Assembly (NCBI GenBank): GCA_014607495.2
Contig: CP053154.1
Span: 3,472,001-3,536,000, forward strand
Length of the DNA: 64,000 nucleotides
Origin: Carposina sasakii
Taxonomy: Eukaryota; Arthropoda; Insecta; Lepidoptera; Carposinidae
Reading direction: 5' to 3'
The stretch's first letter is position 1; each line of letters begins with the position of its first letter. The notes under the pieces were generated by a model that saw only the letters and a program-made list of their open reading frames with translations, was not told where the DNA came from and ran no database searches. This document shows, one piece after another, positions 1 through 64,000 of this stretch. Made by a program: the position numbers and the translations under genes.

Positions 1-168
1 TTATTGTAATTTGCTGACTCTGCTTAACTCAGCCTAAATTCACCGTATACTTATACCCTTATACCTAATAAGCAGTATGTACTTGGTCATAAGCTCCTTA
101 TTTGTCCGTAAATAGAGGTATAAATGTTAATTCCATAATTCACGAAAAAACTATGAAATGAACTGATA

Positions 169-463
169 TTGACAGCAAAGGCTCCGGCGGGAAAAGCTAG
201 AAGAGAGCGGCGAGGGCAGGCGGCGGGTGTAATTTTCTTGAGAAAATCTGAATTTATTTGTAAATGGCTTGCATGTGTTCGTAAAGTGATGTTTTCTGGA
301 AAGTAATATTTTTTATTTATTTTGTCTAATTTTACACCCATTCTTGGGGATTTTCCCGACGTTTTCATTCATCATAAATTCAGAAATCATTTACTAAAGA
401 CAATGGCTGTATGGGCTTAGTCCCCCTTGCCTTTCCTTCGAGATAAAAAAGTTGACAGCAAAG
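169..463 (+). mobile_element. A-tailed promoter retroposon, copy A (short form)
   Basis: The body is 181-451 and is flanked by a 12-bp direct repeat ttgacagcaaag at 169-180 and 452-463, a target-site duplication. It reads from a CCGGCGGGAAAAGC 5' end to a TTCGAGATAAAAAA 3' tail, the same ends as the other copies in this window. It lacks about 120 bp of the middle of the family. It lies 215 bp upstream of the Atox1 start codon, in the sense orientation. The family's conserved 3' segment with a tiny ATG...TAG reading frame (MAVWA) is present. Confidence 0.88.
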
Positions 464-666
464 ATTGACAGTGACATTGATTGAAGATTTAAAAAGTCGA
501 GTCATCAAATTTTTAGTTTATTTTAATATTTCATAAATTATTTGCTTAATTATTATCAGTTAAACATAGATATATTTAAAGATAAGATTGTAGGAAATTG
601 GCTGTAAACCTAGTTCCTTCAGACATAAATTTCCCACTTACCGTTTATTCAGATACATAATTTAGC

Positions 667-1011
667 ATGTCTTCGGTAAGTAGTTTGTATATATATTGTA
701 TAAAATTATCGTTTTATAGTCAAAGAAATTTATACATAAACATTATGTACATACATAGTTTAAATTTATCTTTATTGATAGGACATCATCTTTTGTTCTA
801 GACTCATATCTTCAATGTGGAAATGACCTGTGAAGGGTGTTCCGGTGCTGTAGAGAGGGTCCTAAATAGACTGATAGGCCAAGGAGTTGAGAGTATAGAT
901 ATCAGTTTACCAGAACAAAAGGTTTCTGTTACTTCAACACTTGGCTCTGATCAGTTATTAGAGGTAATTAAAAAGACTGGAAAAAAAACTACTTATATTG
1001 GAACACAATAA
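667..1011 (+). CDS. Atox1: Copper chaperone Atox1/ATX1
   Basis: Small cytosolic metallochaperone that carries Cu(I) to the P-type copper ATPase of the secretory pathway. There are two exons, 667-675 and 802-1011. The first codes only for Met-Ser-Ser before a GTAAGT donor; the second follows a TTCTAG acceptor. Joined, they give 72 residues, the usual family length. The metal-binding MTCEGC motif is at residues 11-16 (Cys13, Cys16), in one heavy-metal-associated (HMA) fold. The lysine-rich KKTGKK segment near the C-terminus matches the conserved lysine region of the family. The first in-frame ATG inside exon 2 would lose the first beta strand, so the tiny first exon is needed for a complete domain. 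Retroposon copy A lies just upstream. POC1 converges from the right, with stop codons 294 bp apart. Confidence 0.93.
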
Positions 1012-1127
1012 ACCTTTAATATAAATTATGAAACAGGTATGCATTAAAATTAATTTTTAAGTAAGTACTATTATATTGTCATTTCCAAAGTACATTTCAT
1101 AAAATTAACCTATATCTGTAAATGTTG

Positions 1128-1133
1128 AATAAA
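1128..1133 (+). other. Polyadenylation signal of Atox1
   Basis: Canonical AATAAA about 117 bp after the Atox1 stop codon, within the short convergent spacer. An ATTAAA on the opposite strand at 1254-1249 may serve POC1. Both are sequence matches only. Confidence 0.5.
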
Positions 1134-1305
1134 ATTAAGACTAGTTAGAAATCATTTGCTGCTATTTGACTGCTAATATTGATTGAGTACAGTTAACACA
1201 ATCTTGTCTTTGTATTATTGTTTTCACTTTATAATATTTTACAATATTTTTAATAAACTTGTTATTTATGTTTGAAGGACTTTCACTCACACGATGTGTA
1301 TTACT

Positions 1306-3907
1306 TTAAGTGCTCATGGCATCTTCAAGTGTATTTAGTCTCAAGTCAACCAGATCCACTGCCTCATGAAGTGCATTTAAATGATCAACAACTGCATTGA
1401 CAGTTGGTAATACATCATTACAACCACATTCCCTTACCTTATCTTCATTAATGGAATAAGTTTGGTCTAATCTTACTTTCTTGATTATTGGTTCATTCAT
1501 TAGTTTAGTGTTTTCAGAAATAATTTTAAAACCGCTGTTTATTGGAAAACTTCTTTTCCTACCCACCCATTCTATTATTCCACTTGTGTAGCAAACATCA
1601 TTGTTGCTTAATTTAATTAAGCCAAATAACTCCTCATGTTCTATATCATTGTAAGCAGTCTCCATTGATCTATTCATGATGGATGGAACAGTGTATGTAC
1701 TGGGCTGGGGTGGTATACGGGGAAGATGACTCATATGGCCAACACTATAAGACTCAGGTTCAGTATGAGCAGACATATTTCCCACCCTGGTTCCTACACC
1801 GGTACTGGTTTCACCTACAGTAGACTTCCTGTTTATTGTCTCTTGACTGAGATCTAATAGGGTGCTATTTGCATTAGGTTCTTGAATCACATTATTTGGA
1901 GGTGCAGTTGTCAGTTTTGAAGATGTTGTCACCACTTTGGGAGAAGATGTTGCTACTCTTGCAGATGGAGTTGGCTCAGGAACATTAACGTAAACAAAGT
2001 TTGCCACAGGATATTTAGTACTGTGATAGCACTGATACCACAGGCTTGTTCCCTGATATGTATACAAATTATATTAATACCTTCCTATTTCTAGTAGGAG
2101 GAATTAAATTTCAGCTTATTATTCTTTAAATTACATGTTTCTCGGAAGTCTATCTTTTGCAGTGTTACAGAATACTTAGTGAAGATATCCTGAATAGAAA
2201 TAATAACACTTTACTCCTAATGAATCAATGATGTCAGTATTCCTAGTGTGCTAGTAATATTTACAACTCCATGTAACTCTCAAAATACACTAATGAGATG
2301 AAGTCAACTGTGGATCTAATAAACTATCTATTTTTTACAACCTGATTGCGGCCTCTTGCTGAAATTACTTTAGAGGATTGGGAAGTTGATCTAGGTACAG
2401 AGGATTGGTTTTGTATCTCATTTTCTTTCAGATCACTAGCCATTTCAGTGAAATTTGTTCTCCATATGAACACCTGAAAAAAAATAGTAACATGTAAAAC
2501 AAATTCATACAATAACATACAATATCTTTTAAAACCATGTTTTCACAGAATAGTTTGCAATTATACCAGTTCATCTTCTCCCGCTGTTGCAAAGCTGTCT
2601 CCACTAGCAGATATGCTGACAGCATGAACTTTACCATCATGTCCACTCAAAGTAAAAATAGGATGACCTTCCATCAAGTCTAGAATCTGAAAAACAAAAA
2701 AGGTTTTACTAAGCTACATATTGAAAAAAAAGCATGTTTTGAAAACCAAACCTATTAATATACCTACCTTTATTGTAGAATCTTCACTGGTAGTAGTTAT
2801 GTAACGTCCACTTGGATGGAATGCCAATTGTGTGACTGCTTTTTTGTGTATGCTGTAATAGAAAGTATAAAATCTATTCTACATCTATACATATAATAAA
2901 ATTGTAACTGATCAAAATGCTAATGTCAGAATGTTTTTTCAGTCGCACGCGTCCACTCGAATACAATATTGCTTTTAAAATTACATTATAAATCAATTTA
3001 CATAATGATAATTATTAATTAAATTAAATGATGCATTACCTGTAATACTGAATAAGACAGTGAGTTCGAACATCATAAAGTTTCACATTACCATTTGATG
3101 TGCCAACAGCCACATAGCAACCAGTAGGATGCCATGCTAAATACAATCCATAACCTTTCTGATCCTTATATGTATGAATGCACTCTCCAGATTCAGGATT
3201 CCATAACTTTGTAGTCTTGTCATCTGAACATGAAGCTATCACAGAACCATCAAAAGACATACGTGCACATCTCACCCAATTTGTATGCCCAGTAAATGAT
3301 GATATGAACTTATGTTTTTCACTCGACCACATCTTCACTATTTTGTCATCTGAGGCTGTTATTATCTAACAATGAAAAAATACAGTTCTTCAGATCTTAT
3401 CTATAAAACTACATAATTAATACTACATATAACATTTACCTTAGAGCCATCAGAACTGAATTGTACTGAGCGAACTGTTTGTGAATGAGCCTTGAACATG
3501 CCGGTACTGCCTGTAACTGTGGGTACCCATAGTCTAACGGATTTATCGCGAGATGCTGTAGCCATATACTTTCCAGATGGTGAGAAAGTCACGTCTGTAA
3601 CAGCTTCATTATGACCCTGAAACCTATAACTTCTCATAGTTCCGCGTAGGTCCCATAACTGCAAGAAATATTACTTGACATACATACTTTAGCCAAAAAT
3701 ATGATTATAATTTACAGTTACAACAGTTGTTAGGTAGGCATATTGCTACCGAGTTATATACAAAGTTTTATTTACCAAAACACTGTTGTCAAGGGATCCA
3801 CTGGCGATTTGTTTTTCATTTGGACTGAAACATAGAGATGTTATACTATGCCGATGCCCTTTTAGCTGCTTTTCTAATGATGGTTCCAGATCAGTTAATT
3901 GATTCAT
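1306..3907 (-). CDS. Poc1: POC1 centriolar WD40 protein
   Basis: Core centriole and basal-body protein that stabilises triplet microtubules. Seven exons on the minus strand: 3907-3776, 3658-3440, 3365-3040, 2852-2768, 2686-2567, 2473-2342 and 2052-1306. All junctions are GT-AG and in phase, giving about 586 residues. The N-terminal half holds seven WD40 repeats (for example SRDKSVRLW and SDDKTTKLW) forming a beta propeller, residues about 10-305. A long low-complexity Ser/Thr/Pro linker follows. The C-terminus ends in the short coiled-coil POC1 motif around LNALHEAVDLVDLRLNTLED. The start is the Met of MNQLTDLEPSLEKQLKGHRH, aligning with the PSLERHFKGHRD start of vertebrate POC1. Two retroposon copies lie 114 bp upstream of the ATG, in the likely promoter. 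Confidence 0.93.
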
Positions 3908-4009
3908 GACGAAACACTGTATTATATTTTTGTGCTTTTTATTGGTAAAAACAAGTAGGTATTAAAATTATATTTTCAAATTCAAACTCATGAAACAAAC
4001 GAACGAACG

Positions 4010-4440
4010 AAATTTCAATATTTTTTTTGTTTGGTTTATCCCGAAGGAAAGGCAAGGGAAACTAAGCCCATACAGCCATTGTCTTTAGTAAATTATTTCT
4101 GAATTTATAAGGGATGATTATGGTGATGATGAATGGAAACGTCGGGAAAATCCTCAAGAACAAGAGCAAAATTAGTGAAAACCTAAAATAATTGTAGAAA
4201 CAACTTACATGAGCCCATGAAGAGTTCGTATTCCGATTAAAGTTTTACTCAGCTTACCTGCATATAAAACCATGCACACGCATTAGATTTACATCACAAG
4301 TAAACAAAATATAACTTATCTACGAGAAAACATTACTTTACGGACACATGCAAGCCATTTATAAATAATTTATGAATTTTCACAAAAAATTACACCCGCA
4401 CCCTTCCAGCTTTTCCCGCCGAATCCCCAAATTTCAATAT
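4010..4440 (-). mobile_element. A-tailed promoter retroposon, copy B
   Basis: The body is 4022-4428, minus strand, with its oligo(A) tail (plus-strand T run) at 4022-4029 and its 5' end GGGGATTCGGCGGG at 4428. A 12-bp duplication aaatttcaatat flanks it at 4010-4021 and 4429-4440. It sits 114 bp upstream of the POC1 start codon and reads in the same direction as POC1. It appears inserted into the tail of copy C, because copy C begins immediately after the right duplication. Confidence 0.88.
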
Positions 4441-4870
4441 ATTTTTTTAATAGTTTATCCCGAAGGAAAGGCAAGGGAAGCTAAGCCCATACAGCCATTG
4501 TCTTTAGTAAATAATTTCTAAATTTATGATGATTTTATTATTATTAACTATTTTTTTTGTATGGAAACGTCAGAAAATCCGTCAGGAAAATCCTCAAGAA
4601 CGAATGTAAAATGAATAAAATTCAAAAAGAATTGCAAAAACAACTTACATGAGCCCATTAAGAGATTGTATTCCGACTAAAGTTTTACTTAGCTTACCTG
4701 CAAATAAAACCATGCACTCGCACTAGATTCACATCACAAATAAACAAAATATAACTTATCTACCAGAAAATATCACTTTACGGACACATGCAAGCCATTT
4801 ACAAGTAAATTTTGATTTTCACAAGAAAAAATTACACCCGTTCCCTTCCACTTTTTCCCGCTAAATCCCC
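4441..4870 (-). mobile_element. A-tailed promoter retroposon, copy C
   Basis: Second full-length copy in the same orientation, directly abutting copy B. It runs from a short T-rich tail at 4441 to a slightly diverged 5' end (GGGATTTAGCGGGAAAAAG in reverse complement) at about 4870. No clean target duplication was found, as expected if copy B later inserted at its tail end. Confidence 0.8.
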
Positions 4871-5245
4871 GAAGCCCGAAATCTTTGACTATGAATCTAA
4901 TCTAATAAACCTAAAATAAAAATAAAACCGCCGACAGGGACGGAATATTTTGTCTATGGATAGAACTGATAGAGAAGATAGAAATTTAGGGTTACCAGTA
5001 AAAGGAAAAGTGCCCAATCATTGCGATGTACTATCTTATTTAGCTTACATTTGGAGAAGAACCTTCTGCATACAAAGTATCAGAAGGCCAATCGCGCTAA
5101 GTGACGTTTTTACTTTTCAACTGAACGTTTCGCGCGAAATTCTTCGCTATACGAAATTTGCATAACAACAGTGGTTCAGCTTTGGTAAATAGAAATGGAA
5201 AAAATACAATCGATCTGCCCTGCCAGTGCTCTTGAGTAAATACGT
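4871..5245 (+). other. Spacer with an unassigned 71-codon open frame
   Basis: A 71-codon frame at 4950-5165 has no recognisable domain, and no splice sites or homology support it as a gene. I read it as spacer sequence or an unrecognised repeat fragment. Confidence 0.3.
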
Positions 5246-5480
5246 TGCGAAGTGGAAACGTCGGAATCTTTAAAGTCCTCAAGAACGAGTTTAACTTAGT
5301 AAAAAAAAAAATAATTGCAGACAACTTATGAGCCCATGAAGAGATCGTATTCCGACTGTCTCAGCTTACTGCATATAAAACCATACACGCACTAGATTCA
5401 CATAACAAGTAAACAAAATTTTACGAAACAGTTTTATCTACCAAAAAGTTACATCATAGCTCCCTTCCAAATCAGACCTA
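5246..5480 (-). mobile_element. Degenerate copy D of the A-tailed retroposon
   Basis: Recognisable but decayed matches to the family in minus orientation: the GGAAACGTCGG block, the CCCATGAAGAGATCGTATTCCGAC block and the GCACTAGATTCACAT block, in family order with small deletions. Both ends are lost. It is in the same orientation as copies B and C and POC1. Confidence 0.65.
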
Positions 5481-5729
5481 CACTCCGACTGAATTTGACT
5501 GACTGATTGTCAAATATTTTTTAATAAAGTTTTACCTGGACCAGGCCTAAACATTCCCCCCACCGAATCTGCCAAGATGTCTCCAAATAAAATACACAAA
5601 TAGATATAGAATTATTAAATCAATAGTAGAATAATATCATATGTATGAAAGAGTGTGGACTGTATATATAATATTAAGTAGCAATAGATAAGTAAATAAA
5701 GTAAGTACTTAATAATGTCTAAATACTTC

Positions 5730-5935
5730 TTCTATGCGGCTCTGGGAGTGAAAAATAACGTGTAATACTACAGCTGCTTCTCTTCCCGGGCATACTGTAC
5801 AAGCCAGTAGAGGGACAAGAGGGTCTTGGTGTTTTGTAGGCGATGGGCTAACCACCTGTCACTACTAACTAAACTTGTACAACTCAACTATACCCTAAAA
5901 ATTGATCAGAAGTGGCACCATTTTTATCATAGTAT
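5730..5935 (+). repeat. Dispersed retrotransposon-tail-like repeat
   Basis: Shares long blocks (GGCTCTGGGAGTGAA, CTTCCCGGGCATACTGTACA, TAGGCGATGGGCT, CAGAAGTGGCACCA) with 60860-61125 and, in part, 17860-18090 in this window. Three copies in 64 kb mark it as a dispersed repeat. The class is uncertain; a LINE 3' end is my best guess. Confidence 0.6.
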
Positions 5936-6482
5936 TATTTTTTATCATGAAATATAACGAATATTTTGTACGACTCATTTTTGTTTACTTTAGTGCTTAG
6001 TTTTAACTGCCGAACTTGTTATTAAACATGCATTTTAATATTTTCTGCTGACCAAAACTACTATTTAGAACTGCCCAGTTAAATCAGTGGCTTTTATTAT
6101 CAACCAAAGTAGAAATCTTTATAAGACTAAATAAATTCATTAATATTTAAAACACGTGTCTTATCAATTTTTATTACGATCACGGCTCAAGATTTCTTTG
6201 TCCAACTCGAAGCGCGTTGTACTCTGTTTACGTTGTGTACGTGTGACTAGCTGCGCACAGATGAATAATGAATGATGCAGTCTTTACCTAAACTCGAGCG
6301 TAATATTTTTGTGAAATGGCTCTTAACTCGGATGACGAATTTTTTTCGGTATTATCCTGCACAAGCATAGGAGATACCAAATCCCTGTGCTAGATCCTGC
6401 TAGATTAAAAAGTCAGTCTCCATAGCGATAGGTTATAATAAACAGCGCTTCTTATTGCCTCCCGATTTGACCAATTTGATTG

Positions 6483-7330
6483 AAAAACTGAGCAAAATAG
6501 GTAAGTTAACACAGGAAGCATTTTAACAAACGGATTCTAATCAATGGATAATGGCATATCAAAATGTTTTGTAATGCCTGTAGTTTTAGTGCAAAACACA
6601 AAGCAGCTCTACAATTGTTTTTAAGTAGGATATAAATGCATTTGACATAAACATAAACCATTATGTTTAGCGACTGTTTTTTATGTCGGCTGCCGACCAG
6701 CTTTGGGCTGTTTTAGTAGCAACTATGGTAACATAGCAAGTTACAAAATCGTTGTCTATGGGTAGTGGTTATATTTGAGGTTCTTGAAGCTGAGCATAAG
6801 AACGATAAATGTTTTTGTAATGAACGACAAATGTTTTGTGCTCTATAGATATAATATTTCGGTATAACGTTACTATAATCCATACGGAGGGTCCAGTGAA
6901 CCCATAGAAACCTTTTCTGTCACGCTCAAAAAGCGAGACAGACAGAGTTACTTTCAACATTTTGAAGCAAATATTGGGATTATGAGGATAAGCAACTAAC
7001 TAAATAAAGTTTTGTGACAAATTAAGTCGGTTAGGGCCATATCACGAGTGATATAATAAGTTGGATCCTACCTACATTTCACTTATTAATACATCCAGTT
7101 CGGGCTGTAGACGTCAGTGGGATACTACATTATTTCTAATAATATTAATTATTCCAAATTGCGTGCTGTCCCTACCTGAAAAAAATTGTACATCTGAGCA
7201 AAATAGGTATTCTTCTAATCAGTCACAAAATCGTCATTTGACATTTAGCGACCGGTTGCCGACCGGTAGCAACTATGGTAGCAAGTTACAAAATCGTTGT
7301 CTATGGGTAGGGTATATTTGAGGCTTAGAA
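6483..7330 (+). repeat. Two imperfect direct-repeat blocks
   Basis: The stretch GAGCAAAATAGGTA followed by a GCAACTATGGTA...GCAAGTTACAAAATCGTTG block and a GTAGTTATATTTGAGG-like end occurs near 6490-6780 and again, shortened, near 7196-7325. A second pair around GACGTCAGTGGGATA occurs at about 7111 and 7483. This indicates an old segmental or element duplication in the spacer. Confidence 0.5.
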
Positions 7331-8094
7331 TAAAGCAAGGCATTAGGCCAGTTTTTAGTCACGTATGAGTACGCTTTTGAAGCAAATTTAATTACACTTA
7401 TAGTCGGTTGAATCAACCTAGAGGAGATTTGTTTCATAAAAAAAAAGAAGCTATGGGTGCAGTCGGGAAATACTGGAGCTAGACGTCAGTGGGATAACAT
7501 TCCAAATTGGAAGATCGAAAGAATACTTCGATACTTTGAGAATCCGAAAGTTGTGTAAATTTTCTATGAAAAATTCAAATTCAGCGGAAAGATACCGTTT
7601 TAAGGTCAATAAAGCACTTTTTTCTTGCTAGGATGTAGTCAAGGACATTTTATTTAGACTTGGGACAACTTTATCCGTATAAGTTTGCGAGCATTTATGG
7701 AGCATTACAGGAATTCATAAAGGTAAGATTAAATAATGTATAAGAGATTTATTAAGAAACATTTTTTACATTTTATTGTCATAGAGAAAATTATAGTGAT
7801 GCCATATACAAATTATTTCCCTATTTTTGTTAATAAATAAAAATAGGGTAAAAAAATTATGCTTTTTGTAAGTATTAATCACAATAAAGACGATTATTAA
7901 TAAATTATACAATTTCATGTACATAGACGAACATTATGAAAAGTGATGTTTGTGCAAACGTGTTAGGGATTATGATTTTCAGACGATCGAATATCGGGAG
8001 AAGAAAAGGACTACAATTTTAAAATTAAAAATGACACTGTAATGTTTTTTATCTGTATAAACTATAGGATAGGTATAGAGATTTTATTTTTTCA

Positions 8095-8329
8095 TCCTAC
8101 TAATATTATAAACGCGAAAGTTTGTAAATATGGATGGATGGATGTTTGTTACTCTTTCACGTAAAAACGGCTAATGGAGCGATTTTAATAAAATTTCGTA
8201 TGGAGTTAGCTGACACTCTAGATGAATATATAGGCTACTTTTTATTCCGGAAAATATTTTTATCCCGGATAATTTTAACATTTTGATTTTTCTGCAGTCC
8301 AGGCGGACGAAGTCGCGGGCGTCCACTAC
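8095..8329 (+). mobile_element. Non-autonomous Helitron-like element
   Basis: Starts TCCTACTAATATTATAAACG after an A and ends with GCGGACGAAGTCGCGGGCGTCCACTA. This is the 5'-TC and near-CTAG-3' structure of lepidopteran non-autonomous Helitrons. Related copies or fragments lie at 28762-28940, 32569-32775 (-), 48915-48990, 49843-50039 (-) and 56169-56379. Confidence 0.75.
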
Positions 8330-8764
8330 TACAGAGCAAACTTGTAAATAAAAAATTTCATTCCTGGTATTGCAATATTTGCAATTCGTTTTCTTTATAA
8401 TATTCATACGGAAGCGGATGACCTTATACTTTTGGTATTTTTACTACCTATTTACCTTATAATTTGTTTTTATTGAAAATTTGTAATAATGAATATAATG
8501 GTACCCTAAAAAGTTGCAGTATTCCATAAGCTGGCAATAATCCTCGGTGGGGAAGGGAGGAAAGTGCGGGGCATTGGAGTCGATTTTTGCTTCAATACCC
8601 ATGATCAAAGAATATACTTACTCTCTAATGTCCATCATATATTACTATACTACTATCATATACTACTCTCTCGATGACACATTCTGGAGCTTCCTTATTC
8701 TATAATTTGAGGCGATTTGAAGGTATATTTTGTCGGGATTCGGCCAAAAATCACGGAGCCAAAA

Positions 8765-9174
8765 GATTCGGCGGAAAAAGCTGGAAGGGAGCGGGTATAA
8801 TTTTCTTTTGAAAATAAAATTTTATTTGTAAATGGCTTGCATGTGTCCGTAAAGTGATGTTTTCATAAAGTAATATTTTGTTTACTTGTTATGTGAATCT
8901 AGTGCGTGTGCATGGTTTTATATGCAGGTAAGCTAAGTAAAACTTTAGTCGGAATACGATCTCTTAATGGGCTCGTTCATGTAAGTTGTTTCTGCAATTA
9001 TTTTTGATTTTTACTAATTTTAAAACTCGTTCTTGAGGATTTTTTCGACGTTTCCATACATCATCATTATCATCCATCATAAATTCAGAATTCATTTTAC
9101 TAAAGACAATGAATGATGGCTGTATGGGCTTAGTTCCCCTTGCCTTTCCTTCGGGATAAACTAAAAAAAAAAAA
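8765..9174 (+). mobile_element. A-tailed promoter retroposon, copy E
   Basis: Full-length plus-strand copy starting GATTCGGCGGAAAAAGC and ending GGATAAACTAAAAAAAAAAA. It is in sense orientation 596 bp upstream of the XPO5 ATG and about 390 bp before a candidate 5'UTR exon. A short TTGTCGG repeat at 8730-8736 and 9175-9181 may be its target duplication. If so, the 5' end extends to 8737 and carries a second GATTCGGC start. The E2F-like GGCGGGAAA is mutated to GGCGGAAAA here. Confidence 0.85.
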
Positions 9175-9181
9175 TTGTCGG

Positions 9182-9562
9182 CACGAGGTACTTTTGTGTT
9201 TTGAAATAAATTTTTGGCTTATTTCTAGTTTTAGAACTAGAACGATTGTTTAAATATTCAGGAAAACGCAATTAACAATTAATTAGCACTATAATTAATA
9301 AATTATCCTAATATCAGTTGATTCTTGTCGTGTAGTCATTGCCGGATAGTGGTCATGTTTTGTGATATTTTCTATTTTACTTAGGTATAAACAACTACTT
9401 TGGTGTGTTACAAATTAACATAAACACTGCAAGTATATCTGGCACATAAAACTAATAATGGCATACGTAATTTACCCTTATACAAAATTTATGTAATGAT
9501 TTATTTTGTAATAACAATAATGACCCTAAATCAAATTATTCACATAATAAATTCATTTTCAG
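9182..9562 (+). promoter_or_regulatory. Probable XPO5 promoter region
   Basis: About 380 bp between retroposon copy E and the candidate 5'UTR exon. It holds no open frame or repeat that I recognise. Assigned as promoter by position only. Confidence 0.35.
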
Positions 9563-9620
9563 AACTATAACGTCAAGAATATGAAGTAGCTACTTGATTT
9601 ATGGAGATAACCAACACTTG
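9563..9620 (+). other. Candidate 5'UTR exon of XPO5
   Basis: Bounded by an acceptor-like TTTTCAG ending at 9562 and a strong donor GTGAGT at 9621. It contains ATGAAGTAG and an ATG at 9601. Spliced to the acceptor at 9753, the second ATG gives a short upstream frame ending in TAG before the true start at 9771. Predicted from splice signals alone. Confidence 0.4.
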
Positions 9621-9770
9621 GTGAGTATGTAAATTCATTGGTAGACTGGTGCAACAGGGGTATATACTTACAGAATTTATTTAGTTCCTTTATAATATAA
9701 AATTATAAGTGTATATAACCACAATATAATGCAATGGGTTGTACTTGTTGCAGGTAGTACAATAGAGAGA

Positions 9771-12700
9771 ATGAATATTGGAGCACCAACAGGGGATTTA
9801 GGGGGGGAAGTTTCACTGATAGCAGATGAGCTGAGCCGTGCAGTGGAACTCACCCTCAACCCTAATGTTTCTCACGAGCAGCGTAGTCAAGCATACAATG
9901 CATGTGAAAGGTAAAGTAATTAATCAAAAACATCACAAATATACAATAAAGTGAAATCTTTGTAGTATTAACATGATTGATTTCAGTTTTAAAGAGAATT
10001 CCCCTTGGTGTGCGCAAGCTGGGCTTCTATTGGCCAGTGGGAACCAGTACTCGGCTGTAGTAAAACACTTTGGTCTCCAGTTAATGGAACACACTGTCAA
10101 GTATAGATGGACTCAGATCAGTCAGGGAGAAAAAATATTTATTAAGGTTAGTTGGATTTTTGTTATACTTTGTTACTTGTAACTGTTATCTGTGACCTAC
10201 ATCTAAAGTTGTTGTTCAATTGGCAATGCATGTTATAGATTATTTTACTTTGTATTATTTAAAAGCTATTGTTATACCAAAGGGTAGTCATTATAATTTA
10301 TATAAATCTATTTCAAACTGGTTCAACCAAAATATGATCCATTTAACAATAGATGTTTGTGTTTTATGGACTCTGTACAACCAAACATGATAATAAATTA
10401 TAAAATTATTAATAAAGAAAATGGAAAAAATTCTTCACCCGAGTGGGAATAGAACCCACGACCACTGCAAACCGTGCCAGCCGCTATAACCACTAAGCCA
10501 CCGGGTCAATTACTTGGATGACGAATTTTACCATCTCTTTTCTAAATTACACATTGGTAACGTCTTCATCACGATAGCTATACACTAGCCAAATCTCGGC
10601 AAACAAAGCTGAATCCCTCAGCACAATGTTTAAAGATGAAACGATCAACCATATCCTAACTGATTATATTAATGGAGAAGTGTTTTTATAAATTTATCTT
10701 TGTCAAATTAAATTTGTCATCCGAGTAATTGACCCAGTGGCTTAGTGGTTATAGCAGCTGGCACAGTTTGCAGCGGTCATGGGTTCAATTCCCACTCAGG
10801 TGAAGAATTTTTCCATTTTATTTATTAATAATTTTATAATATATAATATCTTGACTAAGATAAATTTATAAAAAAAAATCTCCATTAATATAATCCGTTA
10901 TGGTAATAAATGTTATCCTTCAAAAAATTATTTCTTTATTTGGTTTATATTGGCTCACATGGATACATATTATATGTACCTATACCATGTTGACACCTTT
11001 TTTTGTTATTTGCTAATTTTGTTTGTTAAATATCTATTTCCTGAATCAATCTCAATATGTAAGATTAATTATTCCTGGGACAATAGCTGGCTAGATTATT
11101 TTATTAACAGTGTCCTGTTATGCATATCTAAATTTAAAAGAAAAAAATTAGTGTGGTGTCGTGGGACACCAGGTAGGAACGAAGTTCCTTCTGCTAATGT
11201 AGAATCGACACAATTTGCAAAAGAAAAATCGTGCTCAATTTTATGTAGGTTTTCTTGATTTTTCTCTTAAATATTGCTGATTAGTTTTTATTTAAGTACA
11301 GGAAGTTAACTTTTAAAAAGAAATATTCACACACACACACACATATATATATATATAATCTCTATCAAGTTTCGTAGTTTTTTTCTCAATTTTTCTGTAT
11401 GACCCTCAAAACAGCAAGAAAGATAACCTAGAAAACCTTACAAAGATTTTAGTATGTACACACAATATTAACCAATGAAAATATTTTATATTTATAAATA
11501 AACTAATACTTACGTATTTAATTATTTTGCACTGAATAATTTCCCACTATTATCACTGTCAATTGCATTCAAGTCACTTGTTAGTTCACTTGCCATTGTT
11601 ACTATATTTGTTATTGTTTTGACGAAATTGAAATTGTATGAAAATAAATGTGGCTACTCACAAGTAAAATGTATCTATAATGTGAGTATTCGCCACGTGC
11701 TTGTCCATGAATTCATGAATATATACTATGCATTGGCGGGGTGGAGTAGTAATAGAGAGAGAAGGGATGAGAGAACGAAAAGAAAGAGGGAGAAAGAGAA
11801 AGGTATTATACACTACTCGCTTGTGTATACGACTGTCGCGCCTGCGCACGTCTCATTTAACGGTTTTATTCCACGCACTTTTTCTTAGGTTTTACTATCA
11901 CATTTTTTTCAGTTCGGTCGCGCAGCAAAATCCCTATCTCCTCCAAGCCTGCCGTAAGGAACTTCGTTCCAATAATTTGGAATTTAAAAAACCTAATGTA
12001 TGAAAATTGTTCTCCACTTAGGAAAATGCCATGAAACTTCTCTATTTGGGTGGCTGGGAGACTGGTCACTTGAATGATGCCCTCGCTCGGGTCATCGTTG
12101 AGATGATCAAAAGGGAGTGGCCTCAGCAATGGCCCACTTTGCTGGCTGAACTGAGCGATGCCTGTGTCCAAGGGCACTTACAGACGCAGATAGTGTTGTA
12201 TGTGTTCCTGAGGCTGGTGGAAGATGTTGCTACTTTGCAGGTTTGTAATATGAAATTAGTTTTTGCATGAATATAATAGAATTTGCATCATATCAAATGT
12301 TCTTTCTTACACTCTAACTTGGTTGAGTACATATCAAGGTAGGGAAATGATAAACTAATTATACATATGTAACTATAATCACATTTCTGGTTTAGAATTT
12401 ATTACTAGTGAACACCCGCGACTCCGTCCTTGTGGACTGGATTACTCGCAATGAGCTTATATGTAGTTATATTAACATTTGTTGGCCAATCAAGGGCGGA
12501 TTTAGCTGAGGGAGATTTACGTATCTACTGTGGATCGTGGTCCGGCCCCCCACCTTCCAGTAAGAAAGCTAGGATCCAAACTTCGCCAACGATATGTCGT
12601 ATCCGGCAACGGTGATTCTCATATTGCCCATCCAATCGATCTTTGATCTAAAAGTTCACAGGGATACATCATAAACCAGAAAAGTTTCATGTAGTTGTAT

Positions 12701-15700
12701 GTAATTGTATGGGGTTATTGCACGAAACCGTCCGTAACCGGCGTGCGTACTTCACTAATAATTTTACTAGGGACAGCAAAGTTCGCAAATTTATCGAAGC
12801 ATTTCCTCCGATAGGAAATATTTATTTAGGCGCGTTTATTAAAGGAAGCTAGTCTCACGGCTATTGGTGGAAATGTTTCAATATTTTTTGCTAACATCGC
12901 TGTCTTTTTGCAAATTGTTTAATAACCCAGACCCGTGATGTGCACAGACCCTGGAGCAGCACCAGCGCCGCAAGGACATCTACCAGGCGCTGACGACGCA
13001 CATGGCGGAGATCTTCGCCTTCTTCATGAGACTGATCGAGCTGCACGTACAGGAATTTCGGGAGAAGACTGCCGCTGGTGACGCGCGCGCCGCCAGTAAT
13101 GAACGAGTTGTGCAGGTACTTACATTCAGTGCCGGCTACTAGGTATTTGCGTATTCTAGGCTTTCTAGAGGTGCCGTTGACGCTTATTTTCGTCCTGGCA
13201 CTAGGTGTTGGTTGACCTGATGTTATGACACCCTTAGAAAATCTGCCGGCAGCGAATGTGTTAATATGTCCATATGTCAAAGTACGTTTTCGTGCAATCT
13301 ACATAATGAAAGGTTGTGTGGTTATATGCGACGTAACAGTAGACCTCACTTATTAGTGGACCCGTCCCAAAGCCAGCACAAATGCTTTTAGAATTAATGT
13401 TGATTATGGATGTGTTTTAAAAAATGTACTTGTCTATCCTGCAATTTATGCTGCATGTTGCGGACAAATCCAAAGATCATAATAATTGGTTCAGCGTTTT
13501 CGAAATCTCCCTTTCCAATATATAATATCAAGACGCAACGCGCTCGCGGACAGCCATAAAAAGTACTTGAATCTGAACCATTTAAAAAATGCCTAAAACA
13601 AAAAAAAACACATCTTCTACTAGCATTCTGATCTTGTTAACAGGTCGTCCTGCTAACCCTGACGGGGTTCGTGGAGTGGGTGTCAACCAACCACATAGTG
13701 ACGAATAACGGCCGCCTGCTGCAGATACTGTGCATACTGCTGCAGGACGAGGCGTTCCGGCTGCCGGCGGCCGAGTGCTTGCTGCAGGTCGTCAACCGGA
13801 AGGGCTCGGTGAGTATATTGACCATATAAGTGTAAAAAAATTTGCTAGAAGTATAGCATAGCAATCAACAGCGGGAATCTATGGCATCTTGTTAATAACG
13901 GAAACTTTAATAACAATGACAATTAATATTAAAAATTAGTTAAAAGAAGTGTGCAGATGCTGCCTCATTTTGAAAATGCATACATACTTAAATTGTCTCA
14001 TGTTTTTGGATAGTTACAATTTTTTTAGTAATAGGTAACCTTAAATTGGGATGTTGACTATGGTTGAATTTTAATGACATTTTATGATTATCAGAATAAG
14101 GGCCGATTTTTCCAAACGTCAGATAGCCTGTCAGAGGAATACAGTTAATGTTGTCTTTCTCTATAACTTGATCATAATAGAGACAGCATCAACTTTATTT
14201 CTTTCATAGGCTATCTGATGTTTGGAAAAATCGGCCCTTAATCATCAAAATCATACCTATCTGTAAAATTACAATTTGATTCCAAATGAGGTAGTGATAG
14301 CCTTCAAAGTTAAGTGGGCAAGTCCATTTTTTAAATGTGAAATTTATTGAAAATTGCAACATCACATGACCACCTGCATCATTTACAGCAACTTTTGTTT
14401 TGTGACCATATTTATAAACGCAAAATTTAATATAGCTGTCGAACAAAAGTTCGCGCGTCTTTTACGCGCATACAAGTTACTGAAAACGTGACGTCATAAT
14501 GTGTAGCCGTTTGTATGGAGCGTTTTTCGTCAAGTATAAAATTGTGATTTTGAAATTGTTATATCCCGGAAAGTTTTCATGCTAGCAAAGTTTTTCTTTC
14601 GCAAATGTTTCTTTCATTTTATGATCTTTCGATATAAGTACAAATAAAAAAACTGTCAACATCCCTATTATTACCGTATTTACTGTGCTATATTATTTCA
14701 GACAAAGGAGCGCAAACCTCTTATGATATTATTTAGTGAAGACGCAATCTCGTGCATCCACCGCGCTGCTGTAGCCAGTATCAACGCGGCCGATGAAAAT
14801 AGTTACATGTTCCTAAAGAAATTGTCTCAGGTATGTACCTACATCATTCTGATCATTTTTAATCAAGAGAGAGTCTATTCAGAGTTCCACTGCTGAACAT
14901 AAGCCTCCCCCAAAAACCTTTGTTGCGATATTATAATGTCTACTGCGATATGATAAGATATTGAAACTAAAGGATTCATCATATTCAAGGTTTTTTAACA
15001 TCTTTAACTTTTAACTCCTAAACTAGCAATCGAGTTGATAGAAAGGGTGTTGATATTAAGAAATATGTACATACTACTATTTTGTTTCCATTCTTCACTA
15101 ATCTTTACGAAATATGGTTGTTACCTACTTAAGTTTGTATTGTGATGTAATGTAGTGTAAGTAAACATAATGTACTAATCTCAAGCTAGACAATGTTGTT
15201 TATGATGAGATTGTGATGTCTATAAACATCTAATGCTTTACAACTTAATCTTGTTTTGATGTTTTGTAGATAAAAGAAATACATAAATAGATTATTATTA
15301 TAGTCTGACCTTTTTCTAGTCATACTATGCTGATATCACAAACAATAACACAATCACCTAGTAAAATCACAAAAGAGTGAGTAAATGAACCAATATTGTA
15401 ATGAATGAGCAATGTGTATTTTGGAAAACAGAAAGTACACTTGTATACACATTGTTTGTAATCTATACTAGAGTGCAAGTTTGGCAAACCAAATTATACA
15501 GCATTTTAAATACTGTTTTTTTTTCTTCTTTGTACAGGTGCTAGCAGGTCTGGCCCAACAACTGACGTCCCTATGGACGTGCACGTCCAACGTTGGCGCA
15601 TGGTTCCCCGTACTACTAGAGACTACGTTACTGTTGGGCGCACATCCGTCGCTAACCCTAACGCAGTCGGCCAACGCGGTGTGGCTGGCCTTCCTCAAAC

Positions 15701-18700
15701 ATGACCAGATATCTAAACTGCCGCCCGTGCTGGCAGCCGTGCCGAGATGGCTGCAAGCTGCTGCCCCTAAAGTGCTTAAAGTAAGTGTTTTATAAAAAAT
15801 CTCTGAAATTTTCGTAAATTATGTGTTTTAGTTGCCGTCATATAACAAATACTAAAAACGGATGAGGATACTACAATTGTTTTTAGTCGTTTTTTTTAAT
15901 ATGATACGGAACCCCCTCAAAAAAGAGTAAGATATCTAACACCCTATACACGTATGTAGTAGACTTTAGCGGTGATAGCCCAGTGGTTAAGACGTGCACC
16001 TTCCAATCGGGAGGCGTAAGTTGGATCCCAGTCACGGGCCTGTAACAATGAATTTCTTTCGTGTACAGATTTTAATGTTGCAAAATTGTCACTTAGCTCG
16101 TGCCTCGGAAAGCACGTAATACCACTGGTCCTGCGTCTGATCTCTTCGGTCGTGTCGGCTTTCCGTCCCATCGGACTATGAGAAGTAACGGAATAGAGAG
16201 TGCATCTGTGCTTGCGCACACACTTGTGCACTATAATATCTCCTGCGTACCTGGCCAATCTCCGTAGAGATTGGTCGCCTTGACCTTGAAATACGGTCGG
16301 AGATCATCAGACTGTAGTAGAGTGTAAAACCAGTATGTAACACAGGTGACGTACCCGCGGGACCGCACACGCGGCGCGGACGCGGCGGCGTACGCATGCG
16401 TGGACTGTGACAGCGAGCAGGAGTTCGCCGCCTTCTTCAGTCGGTGCCGCACCGAGCTGCTCGACGGCTTGCGGTATGTAACGTGCACGCGGCGTCCGGC
16501 CCGCTTATTACCTAACTAGCAAAAGCAAAGCGATAGCGAAAATTGTACAAAAATCGCTGATTGCTTGTCAAATTCGTATTACGTAAAAATAATTTCAAAA
16601 TAAACTTTGACATTTCAAGGCGAATATTGTACAATTTTCGCTATCGCTTTGCTTCGGCTTTGCTATTGCTTTTACGTAATTATGGGGCCGCTTTTCTATT
16701 GCCTTTACGTACTCAGGGGGCGTATTACGTACGCGTGTGTCAACTTCATAGTCAAGTGTTATTCTGATGTTCAAGCTACACAACTGTCAGATTTCTTCTA
16801 AATGAAAGAGTAACAGACCAAACATTATCTCATTCGCAATTATTTTTATTTTACATTTATAATGTCTACATTTAAATTTTAACATTTTGCATTTATCATT
16901 GACCATATTGCGCTATTGCGCAACCCCATAACTATAGGTAATTAGATACGGGAAGTAAATAATGATTATATTATCTAGATTCATCATTGACTGGTTTCTT
17001 TCCCCCCCCCAGTTACTGTATGTCGGCGGCGCCGCTGGTGACGTGGACGTACGTGGAGCAGTGGACACGCTCCGCTCTAGAGAAGATCGCCTCAAGTCCG
17101 CCCAAGATCGACGTGTGCCATCCCGTACACGTCGAATGCGAGGCTCTTACGCTGGTATTTTATTTATTTTCTTTATTTAGCAAAACCAACAGCATTTACA
17201 TACATATAGTCAAGCCCATTATTCCCAAAGAGGTTGGGCAGAAGTGTGCAAATTACACACCCACTTTTCACCAGTTAGCCTACCGCCGCTTTTCGGGCAA
17301 AAATACAACAATCTAGCGACCGGAAGCGAATCCAATGGGAAATGTTTCAGAGTCATTCTAAATAGCAACAACATATACATATTATAATAATTACAAGTAA
17401 ATTTAGCTATAGTAAGCCTAAAAATGGGTTTTCACAATATTTTTATGTTAAAGTGGTACTTTAGAAACAAGGAGACAGATAGCTTCTCATCCATACAATG
17501 TTTTCAAACGTGGACTTGTTTTTTCAAAGTATGATGTAAAAGCATCAAACAAGCCTTACGTACATACATATTCATACGGCGTCAGCCTATTGCAGTCCAC
17601 TGCTGGATGCAGGTCTTCCCCAGGGCACGCCACAAGGCTCGATCTCCCGTTTTTACCATCCAGTCACTACCAGCCGCCCTCTTTTATATTCATATGGAGT
17701 TTCCCAATTGGGGTAGCCACAGCTGCAGGATCACGTAAGAGATTCTTACAGCCACGTTTTGCATAGCGAAGTCAGACGTTAGTACGTCACCAACATCTGA
17801 CCCCGCTAATAATAGTGACAAGTTGCTAGCTCATTGTTTGAGGGAACACTCCTAAATGTAGGCGATGGGCTGACCACCTGTCACTACTAACCGAACTTGT
17901 ACACACACACACACACACACACACATATTCACACACTTCACAACACATTGACCTAATCCCACACTAAGATCCCTAAGGTCTTGTCTCGTCGTACATCTCA
18001 ACTATACCCTCAAAATTGGTCAGAAGTGGCACCATGTGGTTCTATCGGCCCTTGGTGCTCTGCCTACCCCGTAAGGTATGAAGGTGTGATTATATATGTA
18101 TGTATGTACATTCCTAAATTCCTTAGTCGACTCTTACGACATGGACGGAAAGAGATGCAGCTGATGTATTGTAGTAAATGCTACAGCACAGGTAATTGGC
18201 CTTTTTAGATTAAAGCGAAATTTGAAGTAATAACATTAGGCACATTTTGGGGGTTACACATAATTTTACAAGGCTAAACTAATTTAATTTTACCAATCGT
18301 TCACTCATAGTTAAGTGCAGCCAGTGCATGTCCAAAGTGAATAACTAAATGAGACTAGTATGCATTGCGTTGCGATGCGAGTGACATAATGACTATCAAG
18401 AATATTCCAAGCATATAATCAGTTTGTTTACTTCTGAGTTGGCACCTGCACTTAACAATGTATATAAATAAAGCTTTATTAATTAGTTGATTCTTCCTCA
18501 GGTATTAGACGTGGTCCTATCCCGCCTACTGCAAGCGGAGCCCCGTCCAAGTGTATTAGAAGGGCTACAGCTACTACGGTCGTGCGTGGCCTGTAACCCC
18601 GCCTCGCCGCTCATGCTGTCTCTGTTGCTCTCGCTCATCTCCGCTCTAGTCGTCTTCCTCAGCTGCGCGTGCAGCCAGCTAGCCGGTGAGTATTAAACCG

Positions 18701-21700
18701 AATGACTCCGATATGACTTGATTGACTTTGATTCGTCAATACGATACGATATCATATTGTTCAAGCACTCTGTACCTACATATTTTCGCAATTTCGCGTT
18801 CTAGATTAGTTCTGAACTTGTCCGACAGGTGACTTTACTACATATCAATCCCCAGGTCCCGGTGTAGGCGCAGCGAGCGCAGATCTTTTACCGCAGGTGT
18901 TAGACAAGATATTCGCAGCGCTGCTATACGAGGGTAACGCTCACGACGACCGACGGTCACGCTCCGTGAAGAATGTTCGCAGGCACGCCGCGGGGCTACT
19001 AGTCAAATTGGGCTCGAAGGTATGTATTTAACTTTATCTTTTTGACACAGCTCTGGAGCTATGATATAGTGGTACGAACTTAAAAATACAGCCGAAATTG
19101 GTTATCAAAACACAAAACCCTTGGTTACACAGTGCAGTTGCAATGTGTGAAATAAAATGAACGAAAGTATATTATATCTTTCAACTTAACAGCGTAGTTT
19201 GCACGAGCGGTTGACACCTGCACCAGTACTCCCAATGTGTAAACACAGCTTTACAAAAAGATAACTCGCCTAATAACGCCAGTGTCCTTTTTTTCTCAGT
19301 ACGCGTTGCTACTTCTACCGGCATTCTCCCGCCTGCACGCGTTAGCATCACGAGCGCTCGCCACCGGAACACTGAGCGTCGTGGAGAGTGTCACGCTTCA
19401 GGAGGCGCTGCTACTGGTCGGGAACCACTTCTGCAGCCTGGAGCGACAGGCCGCGCTAGTAGCCGAGGTCAGTACTGTGCCGCAGCGAGCGCAGAGAGCC
19501 TGGTCGGGAACCAATTCTGCAGTCTGATTGGCTGTTTGATTTTCGGCGTTAACATTACTTCAATACGAGTTAGGGCCGATATTTCCAATGGACCTAATAG
19601 AACATAAAGTTAATGCTGTTTCTATCTTCATCTAGTTTTAGAGACAAATTGTAATTTCTAGGACTTGTATTGGACTTTGGTTTGGTCCACGTCCGATACA
19701 ACGCTCCGCTACAAACGCGGCAGATTCACTTCAAAATTTCTCATCTACTAGTGAATAACTTCATAATGTTACATAATACCTCAAACCGACAGGTATTGGG
19801 CGACAGCAGCGCGCGCTGGGCGGCCCTCGAGCCGCACATATCGTCTCCGGACGCGCTGATCCGGCTGCTGGGGCTGGACCGTCCGGCGCCGGCCGGCGAC
19901 GAGCCGGACGAGTGCGGCCAGGCGCGCCGCACACTGCTGCACGCCATGACGTTGTTACTGGGCGTCGTCAAGCGGACCACTGTGCCTGCTGATCCGGATA
20001 AGTACGTGTTGGTTTTAATATTTCATGTTTAGTTTTTAGCCTTTTGGTTTTGGAACGTGAACTTTAAGGTGACCACTCAAACCTCGTATCGACTGTTCCT
20101 GTTCAGTGGGTACTACGAGTAAGAGGCATGCAACTTGACGCCACCTGCGCCCTAGGACCTTATATGGGACACTTATTGCCTTTCTGCACACAGAAGGACC
20201 GGACGGGTCCTCTCCTCTGGGTGATGTTAGTTCGCGGGCCGGAGCCGGTGGTCCCCTATGATGCGCCCACCCGGCTCCCTCGCACGTACGCTTCGACTGC
20301 TAACATGAAAGTGTTTTTGCAGAGCGACGCGAGGAGGTTACAGCGCGGGTGTGACCGCCGCCGGTAACCCGATCTGGCGGAACCCGTGCAGCGCGCACGT
20401 GCTGCCGCTGTTCCCGCACGCGCTGGGCCTGGCGCGCGCTCTGCACGGTCTGCCCGGCCGCCTGCCCGCCGACGTGCTGGCCGTGCCGCCCGCCGAGCGC
20501 CGCAACCTGCTGCCGCGCGCCGAGCCGCCCGCGCCGCCGCCCGCGCACCAGGCGCCGCACACGCTGCACGACCACGTGAGTGTAGCGCCGCCTGCTGCCG
20601 CTGCTGTGATTGCTGATACTTCCTTCTTGCTAGCAACGGTGCGTTGCTAAACCTTTAAATAAAGCAGCGACGGCAACTGCTTTTCAAACGAGTTGGGTAA
20701 CGCGTTCCACCTGCTATCTTATAATGAAGAATCTTATTGTGAGACTAGGTATGTATGTTATGCAGGTGTGGCAAATAGAGATTGCCACTTACTACTCCAG
20801 AAATAGGCAGATAGAACTATATTGAGTTGACGTCTCTTACTCTTATGAATTTTGATGCTGTCTTTCTCTAAAACTTGAGTTATCCTTCAATTAAACCATT
20901 GAAAAAAATCAACTCTTATCCTATGTCTATGCACTCATACATATATTCTCAATCCCCAGGTATGCCATCTCGTAGGTGCAGCAGCCATCACCCTGGGTCG
21001 CGAGTTATACGCAGTGCCCGGGCTGGCCAAGTTCCTGTCGACCACGTTACTGCACGGGCTGGAGTGTTTGCCCGACCACTGGCTGCGGCCGATTGTACGG
21101 ACCGCCTTGAAGCCGCTGCTGCATCATTGCCCGCCCGCGCATTTGGCCGATGTGGCTTTACCTTTGCTGGACCATTTCTTACCTTTTAGTAAGTATTAGG
21201 TTATGTTGTCGTTATAGTATTGTTAATTTATTTTATTAGGATTTTCGTTTTCAGTATGGGCTCTGTTTTTGTTTGTTCCTTAAAATAACGTTTGCAATAT
21301 TGTCCTTTGTATGGGTGAAAGACCTAGACGACTTTTATTCACTATTTATTGACAAAGCTATGACATTGCTAGACTAAGTGAAGTATGCGAGAAAACGTAT
21401 ATGCGCCGACGATTGATACAGTAATTAAAGTGAGTTTGTTTGTCTCAGTGCTGGAACACTTAACGCAGCGCTGGGACTACATCACGTCACTGTACGAGAG
21501 CGGGAAGCTGGAGGAGGAGGGCAGCGAGAGCCAGGAGGTGCTCGAGGACATCCTCGTGCGGAACCTCACGCGCGAACACATGGAGCTGCTCAAGGTGAGG
21601 CAGGATGAGTACATCACGTCACTGTACGAGAGGGAAGCTGGAGGAGGAGGGCAGCGAGAGCCAGGAGGTGCTCGAGGACATCCTCGTGCGGAACCTCACG

Positions 21701-24700
21701 CGCGAACACATGGAGCTGCTCAAGGTGAGGCAGGATGAGTACATCACGTGCTGTACGAGAGGGAAGCTGGAGGAGGAGGGCAGCGAGAGTAGGACATCCT
21801 CGTGCGGAACCTTGGAGCTGCTTGAGGCAGGATGAGTACATCACGTGCTGTACGAGAGGGAAGCTGGAGGAGGAGGGCAGCGAGAGTAACAGATTTTTAT
21901 TTGCTTGACTCCTCGGGCCAGGCTCGATATCGTTAGTCCGCTGTAATATCGAGCCTGGCCCTAGGCCATAGGTTAGATTTAGTCCGCTCCCGACCGGTCG
22001 GAATGAAGGTTGTTGGGGGTGGCCTATGTTCAGCGGTGGACTTGTCATCTCACGGCTGAGAATGTTGATGATGCTGATGACTGGTGCACTTACGGGCTTC
22101 CACCACGAACCTTCCACTTTTGTACAAGTATAGGTATATTATGACTAAGCTCTAGCATTACAAAAGTCGCCAAGGCCCTCGTAGTATAGTGGTTAAAACT
22201 ATAATTCCCCCCCCCCAGATAAGTCTCCTCGAATGCGGGCTGGTGTCGTCCGAGTCGCCTGGTGGACATGGAGGAGGAGTCCCCCCCGGCGGGGGGTGCG
22301 GGCGGCGCGGGGGGCGCGGGGGGGCGCGCGCCCGACCACGTGTCGGAGATGGGCGCGCTCATACTGCAGAATGATGCCGGCGCCTCCGCGCTCTATACGG
22401 TTAGTATAATCATTATTAGGCTCAATTGACAACCCTGCGGGATTAAACGGAAGCCACTTTTTGCAACGAAATTGTATATAGCGTAATGAAGTTTATATAA
22501 ATGGTATAACACGCAAGTTATATACGAGCCGAAAAATTAGATGCGCTTCTTCCGCGGAATCTTGCGCATTCTAGAGAACTCTCCGGGGCCGTTTGAGGAA
22601 TCCGCAGGAGCTGACGCAAAAGGGATAAGTCGTTCAAGAAAAAATCTACAACAACGGCGGAACGTCCTTCATGTGTACTCGGGAATTCCCGCGTCATGAG
22701 GCGAAATTGACGCTTCCATTCCATTTCGCGGCGGTGTAATTTGAGCCGTAACTGATTCACATCAGCTTATTTCTGTCCACTGCTGAACCTCCCCCAGGGC
22801 ACAGGCACCTTGCCCAAAATTTTTAGTAAATCGCTTTCACGCCAAAACTACTGAATCGATTCCAATCAAATTTGGTACACAGATATTCTAAAGACTGAGA
22901 AAGCACATAGGCTACTTTTTATCCCGGATAATTTCGACATTTTGTTTTTTCTGCAGTCCTACATACCTATACTAGTAATATTATAATATTATGATTCCAC
23001 CAGATCCTCCGCGCGTTAACCTGGAACGATTCCACATCGTCACTGCGCGCGTGCCAACTGGCCCTGCCAACGTTGGTGTACGCGGTGCAGGCCAACCGGG
23101 TTGGCGCCAACGAGGCGAGCTGCGCACTGGCCTGCATCCTGCAAGCGTTGCGCACGCACGGCCAACACGAGGCCAACCAGGCGGCGCTGTTGGCGCTCGC
23201 TGTACAGGTAAAAGCTATCATCTCTCACTGATCGCAGGACATGTCTGGACCTATCCTTCTTGTACAAAATTGTTTACAATATCATAGATTCACCACAGAT
23301 ACTCAATTAAATTAGATTTAACATTCCACTCTGTGGTTTCAGATTAAAAAACTACCATCTATTTAGTCCGAGTCCGCATAAGACTAATCTAGGTAGGCAT
23401 TCTCCTCTGACAAGATTAATGGATACCTACAACAAATTATCCAAATCAGTAAACATTGATATAACTGGTAATCGTGCAAATGTATTTAAGCATAAAGTTT
23501 TTCAATTGATTAATACAGTTTAATCCATGCTTATCTTTTAACACGCTTCATTGCTTAAATAATGGTTAAATAGTTTTACTTAATTTATTGTAAAAGTTGT
23601 GCTAGCCTGTAATTGTGATACATACGAGTAATATTATCGCGTGCTCCTGTCCAACTTGTATCTTAACGGAACTGTTATGTATTATGTTGGCTTTCTAATT
23701 TAAATCTATACTAATAATAATAATAATATTATAAAGCTGAAGAGTTTGTTTGTTTGTTTGTTTGTTTGTTTGTTTGTTTGATTGAACGCGCTAATCTCCG
23801 GAACTACTGGGTCGAATTAAAAAATTCTTTTTGTGTTGGATAGTCCATTTATCGAGGAAGGCTTTAGGCTATATATCATCACAGTGCGACCAATAGGGAC
23901 GAAGAATAAGAGGAAAATGTGGAAAAAACGGGGAAAATTATTCAACTTTGGAGACTTCCGTTGCGTGCGCTGCGTAAACGGTTCAAGTTATCCAAAAAAT
24001 ATGTATGAAAGAATAAAATGACGTAGAAATGATATGAAAGAAAAAATTGTAGGTCTAGACTGCCTGATGCAGAACCCTTAGCAGCCCAGCTAAACTTTGA
24101 GAGATATGAAAATACCGTCTTAGGAAAAGTTGCTCAGCATGATAAGCACTTTCTAATAACGTAATAAAATTGAAGGTCTAGATAACCTGATGCAGAACCC
24201 TTAACAGCCCAGCTAAATTTTGAGAGATATGAAAATACCGTTTTAGGAAAAGTTATTCAACATTTTAAAAGAATTCAATTCCCTGTTAAGTTATCTTTTG
24301 CTGTAACAATTAATAAATCACAGGGGCAAACGTTTAAACACGTTGGAATTGACTTACGTCAAGACTGCTTTTCACACGGCCAATTATATGTCGCGTTGTC
24401 AAGATCGGGTTGCGGAGAAAATCAGTATGTTCTTCTGCCACAAGAAAATAAAACAAAAAATATAATTTACGCAGAAGTACTTTAAAATATTTTATTCTGT
24501 TTGTTGACGCGGACGAAGTCGCGGGCAACAGCTAGTAAATTAAATAAAACTAGTGAAAGCTGTATTTGTTTATGTTATATTCCTCAGTCTTTACCCAGCA
24601 ACAACGGCTATTAAAAAAAAAATCCACAGTTAGTAAATCTTCGTATTTTTTGTAATACTAATGTAAAAGTTAGTGTCTGTTACCACATTATGGATCCACG

Positions 24701-26573
24701 GATTGATGATGATGATGACGAGAGTGAGGTTCTAACAAAATCTTCACTTGGCTTGTCTATGGTATTAACAGCTGACCAACTATAGTGATTTTGTCAAATA
24801 CTTGAGAAATAAACTGTATGCCTTGCATATATCCCCAGATTCACAGGGTTATTCTCTATCTTGCCGTTGCCAAACAGCAAAAGATCAATTTCTATTTATT
24901 AACGAATTTAGTACCGGCGACTACGTATTTACGTCTTCTTAGTTTTTTAGAGGTGTCGGCGACGCGTATTTGCGTCCTGGCACTAGGCGTCGTTGTCGGC
25001 ATGCTCGGTAAGTCTGCCGGCTTCACTGACAAACATAACACTTGTGTTCTCAGACGTACGAGGTGCTGCGGCCGCGCTTCCCCGGCATCGTGGGCGTGCT
25101 GGCGGCCGTGCCCGGCGTGGAGGCGGGTGACCTGCAGCGACTCGACGACAAGCTGACCGCGCCCGGCCGCCCGGCGCGCTTCGACAAGAGCAAGCGCGAG
25201 CTCTTCAAGAAGATCACCGCCCGGGTGCGTACACACTGCTCCCTGCGACTAGGGTTACCAGATGATAATGAATCAGAAGACCGGAGAAAAGGCCCGATTT
25301 CCATGAGTCCTGAGATTTTATACAGTTTAAAAATTTTCTCTCAAGAACGTATTATTATCGTTTTATACACTGCACGCACGTCGCACTCGAAGCGGCGGGG
25401 CGGGGTTGTTGCCAAAAGATTATTTTTAGTTTGTTTCACTTGGATAAATAAGTATAGATTTTAACTGTTCAGTTATTACCAAAAGAATATTATTAGTTGG
25501 TTTAACTTTTAATTAAAGAGATCTAAAAATCCTGAGATATCACGAGATTTGCAAAATCCGGCCCAATCCTGAGAAAAATCTTGAAATCTCAGGACAAATC
25601 CTGAGATATGGTAACCCTACCTGCAATCCAGGTCGGCGTGTTACTTACTCCCCACTCTCGACAACACGCGGCAAATGGAGGTACTACATAGTCGTTGAAA
25701 ATGATTGGGCGACGGAAAAGTCAAAAGCGTGCTGACAGATGGGTCCGTTGTGCTCCTACCACTGGCGGCTCGCTAAGGAGCGCTGGTGCGGTGCACTCCA
25801 CCCACGAAGGCATATAGGCAATCTATATTTCTCTATATTTATCTTTCAATTCTATGTTTATACAATAGTGTCTACGCGTTCGTCTCAAGTAAGTTGTAAT
25901 CTTATGTATCGAGTGGAGCTCTAGCGATCGCGCCCCAATGAAACGAAATTTGGTACGATTCCTAGTACTGTATTCAATGAGTGCGAAAGAGACATACCGA
26001 CATAGGCCGGCGCGTGATACAGAAGATTTCGTATGAAAAATTAGCCTTATCTGGAGCGCCGCTCACTTTAATTCGCGTATGCGGCCACTAGAGGTCGCTT
26101 AGTCCGAGTTAGAACGCGATATGGTTGTCTTTAATGTGTTTCATTAGGTCATCTGAATTTTTATAAGTGTACGGTAGAACTTGCACCATCCCATTCGTTA
26201 AGGGAGTGAACATCCATCTAAAAATGTCAGCAGCCGCCTCTGGCTCCTACCCCTAGGATTTATGACACTTTTAAATCGTATAAACGCGCGACTTGCATAC
26301 TACACATAGATGTGCGGATTAGTTATTTTACTATGGCCCAAGTGACAGACTATTTATTTCTGTAGTTAATTCTTCCAAATATGTACGCTTATTGTAATAT
26401 TCATTATTTTTTCTTATTTACAGTTAATTGGGCGCAACGTGGGGCAGTTGTTTAAGAAAGAGGTGTACATCCTGAACCTGCCGACCATGCACGTGGCTAA
26501 AGACAAACGCAGCGTCGACTCGCTAGAGGGCGCCTCTTTAGAAACCCTCTTTGCGGCCAACGCTCCCACGTAA
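9771..26573 (+). CDS. XPO5: Exportin-5 (pre-miRNA nuclear export receptor)
   Basis: RanGTP-dependent karyopherin exporting pre-miRNAs and other structured RNAs. Coding exons: 9771-9910, 9987-10146, 12022-12240, 12948-13115, 13644-13808, 14702-14830, 15538-15780, 16346-16473, 17013-17154, 18502-18685, 18856-19019, 19300-19467, 19793-20001, 20323-20575, 20960-21188, 21449-21594, 22219-22399, 23004-23207, 25054-25224, 26424-26573. All junctions are in phase and the product is about 1183 residues, close to human (1204). Family landmarks: [16 protein letters not shown] (importin-beta N domain), [55 protein letters not shown]. The ATG follows a TTGCAG acceptor, so the 5'UTR is spliced. Oddities: exon 17 needs a frame change between 22223 and about 22262 to stay open, and exon 16 is followed by decayed tandem copies of itself. 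Exons 14 and 17 are very GC-rich (Ala/Gly/Pro). Confidence 0.95.
10395..10860. mobile_element. Head-to-head pair of tRNA-headed SINE-like units
   Basis: Two tRNA-like modules face each other inside XPO5 intron 2. The minus-strand copy is about 10436-10507 and the plus-strand copy 10728-10803. Each has a D-arm-like GGCTTAGTGGTTA (box A) and GGGTTCNATTCCCAC (box B), followed by a shared AT-rich tail (GAAGAATTTTT...TTATTAATAATTTTATAA). The intervening body matches, in reverse, the body at 38085-38260. The anticodon stem does not pair, so these are not functional tRNAs. Confidence 0.7.
11155..11975. repeat. Repeat bounded by inverted GGAACGAAGTTCC motifs
   Basis: A palindromic AGGAACGAAGTTCCTT at about 11174-11189 and AAGGAACTTCGTTCC at about 11957-11971 lie about 780 bp apart in XPO5 intron 2. 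The interior has no coding frame. It may be one element or two ends of related elements. Weak assignment. Confidence 0.3.
11331..11357. repeat. (AC)n(AT)n microsatellite
   Basis: Simple dinucleotide run in XPO5 intron 2, AC repeats passing into AT repeats. Confidence 0.9.
12406..12441 (-). mobile_element. Helitron 3' end fragment
   Basis: Minus-strand copy of the GGACGGAGTCGCGGGTGTTCACTAGT terminal motif in an XPO5 intron. Only the 3' terminus is preserved. Confidence 0.6.
13130..13265. repeat. Dispersed repeat, copy 1
   Basis: The block from GCCGGCTACTAGGTATTTGCG through CGTCCTGGCACTAGG to CTGCCGGC is shared, with many substitutions, with 24905-25020 in another XPO5 intron. On the minus strand both copies read a similar peptide (around SARTKISV and YLVAGT), which may be chance or a transposon coding remnant. 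Confidence 0.5.
14097..14240. mobile_element. 144-bp inverted-repeat MITE
   Basis: The outer 33 bp (14097-14129 and 14208-14240) are near-perfect inverted repeats beginning TAAGGGCCGATTTTTCCAAA. A second copy is at 48725-48868, and fragments are near 19573-19655, 20854-20880 and 60800-60812. There is no coding capacity. It lies in XPO5 intron 5. Confidence 0.8.
15966..16330 (+). mobile_element. tRNA-headed SINE
   Basis: Box-A-like GGTGATAGCCCAGTGGTTAAG followed by a degraded box B (GTTGGATCCC). The body contains GCCTCGGAAAGCACGTAAT and CACACACTTGTGCACTATAATAT, blocks of a common lepidopteran SINE family. It ends just upstream of XPO5 exon 8, so the exon acceptor lies at the SINE's edge. Confidence 0.75.
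17175..18210 (+). repeat. Mosaic of LINE-tail-like repeats in an XPO5 intron
   Basis: Contains GTTGGGCAGAAGTGTGCAAA...CACCCACTTTTCA (shared with 54430-54520), GTCCACTGCTGGATGCAGG, AGTGACAAGTTGCTAGCTCA (shared with about 56980 and 61815), TAGGCGATGGGCTGACCACC (shared with 5845 and 60958), an (AC)n run at about 17901-17923, and a CTTACGACATGGACGG block. These fit 3' regions of non-LTR retrotransposons. No intact reverse transcriptase was seen. Confidence 0.55.
21478..21895 (+). repeat. Decayed tandem duplication of XPO5 exon 16
   Basis: The part of exon 16 from TACATCACGTCACTGTACGA through the donor CAAGGTGAGG is repeated downstream. Unit starts are near 21478, 21610, 21740 and 21837. Unit 2 has a 2-bp loss (CGGG to GG) that breaks the frame, and units 3 and 4 carry larger deletions. 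Only unit 1 encodes protein; the rest lie in the intron. Confidence 0.85.
22178..22200 (+). repeat. tRNA-like 5' half fragment
   Basis: CCCTCGTAGTATAGTGGTTAA resembles the acceptor and D-arm start of tRNA-Asp (TCCTCGTTAGTATAGTGG). It stops in the poly-C tract before exon 17. Most likely a SINE-head remnant, not a tRNA gene. Confidence 0.45.
22830..22958 (+). mobile_element. Helitron-like fragment
   Basis: Internal blocks ACATAGGCTACTTTTTATCCC and TCGACATTTTGTTTTTTCTG are shared with the non-autonomous Helitrons of this window. The terminal GTCGCGGGC end is missing. It lies in XPO5 intron 17. Confidence 0.6.
23703..24535 (+). mobile_element. Helitron with helicase remnant
   Basis: Begins TCTATACTAATA after AA and ends GCGGACGAAGTCGCGGGCAACAGCTAG before T, matching the Helitron TC...CTAG rule and A/T target. 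It contains a TTTG repeat tract, an internal direct duplication (about 24050-24150 and 24172-24262, around CCTGATGCAGAACCCTTA) and a helicase C-terminal remnant. A related copy begins at 63338. It lies in XPO5 intron 18. Confidence 0.85.
24264..24485 (+). pseudogene. Helitron Rep/helicase C-terminal fragment
   Basis: An open frame of about 70 codons up to TAA encodes the C-terminus of a PIF1-type helicase. It has [18 protein letters not shown] (helicase motif V) and [10 protein letters not shown] (motif VI). No start codon and no upstream Rep or Walker motifs are present, so it is a non-functional leftover carried by the Helitron. Confidence 0.85.
24905..25020. repeat. Dispersed repeat, copy 2
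   Basis: Diverged relative of 13130-13265, sharing ACTACGTATTTACGT...CGTCCTGGCACTAGG and a final CTGCCGG. It lies just before XPO5 exon 19. Confidence 0.5.
25739..26165 (+). repeat. About 400-bp dispersed repeat, copy 1
   Basis: From GCTCCTACCACTGGCGGCTCG to GATATGGTTGTCTTTAAT. It is matched over nearly its whole length by the reverse complement of 33755-34140 in the LARS1 intron. Shared blocks include GGAGCGCTGGTGC, TCAAGTAAGTTGTAATCTTA, CCTAGTACTGTATTCAATGA and GAGTTAGAACGCGATATGG. No terminal inverted repeat or coding frame is evident, so the class is unknown. Confidence 0.75.
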
Positions 26574-26650
26574 CAAATCGACTCGCCTAGCCATATTACA
26601 TATATTTCTACTGTGAATAACCATTTATATGTTATTTAATTATATTAACA

Positions 26651-26656
26651 ATTAAA
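26651..26656 (+). other. Probable XPO5 polyadenylation signal
   Basis: ATTAAA variant 78 bp after the XPO5 stop codon. No AATAAA occurs nearby. Confidence 0.4.
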
Positions 26657-26956
26657 CGGCTTGACCATGTTTTTATTATTTTCGGTTTTCAATTTTACCA
26701 GGGATAAGTAACAATAGGTGTGATTCATCTGTTTGTTTGTTATTTATATTGCGAATTCGTGGAATTATGGCCATTGTTTGTAATAGCGAACAATAGTTTG
26801 CTATAATTCATCAATGTAGCTAGGTCACTGATTAAACCAACCACGTCAAGGTAAACTCTAGATGGGGGTGTCACCCTATGTAGACTAGACACCCAGAGCT
26901 GAGTGGATTTGCTGATTTGGCTGAAAATTTGTGGGTAGGTAGCTTAGGGCCGAACC

Positions 26957-27865
26957 TCACCGAAATAGCAGCGACGCGGCGAGCACTTAACGTGTGCAAA
27001 TAATTTTAAACTTTATTTACACATACTTATAACTACTAGTATCACTTGAAAAGTACGCGGCGCCGCGCGTCCGCCCGCAATGTCACTCGCGGCTAGGCAT
27101 GGGCTAATCATATCCGGGAAAGGATTGAACATGTAGTATATCACTCCGACTAAGGATATATATCCTTTTAACATATCCAACTCCGCGTGTATATCCGGGA
27201 ACGAAGAGATTTAAGTGACGCGATATATGACTGGGACTGGTTTGGTTAGGTTGTTGTGTGTCCTTTTAACTGATCCAACACCGCGTACATATCCGGGAAT
27301 GAAGAGATTAAGCGAACCGAGATATGATTGGAATGATCTATCCAAATAATAATTAGAATATTTAATAGGCGTATTTAAAAATCACAGTAGGTACACTAGA
27401 ACTATTGTCCTAAAAATAATTGCAAATCCAAACAGCTTTTATTTACATTAAAAACAAAATACTTAAGATCAAATATAAAACGGAATGAATAGAAATTTTG
27501 AAAATTATAATTACGAAAACAAATATTTATACTAAACGGCATGCCTGTCGCTCGTGAGTATTCGTATATACTCGTGTAATGTCGTTACATTCACGCTCAT
27601 GCGTCTACTGCGATAGTACCGCGCGTTCCGGCGCGTTCGCATTCCGTCTCGCTCACTTATTCTTATCTTCGGCATTAATCGGTAGGTCGAAGTGGGTCGG
27701 ATATAGGATATGGTAACTTTCTTTAAAGTGAAGGAGTTGATTCATATCCACCTCTGGATATATATCCGAGGATATAGTTGTGTCCGGAGTTACCCATGTC
27801 TACTCGCGGCTGCACGAGGCCGCTCGCGGTGCCGCGAGTACGCGCGCGTCGCTGCCATTCCGGTG
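26957..27865. mobile_element. Inverted-repeat DNA element interrupted by a hAT-like insert
   Basis: Terminal sequences CACCGAAATAGCAGCGACGCG (26957-26977) and the complement of 27845-27865 match at 19 of 21 positions. The ends are GC-rich and the interior carries no gene. The 709-bp hAT-like element at 27094-27802 lies inside. Without the insert it would be about 190 bp. Confidence 0.65.
27086..27810. mobile_element. Non-autonomous hAT-like element
   Basis: Element 27094-27802 has terminal inverted repeats TAGGCATGGGCTAA and the complement of TTACCCATGTCTA. It is flanked by an identical 8-bp duplication CTCGCGGC (27086-27093, 27803-27810), the hAT signature. The interior has recurrent TATATCCGGGAA and GAAGAGATT motifs and no transposase frame. 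Confidence 0.82.
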
Positions 27866-27989
27866 TTAAATAGGATACTTTTTATCCCAGATAATTTTGA
27901 TATCTTGTTTTTCCGCAGCCCTTGCGAAAGGAGTCGCATGCATCCACTAGTTAGAAATAAATACAAAACTTGCGATAATAAATAAATAA

Positions 27990-27995
27990 TTTATT
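27990..27995 (-). other. LARS1 polyadenylation signal
   Basis: AATAAA on the minus strand, 32 bp after the LARS1 stop codon. Confidence 0.55.
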
Positions 27996-28027
27996 TTCCA
28001 CATAAAAACAGTAGCAGTACGTTAGTT

Positions 28028-31000
28028 TCACTTATCGTACGTGTAAAGCAGTTGTGTGCCTAATTCTAGATTAGTTCCGTTGCTGACGAGCTGAACGGAA
28101 TTCACTTCAACGTTCACTTTGAATAAAGATGCGTTGTCGAGAACCTCGCATCTTACTTCATGATCGCCGGTTACTGGAATCTTACGAGGTCCGAGCAACG
28201 GGTCCTTATAGCGCCATAGTTTCAGAGAGCTCAAATCTGGAATACAAAAATAGACATTGTGAATATTATGTTGTGACATGGGGAATCGTTTGTAATCCTT
28301 TTGGTATATTTATCTAACAATATAAAAGCTGGTGGCTAGCGATAATGAATTGATGTTTTGTTTATTACTCCAATCTATCATAACTTTCTTTACAAATTGT
28401 CATCACTACATAATGTAAATGTAAAACAAAGTCGCTTTCCGCTGTCTGTCTGTCCCTATGTATGCTTAAATCTTTAAACTACGTAACGGATTTTGATGCG
28501 GTTTTTTAATAGATAGAGTGATTCAAGAGGAAGAATTATATTTATAGCTAAGGACGCGCCCTGGCTTCGCACAGGTGCAATGTCCCCTCACGCGGACGAA
28601 GTCGTGAGCGGCCGCAAGTACACACATTGTCTAAAATATACGTAATCTACGTAATTTATCTTGGAAAATCTTTAATACACGATAAACAAGTCACTATTTG
28701 TGAAACTTTACTGTGTACAAGCAGAAAAGAAATGCCGTCATCAAATCCCAATTTCCATACATCCTACTAATATTATAAACGCGAAAGTTAGTAAGTATGG
28801 ATGGATGGATATTTGTTACTCTTTCACGTAAATACGGCTGGAGCGATTTTTATAAAATTTGGTATGGAGTTAGCCGACGATAATTACGACATTTAATTTT
28901 TTCTGAAGTCCACGCGGACGAAGTCGCGGGCGCCCACTAGCTATGTCACAAAACACCTACCTTTCACTGCCTTAACGTCTCTAGCAATCTTCGCCTTGAG
29001 TTTCTCAACACTGTCACCGTCACAAACATCGAGTGCGACAGTAAACAACCCGCTCATGGCCGTGGGGTTAATGACCTCGAGACGCACTCCAGCCTCCACT
29101 GAGAATGTGATGTGAGGTTGACTCGGGGCGCAGTCTTCGCGGGTCTTCTCCGGCGTGTCGGGACTGTCCGTGTGTTTCACTTCTAGAGACTCCAGCTGGG
29201 AAATATCAATGAATGTTATTATTAACGGCTTTGCCCGCGTACAAAGTACCCGTGCGAAGCCGAGGCGGATCGTATATAGCCTTCCTCGATAAATGGGCTA
29301 TTTAACACTGAAAGAATTTTGTCAAATCGACCCAGTAGTTCCTGAGATAAGCGCGTTCAAACAAACTCTTCAGCTTTATAATATTAGTATAGATGATTAC
29401 GTTTACCTCTACCACAATGTATACATATTTTAAAGAAATGGAAAAATTTGTCTCTGAAAGAGCTGACAAATTACTCGATGACCCATCTGAAATTACTTAT
29501 TGGAGACCCCGATAGCTAAATAAGCTTGGAGGGTATGTATGCTTTTTGTATGACGGACTATCTGATAAGAAAGGATTTCCCGAAATTTCCATGGGAACGG
29601 GAATTCTAATGTTTACATTACTCGTAAGTCGTATAAGTAGTGAAAGATTATGAGAATATTTGGTTGTTTATGAAAATTATTGATTGGAGGTAAACATGTA
29701 CGCCATTGAGTTCTACTTTAAAACTTGCACTCAGAGTACAGACTTTATAATATACAATCTTTAAGCCATCCTTAGAACACCAGTGGCAGGCTAGCAACTT
29801 GCAACAAGCCTTCTAAAATAAAAGCTCAAAACTAATACAATATGGCCGTAAAAACGTTCACTTACATCTAAAGTGTTGAGCAAATACTGTTTATTGTTAT
29901 TGAGTACAGCTGCCTCATCAAAAGGCAGCCCCACCGACAAAGCGTCCACCCCGATACGTTCCACGCTTTCCTTCGTCACTTGCACAAACGGCATCACTCG
30001 CTTCATGTACTTCTTCAGTTCTGCGATCTCTCCTAGCTTGGTAGATATTGTCTTGTTGTCTGGAAGACCGGAGGGCTGAAAAAAGGAGGTTTAATAAGAA
30101 TCTTAGATTAAAATCATGATAGTGGGAGATTCCTAATGGCATATATACAGATAGAAAAATAAACCTAATGCTAGCACATTCCCTCCACGGTGCGTCTCAA
30201 ATTTTGTGGATATCGCGCTTTTCGACGGATACGATAGAAAAATAAACCTAATGCTAGCTTCCCACGGTGCGTGATATCGCGGACGGACGCGGACCAGACC
30301 GTTCCGATGCAGGGAAGAGTATCGTCCGTGGAAATGTTCATGTCCATTACCTATTTACAAGTCCATGTTACGTGCGTGTTTGTCCGTAGTCTTCGGCCAT
30401 GCGCGGTTATCGGCAAGATCATGCACCGTGGGAAGCCAGCATTAGAAGGACCTGAAACCCTGAAAATTAGGACTATACGACAACAGAAACGGAATTCCAT
30501 AAAAACAGCCTAACCACATTAGTGTTAGTTTTTTATAACATCCAAAAACATACCCCATACAACTCCTTCAAGGCAGTCAGAATGAGATGCTGCCACCTCG
30601 GGTACTCCTTGGCGACCCACACGACCGCCTTGTTGGGCTTCCTCTCCGGTTTCGGAGCCTCGCCTTTCTTCGGCTTTTTCACCGCGCAGTGGTTCTTCAG
30701 GTAAATACGGAACGAGTGTGCCGCATCCATGAGATAATCGCTCGCTTTGACTGCCACCTCGTCCACTTGTCCGGCGGCTGGCCAACGCTCGTGTAGTATG
30801 CTGCGGGTCTGATGAAAGGATGGTGATTATAGGTAGCTACATATTACACGGTGGTCGGCTTGTGAGAAGTAAATTCTGTGGTGAGTTAGTTGCATAGGAG
30901 TGCAAATATTGTCGAATAAAAACATGATTGATATTGTTGTGGTATTTATTTTCACATTACACATATCAAGTAGGTATCGCATGTGATTGTGTTGGGCTTA

Positions 31001-34000
31001 TTAGAAAATGAAGCGCATCTTTCTATAATTTCATTTCCTAGTTCGTATTCTTAGCAGCACAGTATCTAATTACTACGAATTACAATGGAGAACATATTTA
31101 AAACCTGTAATAGGTACAATAAAAGATGCATATAGGTAATATTGAAATCAGTATTGAAATACATGCCTATTGTTTAAAATGCACATACATTGCATATACC
31201 CAAATAGTTATCAGATTTTAATTAGGTAATCTCAAAATTCGACACAGTTCTCATTGTTTGGTTATATCGCTCTAAATTAGAAAGAATGTAACTCTTGATT
31301 TATGGACCTAGGCATGGACTGAACTATTTAATACGTGACTACAAATCAAGGCATCAGCTATGGCACAAAAAAAGCAGATACTTCCAATATCGATCGGAAG
31401 AAAGAAGGTGTGAATGCGCAAGTTGACGCACCATTATTCAGTTCTGTGCTAGCTTAAATTTTTCTATAGAAACACCAAAACTACCAGTTAAAGCATTGGT
31501 GGCCATAGGAGTGCCAATTACCTTATACAAAAAATACTATTTAGCATTCATGACAGAAGACATCCGCAAACAAGAATGTAGCATAAATTGGCGCATTATT
31601 CCGTTATACGAGTATGTATTGTCTTTTCTGTACAAATGCAGTACGCAACTACATAAGCCATTGCTCGTTTTTCCACTAGACGACACGACCAAAACACGGC
31701 CCCCCATATTATATGACGAAATGTCGTGGTTGTATCGTTGACTTGTCGTCTAGTGGAAAAGCGCCCAATAGCGTTTTATTACAATGCTACTCTATATTTC
31801 AAAATTGGTTAAACTATTATTTAACTTAAACACGAACATTAAGAAACATACCTATAGCAAATACGATATCCTTAACGGCATGATGAATTGACACCTATAT
31901 GTATGTAGGTGTTTAGGAAGGGGCTGGGCAAGGGGAAATTTCTAGAAGTAATGTCAAAGAGTTACCTGTGTCTTTTCTATTCTTTCTTCTTCCGCGCGGA
32001 ATTTATCGTAGGGTTTAGGTTCACAATTCACTATAGTCCACTTTTAGGGTAAGGGCACTCTGATTGGGTAGGTCAGTTTGTCACACACAAAAATTCACTT
32101 GACGAGACGCGAGGTCAGTACCGCGGTGGTTGGACAACTGGCAGAGCAGGGTGGGGGGGAAACACGTGGCCAGCGTCCGCGGCGAGGAAAAGAGATAGGA
32201 AGATTAGAAGAGGGAGAAACAAAATTATAGTTTTAACAGTAGGTATATGTACCTATAGGTTAAACATGACTTACATTGCCAAGCAGTGCCCACACATGTT
32301 CAGCAACGTGTGGGCAGATGGGCGACATAAGGACCGCCTGCGTGGAGACGTAGCGCGTCACCAACTGCGCATGCATGCCCCCGTCAGCGCACAGCTCGCG
32401 GTACTTGTCGCGCGAGGCCTGCAGTTCGAACAGACCGCTCTTCAGGCCCTCCTTGAACAGCATCTTCCCGTAATTCTCGTCCGTTTGACCGATCTGTCTG
32501 TTCATCTCGCTGATGAATACCTTGTCGTGGAAGTTGTATTCGCCTAAAGAAATAGAAATGCTTAATGACTAGTGGACGCCCGCGACTCCGTCTGCGTGGA
32601 CTGCAGAAAAAAAAAATCTAAATTTTCCGGGATAAAAACATTTTCCCGAGATAAAAGGTAGCCTATATGTTAAGCGGGACCTGTCACAATATATTCCTGA
32701 AAACTGCATTGAAATCGGTTCAGCCGTTTCTGAGATTAGCGTGCACAAAGATCAATCCGTTACAATTTTATTATATCGGCGCACATGATAAAAAATCTGA
32801 AGGACATACTTTTATAGTGCAGAAAAGCTACAAATATTACTAAACTTTTGTAAAGATGCTTGTCTAGGCTGTAAATATTTTGTTGTACTCTAATTATCAC
32901 TTACCAGTTCTCAAAGTGGACTTGTTAGCCAGAACCTCTTTAACCCACTCAATGAACGTGTAAAGCCGTAGAATGGCTGCATCGGCCGTGCTCTCCACAA
33001 AATTAGCATCCTCGATAGAATCGCCCGAGTCCGCCAGAGTCAGTCTCATTCCATCAGCGCTGAACTTGTCCACACTCTCCGATAACGTCAGGAAGTTGCC
33101 ATCGGATTTGGACATTTTCGCCGAGTTGAGCATTAAGTGGCCGTTCGCGCGAATGCCTCGTGGCCACTTATCCTCTTCCTTGGGCCAAATCGCGCAGTGA
33201 TTGTAAATGTAGTATGACAAGTGATTCTGTACCAAGTCTTTTCCAGACGCCCTGAGATCCACTGGATACCTAATAAAGTTCATAAGTTATAGTTTTTCTT
33301 TTGAAAATCTAAATAGAGATGAGTAGCTCATGAGTGAGTGATATAAAAGAAACATATCTTTATAGTGAGCTATATCACTCTCTAGCTCACTTGCTTTCCA
33401 AATATATCTCTAGCTCTGTATGATATAGGGCACATTTTCGATATATTGTAGAACTGAGTTTTTTAATACTCGTATGAGCGCATGCAAAATTACAATTTGG
33501 AAACGCCGCGCGCGTTGAACCGATGCAAAGAATATACTTTGAAACGATGCATAAACCGATTCTCACTTTGCTTTCCAAATATATCTCTAGCTTTGTATGA
33601 TATAGGGCACATTTTCGATATATTGTAGAACTGAGTTTTTTAATACTCGTATGAGCGCATGCAAAATTACAGTTTGGAAACGCCGCGCGCGTTGAACCGA
33701 TGCAAAGAATATGCTTTGAACCGATGCATAAACCGATTCTCACTCTAATTAAAATTCAGATGACCTTATGAAACAAATTAAAGACAACCATATCGCGTTC
33801 TAACTCGGACTAAGCGACATCTAGTGGCCGCATACGCACACTACGAATGTGAGCGGCGCTCCTGATTGGACTAATTTTTCATACGAAATCTTCAGTATCA
33901 CGCGCCGGCCTATGCCGGTATGTCTTTTTCGCACTCATTGAATACAGTACTAGGAATCGTACCGAATTTCATTTCATTGAAGCGCGATCGCTAGCGCTCC

Positions 34001-37000
34001 ACTCGATGCATAAGATTACAACTTACTTGAGACGAACATAGTAGAATTGAAAGATAATATAATTTATATTATATTGCCTATGTAATCTTCGTGGGTGAGT
34101 GCACTGCACCAGCGCTCCTTATGACGAGCCGCCAGTGATTGTAAGTACCAGACATAGAAAAGATTACACAAGACAAGACATATAATTTAGGTATATGAAT
34201 AAAACTTGCCAGAACTGGAATGACTTTTTCATTATATCTAAAGACTTCTTAGGAATCTTAATACTTTTGGCAAAAGGTGCATCCTTAAAGAAAATGTAGT
34301 TCCAAACATCAATAGTCATGTCCTCAGGTTTGATGTTGAGACTATTTCCCTTGTCCCCTCTAAAGGTATTTCCTTGAAGGAAATGTGCGATTGTGTAGTA
34401 TGCATTATAAATAGTTGAGTCAGACAGGGATTCAATTAGCCATTGGGTATCCCATGGTAACTTGGTGCCTGTAAAATGAAATAAAGTTAGTGTCAGAGCA
34501 CATTACAACCAGTCATATATATTATTTGTCTTCCATAGTAATTCATACCAAGTCCATAAGTCCTGGAGCATGCATACTCATGTAACCATTTAATAGTTGT
34601 TTGTAAATTCTTCCTGACCTCCTCCTGGTAAGTGTTGATGCCCTCCAAGGCCCTCAAGGCCTGACTCTTCCACTCCTCATTGCCATAGTCCAGGTACCAC
34701 TGGTTGCAGAGAGCCACCACACACTCATCTCCAGACCTTGACATAATAGTTTTCTCAGGTTCATAATAAATGACACCCTTATTCTCCTTTATTAATTTTG
34801 CTTGCAGATCTTTTTTCATGTCCTGAATTTTCTTCCCTTTATACTCACCCACCAACATTATGCCATCATAAAAACCTTTAAGGTAAGCCATCTCTTTGGC
34901 CTGTGCCAATTTATCTTTATCATTTTGACTTTGGATTTTAAGTTTGTCATATAAGTACACTGCTGGCATGTCTCCATATTCAGGGATATTAAGAACTTTC
35001 ACAGGCTGGTATGGCAATACCATTTCATCTGTTATGCCATATTTTTCGCGGAAAGCGGGCTTTTTCTGCAAATCAACAAGAGCGGCATAGTCGTCCGGCG
35101 AGTCTGAGGGAACACTGGTAACAATGCCAGTGCCCTTGTCTTCCTTAATTGTTAACATTGGTAAGGAATATACTTTTGGGTATGAAGTCAGTGGTGAGGT
35201 CAGAGCTATCCCTAACAAATCTTGCCCCAGAATTTCCAGTAGTACTTTGAATTCTCCATCCTTAGCTGTGAATCCTTGGTAAGCCATATTACGCGCTGAG
35301 CGATTTGTACAAATGAAAATACCATGATTGAGTGTTTCAATAGCAATGTACTTAATATCAGGGTGGACCCAGCAATTTGTTTGTCCATACATGGTTTCTG
35401 GCCTCAAAGTTGCAGCCACAAAGCTTACTGTCTTATTTTCGAAAGATCTACGAAAAAAAAAGGTAATTATCATAATTCTTTATAAATATTTCAAATTAAA
35501 ATAATGTAAAGATAACATAATATAAGAAGAAATAATAATGAATTGACTTACTGCAATACTTTTGGAAGGGGTTTCAGCAATTCCATTTTAATAAGAGTGT
35601 ATTCCTGAGGACCTGCCCCTTCACCACTGCTCCGATCATGGTCCATGCAAGGCTGGGCATCCAGTGGAGAGAATATTGTGTACCTCTTGCCGTACATAAT
35701 CTTGTTACGCTCTTTAAGATGGTAGAACTGCCATCTTATGAATGAATCATAAAATGGATTTGCATCAGTTGTAATGAACTTTCTTCGCCAGTCTACCTGG
35801 TTGCATAAAGAAGTTTTATTAACTACTGCTGTGAAGACTAGAAATCACTGAAGCTAATATTTACTTATTATTTACAGCCCTATTTAAAAATAAGCAATAA
35901 AATTGGTAAGCTCAGCAACTCACATGTATTCCCATCCTCTTTAAGTCAGCAACAGCTTTGGGAGGAAAGTAATCAAGCCAGTATAATTCATCAGCAAAAT
36001 TCTTAATTTCTTCCTCTGGTACACCAATACTTTGCATGATCTGCCATTGAAACTTAGCTGTTCCAGTCTTAGCAACAGCCTTACTCTTTTTCCCTTTACT
36101 TTTGTCTTTGGGAACAAAATCAGTTTCCTCTTTTTTTTCCGTAACTTCCTCTTGATCATGGAAGACCGGTGGACACCCATAGGTTGCCATTTCTCTTTTA
36201 AGCTTATCTGCACATGCTTTAATAGGCATTCCCGTGCAGTGAAAGCCAAATGGGAATAATACACATTTACCTTTTAGACGATGATATCTTGTTGCAAACT
36301 AAAAACACACACATTAAAATAATTTAATTGTTAAAAAGCAGTGGATAAGTATATTCTTAAGCCCGCATAGAACACTGTTACTTTATACCTTAAAATAATT
36401 GTTAAAAATATATTCATAAAACATGAATAAAACAAGACATGGCAGTTTTTATGGCATGGCATTTGTTGTGCCTTTATAGTATGCAACATAGATAATGATG
36501 ATATATCAAATGCTTATTTCCTATTCACTAGAACACATCAATTGCGAAACTCATAGGGCCTTTAGGTGATTAGCTAGCATCATGTCACAGATTTTTACAT
36601 CAGCCCAAGTAGCATGGTCTGCGAAACATGATGCGATAAACCGATTTATAGACATTTAGCCTGTCAAGTTACAATAAATAGGTATAGCTCCAGGTTGAAT
36701 TTTGTATACAGACGATACAATATCATACAATACCATATCCACGATGTGTGGTCATGCTAGGGGGCTGACTAGAATAGAATAGCGGGCTATTCTAATTGTG
36801 GCTGTGAGCTCCCTCTTATCATCCTCCAGTTCTGGCTACCCTATTTCGGGAACACAGCCGTGTGTATACATATGTAATAAACCTATAAATACTATTATCA
36901 TTGCTCAGTTGAGGTAGGCAGCAGTCTCAAGGTTAAACATGAATTAAAATACATATATGTATAATAACTTACTTCACATTTAGACAGTGAAAATGTATGT

Positions 37001-37286
37001 CCTAAATGTAAACGCCCATTCATGTACGGATAAGGGAAAGTACACATAAACTTCTCATGTGGTATGTTATCATCAGGAGCTTCTACTTCGAAGATTTTTT
37101 CCTTATCCCATCGCTCTTGTACTTTCTTTTCAATATCCTGTAGATACTCTACTTTATATGTTCCTTTTCGATCCAAATTTGCCTGAAAATTAATACATAT
37201 ATTTATTTTTTGCGATATTTTATAAACTTCTAACCTAAAATATTTCATATTTTGTTTTCACACCATTAATATTGATCTATTACCAT
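28028..37286 (-). CDS. LARS1: Cytosolic leucyl-tRNA synthetase
   Basis: Class Ia synthetase charging tRNA-Leu; in animals also a leucine sensor for TORC1. Twelve exons, minus strand: 37286-37284 (ATG only), 37182-36973, 36298-35924, 35796-35552, 35447-34549, 34468-34210, 33269-32905, 32543-32275, 30808-30554, 30075-29866, 29195-28961, 28236-28028. They join in phase to 1177 residues (human 1176). HIGH-type HLGH is at residues 60-63 and KMSKS at about 715-719. The CP1 editing domain shows [12 protein letters not shown] and [18 protein letters not shown]. The eukaryotic C-terminal extension ends in [10 protein letters not shown]. The exon 6 to 7 junction works only as a GC-AG intron (GCAAGT donor at 34209), restoring [13 protein letters not shown]. 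Retroposon copy F lies 117 bp upstream of the ATG, in sense. Introns hold Helitrons and several palindromic elements. Confidence 0.96.
28762..28940 (+). mobile_element. Non-autonomous Helitron
   Basis: Starts TCCTACTAATATTATAAACG after A and ends GCGGACGAAGTCGCGGGCGCCCACTAG. It is short, with no coding. It ends 21 bp short of the 3' edge of LARS1 exon 11, so it nearly abuts that exon's donor. Confidence 0.8.
29229..29393 (-). mobile_element. Truncated Helitron fragment
   Basis: Minus-strand match to the start of the 23703 Helitron (TCTATACTAATATTATAAAG, AAGAGTTTGTTTGAACGCG, CCATTTATCGAGGAAGGC). The 3' half is missing. It lies in a LARS1 intron. Confidence 0.7.
30249..30444. mobile_element. 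196-bp MITE with 32-bp inverted termini
   Basis: Termini 30249-30280 and 30413-30444 are inverted copies differing at a few positions (TAATGCTAGCTTCCCACGGT...). A partial terminal copy precedes it near 30169-30222, sharing AAATAAACCTAATGCTAGC. It lies in a LARS1 intron. Confidence 0.75.
31669..31760. mobile_element. Small palindromic element
   Basis: Perfect 17-bp inverted repeat TTTTCCACTAGACGACA at 31669-31685 and 31744-31760, with partial matching beyond (TATTGGGCG versus CATTGCTCG). It lies in a LARS1 intron and is MITE-like. Confidence 0.65.
32569..32775 (-). mobile_element. Non-autonomous Helitron
   Basis: The minus-strand end ACGCGGACGGAGTCGCGGGCG...CCACTAG lies at 32569, followed by the shared internal blocks and a degenerate 5' end. 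It begins 26 bp upstream of LARS1 exon 8 on the coding strand. Confidence 0.7.
33391..33744. repeat. 177-bp tandem duplication
   Basis: Two adjacent units (starts 33391 and 33568) are almost identical, each from TTGCTTTCCAAATATATCTC to CCGATTCTCAC. The period is a multiple of three, so a minus-strand open frame runs through both. That frame has no start context or homology and is judged fortuitous. It lies in a LARS1 intron. Confidence 0.85.
33755..34140 (-). repeat. About 400-bp dispersed repeat, copy 2
   Basis: Reverse-complement relative of 25739-26165, sharing the same blocks in inverse order with small indels. It lies in the GC-AG intron of LARS1, directly after the 177-bp tandem pair. 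Confidence 0.75.
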
Positions 37287-37403
37287 TTTGAAATTATTTT
37301 CCTAAAACCAAGTTGTTAACTACGTTTTATGCAAATTTATTTCCACATTTCTACTTTTCTTCCACGTTTCTTTCACGTTGCAAAACAAAATCTGCAAAAT
37401 TCA

Positions 37404-37812
37404 TTTTTTTTAAATAGTTTATCCCGGACCCGAAGGAAAGGCAAGGGGAACTAAGCCCATTCAGCCATTTTCTTAATAAATGATTGATCCGAATTTATGA
37501 TGGATATTGATGATGATGAATGGAAACGTCGGGAAAATCCTCAAGAACGAGTGCAAAATTAGTCAAAATCAAAAAGAATTGCAGAAACGACCTACATGAT
37601 ACCATGAAGAGATCGTATTCCGACTTAAGTTTTACTTAGCTTACCCGCATATAAAACCATGCACACGCACTAGATTCACATTACAAGTAAACAAAATATG
37701 ACTTATCTACCAGAAAACAAAACTTTACGGACACATGCAATCCATTTACAAATAAATTTTGATCTTCACAAGAAAATTACACCCGCTCCCTTCTAGCTTT
37801 TCCCGCCGAATC
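37404..37812 (-). mobile_element. A-tailed promoter retroposon, copy F
   Basis: Minus-strand copy from a T-rich tail (37404-37414) to the 5' end GATTCGGCGGGAAAAGC at 37812. It lies 117 bp upstream of the LARS1 start codon and reads in the same direction as LARS1. No clear target duplication was found. Confidence 0.85.
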
Positions 37813-37950
37813 TAACTTAAGTTGTAGATAAAAAAATCACCCCGTTTTGATTTTTTTTTTTTCTAATATTAATTAGAGTTCTTCTACACGATAGAACTTA
37901 CTCAAGTCGTGCAAAAAAAAACAACTTGTATTTATATACTTATTTATAAT

Positions 37951-38400
37951 TGACCCGGTAGCTCAGTGGTTAGAGCGGCTGGCATGGTTTGCAGTGGTCG
38001 TGCGTTCGATTCCCACTCGGGTGAAGAATTTTTTCCATTTTCTTTATTAATAATTTTATAATATATAATATCTTGACTAAGATAAATTTATAAAAACACT
38101 TCTCCATTAATATAATCCGTTAAGATATGGTTGATCGTTTCATCTTTAAACATTGTGCTGAGGGATTCAGCTTTGTTTGCCGAGATTTGGATAGTGTATA
38201 GCTATCGGGATGAAAATAACGTTGCCAATATGTAATTTAGAAAAGAGATGGTAAAATTTGTCATCCGAGTAATTGACCCGGTAGCTCAGTGGTTAGAGCG
38301 GCTGGCATGGTTTGCAGTGGTCGTGGGTTCGATTCCCCCTCGGGTGAAGAATTTTTTCCATTTTCTTTATTTATAATTTTACACTTATTTATTTACAAAA
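37951..38400 (+). mobile_element. Tandem pair of tRNA-headed SINE-like units
   Basis: Two tRNA-like modules start at 37951 and 38274, a 323-bp period. Both carry GGTAGCTCAGTGGTTAGAGCG (box A and D arm, pairing GCTC/GAGC) and GGGTTCGATTCCC or close (box B). The acceptor ends pair at about six of seven positions, but the anticodon stem does not pair, so these are not decoding tRNAs. The body between them is the reverse of that at 10500-10690. Confidence 0.75.
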
Positions 38401-38934
38401 TATTAAATTAAATCTCAGAATTAAACAAGAAAGAAATTACACATTTTTCCTGTTTTTTTTTTCGGAAAAGACAATCTTTCGATCAAACTTTGATCAACGC
38501 ATCTCTCGCACCTCGAACCGGCGTTAGAATAAGACCCTTTATTTTTTTTCATTCATGGGGTATATTACACGATCAGTATTATCTATCATGATACTAGTAC
38601 CGCATGGATCGCAAGATCCATCTAGGGCTATTACACGATCAATATTATCACCATCAGAATGCCTTTAGATTCACTAGAGTGAAGACGTGTTTTGTTAGTA
38701 AATTTTTATAATTCCTCACTAGTTCAAGTCTAGTCAAACACCAGTTTTTAAGCCTCCTACCTAACTATAAAATAGTGAAAACTGCATTCAATTCGCTTTA
38801 GCCGGAAATCGTTTAACTAAACAGGAAATACTTCTGATTGGTTGAAGTTTGTACGGCAAGAGTGTAAGTATATTCCAGGGATTTGGTATCTCTTCTTGTA
38901 TATTCTTCTATGACCATAAAGTCAACCATCATAA
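38401..38934. other. Intergenic spacer
   Basis: No gene is supported. A TATTACACGATCA-TATTATC motif occurs twice (about 38561 and 38630), suggesting a small decayed repeat. Confidence 0.4.
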
Positions 38935-39347
38935 ACTATACCATAGGATTCGGCGGGAAAAGCTGGAAGGGTGCGGGTGTAATTCTTGTGAAAACCAAAA
39001 GTAATTTTTAAATGGCTTGCATGTGTCCGTAAAGTGATGTTTTCTGGTAGATAAGTTATATTTTGTTTGCTTGTAATGTGAATATAGTGCGTATGCATGG
39101 TTTTATATGCAGGTAAGCCGAGTATAACTTTAGTCGGAATACCATCTCTTCATGGGCTCATATATGTTGTTTCTGCAATTATTTTTCATTTTTACTAATT
39201 TTACACCCATTCTTGAGGATTTTTCGTTTCCATTCATCATCATCATTATCATCCATCATAAATCATTTACTAAAGACAATGGCTGTATGGGCTTAGTTCC
39301 CCTTGTCTTTCCTTCGGGATAAACTAAACAAAAACACTATACCATAG
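38935..39347 (+). mobile_element. A-tailed promoter retroposon, copy G
   Basis: The body 38947-39335 starts exactly GATTCGGCGGGAAAAGC and ends GGGATAAACTAAACAAAAAC. A 12-bp duplication actataccatag flanks it (38935-38946, 39336-39347). It lies 239 bp upstream of the Rrp1 start codon in sense orientation. It is the best-defined full-length copy for setting the family's ends. Confidence 0.93.
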
Positions 39348-39574
39348 ATCACTATGACAGAGAGTGTCAAACAGCCCGCCATTTCTAAAAATTGACAAAA
39401 CAAAGGATCAAGGATTTGGCGGCACCGGCACGACAAGGTTTTTAATTCAGTTTGTGCAACTTACTAGATAAAAACGGAATAGCATTAAAGTGTTTATAAG
39501 AAACGTTTATCTTTCCTAGCAATCACATTTTTGTCTGTCCAATCAAGGCGTAAACGAGTTAAACACTATCTACA

Positions 39575-42500
39575 ATGGCACCCGCAAAATCCAAGGTGAG
39601 CATGTTCTTATTATAAAATTTAGAGATGGATACTGTAGAATGTACCACGTTTCGAGTCAATTGTACTAAGTGTGTACTTTTGTATTTCATTCACTTTTAC
39701 ATAGTATGATTTAATAGGTTTTACTATAAATGAGATGAAGGTTGTAAAATTACAACGCATTACTTGATTTTTGTGGTCATGTACGTACTCAGATCAAGAA
39801 ATTTGTACGTATATATTGTTCTATTTACGTCCATGATTGTGGTATTATAATGGAACAGGCATTAGTCATAACGGCGTATAATTTAGTTAACCATCTCATC
39901 AATATTATGAATTTTTTCACTTGCAGAAGACAGAACTAAAAGTTAAAAATGATGTTCCAAAAAAAGGCAGAGGGAAAGGAAAAATTGTTGAGGAGCTAGA
40001 AGATGCAGATATGGAACTAAATGATAAACCAGTCATTGTCAATGAAAAAAAGAATAAACGGGGGAAAAAAGCTGTTCAGGAAAATGGTGATGGACTTACC
40101 AATGGTGACAAATCAGCTTCCCAACCTAAAAAGGGCAAAAAACAAGAAACTGATGAGTTAGATAACAAACCATTATCTTATGATGAAAACGAATCAAGTT
40201 CAGACTCTCCTGCAAATGGTGACAAGGCAGACAATGGTGATATTGGTGAAAGTAATGGTGATACAGAAGATGTACAAAGTGTCTCTTCTGGAAAATCACG
40301 TAAAAGGTCAACAAAGAAAGACACAGAAAAGGCAGAAACAAAACCAAAGGCCAGTAGGGGTAAAAAAGCTAATAAAGTGAATGAAAATGTTGAGAAAGAA
40401 GAAAAACCCAAAGCAAATAAGGGTAGGGGTCGTAAAGCTAAGGTTGACAATGATGTTGAATCTGATGAAAAGGTTGAACTTGAAGAAGAGAAGCCTGAAA
40501 AGGCAACAAAAGGTAGAAAGAAAGGACCAAATAAGGTCACAAAAGAGAAAACTCCTGAATCTGAAGAATCACCAGAAGAACCTATGGAAGAGGATGAACC
40601 AGTAGTTGAAGAATCAAAGAAAAAAACCAAAAGAAATCAAGGTAAAAAGACTGTTAAAGATGATGTAGAGGAAGAAGCTCCTGCCCCTAAAAAAAGGAAA
40701 GGAAATAAAAAAGAAGAGAAAGTTAAAGGTTTGTTTGTTTTGATTGAAAGGCAAATAATAATTAATGTTTTTATGTGTGTATGAAATATTTATTTATGAA
40801 ATGTACAAATATTTGATGACATTTGTTTTTATTTCAGATGAGTCAAAGGAAGAAAATGGTACAGATGACAGTGTACCTGAACCTAAATCTAAGGGAAAAC
40901 GGGGGAAGAAGGTCACAGAAGTGCCTGAAACTGAGGAGGAGGCCCAGGACACTGGTGAGACCAAACGACGACGCAAACCTGCAGACGAGAAGGGTAACTA
41001 GTTTTTTGTTGTAAGCCCATGTTAAGTTATAGTTACAATGACTATTGATTGTTCTGTTCATTATGTGTGTTTATTAGTAAAATAAAAAATTTAACATTAT
41101 ATGCTTTTATTTATTCTAACCTTGCCCTTTTTATCTAAAAATACATTAAAATTAGAGATAACAGGCTTCTGCTTAGTAAAGTATTTAATTTCATCATCAT
41201 GAATACCAGTTTTAAGTATTTACTCATTAAGAGCATGGCAGGATAAATGGGATTAGCATAGTATATCTAAATAATAAACTAACAGATCAGGTTTTGCATC
41301 AAGTTCATAATTGGAAGTGGATGATGAAACTACTTACTACATAAATAGATGTCAAACTGCTAAATATATGCAGTTTGACAATATTTATAGAATATTAACT
41401 CTTTCTACGATTATCTAGCATACACTGACAGATATGTACTATCTTCCCTATTCATTGTGATACTACTCTACTGTCTTTCCTATATCCATGCAATCTAGTT
41501 AATACTGAACTGGATGAATTTTCAATTTCTTTTCAGCTCCGGTTGAAGATAAAAAGGAAGTTCCCCCTAAAAAAAACAAATCTGTAACTGATTATGAAAG
41601 CATAGATTTTTCTAACTCTTCCAAAAATGTGGAAGGGAAAGAGTGGAACCTCAAAATCTCCTGTTGGAATGTAGATGGTATAAGAGCTTGGTTAGGAAAA
41701 GGGGGGCTTGATTATATTAAATATGAGAAACCTGACATTCTTTGCCTGCAAGAGACAAAATGTTCTCAGGAGAAACTTCCAGAGGAAATAAAGAATTTGC
41801 CTGGGTACCATGCTTACTGGCTATGTAGCGACAAGGATGGCTACGCGGGCGTAGGCCTCTACACTACTAAATTAGCCATGAACGTACAATATGGACTTCA
41901 GAATGAGGAGCTCGACAATGAAGGCCGCATAATAACGGCAGAGTATGAGCAGTTCTATTTGATATGCACCTATGTGCCCAACGCTGGGCGGAAACTAGTC
42001 ACGTTACCCAAACGACTGCAGTGGAACGAAGAGTTCCGCAAGTATGTTAAGGAGTTAGATAAGAAGAAGCCTGTGATAATTTGTGGCGATATGAACGTCG
42101 CACATAACGAGATAGGTATGTTTTTGACTACTATAGTGTAAACTGTAAATGAAGAATAGGGAGGTATCTACAACTCTTCACAATGGATGATTAGAGAGGT
42201 ATATCATCCTCTCAAAGAGATACAGGTCTCAAGGAGACTTATTCACTGAGCATTTATGTCGGCGCGTCTTCTTTTTACCAAACTGATGAAATCTCGATCT
42301 CATTACACTTCATCAGTTATTATAGTCAATCTTTGGCAACTGTAGGAGCGTAATTAGTCGTGATAAATATTATCTTATCACCAACAGATTTCTTCTAGTA
42401 AACCTTTGGAGTTCATTAGGAATCTGGCCTGTTAATTTTACAAACAACCTGTCTATGTATGTATCAAGCTTTACTAATATTTCAGACTTGGCAAATCCTA

Positions 42501-43019
42501 AGACCAACAAAAAGAATGCTGGTTTTACTGCAGAAGAACGTGCAGGCATGACTGATTTGCTTGGAGATGGTTTTGTGGATACGTTCCGCCATTTTTACCC
42601 TGACAAAGCGAACGCGTACACTTTCTGGACTTATATGATGAATAGCCGAGCTAAAAACGTTGGATGGTAAGTAATGGCCGTAAAACAAATGCTAATTCTG
42701 TGCAATTTTCTTATATTAGCAAAATCTGTTTCGAACCACACTTACCTGAATTTGTCTACCCTGCCGCCCATCACCCGCGCAACGGCGACTGTTTTCTATA
42801 AATTAACACCTCTGTTTCCATGATGATTTAACCGATCTTATTGCTGTTTCCTCTAATTAAATGTATTTTCTTTCCAGGCGTTTAGACTACTTTATAGTTT
42901 CTCAAAGAATACTCGCAACAATATGTGACAGTGTAATTCGAAGCTCTGTGTATGGAAGCGATCATTGTCCAATAGCTCTGTTACTGCACCTCACAACTGC
43001 AGACAAGCCTAAAGAATAA
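39575..43019 (+). CDS. Rrp1: AP endonuclease Rrp1 (APE1/ExoIII family)
   Basis: Nuclear base-excision-repair enzyme that cuts the backbone 5' to abasic sites. Six exons: 39575-39595, 39927-40728, 40838-40993, 41537-42115, 42486-42666, 42878-43019, joining to 626 residues. Residues 1 to about 360 form a highly charged, Lys/Glu-rich tail with repeated [12 protein letters not shown] motifs, probably disordered and DNA- or chromatin-binding, as in Drosophila Rrp1. The catalytic domain is about 363-626. CWNVDG carries Asn371 (APE1 Asn68), LQETKC the metal-binding Glu, GDMNVAH the Asp/Asn pair, and GSDHCP the catalytic His. [21 protein letters not shown] is almost identical to APE1. It is divergent from LARS1 and convergent with HPF1. 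Retroposon copy G lies just upstream. Confidence 0.95.
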
Positions 43020-43183
43020 GCTACCCAACCTTTGTTATAAGTTGTATTGTGCCAGAACCACAATCTCCTAGAGAAAAAAAGACTTAAGAGAATATTTACA
43101 CACAGAGAGAGACACGTCAAACTTGTAACACCCCGTTATTTTTGCGTCGGGGGTTAAAAAGTGTTTGTCTCAATACAATTATT

Positions 43184-43189
43184 AATAAA
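43184..43189 (+). other. Possible Rrp1 polyadenylation signal
   Basis: AATAAA 165 bp after the Rrp1 stop codon. It falls in an AT-rich tail adjoining a SINE-like fragment, so the signal may be repeat-derived. Confidence 0.35.
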
Positions 43190-43204
43190 GAAATGTAAAA
43201 AAAT

Positions 43205-43255
43205 TCCTTACCTGGGTGGGAATCGAACCCACGACCTCTGCATTCCGTGCCAGTG
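43205..43255 (-). mobile_element. tRNA-like SINE fragment
   Basis: The minus strand reads GCACGGAATGCAGAGGTCGTG then GGGTTCGATTCCCACCCAGG, the 3' half and box B of the same tRNA-headed family as 37951. Its AT-rich tail continues to 43181. Confidence 0.6.
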
Positions 43256-43436
43256 TCAATACACTCCATATACCGTCGATCATGATTATAATACTACAAA
43301 GTTGATTTTTTTAGTTCATTTTTAATAGGTATGCCTCATTTTGAGAAAATTATAATTTTTTATTCATCATTTTGTTTGTTTAAATGGTTCTTATAATATG
43401 CAATTAAAAAGCGTAATTGTATTAAAATGAGATGTT

Positions 43437-43442
43437 TTTATT
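43437..43442 (-). other. Possible HPF1 polyadenylation signal
   Basis: AATAAA on the minus strand about 340 bp after the HPF1 stop codon. Another lies slightly further downstream. Confidence 0.35.
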
Positions 43443-43778
43443 TGTTATTTTCAAGATCATTTAAGCATTAAAAGTTAAAACACACAGTAGGTAAAATAGA
43501 AACGTTTTTAGATGAACTGAATGAAAAAGGAGTTTTGTAATATACATGAAATTATTTTAATTTACAAGATGCAAAGTAATGCTACTTACAAAAATAAATA
43601 CTTACATAATAAAATGACTTACAAAAAGTAAGTTCTAGAAATTGTAACAATAACTTAAGTAAAATTATATTAGGAGTGAGGAGTGACATTCTATTTAGAA
43701 CACTGGAATATTTACTGCTGAATATGAGCTTCACACAAACAACAGTATAACTTACCCCATAAAAAATATTAAAAAATA

Positions 43779-45735
43779 TTATTTACTTATTAAGCTTAAT
43801 ACTGACATATTTGGTCCTTTGCGACGGTTCTTTAGATGAACCTGGAACAGAAAAGAACACATTACAACAGAATCTATGAGTAGAGTGTGTAATTAGGGGG
43901 AGACTATACACCAAGTAGTCGAAAATTACTTATATGTTGATTGGTTATGTGAAAACTGGCATTGTGTTCTAAGTTAAAACTATGTCTAAAACAGGCTTGA
44001 ATAGTCTAGCAAGAAAGGGTCAGTTAACTATGTGCATTTATTATAATGCGTTACTTTCATGATTTTTAGAAATTTTCAATTTATATCTATAACAATGTAT
44101 TGTACAGCTGCTTGAGATGACTTAGTTAGACAGTGCAAGTGTGCCTAAGTAACTCATATCAATAGTTACTCACTTCAATAATTTTGCTGAAGGCATTTCT
44201 GTTCAACAGGGGGTAAACTGAACAGAGGGTACTTAAAGCACTTGGTTCCAATTCTTTTAGGCCAGAGCAAAATAAATCTATTCCCATTTCTAGTCCAGTA
44301 CCAAAATCACATTCATCCACAGCTATGTTTGCATATGTTATTACTGGCTGAATTTCTGACAGTATTACATCTTTCTCATTATCAGATTTAGCTTCTTCCA
44401 GTTTTGTAAACAATTTCTTCAAATTGGCTGAAAATTTTAATTAGTCTGTTAATTTGAGGACATCATTTTAACAATAGCAGGTCCTTGAAATATTAACAAA
44501 TAATTGTTAATTAAGCATGATTCATAATGAAAAATTACCATCGGTTTCAACTAATTTTCTATAGCCTAATTGAGTTTTTTTATTGTAAGGTACCACTAAT
44601 CCACTGCCATGCAGTGTCTTTGCTAAAACATGTGACAATCTCTTCTTTATGTTATATTCTTCTAAAGAATATTTCTTTTCCTCTGCACACTTTTTTATTT
44701 TATCCATAAGCTTCTGGCATGACATTGCAGTAAATGGTGAGGTTTTCTTCTCATTTTGTAAGTACAAACTGCAAATTATAAAAATTGGTAAATTAATTAA
44801 CTTTGTAATATACCTACTAGTCAATAGCCAGGGTTATGATTATGACATAACAAGAATAACAGTAAAAGGATCATGTGGCAAAATAAAATTATACTGACTA
44901 AATTGTCCCAAATATATTATCAGCTAGTGGTGTGATATGGCATCCTTTAGAGCTGTCAGAACTTGCAAGAAATACTGGATTCTCATTGGGCTGATCTCTA
45001 TAATAGCCAATATGATATTGGCTTTTACCTTTCTTCTTAAGAATAGCCTGAAATATGAATAAAGTTTAGTATGATTACTTTTTATAAAATCAATTCAGGA
45101 AAAAATTAAAGCTAGCTTTACAAAAGGCAAGAGTGTAATGTACTTACTTGATACTCTGGAGGATCATAAAAAAATCTCCAATGTAGCAAATATAAATCTT
45201 TATCTTCCAAAATTGGTAATTTTCCCAGTAATAAATCAAAAGGCCCTATAAGCTCTAGGTTTACGGAAGATAAAAAACTCTGGACATCATTGTTAGACTC
45301 TTTCAGAAAGTTATAGAATTCAAAAAAATCATTTGGCATCTGTACAAGAAATAACTCTTTAAAAACTTCTATATCAGTAGTTTGATCATGGTAAAACAGA
45401 TCTGCTACATTTAATAGTACACTATTGTCTTCTTCTGGGTGGTTTTCAGGCGGTTTGTTAGTTTGTAATTGCTGGGTTTTATTTGAAGATGGGGTACTAC
45501 TATTGGCAATATCACAGACATCATCTTGATCTGAGCTTGCTTTAGGAGTGTTTTTCGGGGAGGTGTTTCTTGAATACGGTGAGTTACGTCTATGATTTCG
45601 TGTTCTGTCTTTCTTTAAAATATTACTAGGCGGATGTTTAAAGTGCTTATGATGATCTGCATTCTTTTGATAACATTTTACACCATATTTGCAAATAGTT
45701 CGGGAATCTTTTACATAAATTTGCCATTCTTCCAT
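43779..45735 (-). CDS. HPF1: Histone PARylation factor 1 with N-terminal PBZ finger
   Basis: Cofactor that completes the PARP1/PARP2 active site and directs ADP-ribose to serine at DNA breaks. Five exons, minus strand: 45735-45148, 45047-44899, 44768-44539, 44427-44174, 43841-43779, giving 427 residues. HPF1 signatures: LHWRFFYDPPEYQ, QYHIGYYRDQP, HGSGLVVPY, and VDECDFGTGLEMGIDLFC, where Asp360-Glu361 correspond to human Asp283-Glu284, the catalytic Glu. Residues 15-34 form a C-x5-C-x6-H-x5-H APLF-type PBZ (poly(ADP-ribose)-binding) finger with Cys15, Cys21, His28 and His34, absent from human HPF1. A Ser/Asn/Pro-rich linker joins it to the core. The start is the first Met of the exon. Retroposon copies H and I lie upstream, in sense. 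Confidence 0.94.
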
Positions 45736-45870
45736 GTTTTAATTATATGATCACTAACCAGTATTCTCTCTCAATATAATATAACATAAACTAAAAATAG
45801 TACCTAATTAGCAAGCAAAACTAGAAATTTAGAAATATTAGATTATTTTGAGGTTAGCTTTTTGTTTACA

Positions 45871-46264
45871 GTTTTTTTTTTGTTTGGTATACCCTGAAGG
45901 AAAGGCAAGGGGAACTATGCCCATACAGCCATTGTTTTTAGTATTAATGATTCTGAATGGAAACGTCTGGAAAATCCTCAAAAACAAGTGTAAAATTCTC
46001 AGTTAAATTTGTCAAAATGAAAAAGAATTGCAAAAACAACTTTCATGAGCCCATGAAGAAATCGTTACCCGACTCAAGTTTTACTCTGCTTACCTGCATA
46101 ATATAAAACAATGCACACGCACTAGAATTACATCACAAGCAAACAAAATATAACGTATCTACCAGAAAACATCACTTTACGGATACATTCAAGTTATTTA
46201 CAAATAAATTTTAATTTTCACAAGAAAATTACACCCGCTCCCTTCCAGCTTTTCCCGCCGAATC
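45871..46264 (-). mobile_element. A-tailed promoter retroposon, copy H
   Basis: Minus-strand copy with its T run at 45872-45881 and 5' end GATTCGGCGGGAAAAGC at 46264. It lies 135 bp upstream of the HPF1 start codon and is in sense with it. A TTTTTGTTTA repeat at 45859-45868 and 46273-46282 may be an eroded target duplication. Confidence 0.85.
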
Positions 46265-46523
46265 GTTTTATTTTTTTGTTTAAGCAACAATATGTTGTAT
46301 TGATACCGCCATTCACTATGATTAGACCACGAGTTTGACCAAAACTGTTGAACTCCGTACTGTTCTGAGACTCCGTAGTAAATGCGTACGGTTGGTGAAT
46401 GCCCTTATTTATTAAAGGTAATAACCGGAAATAGCAGTACTTAATAATAACAGTAACTTGGTACTAATACCTATCTATGGGGAATAGTGGCGAAAGTTAA
46501 TAAGAAAGGTGAACTATGTAAAA

Positions 46524-46961
46524 CGGGTGTTAAATCCTTTTTTTTTTTTTTTAGTTTATCCCGAAGGAAAGGCAAGGGGAACTAAGCCCATACAGCCATT
46601 GTCTTAAGTAAATGATTTCTGAATTAATGAGGGATGATATTGATGATGATGAATGGAAACGTCGGGAAAATCCTCAGGAACAAGTGTAAAGTTAGTCAAA
46701 ATGAAAAATTATTGCAGAAACAACTTACATGGGCCCATGAAGAGATCGTATTCCGGCTAAAGTTTTACTCAGCTTACCTGCATATAAAACCATGCACACG
46801 CACTAGATTCACATCACAAGTAATCAAAATATAACTTATCTACCAGAAAACATCACTTTACGGACACATGCAAGCCATTTACAAACAATTTTAGATTTTC
46901 ACAAGAAAATTACACCTGCACCCTTCCAGCTTTTCCCGCCGAATCTTCGGGTGTTAAATCC
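46524..46961 (-). mobile_element. A-tailed promoter retroposon, copy I
   Basis: The body 46538-46947 has a long T run (oligo-A tail) at 46538-46551. It is flanked by a 14-bp duplication cgggtgttaaatcc at 46524-46537 and 46948-46961. Same strand as HPF1 and copy H. This pairing of tail and duplication is the clearest evidence that the family moves by retroposition. Confidence 0.93.
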
Positions 46962-47857
46962 GTTAAATCATATTATTATACCCTCAGATGAATGATTGAT
47001 TATACCTATGTAGGTGTACCTCCAAAGAAAAAAATATATGACATTTTGGTTTGACAGATGATTTTTCATATAATTTCTCTTTGCATTCTCGATCTCGTCC
47101 GTCTCGCTTTTTCTTAAAATTTGTGTTTGTGCTAATGTGAATTCGTGATGGCGAGACTTTATATTGCAGAAAACTAGTTTATATAAAGTTAAACCTAAGG
47201 CAACAATGAAGTGTAAATATTTAAAGTTGGTGTAGTGAAAACATAATATATTTCATGGGTAAACCTACCAGATTCTAGTCAGTAAAATAAAATCATTGAT
47301 GTGATTAATTTGTAATTTAATTATTGTTTTGCATCTGGGAGGATCTGTTTAGTGTTAAAGTCTAAATATGTAGTGTTTTATTTATGAATGGGTGTGTAAA
47401 CATCAAAACATTTTGCCAAGGACATGTTTATAATAAATCATCGTCACACCCGTCATTCGTTATTTTCTACGGACCGCAGATCATGTTCAAGTGGTAAATA
47501 TGCCTCAATAACTCATCATAACCATGTGCTTTTAAACTTTTTCATATGTTGAATAATGCATGCTAAATATAGCTGAATAAATATAGTCAGAATTCACTTT
47601 CTTGCATTCAATTTAACTCCAACTATGTCTAAGTACCTAAATATCTTATTTCATTGCAATGCATAGTAAGATACCTATACAGTGAAAATAATTATTAGTT
47701 ACAGTAATATAGGGAAGGTGAAAATATGTATAGGAAACTTAAATCTATGTTAAAGCAATATTGTATTTACAGGATGTTGGTTGACAAGTAGAGTTGATCT
47801 GTTAAACTGTTTACAACAATTTATTGCGAAAAGTTCCCAAAAACAGATATATGGGCT

Positions 47858-48007
47858 AAACTGTACATTAGCGACCCAGCAAATTTCAATCTCAAATATC
47901 CCATGAACCATGCATTTCCTCAAGTTGGGAGTTGGTGGGGGAGATAGGGGGGGACCCGCCTCTCCCCCTCCCCCTCCCTAAATTCGTGGGTCGCTAATGT
48001 ACAGTTT
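47858..48007. mobile_element. 150-bp MITE with 21-bp perfect inverted ends
   Basis: AAACTGTACATTAGCGACCCA at the left end is exactly complemented at the right end, and matching continues weakly inward. A C/G-rich tract (CCCCCTCCCCCTCCC) lies near the right arm. TA dinucleotides adjoin both ends. Confidence 0.75.
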
Positions 48008-48346
48008 TACCGATATATGTTATGGAGGCCTACTACTTAGTAGCTGATGCATGGCTTTGTGTAAAGTTTTTTTTTTATTTCATACCTTACTTCTATCTTT
48101 ACAGGTTTAACCTACCACGACAGAGTAGCAACTTTATACTTAAGTGTAACATACAATGTACATAGTTATTTTTGTAAATTATAATATATTGTGTCACAAG
48201 TGTGCAAACTTTTGCTTTGAGATTATGGTTATTAGGTTGGTGGGAAATTTGGGAAACATTTTTCATGACACAATCTGTCATTGACCCACCTGCCACTCAC
48301 ATATGAGAAAGATCAGATCTTCGAAACTGTATAGCTGGTTTTTAGG

Positions 48347-48510
48347 GTTCCGTACCCAAAGGGTTAAAAATGGGACCCTATTACTAAGACAGCTGTGTGT
48401 CTGTCCATCTGTTTGTCTGTCACCAGGCTGTATCTCAAGACAGCTAGACAGTTAAAATTTTCACAAAATATGTATTTCTGTTGTCACTGTAATAACAAAT
48501 ACAGTAGGTA
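48347..48510 (+). repeat. Common lepidopteran dispersed repeat
   Basis: GGTTCCGTACCCAAAGGGT followed by GTCTGTCACCAGGCTGTATC and a TTAAAATTTTCACAAAATATG block, a frequently seen repeat in moth and butterfly genomes. Identification is from memory of such sequences; the class is unassigned. Confidence 0.5.
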
Positions 48511-48724
48511 GTAGTGACGCCTGATACAATTAAATAATTCACTATGGGTGTGCCCACCACCGGGCCCTACACCCTCCACTTTCATTTACAATTAAATAAA
48601 TACAGTAGAACACCAATTATTCTAGTCAATTGGGACCGGGTTCGATTCAGATAATCAAAAATTGAGATAATCGGACCTAGACTGGTATTAAAAAAAATGA
48701 ACTGTCACACTTAGAAAAACTTTG

Positions 48725-48868
48725 TAAAGGGCCAATTTTTCCAAACGTCATATAGCCTATCAGATGAAAGTTGATGCTGTCTTTCTCTAAAACTTGATTA
48801 GGTATGTTAGTGACAACATCAACTTTATTCTTCTGATAGGCTATCTGACGTTTGTAAAAATTCAGCCC
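48725..48868. mobile_element. Second copy of the 144-bp MITE
   Basis: Inverted termini AGGGCCAATTTTTCCAAACG and the complement of the CTGACGTTTGTAAAAATTCA end. The interior GATGCTGTCTTTCTCTAAAA is shared with 14097-14240. Confidence 0.75.
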
Positions 48869-48914
48869 AAAGTTTAACAAACACAGTTCTACATTATATG
48901 TACCGAAGCGAGGG

Positions 48915-48990
48915 CGGGCTACTATCCCAGATAATTTCGACATTTTGTTTTTCTGTAGTCCACGCGGACGGAGTCGCGGGCGTCCACTAG
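48915..48990 (+). mobile_element. 5'-truncated Helitron
   Basis: TTTCGACATTTTGTTTTTCT and ACGCGGACGGAGTCGCGGGC end in CCACTAG before T, the normal Helitron 3' terminus. The 5' part is absent. Confidence 0.7.
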
Positions 48991-49842
48991 TAACTTATAA
49001 AATAAAATAAAATAAATATTCAAGGGTTACACTATAAAATTTGTGTACCTACTGTTGTTTACCTAGACAATGATAGAGTGGCCTATGTGTGCAAGTCCCA
49101 CTAGCACTTGGACGGTTTTTCAATATACGTAGGTACTTGTAAAAACTGAACTGACAAATTTAGATAAGTAACTAGTAGGTAGATGATAGTAGGTAGATAA
49201 ATTGAAGCACGGAACTCATTTGTTTCATTTCCTTTAAAGTATTTTAAAGTGACAGGCAGGCACTCGATACTTGACGCGTCTTGACCCACGGCCGCGACCT
49301 GGCTGTGCCTATTTACCTATCCGTACGAGTATAGTGATAACTCAGATTTAGGTACCTGAATCTATAAGTTTATAAAAACCCCGTGCAATGAGTCGATAAA
49401 GCTTTGGTTTCCTACGGTAGCGGTGCCGCCGTCATATAGCGGCCGTAAAGGAGCATTTGGCACCGAAAAGACTTGTTGTTTATGCGTTCGTTGCGCTAGC
49501 CTAGGAAACAAAAACGTGATACCACAATGCTCTATTTAAATTAAACCTGTTACTAAGTGTAAGCAAACTTGAAGGTATAAAATTATGCGTGACCTGCATG
49601 CATTTGTAATTCCTGTAACATTTACAAGCAAAACGTGATTTACTAACATCCAAGTTTATTCACACATGGCTGCTTCACTTTTATTTTGTGCGCTTTGCAC
49701 TAGGTATAAAGTACCTTATACTTTTCTTTGCCAACATTTATAGTATTGGAGTTTTAAAAAGGCCTTAATCCTTTTTGGGCAAGTGATGTGGCTGTTCCGA
49801 GAATAGAATAAAACTTATTACAATTTAATATTCATTTACGCA

Positions 49843-50039
49843 CTAGTAGACGCCTGCAAGACTAAACTGCAGTAGTTTCGGAGTACCTAGTACTCGCTGC
49901 AAATAAACAAAAAACACTAACTAAATGTTAAGTGACGCCCGTAACAATATTATATTCCCGAAAACTGCATCCAAATCGGTTAAACCATTTCTGCGATTAG
50001 CGTGCACACAAACAGCGATCAGTTACAGTTTTATTATGT
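49843..50039 (-). mobile_element. Decayed Helitron
   Basis: Minus-strand copy with a mutated terminal motif and a recognisable CCAAATCGGTTAAACCATTTC...GCGTGCACAAA interior and TTTTATTA end. Confidence 0.5.
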
Positions 50040-50613
50040 AAGAATAGAAGATAGATGAATAATAGAATGTATATGTAGATAAATATAGTACCATAGCCCA
50101 TTAAAAAAGCAAAGCCTTTTTTTAACCTTCTCATATCTCTAGTTATAAATTAAATGTTGAAGTAGCTTTGAAGGTATGAAGAACATCAACAGCGAATAAA
50201 AAATAAAATAATAGCAACCGCAACTAGTATTGCTATGCGATAGGTATTCTAACCCGTGTCCTAGATATGTCGCCCGACTGGCGAACGGAAATCGCCAAGC
50301 GACAACATTGTTGTACATTTCCACTATTTACCACCGATCTATGCTATGTTTGCGGAATAGTAGATTTTCTAGTGCTATGGCCACACAACCGTTATATGCT
50401 TTTATTTTACCGATAATATGAGCAAGAAAGTAAACTTCTATTCTTTCATCCATCTATAGATTAGGTTCTCATAAATATGTATAAAAATTTCTTAGCTAAA
50501 ACAGTAAAATTTGCACTCGCGTTATAGGTAGGTACATAATGACTCGCTCGTATAAATTCATTTTACTCATAAGCTTTCTTTTTGTCTACAGGCAATGAAT
50601 ACTTGAACAAAAA

Positions 50614-51489
50614 ATGGATCATCGAGATGGATGGCCTGGGCGTGAGTCTGGAGCAACTGATAATGCCACTGATACCTCCCAAGCTGACCGCGATCGAGTA
50701 CGGATTGAATTCTACGCAACTTACGATGTCATGACGGGAGTGCGAATAGCCGCCACACTCGGAGGCTTTTTCGCTCTAATGGTTTTTCTGATAGTTTACA
50801 AAAGCCGGAGTAAATCAGTGAAAGCCTTAAACGATCCGAAGATCGTTGAGTTGGCTGAGGCTGTGGTTGCAGAAGAGCAAGCAGAGGAGGAGGAGCGGCA
50901 GTTGACTGCGGCTTTGGAAGAGGCGCTTACGGAACGAGCTAGATCTCGACCTTCCGTAAGCGACGAGCCACCGTGGCCACGGACGGCGCGGTTTGCCTCT
51001 TATGGCGGAGGTTACGGAAGTCTGTTGACGCCGTCGCGGCGTTTGTCGAATTTTCGGGGAGATTCGTTGCCCGGATCGGCGTTAAGGTTTGTCGATCGTC
51101 GAGCGTCCGGAGGGCCGCGAGACCGGCGGCTGAGCTCGGCAACGTGCTCCAGTTCGGGAAGCTCTTATTTAGAGCGGCGCGGTTCCTCGATAGTGTGCTC
51201 ACTGCCCGAGCGACGCCTGTCGCCATGTCCCAGCGAGCGACTGGCGCCGTTGGCGTCGGTAGGGAGCGTGGGGCCGTCGTACGCGGTGGAGTGTGAGCTG
51301 GCGTCGCTCGGCACGGACTCGGTATTCGCGGAGGACGAGGTGGACTCCACGGACGACGAGGTGGAGCAGTTCTCGACGGACAGCGGCGGCGCAGACGCGC
51401 TGGCGGCCGGCACGGAGCTCACCACCCGGCCCGCCGCGCTGCCCTCCCCGATGGATCGCTCTTCTCATTCCCGAGAAACGTTGTTCTAG
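50614..51489 (+). CDS. Uncharacterised single-pass membrane protein
   Basis: A 291-residue frame in one coding exon; the exon begins at 50592 after a TCTACAG acceptor, so the 5'UTR is spliced. I do not recognise the gene. Visible features: a short polar N-terminus with one potential N-glycosylation site (Asn17-Ala-Thr), one hydrophobic segment at about residues 43-62, then basic KSRSKS, suggesting an N-out single-pass topology. Next comes a Glu-rich helix (about 75-110) that may form a coiled coil, and a long Ser/Arg-rich cytoplasmic tail with repeated RRLS/RRGSS motifs resembling basophilic kinase sites. An acidic stretch precedes the C-terminal SRETLF. Codon use is GC-rich and consistent along the frame, and AATAAA follows at 51525. 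A membrane adaptor is possible, but the function is unknown. Confidence 0.8.
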   Translation: MDHRDGWPGRESGATDNATDTSQADRDRVRIEFYATYDVMTGVRIAATLGGFFALMVFLIVYKSRSKSVKALNDPKIVELAEAVVAEEQAEEEERQLTAALEEALTERARSRPSVSDEPPWPRTARFASYGGGYGSLLTPSRRLSNFRGDSLPGSALRFVDRRASGGPRDRRLSSATCSSSGSSYLERRGSSIVCSLPERRLSPCPSERLAPLASVGSVGPSYAVECELASLGTDSVFAEDEVDSTDDEVEQFSTDSGGADALAAGTELTTRPAALPSPMDRSSHSRETLF

Positions 51490-51524
51490 TCACCAGTCAT
51501 TTATCGTTTGTTATTGTTAATACC

Positions 51525-51530
51525 AATAAA
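51525..51530 (+). other. Polyadenylation signal of the membrane-protein gene
   Basis: AATAAA 36 bp after the stop codon. Confidence 0.6.
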
Positions 51531-52257
51531 ATATCGACGTTTTTGTATAGGGAAACATATCTAAAATATGAAACATAACATATCATTGATTTGTATGAGG
51601 GAGGTTATTTTCTTACCGTGTTATTTATATATTTACATTGAAGTAACTGATTATATACAGATGCTTGTTATTATATTTATCCCGATTTATTATCCCATGT
51701 TGGTTTTAAAGCAGATAGCTGCAAAACAAATGTTAAATGCAACAGTAGGTATGTTATTGAAAAACAGGCTGATTTTAGATCGTTGACATATGAAAAACGT
51801 CGGTATTTTAATGCATTTTTTATATAGTGGATGTGTAAATAGTTTGTTTTTGTTAATTATTAATGTTAATGTTCCCAGATCAATAAGGTAATAACGTCTA
51901 AGCGATTGTGTATTAGTTAGCTACATAAAATTGTGAAAAAATGTATCCCAACTGAAAAAATATTTTGCTCATTTTATTTGCTAATGTAAACGAGACTATC
52001 CAATGTAGTAAACATCTGTTAACTTCTACTCACCGTCTAGTGTTCTTAAGATCTGCCGAATTAGTCTTTTAAAGGCATTTGTATTTATTACCTTATTAAT
52101 AGAGAAATAGTTTTCGACGAATTTTTCTAACAATCGCCATTCTATTTACAAGATTTCTACCGGGCTAACAGGATCCACTGCGATGTACTTATGGCATTGC
52201 TAATATCATTGTTTGGTGTAATAGGGGCCGTAAAAAGGCTGCATACATAAAAGTAAC

Positions 52258-52383
52258 GACACACGGACTGCAAGTCGACTGAAAAATTGCAGTTTCGATG
52301 CACGACCGTAATAAAACTGCAAGTCATCTGCACGTAACGTGCTGTGTAACTGCACACCAACAGCAAATTGCAGTCCGTGTGTC
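52258..52383. mobile_element. 126-bp palindromic MITE
   Basis: Perfect 16-bp inverted ends GACACACGGACTGCAA and complement, with internal GACTGAAAAATTGCAG and AAACTGCAAGTC motifs that repeat parts of the termini. Confidence 0.7.
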
Positions 52384-52694
52384 TTTACCCGAATACCGCT
52401 AATAGAAGTCTCCCAGCTTGCGATCTGTTTAATCTACTTAAATGAGAGATGTGAAATAAGCAGACTCTTTAGCCATTTTGTTTAGGCAGTCTTTTTAGAT
52501 TCCCGGGTATAATGGCCGTTCATAAAATAGACGGTTCATCAGTAGTCGTGTACTGCGTAGATGTGGTAATGCTTGTATTTAACCTTTGTTTCATCCCGTT
52601 TAAACGTAGGTACGTAAAGCGTTGTACATCACGTAACCGATAGAAATTCTTTTAGATCAAATTTAAATTCAAATTCAATTTGTAAGCAGTACCA

Positions 52695-52818
52695 ACTTAT
52701 CTGTGAACTGTAGGGTATGCACGAACTTTTTGACAAAAGTGACGATAGCGTTTCGGAGCATAAGAAGTTCGATGTTCCCCCCATAAAGGGTCGTCACCGA
52801 ACTGGTTTACAGATAAGT
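52695..52818. mobile_element. 124-bp MITE
   Basis: Inverted ends ACTTATCTGTGAAC and the complement of GTTTACAGATAAGT (one mismatch), with no coding capacity. Confidence 0.6.
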
Positions 52819-54109
52819 CGCTAGGACTAAAAACAAAAACGTTATATTTCATTGAGCACATCTTTTAAATAACTAGGTGTATTATAAAAACTGTTTTTAT
52901 AATGTAAAGGAAACATTACAGTATCAATTCAATTCTTTGCGCACACCAATCTGTGTCCTAATGTAATCGCCTCGCCTCGAGATAAGCTCGTAGGTAATCT
53001 ACGGTGTCGAAGCCAAAGGCGATCCATTTACGTTACGAAGACCATAAACTGGAAATAATCTGCTAATATTAAAATGGGGTATGCGCTAAACTACTTTTGG
53101 ACTTAGTCGTTGTAGGGTAGTCAATGCAAAAGTTAACGTAAAAAGATATTAATTAGCGGTAATAGCATTTTAATTTCACGAAGGGCACAGAAGACCAATT
53201 CGTCCTTTGAACAATAATGATCACGACGCTACAAGCGGCCTAAATTTTAACTCGTACCAAATGTCACTTTTAAAACTGCCATGATCTTATTTTAGTAGGT
53301 ACCTACCTATTCGTTAGTAAGCTTTGGCAAAGACATACGTGTTCTCCAAATGTTGTTTGTTTACTATTTGTAGGTAAACTATGTGTTGACTAAGTTGTAC
53401 CCAAGTTATAATTTTGATACGTGAAAGCTCTTCCAAATAGGCAAATGCCTACCTAACTTACTTCCATATCTATGTGAAGTATTTTTCTCCAATATCCCAT
53501 ATATTTTGATTAGCATTTCACCTACAGCAATTTGTTTTAAAGTGCTTGAACTTTATTACTTATTCCATAGATATCGTTGCTATTATTTTAGGCAATACTA
53601 AGATGCGACTCTATAAGTTTTCCATTGTTCAGATAACAGAAATGAAGTCTGTGGCTCCTATACAGGTACATTTGCCAAAGAATACTGACATGGACGGACA
53701 CTGGGATTTTATTGGTCTCAGTTTACCGAGCCTGTCGTAGACGCTCCATGTGAAATAATGTGGATCGGCTACATACAGTAATTTATATTGCGTATTAGAT
53801 TTACGTGTTAGTTTTATGTAATGTTCGTTGCTCGAATTAAAAAGAGCTCCCGGTAGTCTGTAAAATGTTGAAATGTATGTAAAGAAATGTAAATACAAAA
53901 ATCCAAATCATTTTATTTGTTTTCATTTCGTGTTGATGGTTACCATATCGTCATAAAACAAAATTTAGGAAGGACATGTGAATTAATTGCTTGCCATCTG
54001 CTATTTATTCGTGTTGTCTTTATCCGGGTTAAACTAACTAAACATGCCTGCGCTGTGGGACTGCAAATCGATCCAGATAACTTCCGAACGTCCGGAGTCG
54101 GAGGACGCC

Positions 54110-54166
54110 ACGCGGCGCCACTGAAGGACTTCTATCCGCAGCGCCGCTGAAGGACTTCTATCCGCA
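54110..54166 (+). repeat. 25-bp tandem duplication
   Basis: CTGAAGGACTTCTATCCGCAG preceded by GCGCC(A/G) occurs twice in direct succession. Confidence 0.8.
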
Positions 54167-54429
54167 GCAGACAACAGCCATAATTTCCAGTGCCAACGGT
54201 GTCCAGGCACAAGGTGTAGACTCTGGGTGGCGCAAGAATGGCCACTTGGCCAGACCAGGCAGGACTAAATAGGGCGCAGTTATAGAAGCTCGCACAGGGC
54301 ACTGAAATATAGAAGTACACGGATTTCAAAAATTGAGCAAAAACAAACAAAAGTGGCTACAGAATAAATGCTACGACACCATAAAGAGGATCTGCTGTCC
54401 CGTTAAAGATACAGCATAATACATAAAGT

Positions 54430-54520
54430 CACAACCATTATCCCCCAAAAAGGTTGGGAAGATGTGTGCACATTACACACCCACTTTTCAACAGTGAGCC
54501 TATTACCTAAGTCCTACGTT
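54430..54520 (+). repeat. LINE-tail-like repeat fragment
   Basis: Shares AAAGGTTGGGAAGATGTGTGC and ACACACCCACTTTTCA with 17214-17270 in the XPO5 intron. Confidence 0.55.
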
Positions 54521-54730
54521 GTAAACGGTGAGCCCACCGCCGCCGCCAGTAGTAAAGAAACGGCATGACACTATTAATACAATGATAAAAACGAATGCTA
54601 CTTAATTTATAATTGTGTTTTATGAAATTTTATAATCTTAAACAACAATATTGGTTGGATATAGATATCACGAAGGACACTGGATATTAAGATGATTATA
54701 CTGAGGATTATACAATTATACATAATAGGA

Positions 54731-54942
54731 GCATAGAGTAGAGAGGAGCCTTATTTGAACGCAGCGTTTCCGTTTTCGTTATGTTGTCATCCTGGCTGTC
54801 AAGTGTCAAATAATGTCAATGTCATTCGGCCGTCTGTCACTTGGGCAGAAGAAAATTTCTTTGATCGACTGCGGTAGTTTTCATCTGATATTTTAAATTT
54901 AATATTATTTGCGATTAATTGCCGCAGTTAATTTTACGCGAA
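54731..54942 (+). promoter_or_regulatory. Probable Rab escort gene promoter and 5'UTR
   Basis: Immediately upstream of the Rep ATG, with repeated TGTCAA/TGTCAT motifs (about 54795-54830) and a CGGCCGTCTGTCAC block. No retroposon copy lies here, unlike six other genes in the window. Assigned by position. Confidence 0.35.
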
Positions 54943-57900
54943 ATGGACGACGACTTGCCGACCGACTTCCAGGTCATTGTAGTGGGAACGGGTAAGTGAC
55001 AATCTTCATATAAATGTACACCGGTTGCGTTTCGGTATGGACGAATTTATCGATCCCTCTACTCTGCCAACAAGACTGAATCCTATAGTTTACTGAAGTG
55101 AGGGATAGTCTTAGGTAAATATAAACTATAAGATAAATCATTTACAAAATGTTTGACCACATAAAAGGGAGCTTTGCAATATTAGAAACTTCCACCTTTC
55201 TACTGAGAAAGCAGAGGACGGCGCGGTGCAATAAATTAGTCATCATTAAAACATTGGCATTGTTTTACTTATTTTCACCGCTTCAAGTATTCTGATAACA
55301 GTTTATGATCAATATTCTGTAATAGATTCAATTAAACATATACTTAGAGTATTTTTATAAATAAAATTAGTACATAGGTATATGTAGGTATATTATAGTA
55401 CTATTAGAATAAATAAAAATGTTTTTCTATTGGCATGGTTTATAGGCATGGTGGAGTCCATAGTGGCTGCAGCATGCAGTAGGATTGGCAAGAATGTATT
55501 GCACCTGGATTCCAGTGATCATTATGGTGGTCTTTGGGCCTCTTACAACTTTGATGGACTCCAGAAGTTCATCAAAGAGGTCACCTCAGATCCAAAAAGA
55601 CAACTCCAGGTGTACAATTTGTCTGAAAAATGGTATATAGAAAAGTGAGTCAATATTATGTATAATTTGTTTTTTTTTTACCATTTGTGGCCATAAAATA
55701 TCTATATTGTGTATATTTTTCTGAAATAAAGATTTTATACCTACATAATAAAATTAACGAAATACAAAAAGGGTTATTTTAAGAGAAGAAATAAATGTTT
55801 ACTATTTATTTTGTACAAAATTTAAGTCATTTACTTATTTATTATTTGGTCAACTATTTCCATAGTTAATTAAGTCAACCTTTTCTGAAGAAAAAAACAT
55901 GGTAAACAAAAGGTAAAATAGTTGAATAATATATTTGTCGTCTATGGCCACTATCAGGGAATCTCCACAAGATGCAGAAGAGTCTAAGAGTGAGGATGAT
56001 AAGGCTGATCCTCCTAAAAAGATCTGGAGCCAAGCTAGTTTTGCTGCAGAGTATAGAAAGTTCAACATTGACATGACTCCAAAGGTAAGAATCTACTTAT
56101 GTATTTATTTTACCTGTTTATAAAGATAGTTATATATGTATAACAATCTGAACAGTTAACAAATCTAATCCTACTAATATTATAAAAGCGAAAGTTTGTG
56201 AGTATGGATGTTTGTTACTCTTTCACCTAAAAACGGCTGGAGCGATTGTAATAAAATTTGGTATGGAGTTAGCCGACACACAAAATTAACATATAGGCTA
56301 CTTTTTATCTTGGGAAAATATTTTTATCCGGGATCATTTTGACATTTTGTTTTTTCTATAGTCCAAGCGAACGAAGTAATATAATATTAATTATGAAACC
56401 CAATATGGTTTTTTTTAGAAACTCACATTGCCAAGGATTTGATGTTTGTTTTACCATAAGATTTTACTGGCAACTAAGATCAAATAAGACATTAACACAC
56501 AACAACAAGCTTAACATGATTCTTTAACCAATGCGTGTCGCTCACAATCAGTCCCCAAAATACTTCACATGGTACTTGTTTCCAATAGCTGTTGTTCTCG
56601 CGAGGACCATTGGTCGAGCTTCTAATATCGTCAAACATCGCGCGCTACGCGGAATTCCGCTGCGTGACGCGTGTACTGACATGGCTGAATGACACCCTGA
56701 CGCCGGTGCCGTGCTCTCGAGCCGATGTGTTCGCCACAGAGGCGGTGGGCATCGTCGAGAAACGGTTGCTCATGAAGATGCTCACGTCCATCGTCGGTTA
56801 TAACGAGGAGGAGATGAAAAACGAGTTTAAAGGTTAGGCTAATGGATTGATTAAACTCTGTTTATATCTTTGATTATTTACTCTACATTTATGTATATTG
56901 ATACAAAAAGTGGTAGCCAAATTGCAGAATCATCCTACAGCCATATTCATAGAGGGGCCAGGTTTTTATATATGATTAGTGACAAGTTGCTAGCTCATAA
57001 CCTGAGTAAATGTCCCCGAGTTCCTTATCAGTCTATTCAGTAGTATTGCCAAAATGAGACAGATGGTCAAAATAACAGATGGTAATTTTTTTTGCAGTTT
57101 TAGTTTTCTGCACCCTTTTTTTCTGTATTTGTTTACCTAAAGCAGATAATTTTAAAGGATATGATATTTATTTACCTACCTGTATTTCTTTGCTGGTAAT
57201 TATCATATAAAGTACCTCCTGGCCGAGAGGGGTTAGTTTCTGGTTTATGAATTTAATTGTAATTCCACACATTTTTTTTGTAAGGGCTCAATCAGTTTAA
57301 GAGATGAAACCGTTAACCAATAATTGTACCTATTTGGCAGATTGGGAAGACAAGACCTTTAAGGAGTACCTCGAGCATAAAGGTCTGACTCCAACTCTGG
57401 TGCATTACGTGCTTTTCTCTATCGCGGGAGGAGACAACAAGATGCCGTGTCTGGAAGGAGTGAAAGAGTGCAAGAAGTTCCTGATGAGTCTTGGTCGTTA
57501 TGGAAACACGCCCTTCCTCTGGCCCATGTATGGTAGCGGAGAGTTGCCGCAATGCTTCTGCAGGTAAGCTAGAAAAACAAATTCCTGTCTCTAATAAACT
57601 TACGTAGGTACTCTAAACAATACATTTTAGGTAACTAATTGAGAATTTTAGAGATTGGGGATTATTTTGGTGGGATTATTTAAATTTTATGTTCATCCTA
57701 GCTTGCAAGCATAATAGGGTAGGTTATTAAAGTAATAACTTATTAAAAAATTCTTATGTTGGTTATACTATCGGATTCTGTTCTCATCAGGTATTTACTT
57801 TACAGGTATATACTTTCATATTACTAGCGGCCGCCCATGCACGACTCGTATCAACATTGCACTCGTGCAAAGCAGGGGTTGCCCTTGAGTCACTATTCAA

Positions 57901-60900
57901 ATAACAGCACCAAAATCCGTTTCGTAGTTTTAGAGATCTAAGCCATAGAGACAAAAAGAAAGCGCTAAGATTCATTGTTTTATGAATATGTAGTGATATG
58001 TAACATACATTTAAAAAATTGTATTGATGTCATTCCTTAGCTTAAACGGTGCGTCTTAGAAGCCTTAGAATGTATAGGTATTCCAGTGCATATGAATGAA
58101 TTGGTTATTAAGAGTTCGTTCAATGAGCTAAAGTAGGGCACAAGTGTAATTGACTACTTTAAATTACACTTAAATTCCTTTATGCCATTTTACATGCAAT
58201 CTTGCCCGGCCCGTTATATTTCGACAGTGTTCATGAGTTGCGTATTTTAACGTTAAGCGAGAACAGAAAGGAGATGAGAAGATCTATGTAGATAGATTAT
58301 TGTAGATTAGAGCCTCATTATCATTGTACGTTTCCTTTCCGGTTGCATACAATTTTATTGTGAAGCAACAAATGACTAGCATAGTCTAACTAAACTGCCA
58401 TTTTGGACACATTGTTCATGTTATTACCAGTAATTAATGGCATTTATCAATAATTGCTCTTATTCAAGAACATTCGTTCGAGAAAATGGTATTATTTAAA
58501 TGGAATTTTAGCCTACGCAGCGTGTTATTAACATTTGCTTTCCACTATCCTTTCCGCGCAACGTACGCTCGGACACTATTTTCTATCAACAAACATTTGC
58601 ATAACAGCGACACTAGTTTCTATATGAACAAACGCTTAATCCTCCTCCTTTTTGATCTTCCTTCATGGTATCTACGATGTTGAACTACTTAGGTGTCAAA
58701 AATGCACCATCAATGCAAAGTTGTTGCGCTGTGGTTCAATGACCTAAATGTGCATCGCCGCCGTTGATAACAAGGCCACTTTCTAACGTTGCTTGTGTGC
58801 CGTGCCATTTGCTAATACAATAAACGCTAAATTAAAGATATCCTTGACTTTCTGGCTCCGTTGACTCAGGCCTAGCAAACAGATGAGCACACGTACAAAG
58901 GGTAACTAACTCGATGAAGTGTTCGGTTCGGCTACGTGGCACACTTTTTTGGAGTATACTGGGTGGGTAGTCGCTGCTGTACATAGCTTTTGATTTGTAC
59001 GTTTCGTTTGGTTAGCTTCGTTTTCAAATTGTAGTCGTAACACCACCTCAAACCGCAATCCTAAGTAGGTACTGTTAGGAAGTATTTAAATGTCGTAGAA
59101 GAGCTATCGCTACCAAAACAGAAAAACATTATATAGGTATTACTCATCAAAGCTGGAGGGGAGGCCTATGTCCAGCAGTGGACTTCCCAGGGCTGAAATG
59201 ATGAAATGACTTATTAAAGCTAGAAGTTAAATCTGTACATTATGAAGGAATAACTTTAGGAGCGTGTTCAAACCTCCATTTTCCTGGAGGGGAAGGGCAG
59301 AGATTTCGTATGCTACGGTCCTAATCTTGACACCCCGTTTTCATGATATTCTTTATGTACGCTAATAATAATAAAATTCTTTATTGCACGTCTAAAAGTT
59401 TGTACAATGGCGGACTTAACAGTCAGGCGGACAGTCAACCAATATTTATGGATGGCGAGAATGTGCAGGTAGTGCAATGGATAAAACAATTTTAATGATA
59501 TACATACCTACATAAAACTAAATGTTAAAAAACAAACACTGGTAACTAAGCACACTGCTATATAGGTGGTTACGCTAGGTTTAGGATATCTACTCCTGAC
59601 GCGATCTTTCTCTACAACATTTCTAATTTACCATTTTATTTGTTGACACGAAAACAATAATCGTTCTAGATTGTGCGCGGTATTCGGCGGCGTGTACTGC
59701 CTGAACCGGCCGATAGACAAAGTCGAAATCAAAACCGTGGACGAGGGCAAGTCGGTCGTCACCATCGCCAGCAAATCCAAGACGCTTAACTGCGACCATC
59801 TCGTCATCGGCATTAATGAATGTCCTAACGATCTGCTCGATCCCGAACCCGCGGAAGGGAGAGATATCTCGAAGGCGGTCTTCATTACCAACGGCAGTAT
59901 CTTGAAGAGCGAGAAAGAACCGCTTAGTTTGCTCCGGTTTCCGCCGTTGGAGGCAGACGGCGAGGCTGTGACGGTGTTGGAGGTCGGGCCGGCGACGGGC
60001 TCCTGCCCTAAGGGACTTTGTAAGTATTGTGACTTACTTGACTTATGTTTCTATGTCCCATAGATGGAGCAGAGGGCCTCCATATTTTTTTTCTTATTCC
60101 GCCATCACCTCGGTCTTGAGAGTCGCGTTTTAATTCTTTCGAGTATAGATGATGTTGATGATAACTTGTCTAATTCGTCAATTTCACTGTTCGGGGGTAA
60201 TACCTTCAAGACTGATATGGAATTTTAGTTTATGGTATTGTTGACGGCGATGCAAAAGCAACGGCTTATAACTTTAGTACTATGTAACAAGAAAATAGTG
60301 GAAAGACGAATTGTACATTTTAGCAATAACCATTGTATTTCAACTAAACCTACGGTATTCCCGTAGACCATCGAGTTAATTTTATATATCTCTGTTCAAC
60401 ATTCTTTATAAGTACCTACCACAAAAACGAAATAGATTGTAACGTGCACAATTGAACTTGTAGTCGTCGCTCTTTTTTGTGCCTACGCTTTTTCAAAGCG
60501 CCTCTAGTTTTTTGGCGACCTATTTCGTTAGATAGCTGTGACTCATCGACAGGTTAAATTGCTGTAAGTAAACGATTCACAGACACTCAGCGGACATACG
60601 AATACGTAGGTTAATATTATTCATGCAGGTCCAGTAGGTTTGATTTGAAGAATCTATTGATTGTTGATTAAAATCTTACTTTACTAGCAGTTGTCATGTT
60701 TCGGTGTAACCAACCTAATATTTTTTTACTTAGTAGATATAATTATGCTGCACGCGCGTCACGATCACGAATTAGGTATTTTGATTATTTTTCCTATAGA
60801 AAAATCGGCCCTTCAAATGGGTGGGCGCTATAAACATAGACTAGTATAAATACAAAATATTTACTGTCTTCTATGCTGCTCTGGGAGTGAATAAATAACG

Positions 60901-62925
60901 TGTAATACTTCTCTTCCCGGGCATACTGTACAAGCCAGTAGAGGGTCTTGGTGTTTTGTAGGCGATGGGCTGACCACCTATCACTACTAACCGAACTTGT
61001 ACATCTCAACTATACCCTAAAAATTGGTCAGAAGTGGCACCATGTGGTTCTATCGGCACTTAGTGCTCTGCTTACCTCGTAAGGGATAAAGGCGTGATTA
61101 TATGTATGTATGTAATATTTACTATAAATAAATATTTTCTTTATTAAGCCCAGGCGGATTTGTTTTGCAGTAGTCAAATGTTTGATGCCTGGATTAGACT
61201 ATGTCGTGGCTACGCCGACTAAACATTAAAAAATATGTAGCAATGATCTAGCTAGATACGGAATAATGGTTTTCGTTGTGCAAATAAAAGCACTTATTAA
61301 CTAATTGCTTTTGCAAGGGCATCCGACCGTGTTGGCGCGCGCTAAACTGTAAGATTATGTCTTTGATTAAACATTTACATTCGTGTATTTGATAGAATTT
61401 TAATTTCAAATGTGTACCTATTAGACTAAATTATAATAACTTTTCATTAAGTAGGTATATAATTAATCGTGCCAAATTAGTATGATGTAGTAGAAGTAGA
61501 TTATATACATGTATATGTTCACATGTCTGTGTTCCCAAATAGGGTAGCCAGTACAGCAGGATCATGAAAGAGATACAACAACCACGTTTAGTATAGATAG
61601 TCTAGAGCAGAGGTTCCCAAACTTTTTTACTCATAGACCCCTTTTAAAAGTTAACTGGCTCTGGTAGACCCCCTACAGGCCTACACCATATACAAATTAA
61701 TTGTGAACCTCCATTTTTTCACATTAACGTAGACCCCCACCGAGTCTCCTGTGGACCCCTGGGGGTCGACCTGGACCACTTTGGGAACCACTGGTCTAGA
61801 GTAAATGATGATCAGTGATAATTTGCTAGATCATCGTCTGAAAGAAGGCCTCAGTCGAGTCTTACGACATGCATGGATGATGTACTCGTAGCTGATTCGT
61901 TAGTATATTATAAGTGAAGCCCCGTATCAACTCAGGGTATTATTCATTCATCAGCGAATAAAATTTTTCCATTTATATAAAAAAAAATGACTTATCTTCA
62001 ACAGCTCTCTTACTTTCTTTTCAACATTGTCCAGTGTTAAGTGTCATATAGGTAAGTAGAAATATTAGTCTCATAATCATTCTTGAGATTATGTAATTAT
62101 ATTATGTAGCCAACATACAATGAATTACTATACACCTATAGTGTGATATTATTATATTTGCTTCCGAAAACAAACTAAATAACTCTGTAATAGCGCTTAT
62201 GATGAGTCACAGTTCGCAGCACAAACTCATCGTACTAGTGTCTCAAAAACATAGTCCCACGGATTTTTTGGAACTAAATAATGTATACGCAACAGAGAGA
62301 GAATGATAAAGACTCTAGCGCCTGGATGAGTGACTTCATCAATTCAAGCTTCAAACTACATGGCAACAGCTGATGGTCTCATAGACAAACGAAGGCAATG
62401 TCATTGGCCTCGGGTGCCTTTCACGTTCATTTGGCGCTAGAGTTCCGTATATTCTAATGAGCGCAGACAAGTTGCGTCAATTCGGCACGGAAACGGTCCA
62501 TATAATTATGTACGAGTAAATGTTTGTTATCCTTAATTTTTGCAGGACTATTAAATTAAGATGGGATGAATTTCTGGATAGATTGCCCAGACTAAATAGA
62601 TAGTATTTTTTTTTCTTATTATACATAAGTATAAGTTGCATGTGTATCTACATTATTTATTCATATATTTTGAAGGGATAGTTTTTACATCACTGTAGTT
62701 TTTACAGCAAACCCTGTCTTCAATACTAGATAATCTACACTAGAATACATCTTAAATTGAATAACTCTATTTATAAGTAACTACAGATAATTTTGTTTGT
62801 TTGCAGTTGTAGTATACTTCATAGCGAACAAGACGAAGGACGCGGAATCGGACCTCAAGCCGTATGCTGAGAAGATATTCGACATGTCCGGAGGAGACCA
62901 AACTGAAACCTCCGACAAACCCAAG
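54943..62925 (+). CDS. Rep: Rab escort protein (Rab GGTase component A), 3' end outside window
   Basis: Presents newly made Rab GTPases to geranylgeranyltransferase II and delivers them to membranes; orthologue of human CHM/CHML. Seven exons are visible: 54943-54991, 55446-55644, 55958-56084, 56589-56832, 57341-57563, 59670-60019, 62807-62925, all in phase (437 codons). The last shown exon ends at a GTAAAG donor, and no stop occurs before the window ends. The N-terminal GDI/REP dinucleotide-like motif is [28 protein letters not shown], followed by DHYGG. Later come [61 protein letters not shown] and CDHLVIG, all REP-like. Exon 3 is an acidic Ser/Asp/Glu insert that is characteristic of REP rather than GDI. 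The introns contain LINE-tail, hAT-like and Helitron pieces. Confidence 0.95.
56169..56379 (+). mobile_element. Non-autonomous Helitron, 3' end eroded
   Basis: Starts TCCTACTAATATTATAAAAG after AA and keeps the CGGCTGGAGCGATT and TTTGGTATGGAGTTAGC blocks. The terminal GAAGTCGCGGGC is eroded to AACGAAGTAAT. It lies in a Rep intron. Confidence 0.7.
59343..59475. repeat. LINE 3'-end-like repeat
   Basis: AATAATAATAAAATTCTTTATTGCAC and TACAATGGCGGACTTAACAG resemble the inverted 3' end of a lepidopteran non-LTR element. Single copy here, so identification is tentative. Confidence 0.4.
60860..61125 (+). repeat. Dispersed retrotransposon-tail-like repeat
   Basis: Longest copy of the 5730-5935 family, continuing through CACCATGTGGTTCTATCGGC to a (GTAT)n end. 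It lies in a Rep intron. Confidence 0.65.
61600..61801. mobile_element. 186-bp hAT-like MITE
   Basis: Element 61608-61793 has ends CAGAGGTTCCCAAACTTTTT and the complement of CCACTTTGGGAACCACTG. It is flanked by an 8-bp duplication gtctagag (61600-61607, 61794-61801). Inner TAGACCCC motifs repeat in both orientations. A classic non-autonomous hAT structure in a Rep intron. Confidence 0.85.
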
Positions 62926-63337
62926 GTAAAGCAATTATAATTTGCACTGGACATTGTACGAATTGGATATAATTAAACTATATACTTTAATGCTACTATT
63001 CTCATGGGTCAAATTGGCGTTCTATCTGCCGTATCTGCGGTGTGCGAAAAACAGCCATTAGCAATTCGAGATGCTTATTTACCTACTTATATGTATACAG
63101 TAAAGTAATACCCCGCGTTTATTTTATTATTTATTTTATTTTATTTATGCGTATTCAAATTTCGCGTTCAAATTCCTCGCATTACGCGAAATAATGTGTA
63201 TAAACATAATGTAGCCATTAACTTCTCTTTGGTCGTGGGAATCCTCGCGTCCTCTGAACATTCAGATTGAATTGATTTTGCAGGATATTGTACAGTCACA
63301 ATTTGTAAACTTAATAAATCTATACTATATATTAATC

Positions 63338-64000
63338 TATACTAATATTATAAAGCTGAAGAGTTTGTTTGTTTGTTTGTTTGTTTGATTGAACGCGCTA
63401 ATCTCCGGAACTACTGGGTCGAATTAAAAAATTCTTTTTGTGTTGGATAGTCCATTTATCGAGGAAGGCTTTAGGCTATACAGGATGTTTTTTTGTGGCC
63501 ACCTTTAACGAAGGGTACGTACTCTATATATGAAATAAAGTAAGTTTATGCCAAAAAAAATGCTGGGAAAAAAAAATTTTTTTTGAAAAAAAATTTTAAA
63601 TTCCTTGATCGTGCGAAATTTATAGTGTCTAGTGTTTATGTTAGTTTTTTTATAGACAGATATTAATTATTTTTGGTGAAAAAATCCTGCTACGCGCGTC
63701 TATGTGCATTTATGCAGAAAAACGCAGTCTATTTACTCAACTTTGGACCCTAATATTTTGGAAACCAGACACTTCCCAGGTATGCTTCCATGGAGAAAAA
63801 TGATCGTGATGATGAGGAGATTCCGTAGTTTTCGGAAACGTTGACGACCAAAAATCATCCTGTATATCATCACAGTGCGACCAATAGGGACGAAGAATAA
63901 GAGGAAAATGTGGAAAAAACGGGGAAAATTATTCAACTTTGGAGACTTCCGTTGCGTGCGCTGCGTAAACGGTTCAAGTTATCCAAAAAATATGTATGAA
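63338..64000 (+). mobile_element. Helitron interrupted by a MITE, cut by the window edge
   Basis: From TCTATACTAATATTATAAAG onward it matches 23706-24010 closely, including the TTTG repeat, GAACGCGCTAATCTCCGG and GGGACGAAGAATAAGAGG blocks. The match is split by the element at 63481-63862. Its 3' end lies beyond the window. Confidence 0.85.
63479..63864. mobile_element. 382-bp Tc1/mariner-type MITE
   Basis: Element 63481-63862 has inverted ends CAGGATGTTTTTTTGTGG and the complement of CCAAAAATCATCCTG. TA lies on each side (63479-63480, 63863-63864). The other Helitron copy shows the unoccupied site GGCTATATATCATC near 23867-23880, proving a TA duplication on insertion. The short frame inside has no transposase motif. 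Confidence 0.88.

Follow-up and report, generated by a model that had tools for sequence, protein, structure and literature searches.

Targeted retrotransposition is well known at RNA polymerase III (Pol III) genes, rDNA and telomeres. The Tf1 and Tf2 elements of fission yeast are LTR elements that use an integrase, unlike the retroposon described here, and we know of no orientation bias in their insertion. The likeness lies in their location at Pol II promoters, as described in PMC4600332. TRE5-A, a non-LTR element of Dictyostelium, inserts about 47 bp upstream of tRNA (Pol III) genes with its 5' end toward the gene, according to the account in PMC5391098. As in that account, the present element is of the non-LTR type, tends to lie in one orientation a short distance upstream of genes, forms tandems by later insertions at the same gene and carries extra nucleotides at its 5' junctions, and the non-autonomous form of TRE5-A is described as behaving alike. 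In contrast to TRE5-A, it adjoins protein-coding genes, its spacing is looser, and it is the 3' A-tail that points toward the gene (PMC5391098).

The window analysed is a stretch of 64,000 nucleotides from Carposina sasakii, in which an earlier note had pointed out one repeat upstream of six genes. Copies were located by blastn with copy G (38947-39335) as query, which gave ten pieces representing nine copies in six arrays at six genes. Positions are those of the window.

Copy A, 215..447, plus strand: internally shortened, two blastn pieces, target-site duplication (TSD) TTGACAGCAAAG; ATG of the Atox1-like gene 219 bp on.
Copy B, 4024..4425, minus strand: full length; 116 bp separate it from the ATG of the POC1-like gene.
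Copy C, 4443..4867, minus strand: behind copy B, head-to-tail.
Copy D, 5272..5456, minus strand: fragment, oriented as copies B and C.
Copy E, 8765..9171, plus strand: full length; first ATG of XPO5 599 bp on.
Copy F, 37429..37812, minus strand: faces LARS1; forms the left side of a divergent pair.
Copy G, 38947..39335, plus strand: faces the Rrp1/APEX-like gene, ATG 239 bp on; TSD ACTATACCATAG.
Copy H, 45877..46264, minus strand: faces HPF1, ATG 141 bp on.
Copy I, 46544..46945, minus strand: oriented as copy H; TSD GGATTTAACACCCG.

The count of nine copies given in the earlier note agrees with this result, and its size of about 390-410 bp was slightly generous, since seven copies approach full length, copy A being shortened and copy D fragmentary. 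Each of its six gene names is matched by a fitting Pfam family above cut-off, although a family match is by itself insufficient to establish a name. The matches are HMA in the Atox1-like gene, WD40 in the POC1-like gene, Xpo1 in XPO5, tRNA-synt_1 in LARS1, Exo_endo_phos in Rrp1, and the PBZ and HPF1 domains in HPF1. These six names, and likewise REXO2, TAF6, MAD2L2, MRPL20, RRP9, ELP3, JMJD7-like, RTRAF, SLC30A9 and HSCB, are presumptive identifications made by recognition and are finer than the Pfam family. Distances were taken between the blastn end of each copy and the ATG, not a transcription start, and the remeasured values (219/116/599/142/239/141 bp) are close to the previous ones (215/114/596/117/239/135 bp); the 142 bp between copy F and the LARS1 ATG would be less from the true end of the tail. 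An apparent non-coding exon and a short intron lie between copy E and the XPO5 ATG.

It was confirmed that all nine copies are oriented with the gene they precede. The odds of 1 in 512 attached to this observation have to be corrected to 1 in 64, since the independent arrays number six, not nine. Four of the six arrays are lone copies, each facing a gene. The absence of copies from introns holds inside the window but not genome-wide, as the array at locus L010 (two sense copies and one antisense fragment) is situated between two isocitrate dehydrogenase exons.

The element has a consensus of 402 nt with an A-tail, and the designation retroposon was upheld by the A-tails and by exact TSDs: among 81 near full-length copies, 56 have one of 9-20 bp, most often of 13 bp. 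Additional nucleotides were present at the 5' junction in 22 of these 56, and 5'-truncated pieces consisting of the 3' part only were also observed (e.g. at L018, L024 and L028). The A-tail, variable TSD and 5' truncation support its assignment as a non-autonomous, A-tailed, LINE-mobilised retroposon. A canonical SINE, with a tRNA, 5S or 7SL head and a Pol III promoter, is not indicated: copy G, the copy on which this was tested, exhibited no tRNA head, and its single Rfam match was sub-threshold and located outside the element. The lepidopteran PxSE1-5 and HaSE1-3 are likewise short retroposons with target duplications but are described as SINEs with tRNA or 5S heads, and 44-51 percent of the PxSE copies are reported as intronic (PMC8010984, PMC3272025).

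A 5,492-bp RNase H-bearing LINE with a 13-bp TSD occupies the same niche. It lies in sense behind the array at L023, and an HSCB-like gene has its ATG 141 bp beyond the end of the 3' duplication. The LINE was located by its 3' end at 27 places. The first 90 nt of the retroposon match the 5' end of this LINE with a score of 45 (shuffled sequences, 24.2 +/- 4.3; reached by 1 of 2000), and the similarity to its 3' end is weak (score reached by 52 of 1000 shuffles). For the body of the retroposon (100-320) comparison with the LINE gave only matches of 11-14 nt, with E about 0.5. The retroposon thus has the LINE-derived 5' end of a SIDE but not the homology to a LINE over its whole length. Persaeus, a lepidopteran SIDE from the CR1 element Zenon, is described as short, with poly(A), LINE-derived ends and no Pol III promoter, and in these respects is similar, less clearly so at the 3' end; however, it matches its LINE along the full length, whereas the present element clearly matches in the first 90 nt only and not in its body (PMC6740152). 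The LINE whose 5' end the retroposon resembles probably supplies the insertion machinery.

Outside the window, 41 arrays were assembled, 39 from the best 40 of the 3,676 candidates obtained with one copy as query and two from a second query, which returned 40 scored places. Reading frames were inspected by eye first, and Pfam and annotation-free counts were run later as a check. A Pfam-supported gene start was found within 400 bp in sense for 11 of the 41 arrays and in antisense for one, and no gene was assigned to about 25. With a codon score of at least 6 within 500 bp (39 loci), nine cases were sense-downstream, none antisense-downstream, one sense-upstream and one antisense-upstream (orientation-flip permutation, p 0.00095); over longer ranges the permutation result becomes weaker, with p 0.014 for 1 kb and p 0.0375 for 1.4 kb. 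ATG-led frames within 400 bp were sense-downstream in 20 of 41 arrays, compared with 9, 9 and 10 arrays in the remaining three quadrants. Strong splice donors alone showed no strand bias at 400 bp (quadrants 11, 9, 9, 11). In the whole genome the 3' end followed by 80-110 nt and the motif MAMATGG occurs at 35 places, and with the reverse complement of the motif at 12; an antisense-upstream motif count, made with a different anchor, was 27 and is not set against these two.

The claim that the copies lie in sense upstream of genes therefore stands as a strong tendency in the wider sample (11 vs 1; 20 of 41; 35 vs 12) and not as a rule. The orientation upstream of target genes that characterises TRE5-like elements is likewise a strong tendency here and weak in lone copies, and the neighbours that were identified are protein-coding genes, with no sign among them of Pol III gene targeting. 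Over-representation of query-like copies or array-rich loci could have produced the bias by accident in a family that is unbiased as a whole, and both the selection of the best 40 of 3,676 matches to one copy plus two loci and the 11 Pfam-supported sense cases among 41 arrays leave room for this. However, strand relative to a gene was not a sampling criterion and the whole-genome pattern count is itself skewed, and we regard such an accident as quite improbable.

The bias is unevenly distributed. The 27 multi-copy arrays had 15 ATG-led frames sense-downstream against 6, 7 and 7, while for the 14 lone copies the numbers were 5 against 3, 2 and 3, which is little bias, and only two lone copies (L016 and L032) lie beside a Pfam-supported sense start. 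Same-direction neighbours are separated by 15-75 bp in 46 of 63 cases; within 150 bp there are 51 neighbours in the same and nine in the opposite direction, and some antisense neighbours are nested (L019). Many array members bear their own TSD and are therefore separate insertions, stacked 15-75 bp apart in one direction. A diagnostic 29-mer was found at 4,688 places genome-wide with at most two mismatches, and extrapolation from 182 kb near other copies gives 11,000-17,500 copies; by an arithmetic estimate, if that number were placed at random, a neighbour at 100 bp or less would be expected in less than 1 percent of cases.

Stacking might also arise if first copies entered open chromatin with little or no strand rule and later ones took the direction of a neighbour next to whose A-tail they inserted, leaving arrays with most of the bias. 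The narrow gaps, the little bias of the lone copies and a peak of A-runs 10-30 bp before the insertion point (30 sites with an upstream neighbour) all fit such seeding. It would, however, set the direction of copy to copy and not of array to gene, yet it is arrays that face genes, and so do the four lone copies of the window. In addition, neither member of a tandem pair is regularly the younger (12 vs 12 with two ties, 26 pairs). We consider this explanation unlikely.

The local sequence was considered as a source of direction. An endonuclease motif preferred on one promoter strand would give a fixed orientation, and the nick site does exhibit a weak Y|A preference. In a leave-one-out scoring of 26 empty sites, however, only 0.516 +/- 0.07 of the weight fell on the observed strand; local sequence therefore does not set direction, and an asymmetric target is very improbable. 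As candidate motifs, TGACA/TGTCA was elevated in one profile over the first 100 bp on the downstream side but was judged too weak, as TGACA occurs in only 11 of the 45 flanks (110 bp each), where 13.8 percent would be expected, and the initiator TCAGT gave no peak in the profile.

A different possibility is that insertion is wide, or guided by open chromatin, without strand bias, and that antisense copies and those elsewhere were then purged, or sense copies were kept because they serve as modules of a promoter or 5' leader. The host could be affected by where a copy sits, as the consensus contains in sense GTAAG donor-like sites and several ATGs. On the other hand, a median divergence of 4.5 percent from the consensus is taken to leave little time for purging, and differing TSDs within tens of bp need a hot spot when a chance neighbour is expected in so few cases. 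Retention is, in our judgement, rather unlikely. The stacking of separate insertions, the low divergence and the LINE with related 5' sequence in the same niche favour directed insertion instead.

We accordingly prefer an explanation in which LINE machinery targets insertion to Pol II promoters with a set orientation and copies build up head-to-tail, and give it a probability of about one half, a value held down by the lone copies, which carry little of the bias. The retroposon would be inserted via target-primed reverse transcription, probably by RNase H-bearing LINE machinery, the integration complex being recruited to Pol II promoters active in the germ line. The template strand of the gene would be nicked upstream of the coding start, so that the A-tail faces the gene. 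As the promoter would remain a target, later copies would land tens of bases from earlier ones and give rise to head-to-tail arrays.

A LINE/SINE system guided by Pol II promoters in both position and direction would, as far as we know, be new; among the papers listed by full-text literature searches, none describes such a system, judged by titles and the openings of abstracts. It is nearly an even bet, in our tentative view, that in this insect a LINE and its non-autonomous passenger take both their target and their orientation from Pol II promoters, stacking a short distance upstream of genes with the A-tail geneward, much as TRE5 and Ty3 are directed to Pol III genes, and have rebuilt the upstream regions of genes that may number in the hundreds to thousands. 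If so, the transcription machinery would be linked to target-primed reverse transcription, a natural tool would exist for introducing DNA directly upstream of promoters, and the promoters of this lineage may owe part of their form to thousands of copies, as the 4,688 places of the 29-mer suggest.

The nine retroposon copies in the window (G000:C7:3472001-3536000) had been described in the earlier note as each lying sense to the gene that follows, and this was confirmed by blastn for all of them; they form six arrays, with copy A in two pieces. All six genes behind them gave a fitting Pfam match above cut-off, and for A, B, G and I clear target-site duplications were found. Lone copies make up four of the six arrays and all face a gene, in contrast to the weak bias of lone copies outside the window.

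Other repeats were also observed in the window. A reading frame at 24186-24485 (+), within XPO5, was recognised by eye as resembling the final part of a Pif1-type Helitron helicase; near it lie 23756-23873, which recurs at 63363-63480, and 23869-24009, which recurs at 63860-64000. Within LARS1, 33391-33744 is a tandem pair of 177-bp units that agree at 98 percent. A 122-bp direct repeat, 99 percent alike, at 21498-21749 overlaps a probable XPO5 coding stretch and is thus either part of the coding sequence or a product of the assembly.

The assembly (399 Mb, 31 contigs) was searched with copy G, and the main locus set comprised the best 40 of 3,676 candidates scored, 39 of them outside the window with flanks of 10 kb (20 loci) or 3.4 kb (19 loci); two further loci were added via a second query. 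All loci were set in the left-to-right orientation of their copy; joining copies at most 150 bp apart gave 47 arrays, 41 of them outside the window. For mixed arrays the focal copy decided the orientation; in locus L019 this copy is antisense and nested within an opposite array. Genes were counted as identified when an ATG, picked in frame by the analyst, lay within 400 bp and a Pfam match exceeded the cut-off.

Among the 41 arrays outside the window, 11 were sense and one antisense to such a gene (11/12, p 0.006), and adding the five window genes with a start within 400 bp gave 16/17. About 25 of the 41 had no gene assigned.

Genes beside arrays outside the window (distance from array; the first eleven are distances to the ATG, with Pfam above cut-off)
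SIN1, 133 bp, sense
RNase_T, 303 bp, sense
TAF (L019), 96 bp, sense by majority orientation of the array
HORMA, 125 bp, sense
THAP4_heme-bd, 100 bp, sense
Ribosomal_L20, 172 bp, sense
Cupin_8, 280 bp, sense
DAO, 192 bp, sense
ELP3_N, 91 bp, sense
WD40, 97 bp, sense
RLL, 83 bp, sense
H2A (L043), 245 bp, antisense, Pfam
zf-AD (L048), 99 bp, sense; weaker case, Pfam below cut-off
SLC30A9-like (L024), 166 bp, sense; weaker case, recognised by eye
HSCB-like (L023), sense; weaker case

Besides the antisense H2A gene, the L043 array has a second frame 107 bp off, to which it is sense. Antisense genes also occur 1.1-1.35 kb downstream in L020 and L042, and in L023 a divergent TFIID-18kDa gene lies at least about 450 bp upstream. 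At L048:1001-2288 the layout is divergent, two copies facing the zf-AD-like gene and one facing away, resembling F and G of the window. The claim that no copy lies inside an intron does not extend to the whole genome, as L010 is intronic (two copies sense, one fragment antisense).

Annotation-free counts used a codon score, with window exons as the training set and repeats masked. Scores of at least 6 within 500 bp were found, over the 39 loci, in 9 sense-downstream, 0 antisense-downstream, 1 sense-upstream and 1 antisense-upstream flanks. The test statistic was the sum for sense-downstream minus that for antisense-upstream flanks; under random flipping of loci, 0.095 percent of trials reached the value observed (at 1 kb, p 0.014; at 1.4 kb, p 0.0375). 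With the threshold lowered to 5, still within 500 bp, the counts were 14, 5, 4 and 3 in the same order. ATG-led frames within 400 bp, reaching 50 codons or ending at a splice donor, were present in 20/41 sense-downstream flanks outside the window versus 9, 9 and 10 in the other quadrants (paired p 0.027, 0.027 and 0.041), and with the window included in 24/46 versus 9/46, 9/45 and 11/45. Splice donors alone gave no bias over the four quadrants at 400 bp (11, 9, 9, 11); at 600 bp there was some bias (21, 13, 11, 15). Genome-wide, the retroposon 3' end is followed after 80-110 nt by MAMATGG at 35 places and by its reverse complement at 12 (p 0.001), these being candidate start codons. The other end has 27 antisense start-like motifs, a count with a different anchor and no anchor totals and so not comparable with 35 and 12; divergent promoters could give some excess there. 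Promoter accessibility alone, as an explanation of the insertions, would give no direction.

The consensus (86 copies) is 402 nt long; copies diverge from it by 2.3-11.2 percent, with the median at 4.5, and a diagnostic 29-mer with at most 2 mismatches occurs at 4,688 places genome-wide (reversed control 0). No tRNA and no Rfam family were found in copy G. Exact target duplications of 9-20 nt (mode 13) flank 56/81 copies; 22 of these 56 carry extra 5' nucleotides, G or GA in 16. The nick-site preference is weak (Y|A). If local sequence set the direction, the nick score should favour the observed strand, but in a leave-one-out score over 26 empty sites that strand received 0.516 of the weight, which gives no direction.

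Neighbouring copies stand mainly head to tail: pairs within 150 bp were in the same direction in 51 cases versus 9 opposite, the latter spread over six loci, and 46/63 same-direction gaps measured 15-75 bp. Many array members have their own target duplication (e.g. in L026, L036, L043 and L046) and are thus separate insertions, the exception being L035 (1501-3400), in which a unit of two copies recurs in tandem, spacers and all identical. Retention could yield direction, but is hard to square with the stacks or the youth of the copies. In neighbour pairs neither member is regularly younger (12 upstream versus 12 downstream). One copy lies antisense within another at L019:4801-5202, with a comparable layout at G000:C4:4324112-4325686. 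In L045 a target duplication matches another copy's 3' end in antisense, and in L041 one is similar to such an end, which hints at a secondary target.

A LINE of 5,492 bp stands behind the L023 array, which is sense; it has a 13-bp duplication and an A-tail and encodes an endonuclease, a reverse transcriptase and an RNase H, and its first reading frame gave no Pfam match. The LINE points toward the HSCB-like gene; its 3' duplication is followed after 141 bp by the ATG of this gene, for which both Pfam matches (DnaJ and HscB_4_cys) are below cut-off. Among relatives of the LINE, the best-scoring ones with a host name are from Parnassius and Spodoptera, from which the genome is taken to be lepidopteran. 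The 3' end of the LINE was found at 27 places, 8 of which (query counted) span the greater part of the query at 98 percent or higher, and 4/27 adjoin known retroposon copies on the same strand.

LINE 3' ends with a retroposon on the same strand
C22 (L023), retroposon beside
C23:5902628 (fragment in L028), retroposon beside
C13:4726587, about 750 bp beyond a retroposon copy
C13:14271809, about one LINE length past a retroposon tail, a full-length LINE being assumed

The first 90 nt of the retroposon align with the LINE 5' end far above shuffles (1/2000 reach the score), and no alignment was found between the retroposon body and the LINE. The 3' ends of the two elements align only suggestively.

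The nearest analogue in behaviour is TRE5-A (PMC5391098). Among the papers listed in searches on promoter-directed or orientation-biased SINE or LINE insertion and on Lepidoptera, largely open-access and PMC5633606 included, none was seen to describe such behaviour.

Taken together, position, direction and stacking fit a promoter-tethered integration complex: the complex would be tethered to the promoter machinery, and the first-strand nick would fall on the template strand of the gene. We give directed insertion a probability of about one half. Most of the signal is held by multi-copy arrays (n=27; ATG-led frames 15 sense-downstream versus 6, 7 and 7), and lone copies outside the window (n=14) gave 5 versus 3, 2 and 3. 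The weak lone-copy signal agrees with promoters being hot spots that collect arrays, but is also compatible with self-seeding of later copies beside earlier ones.
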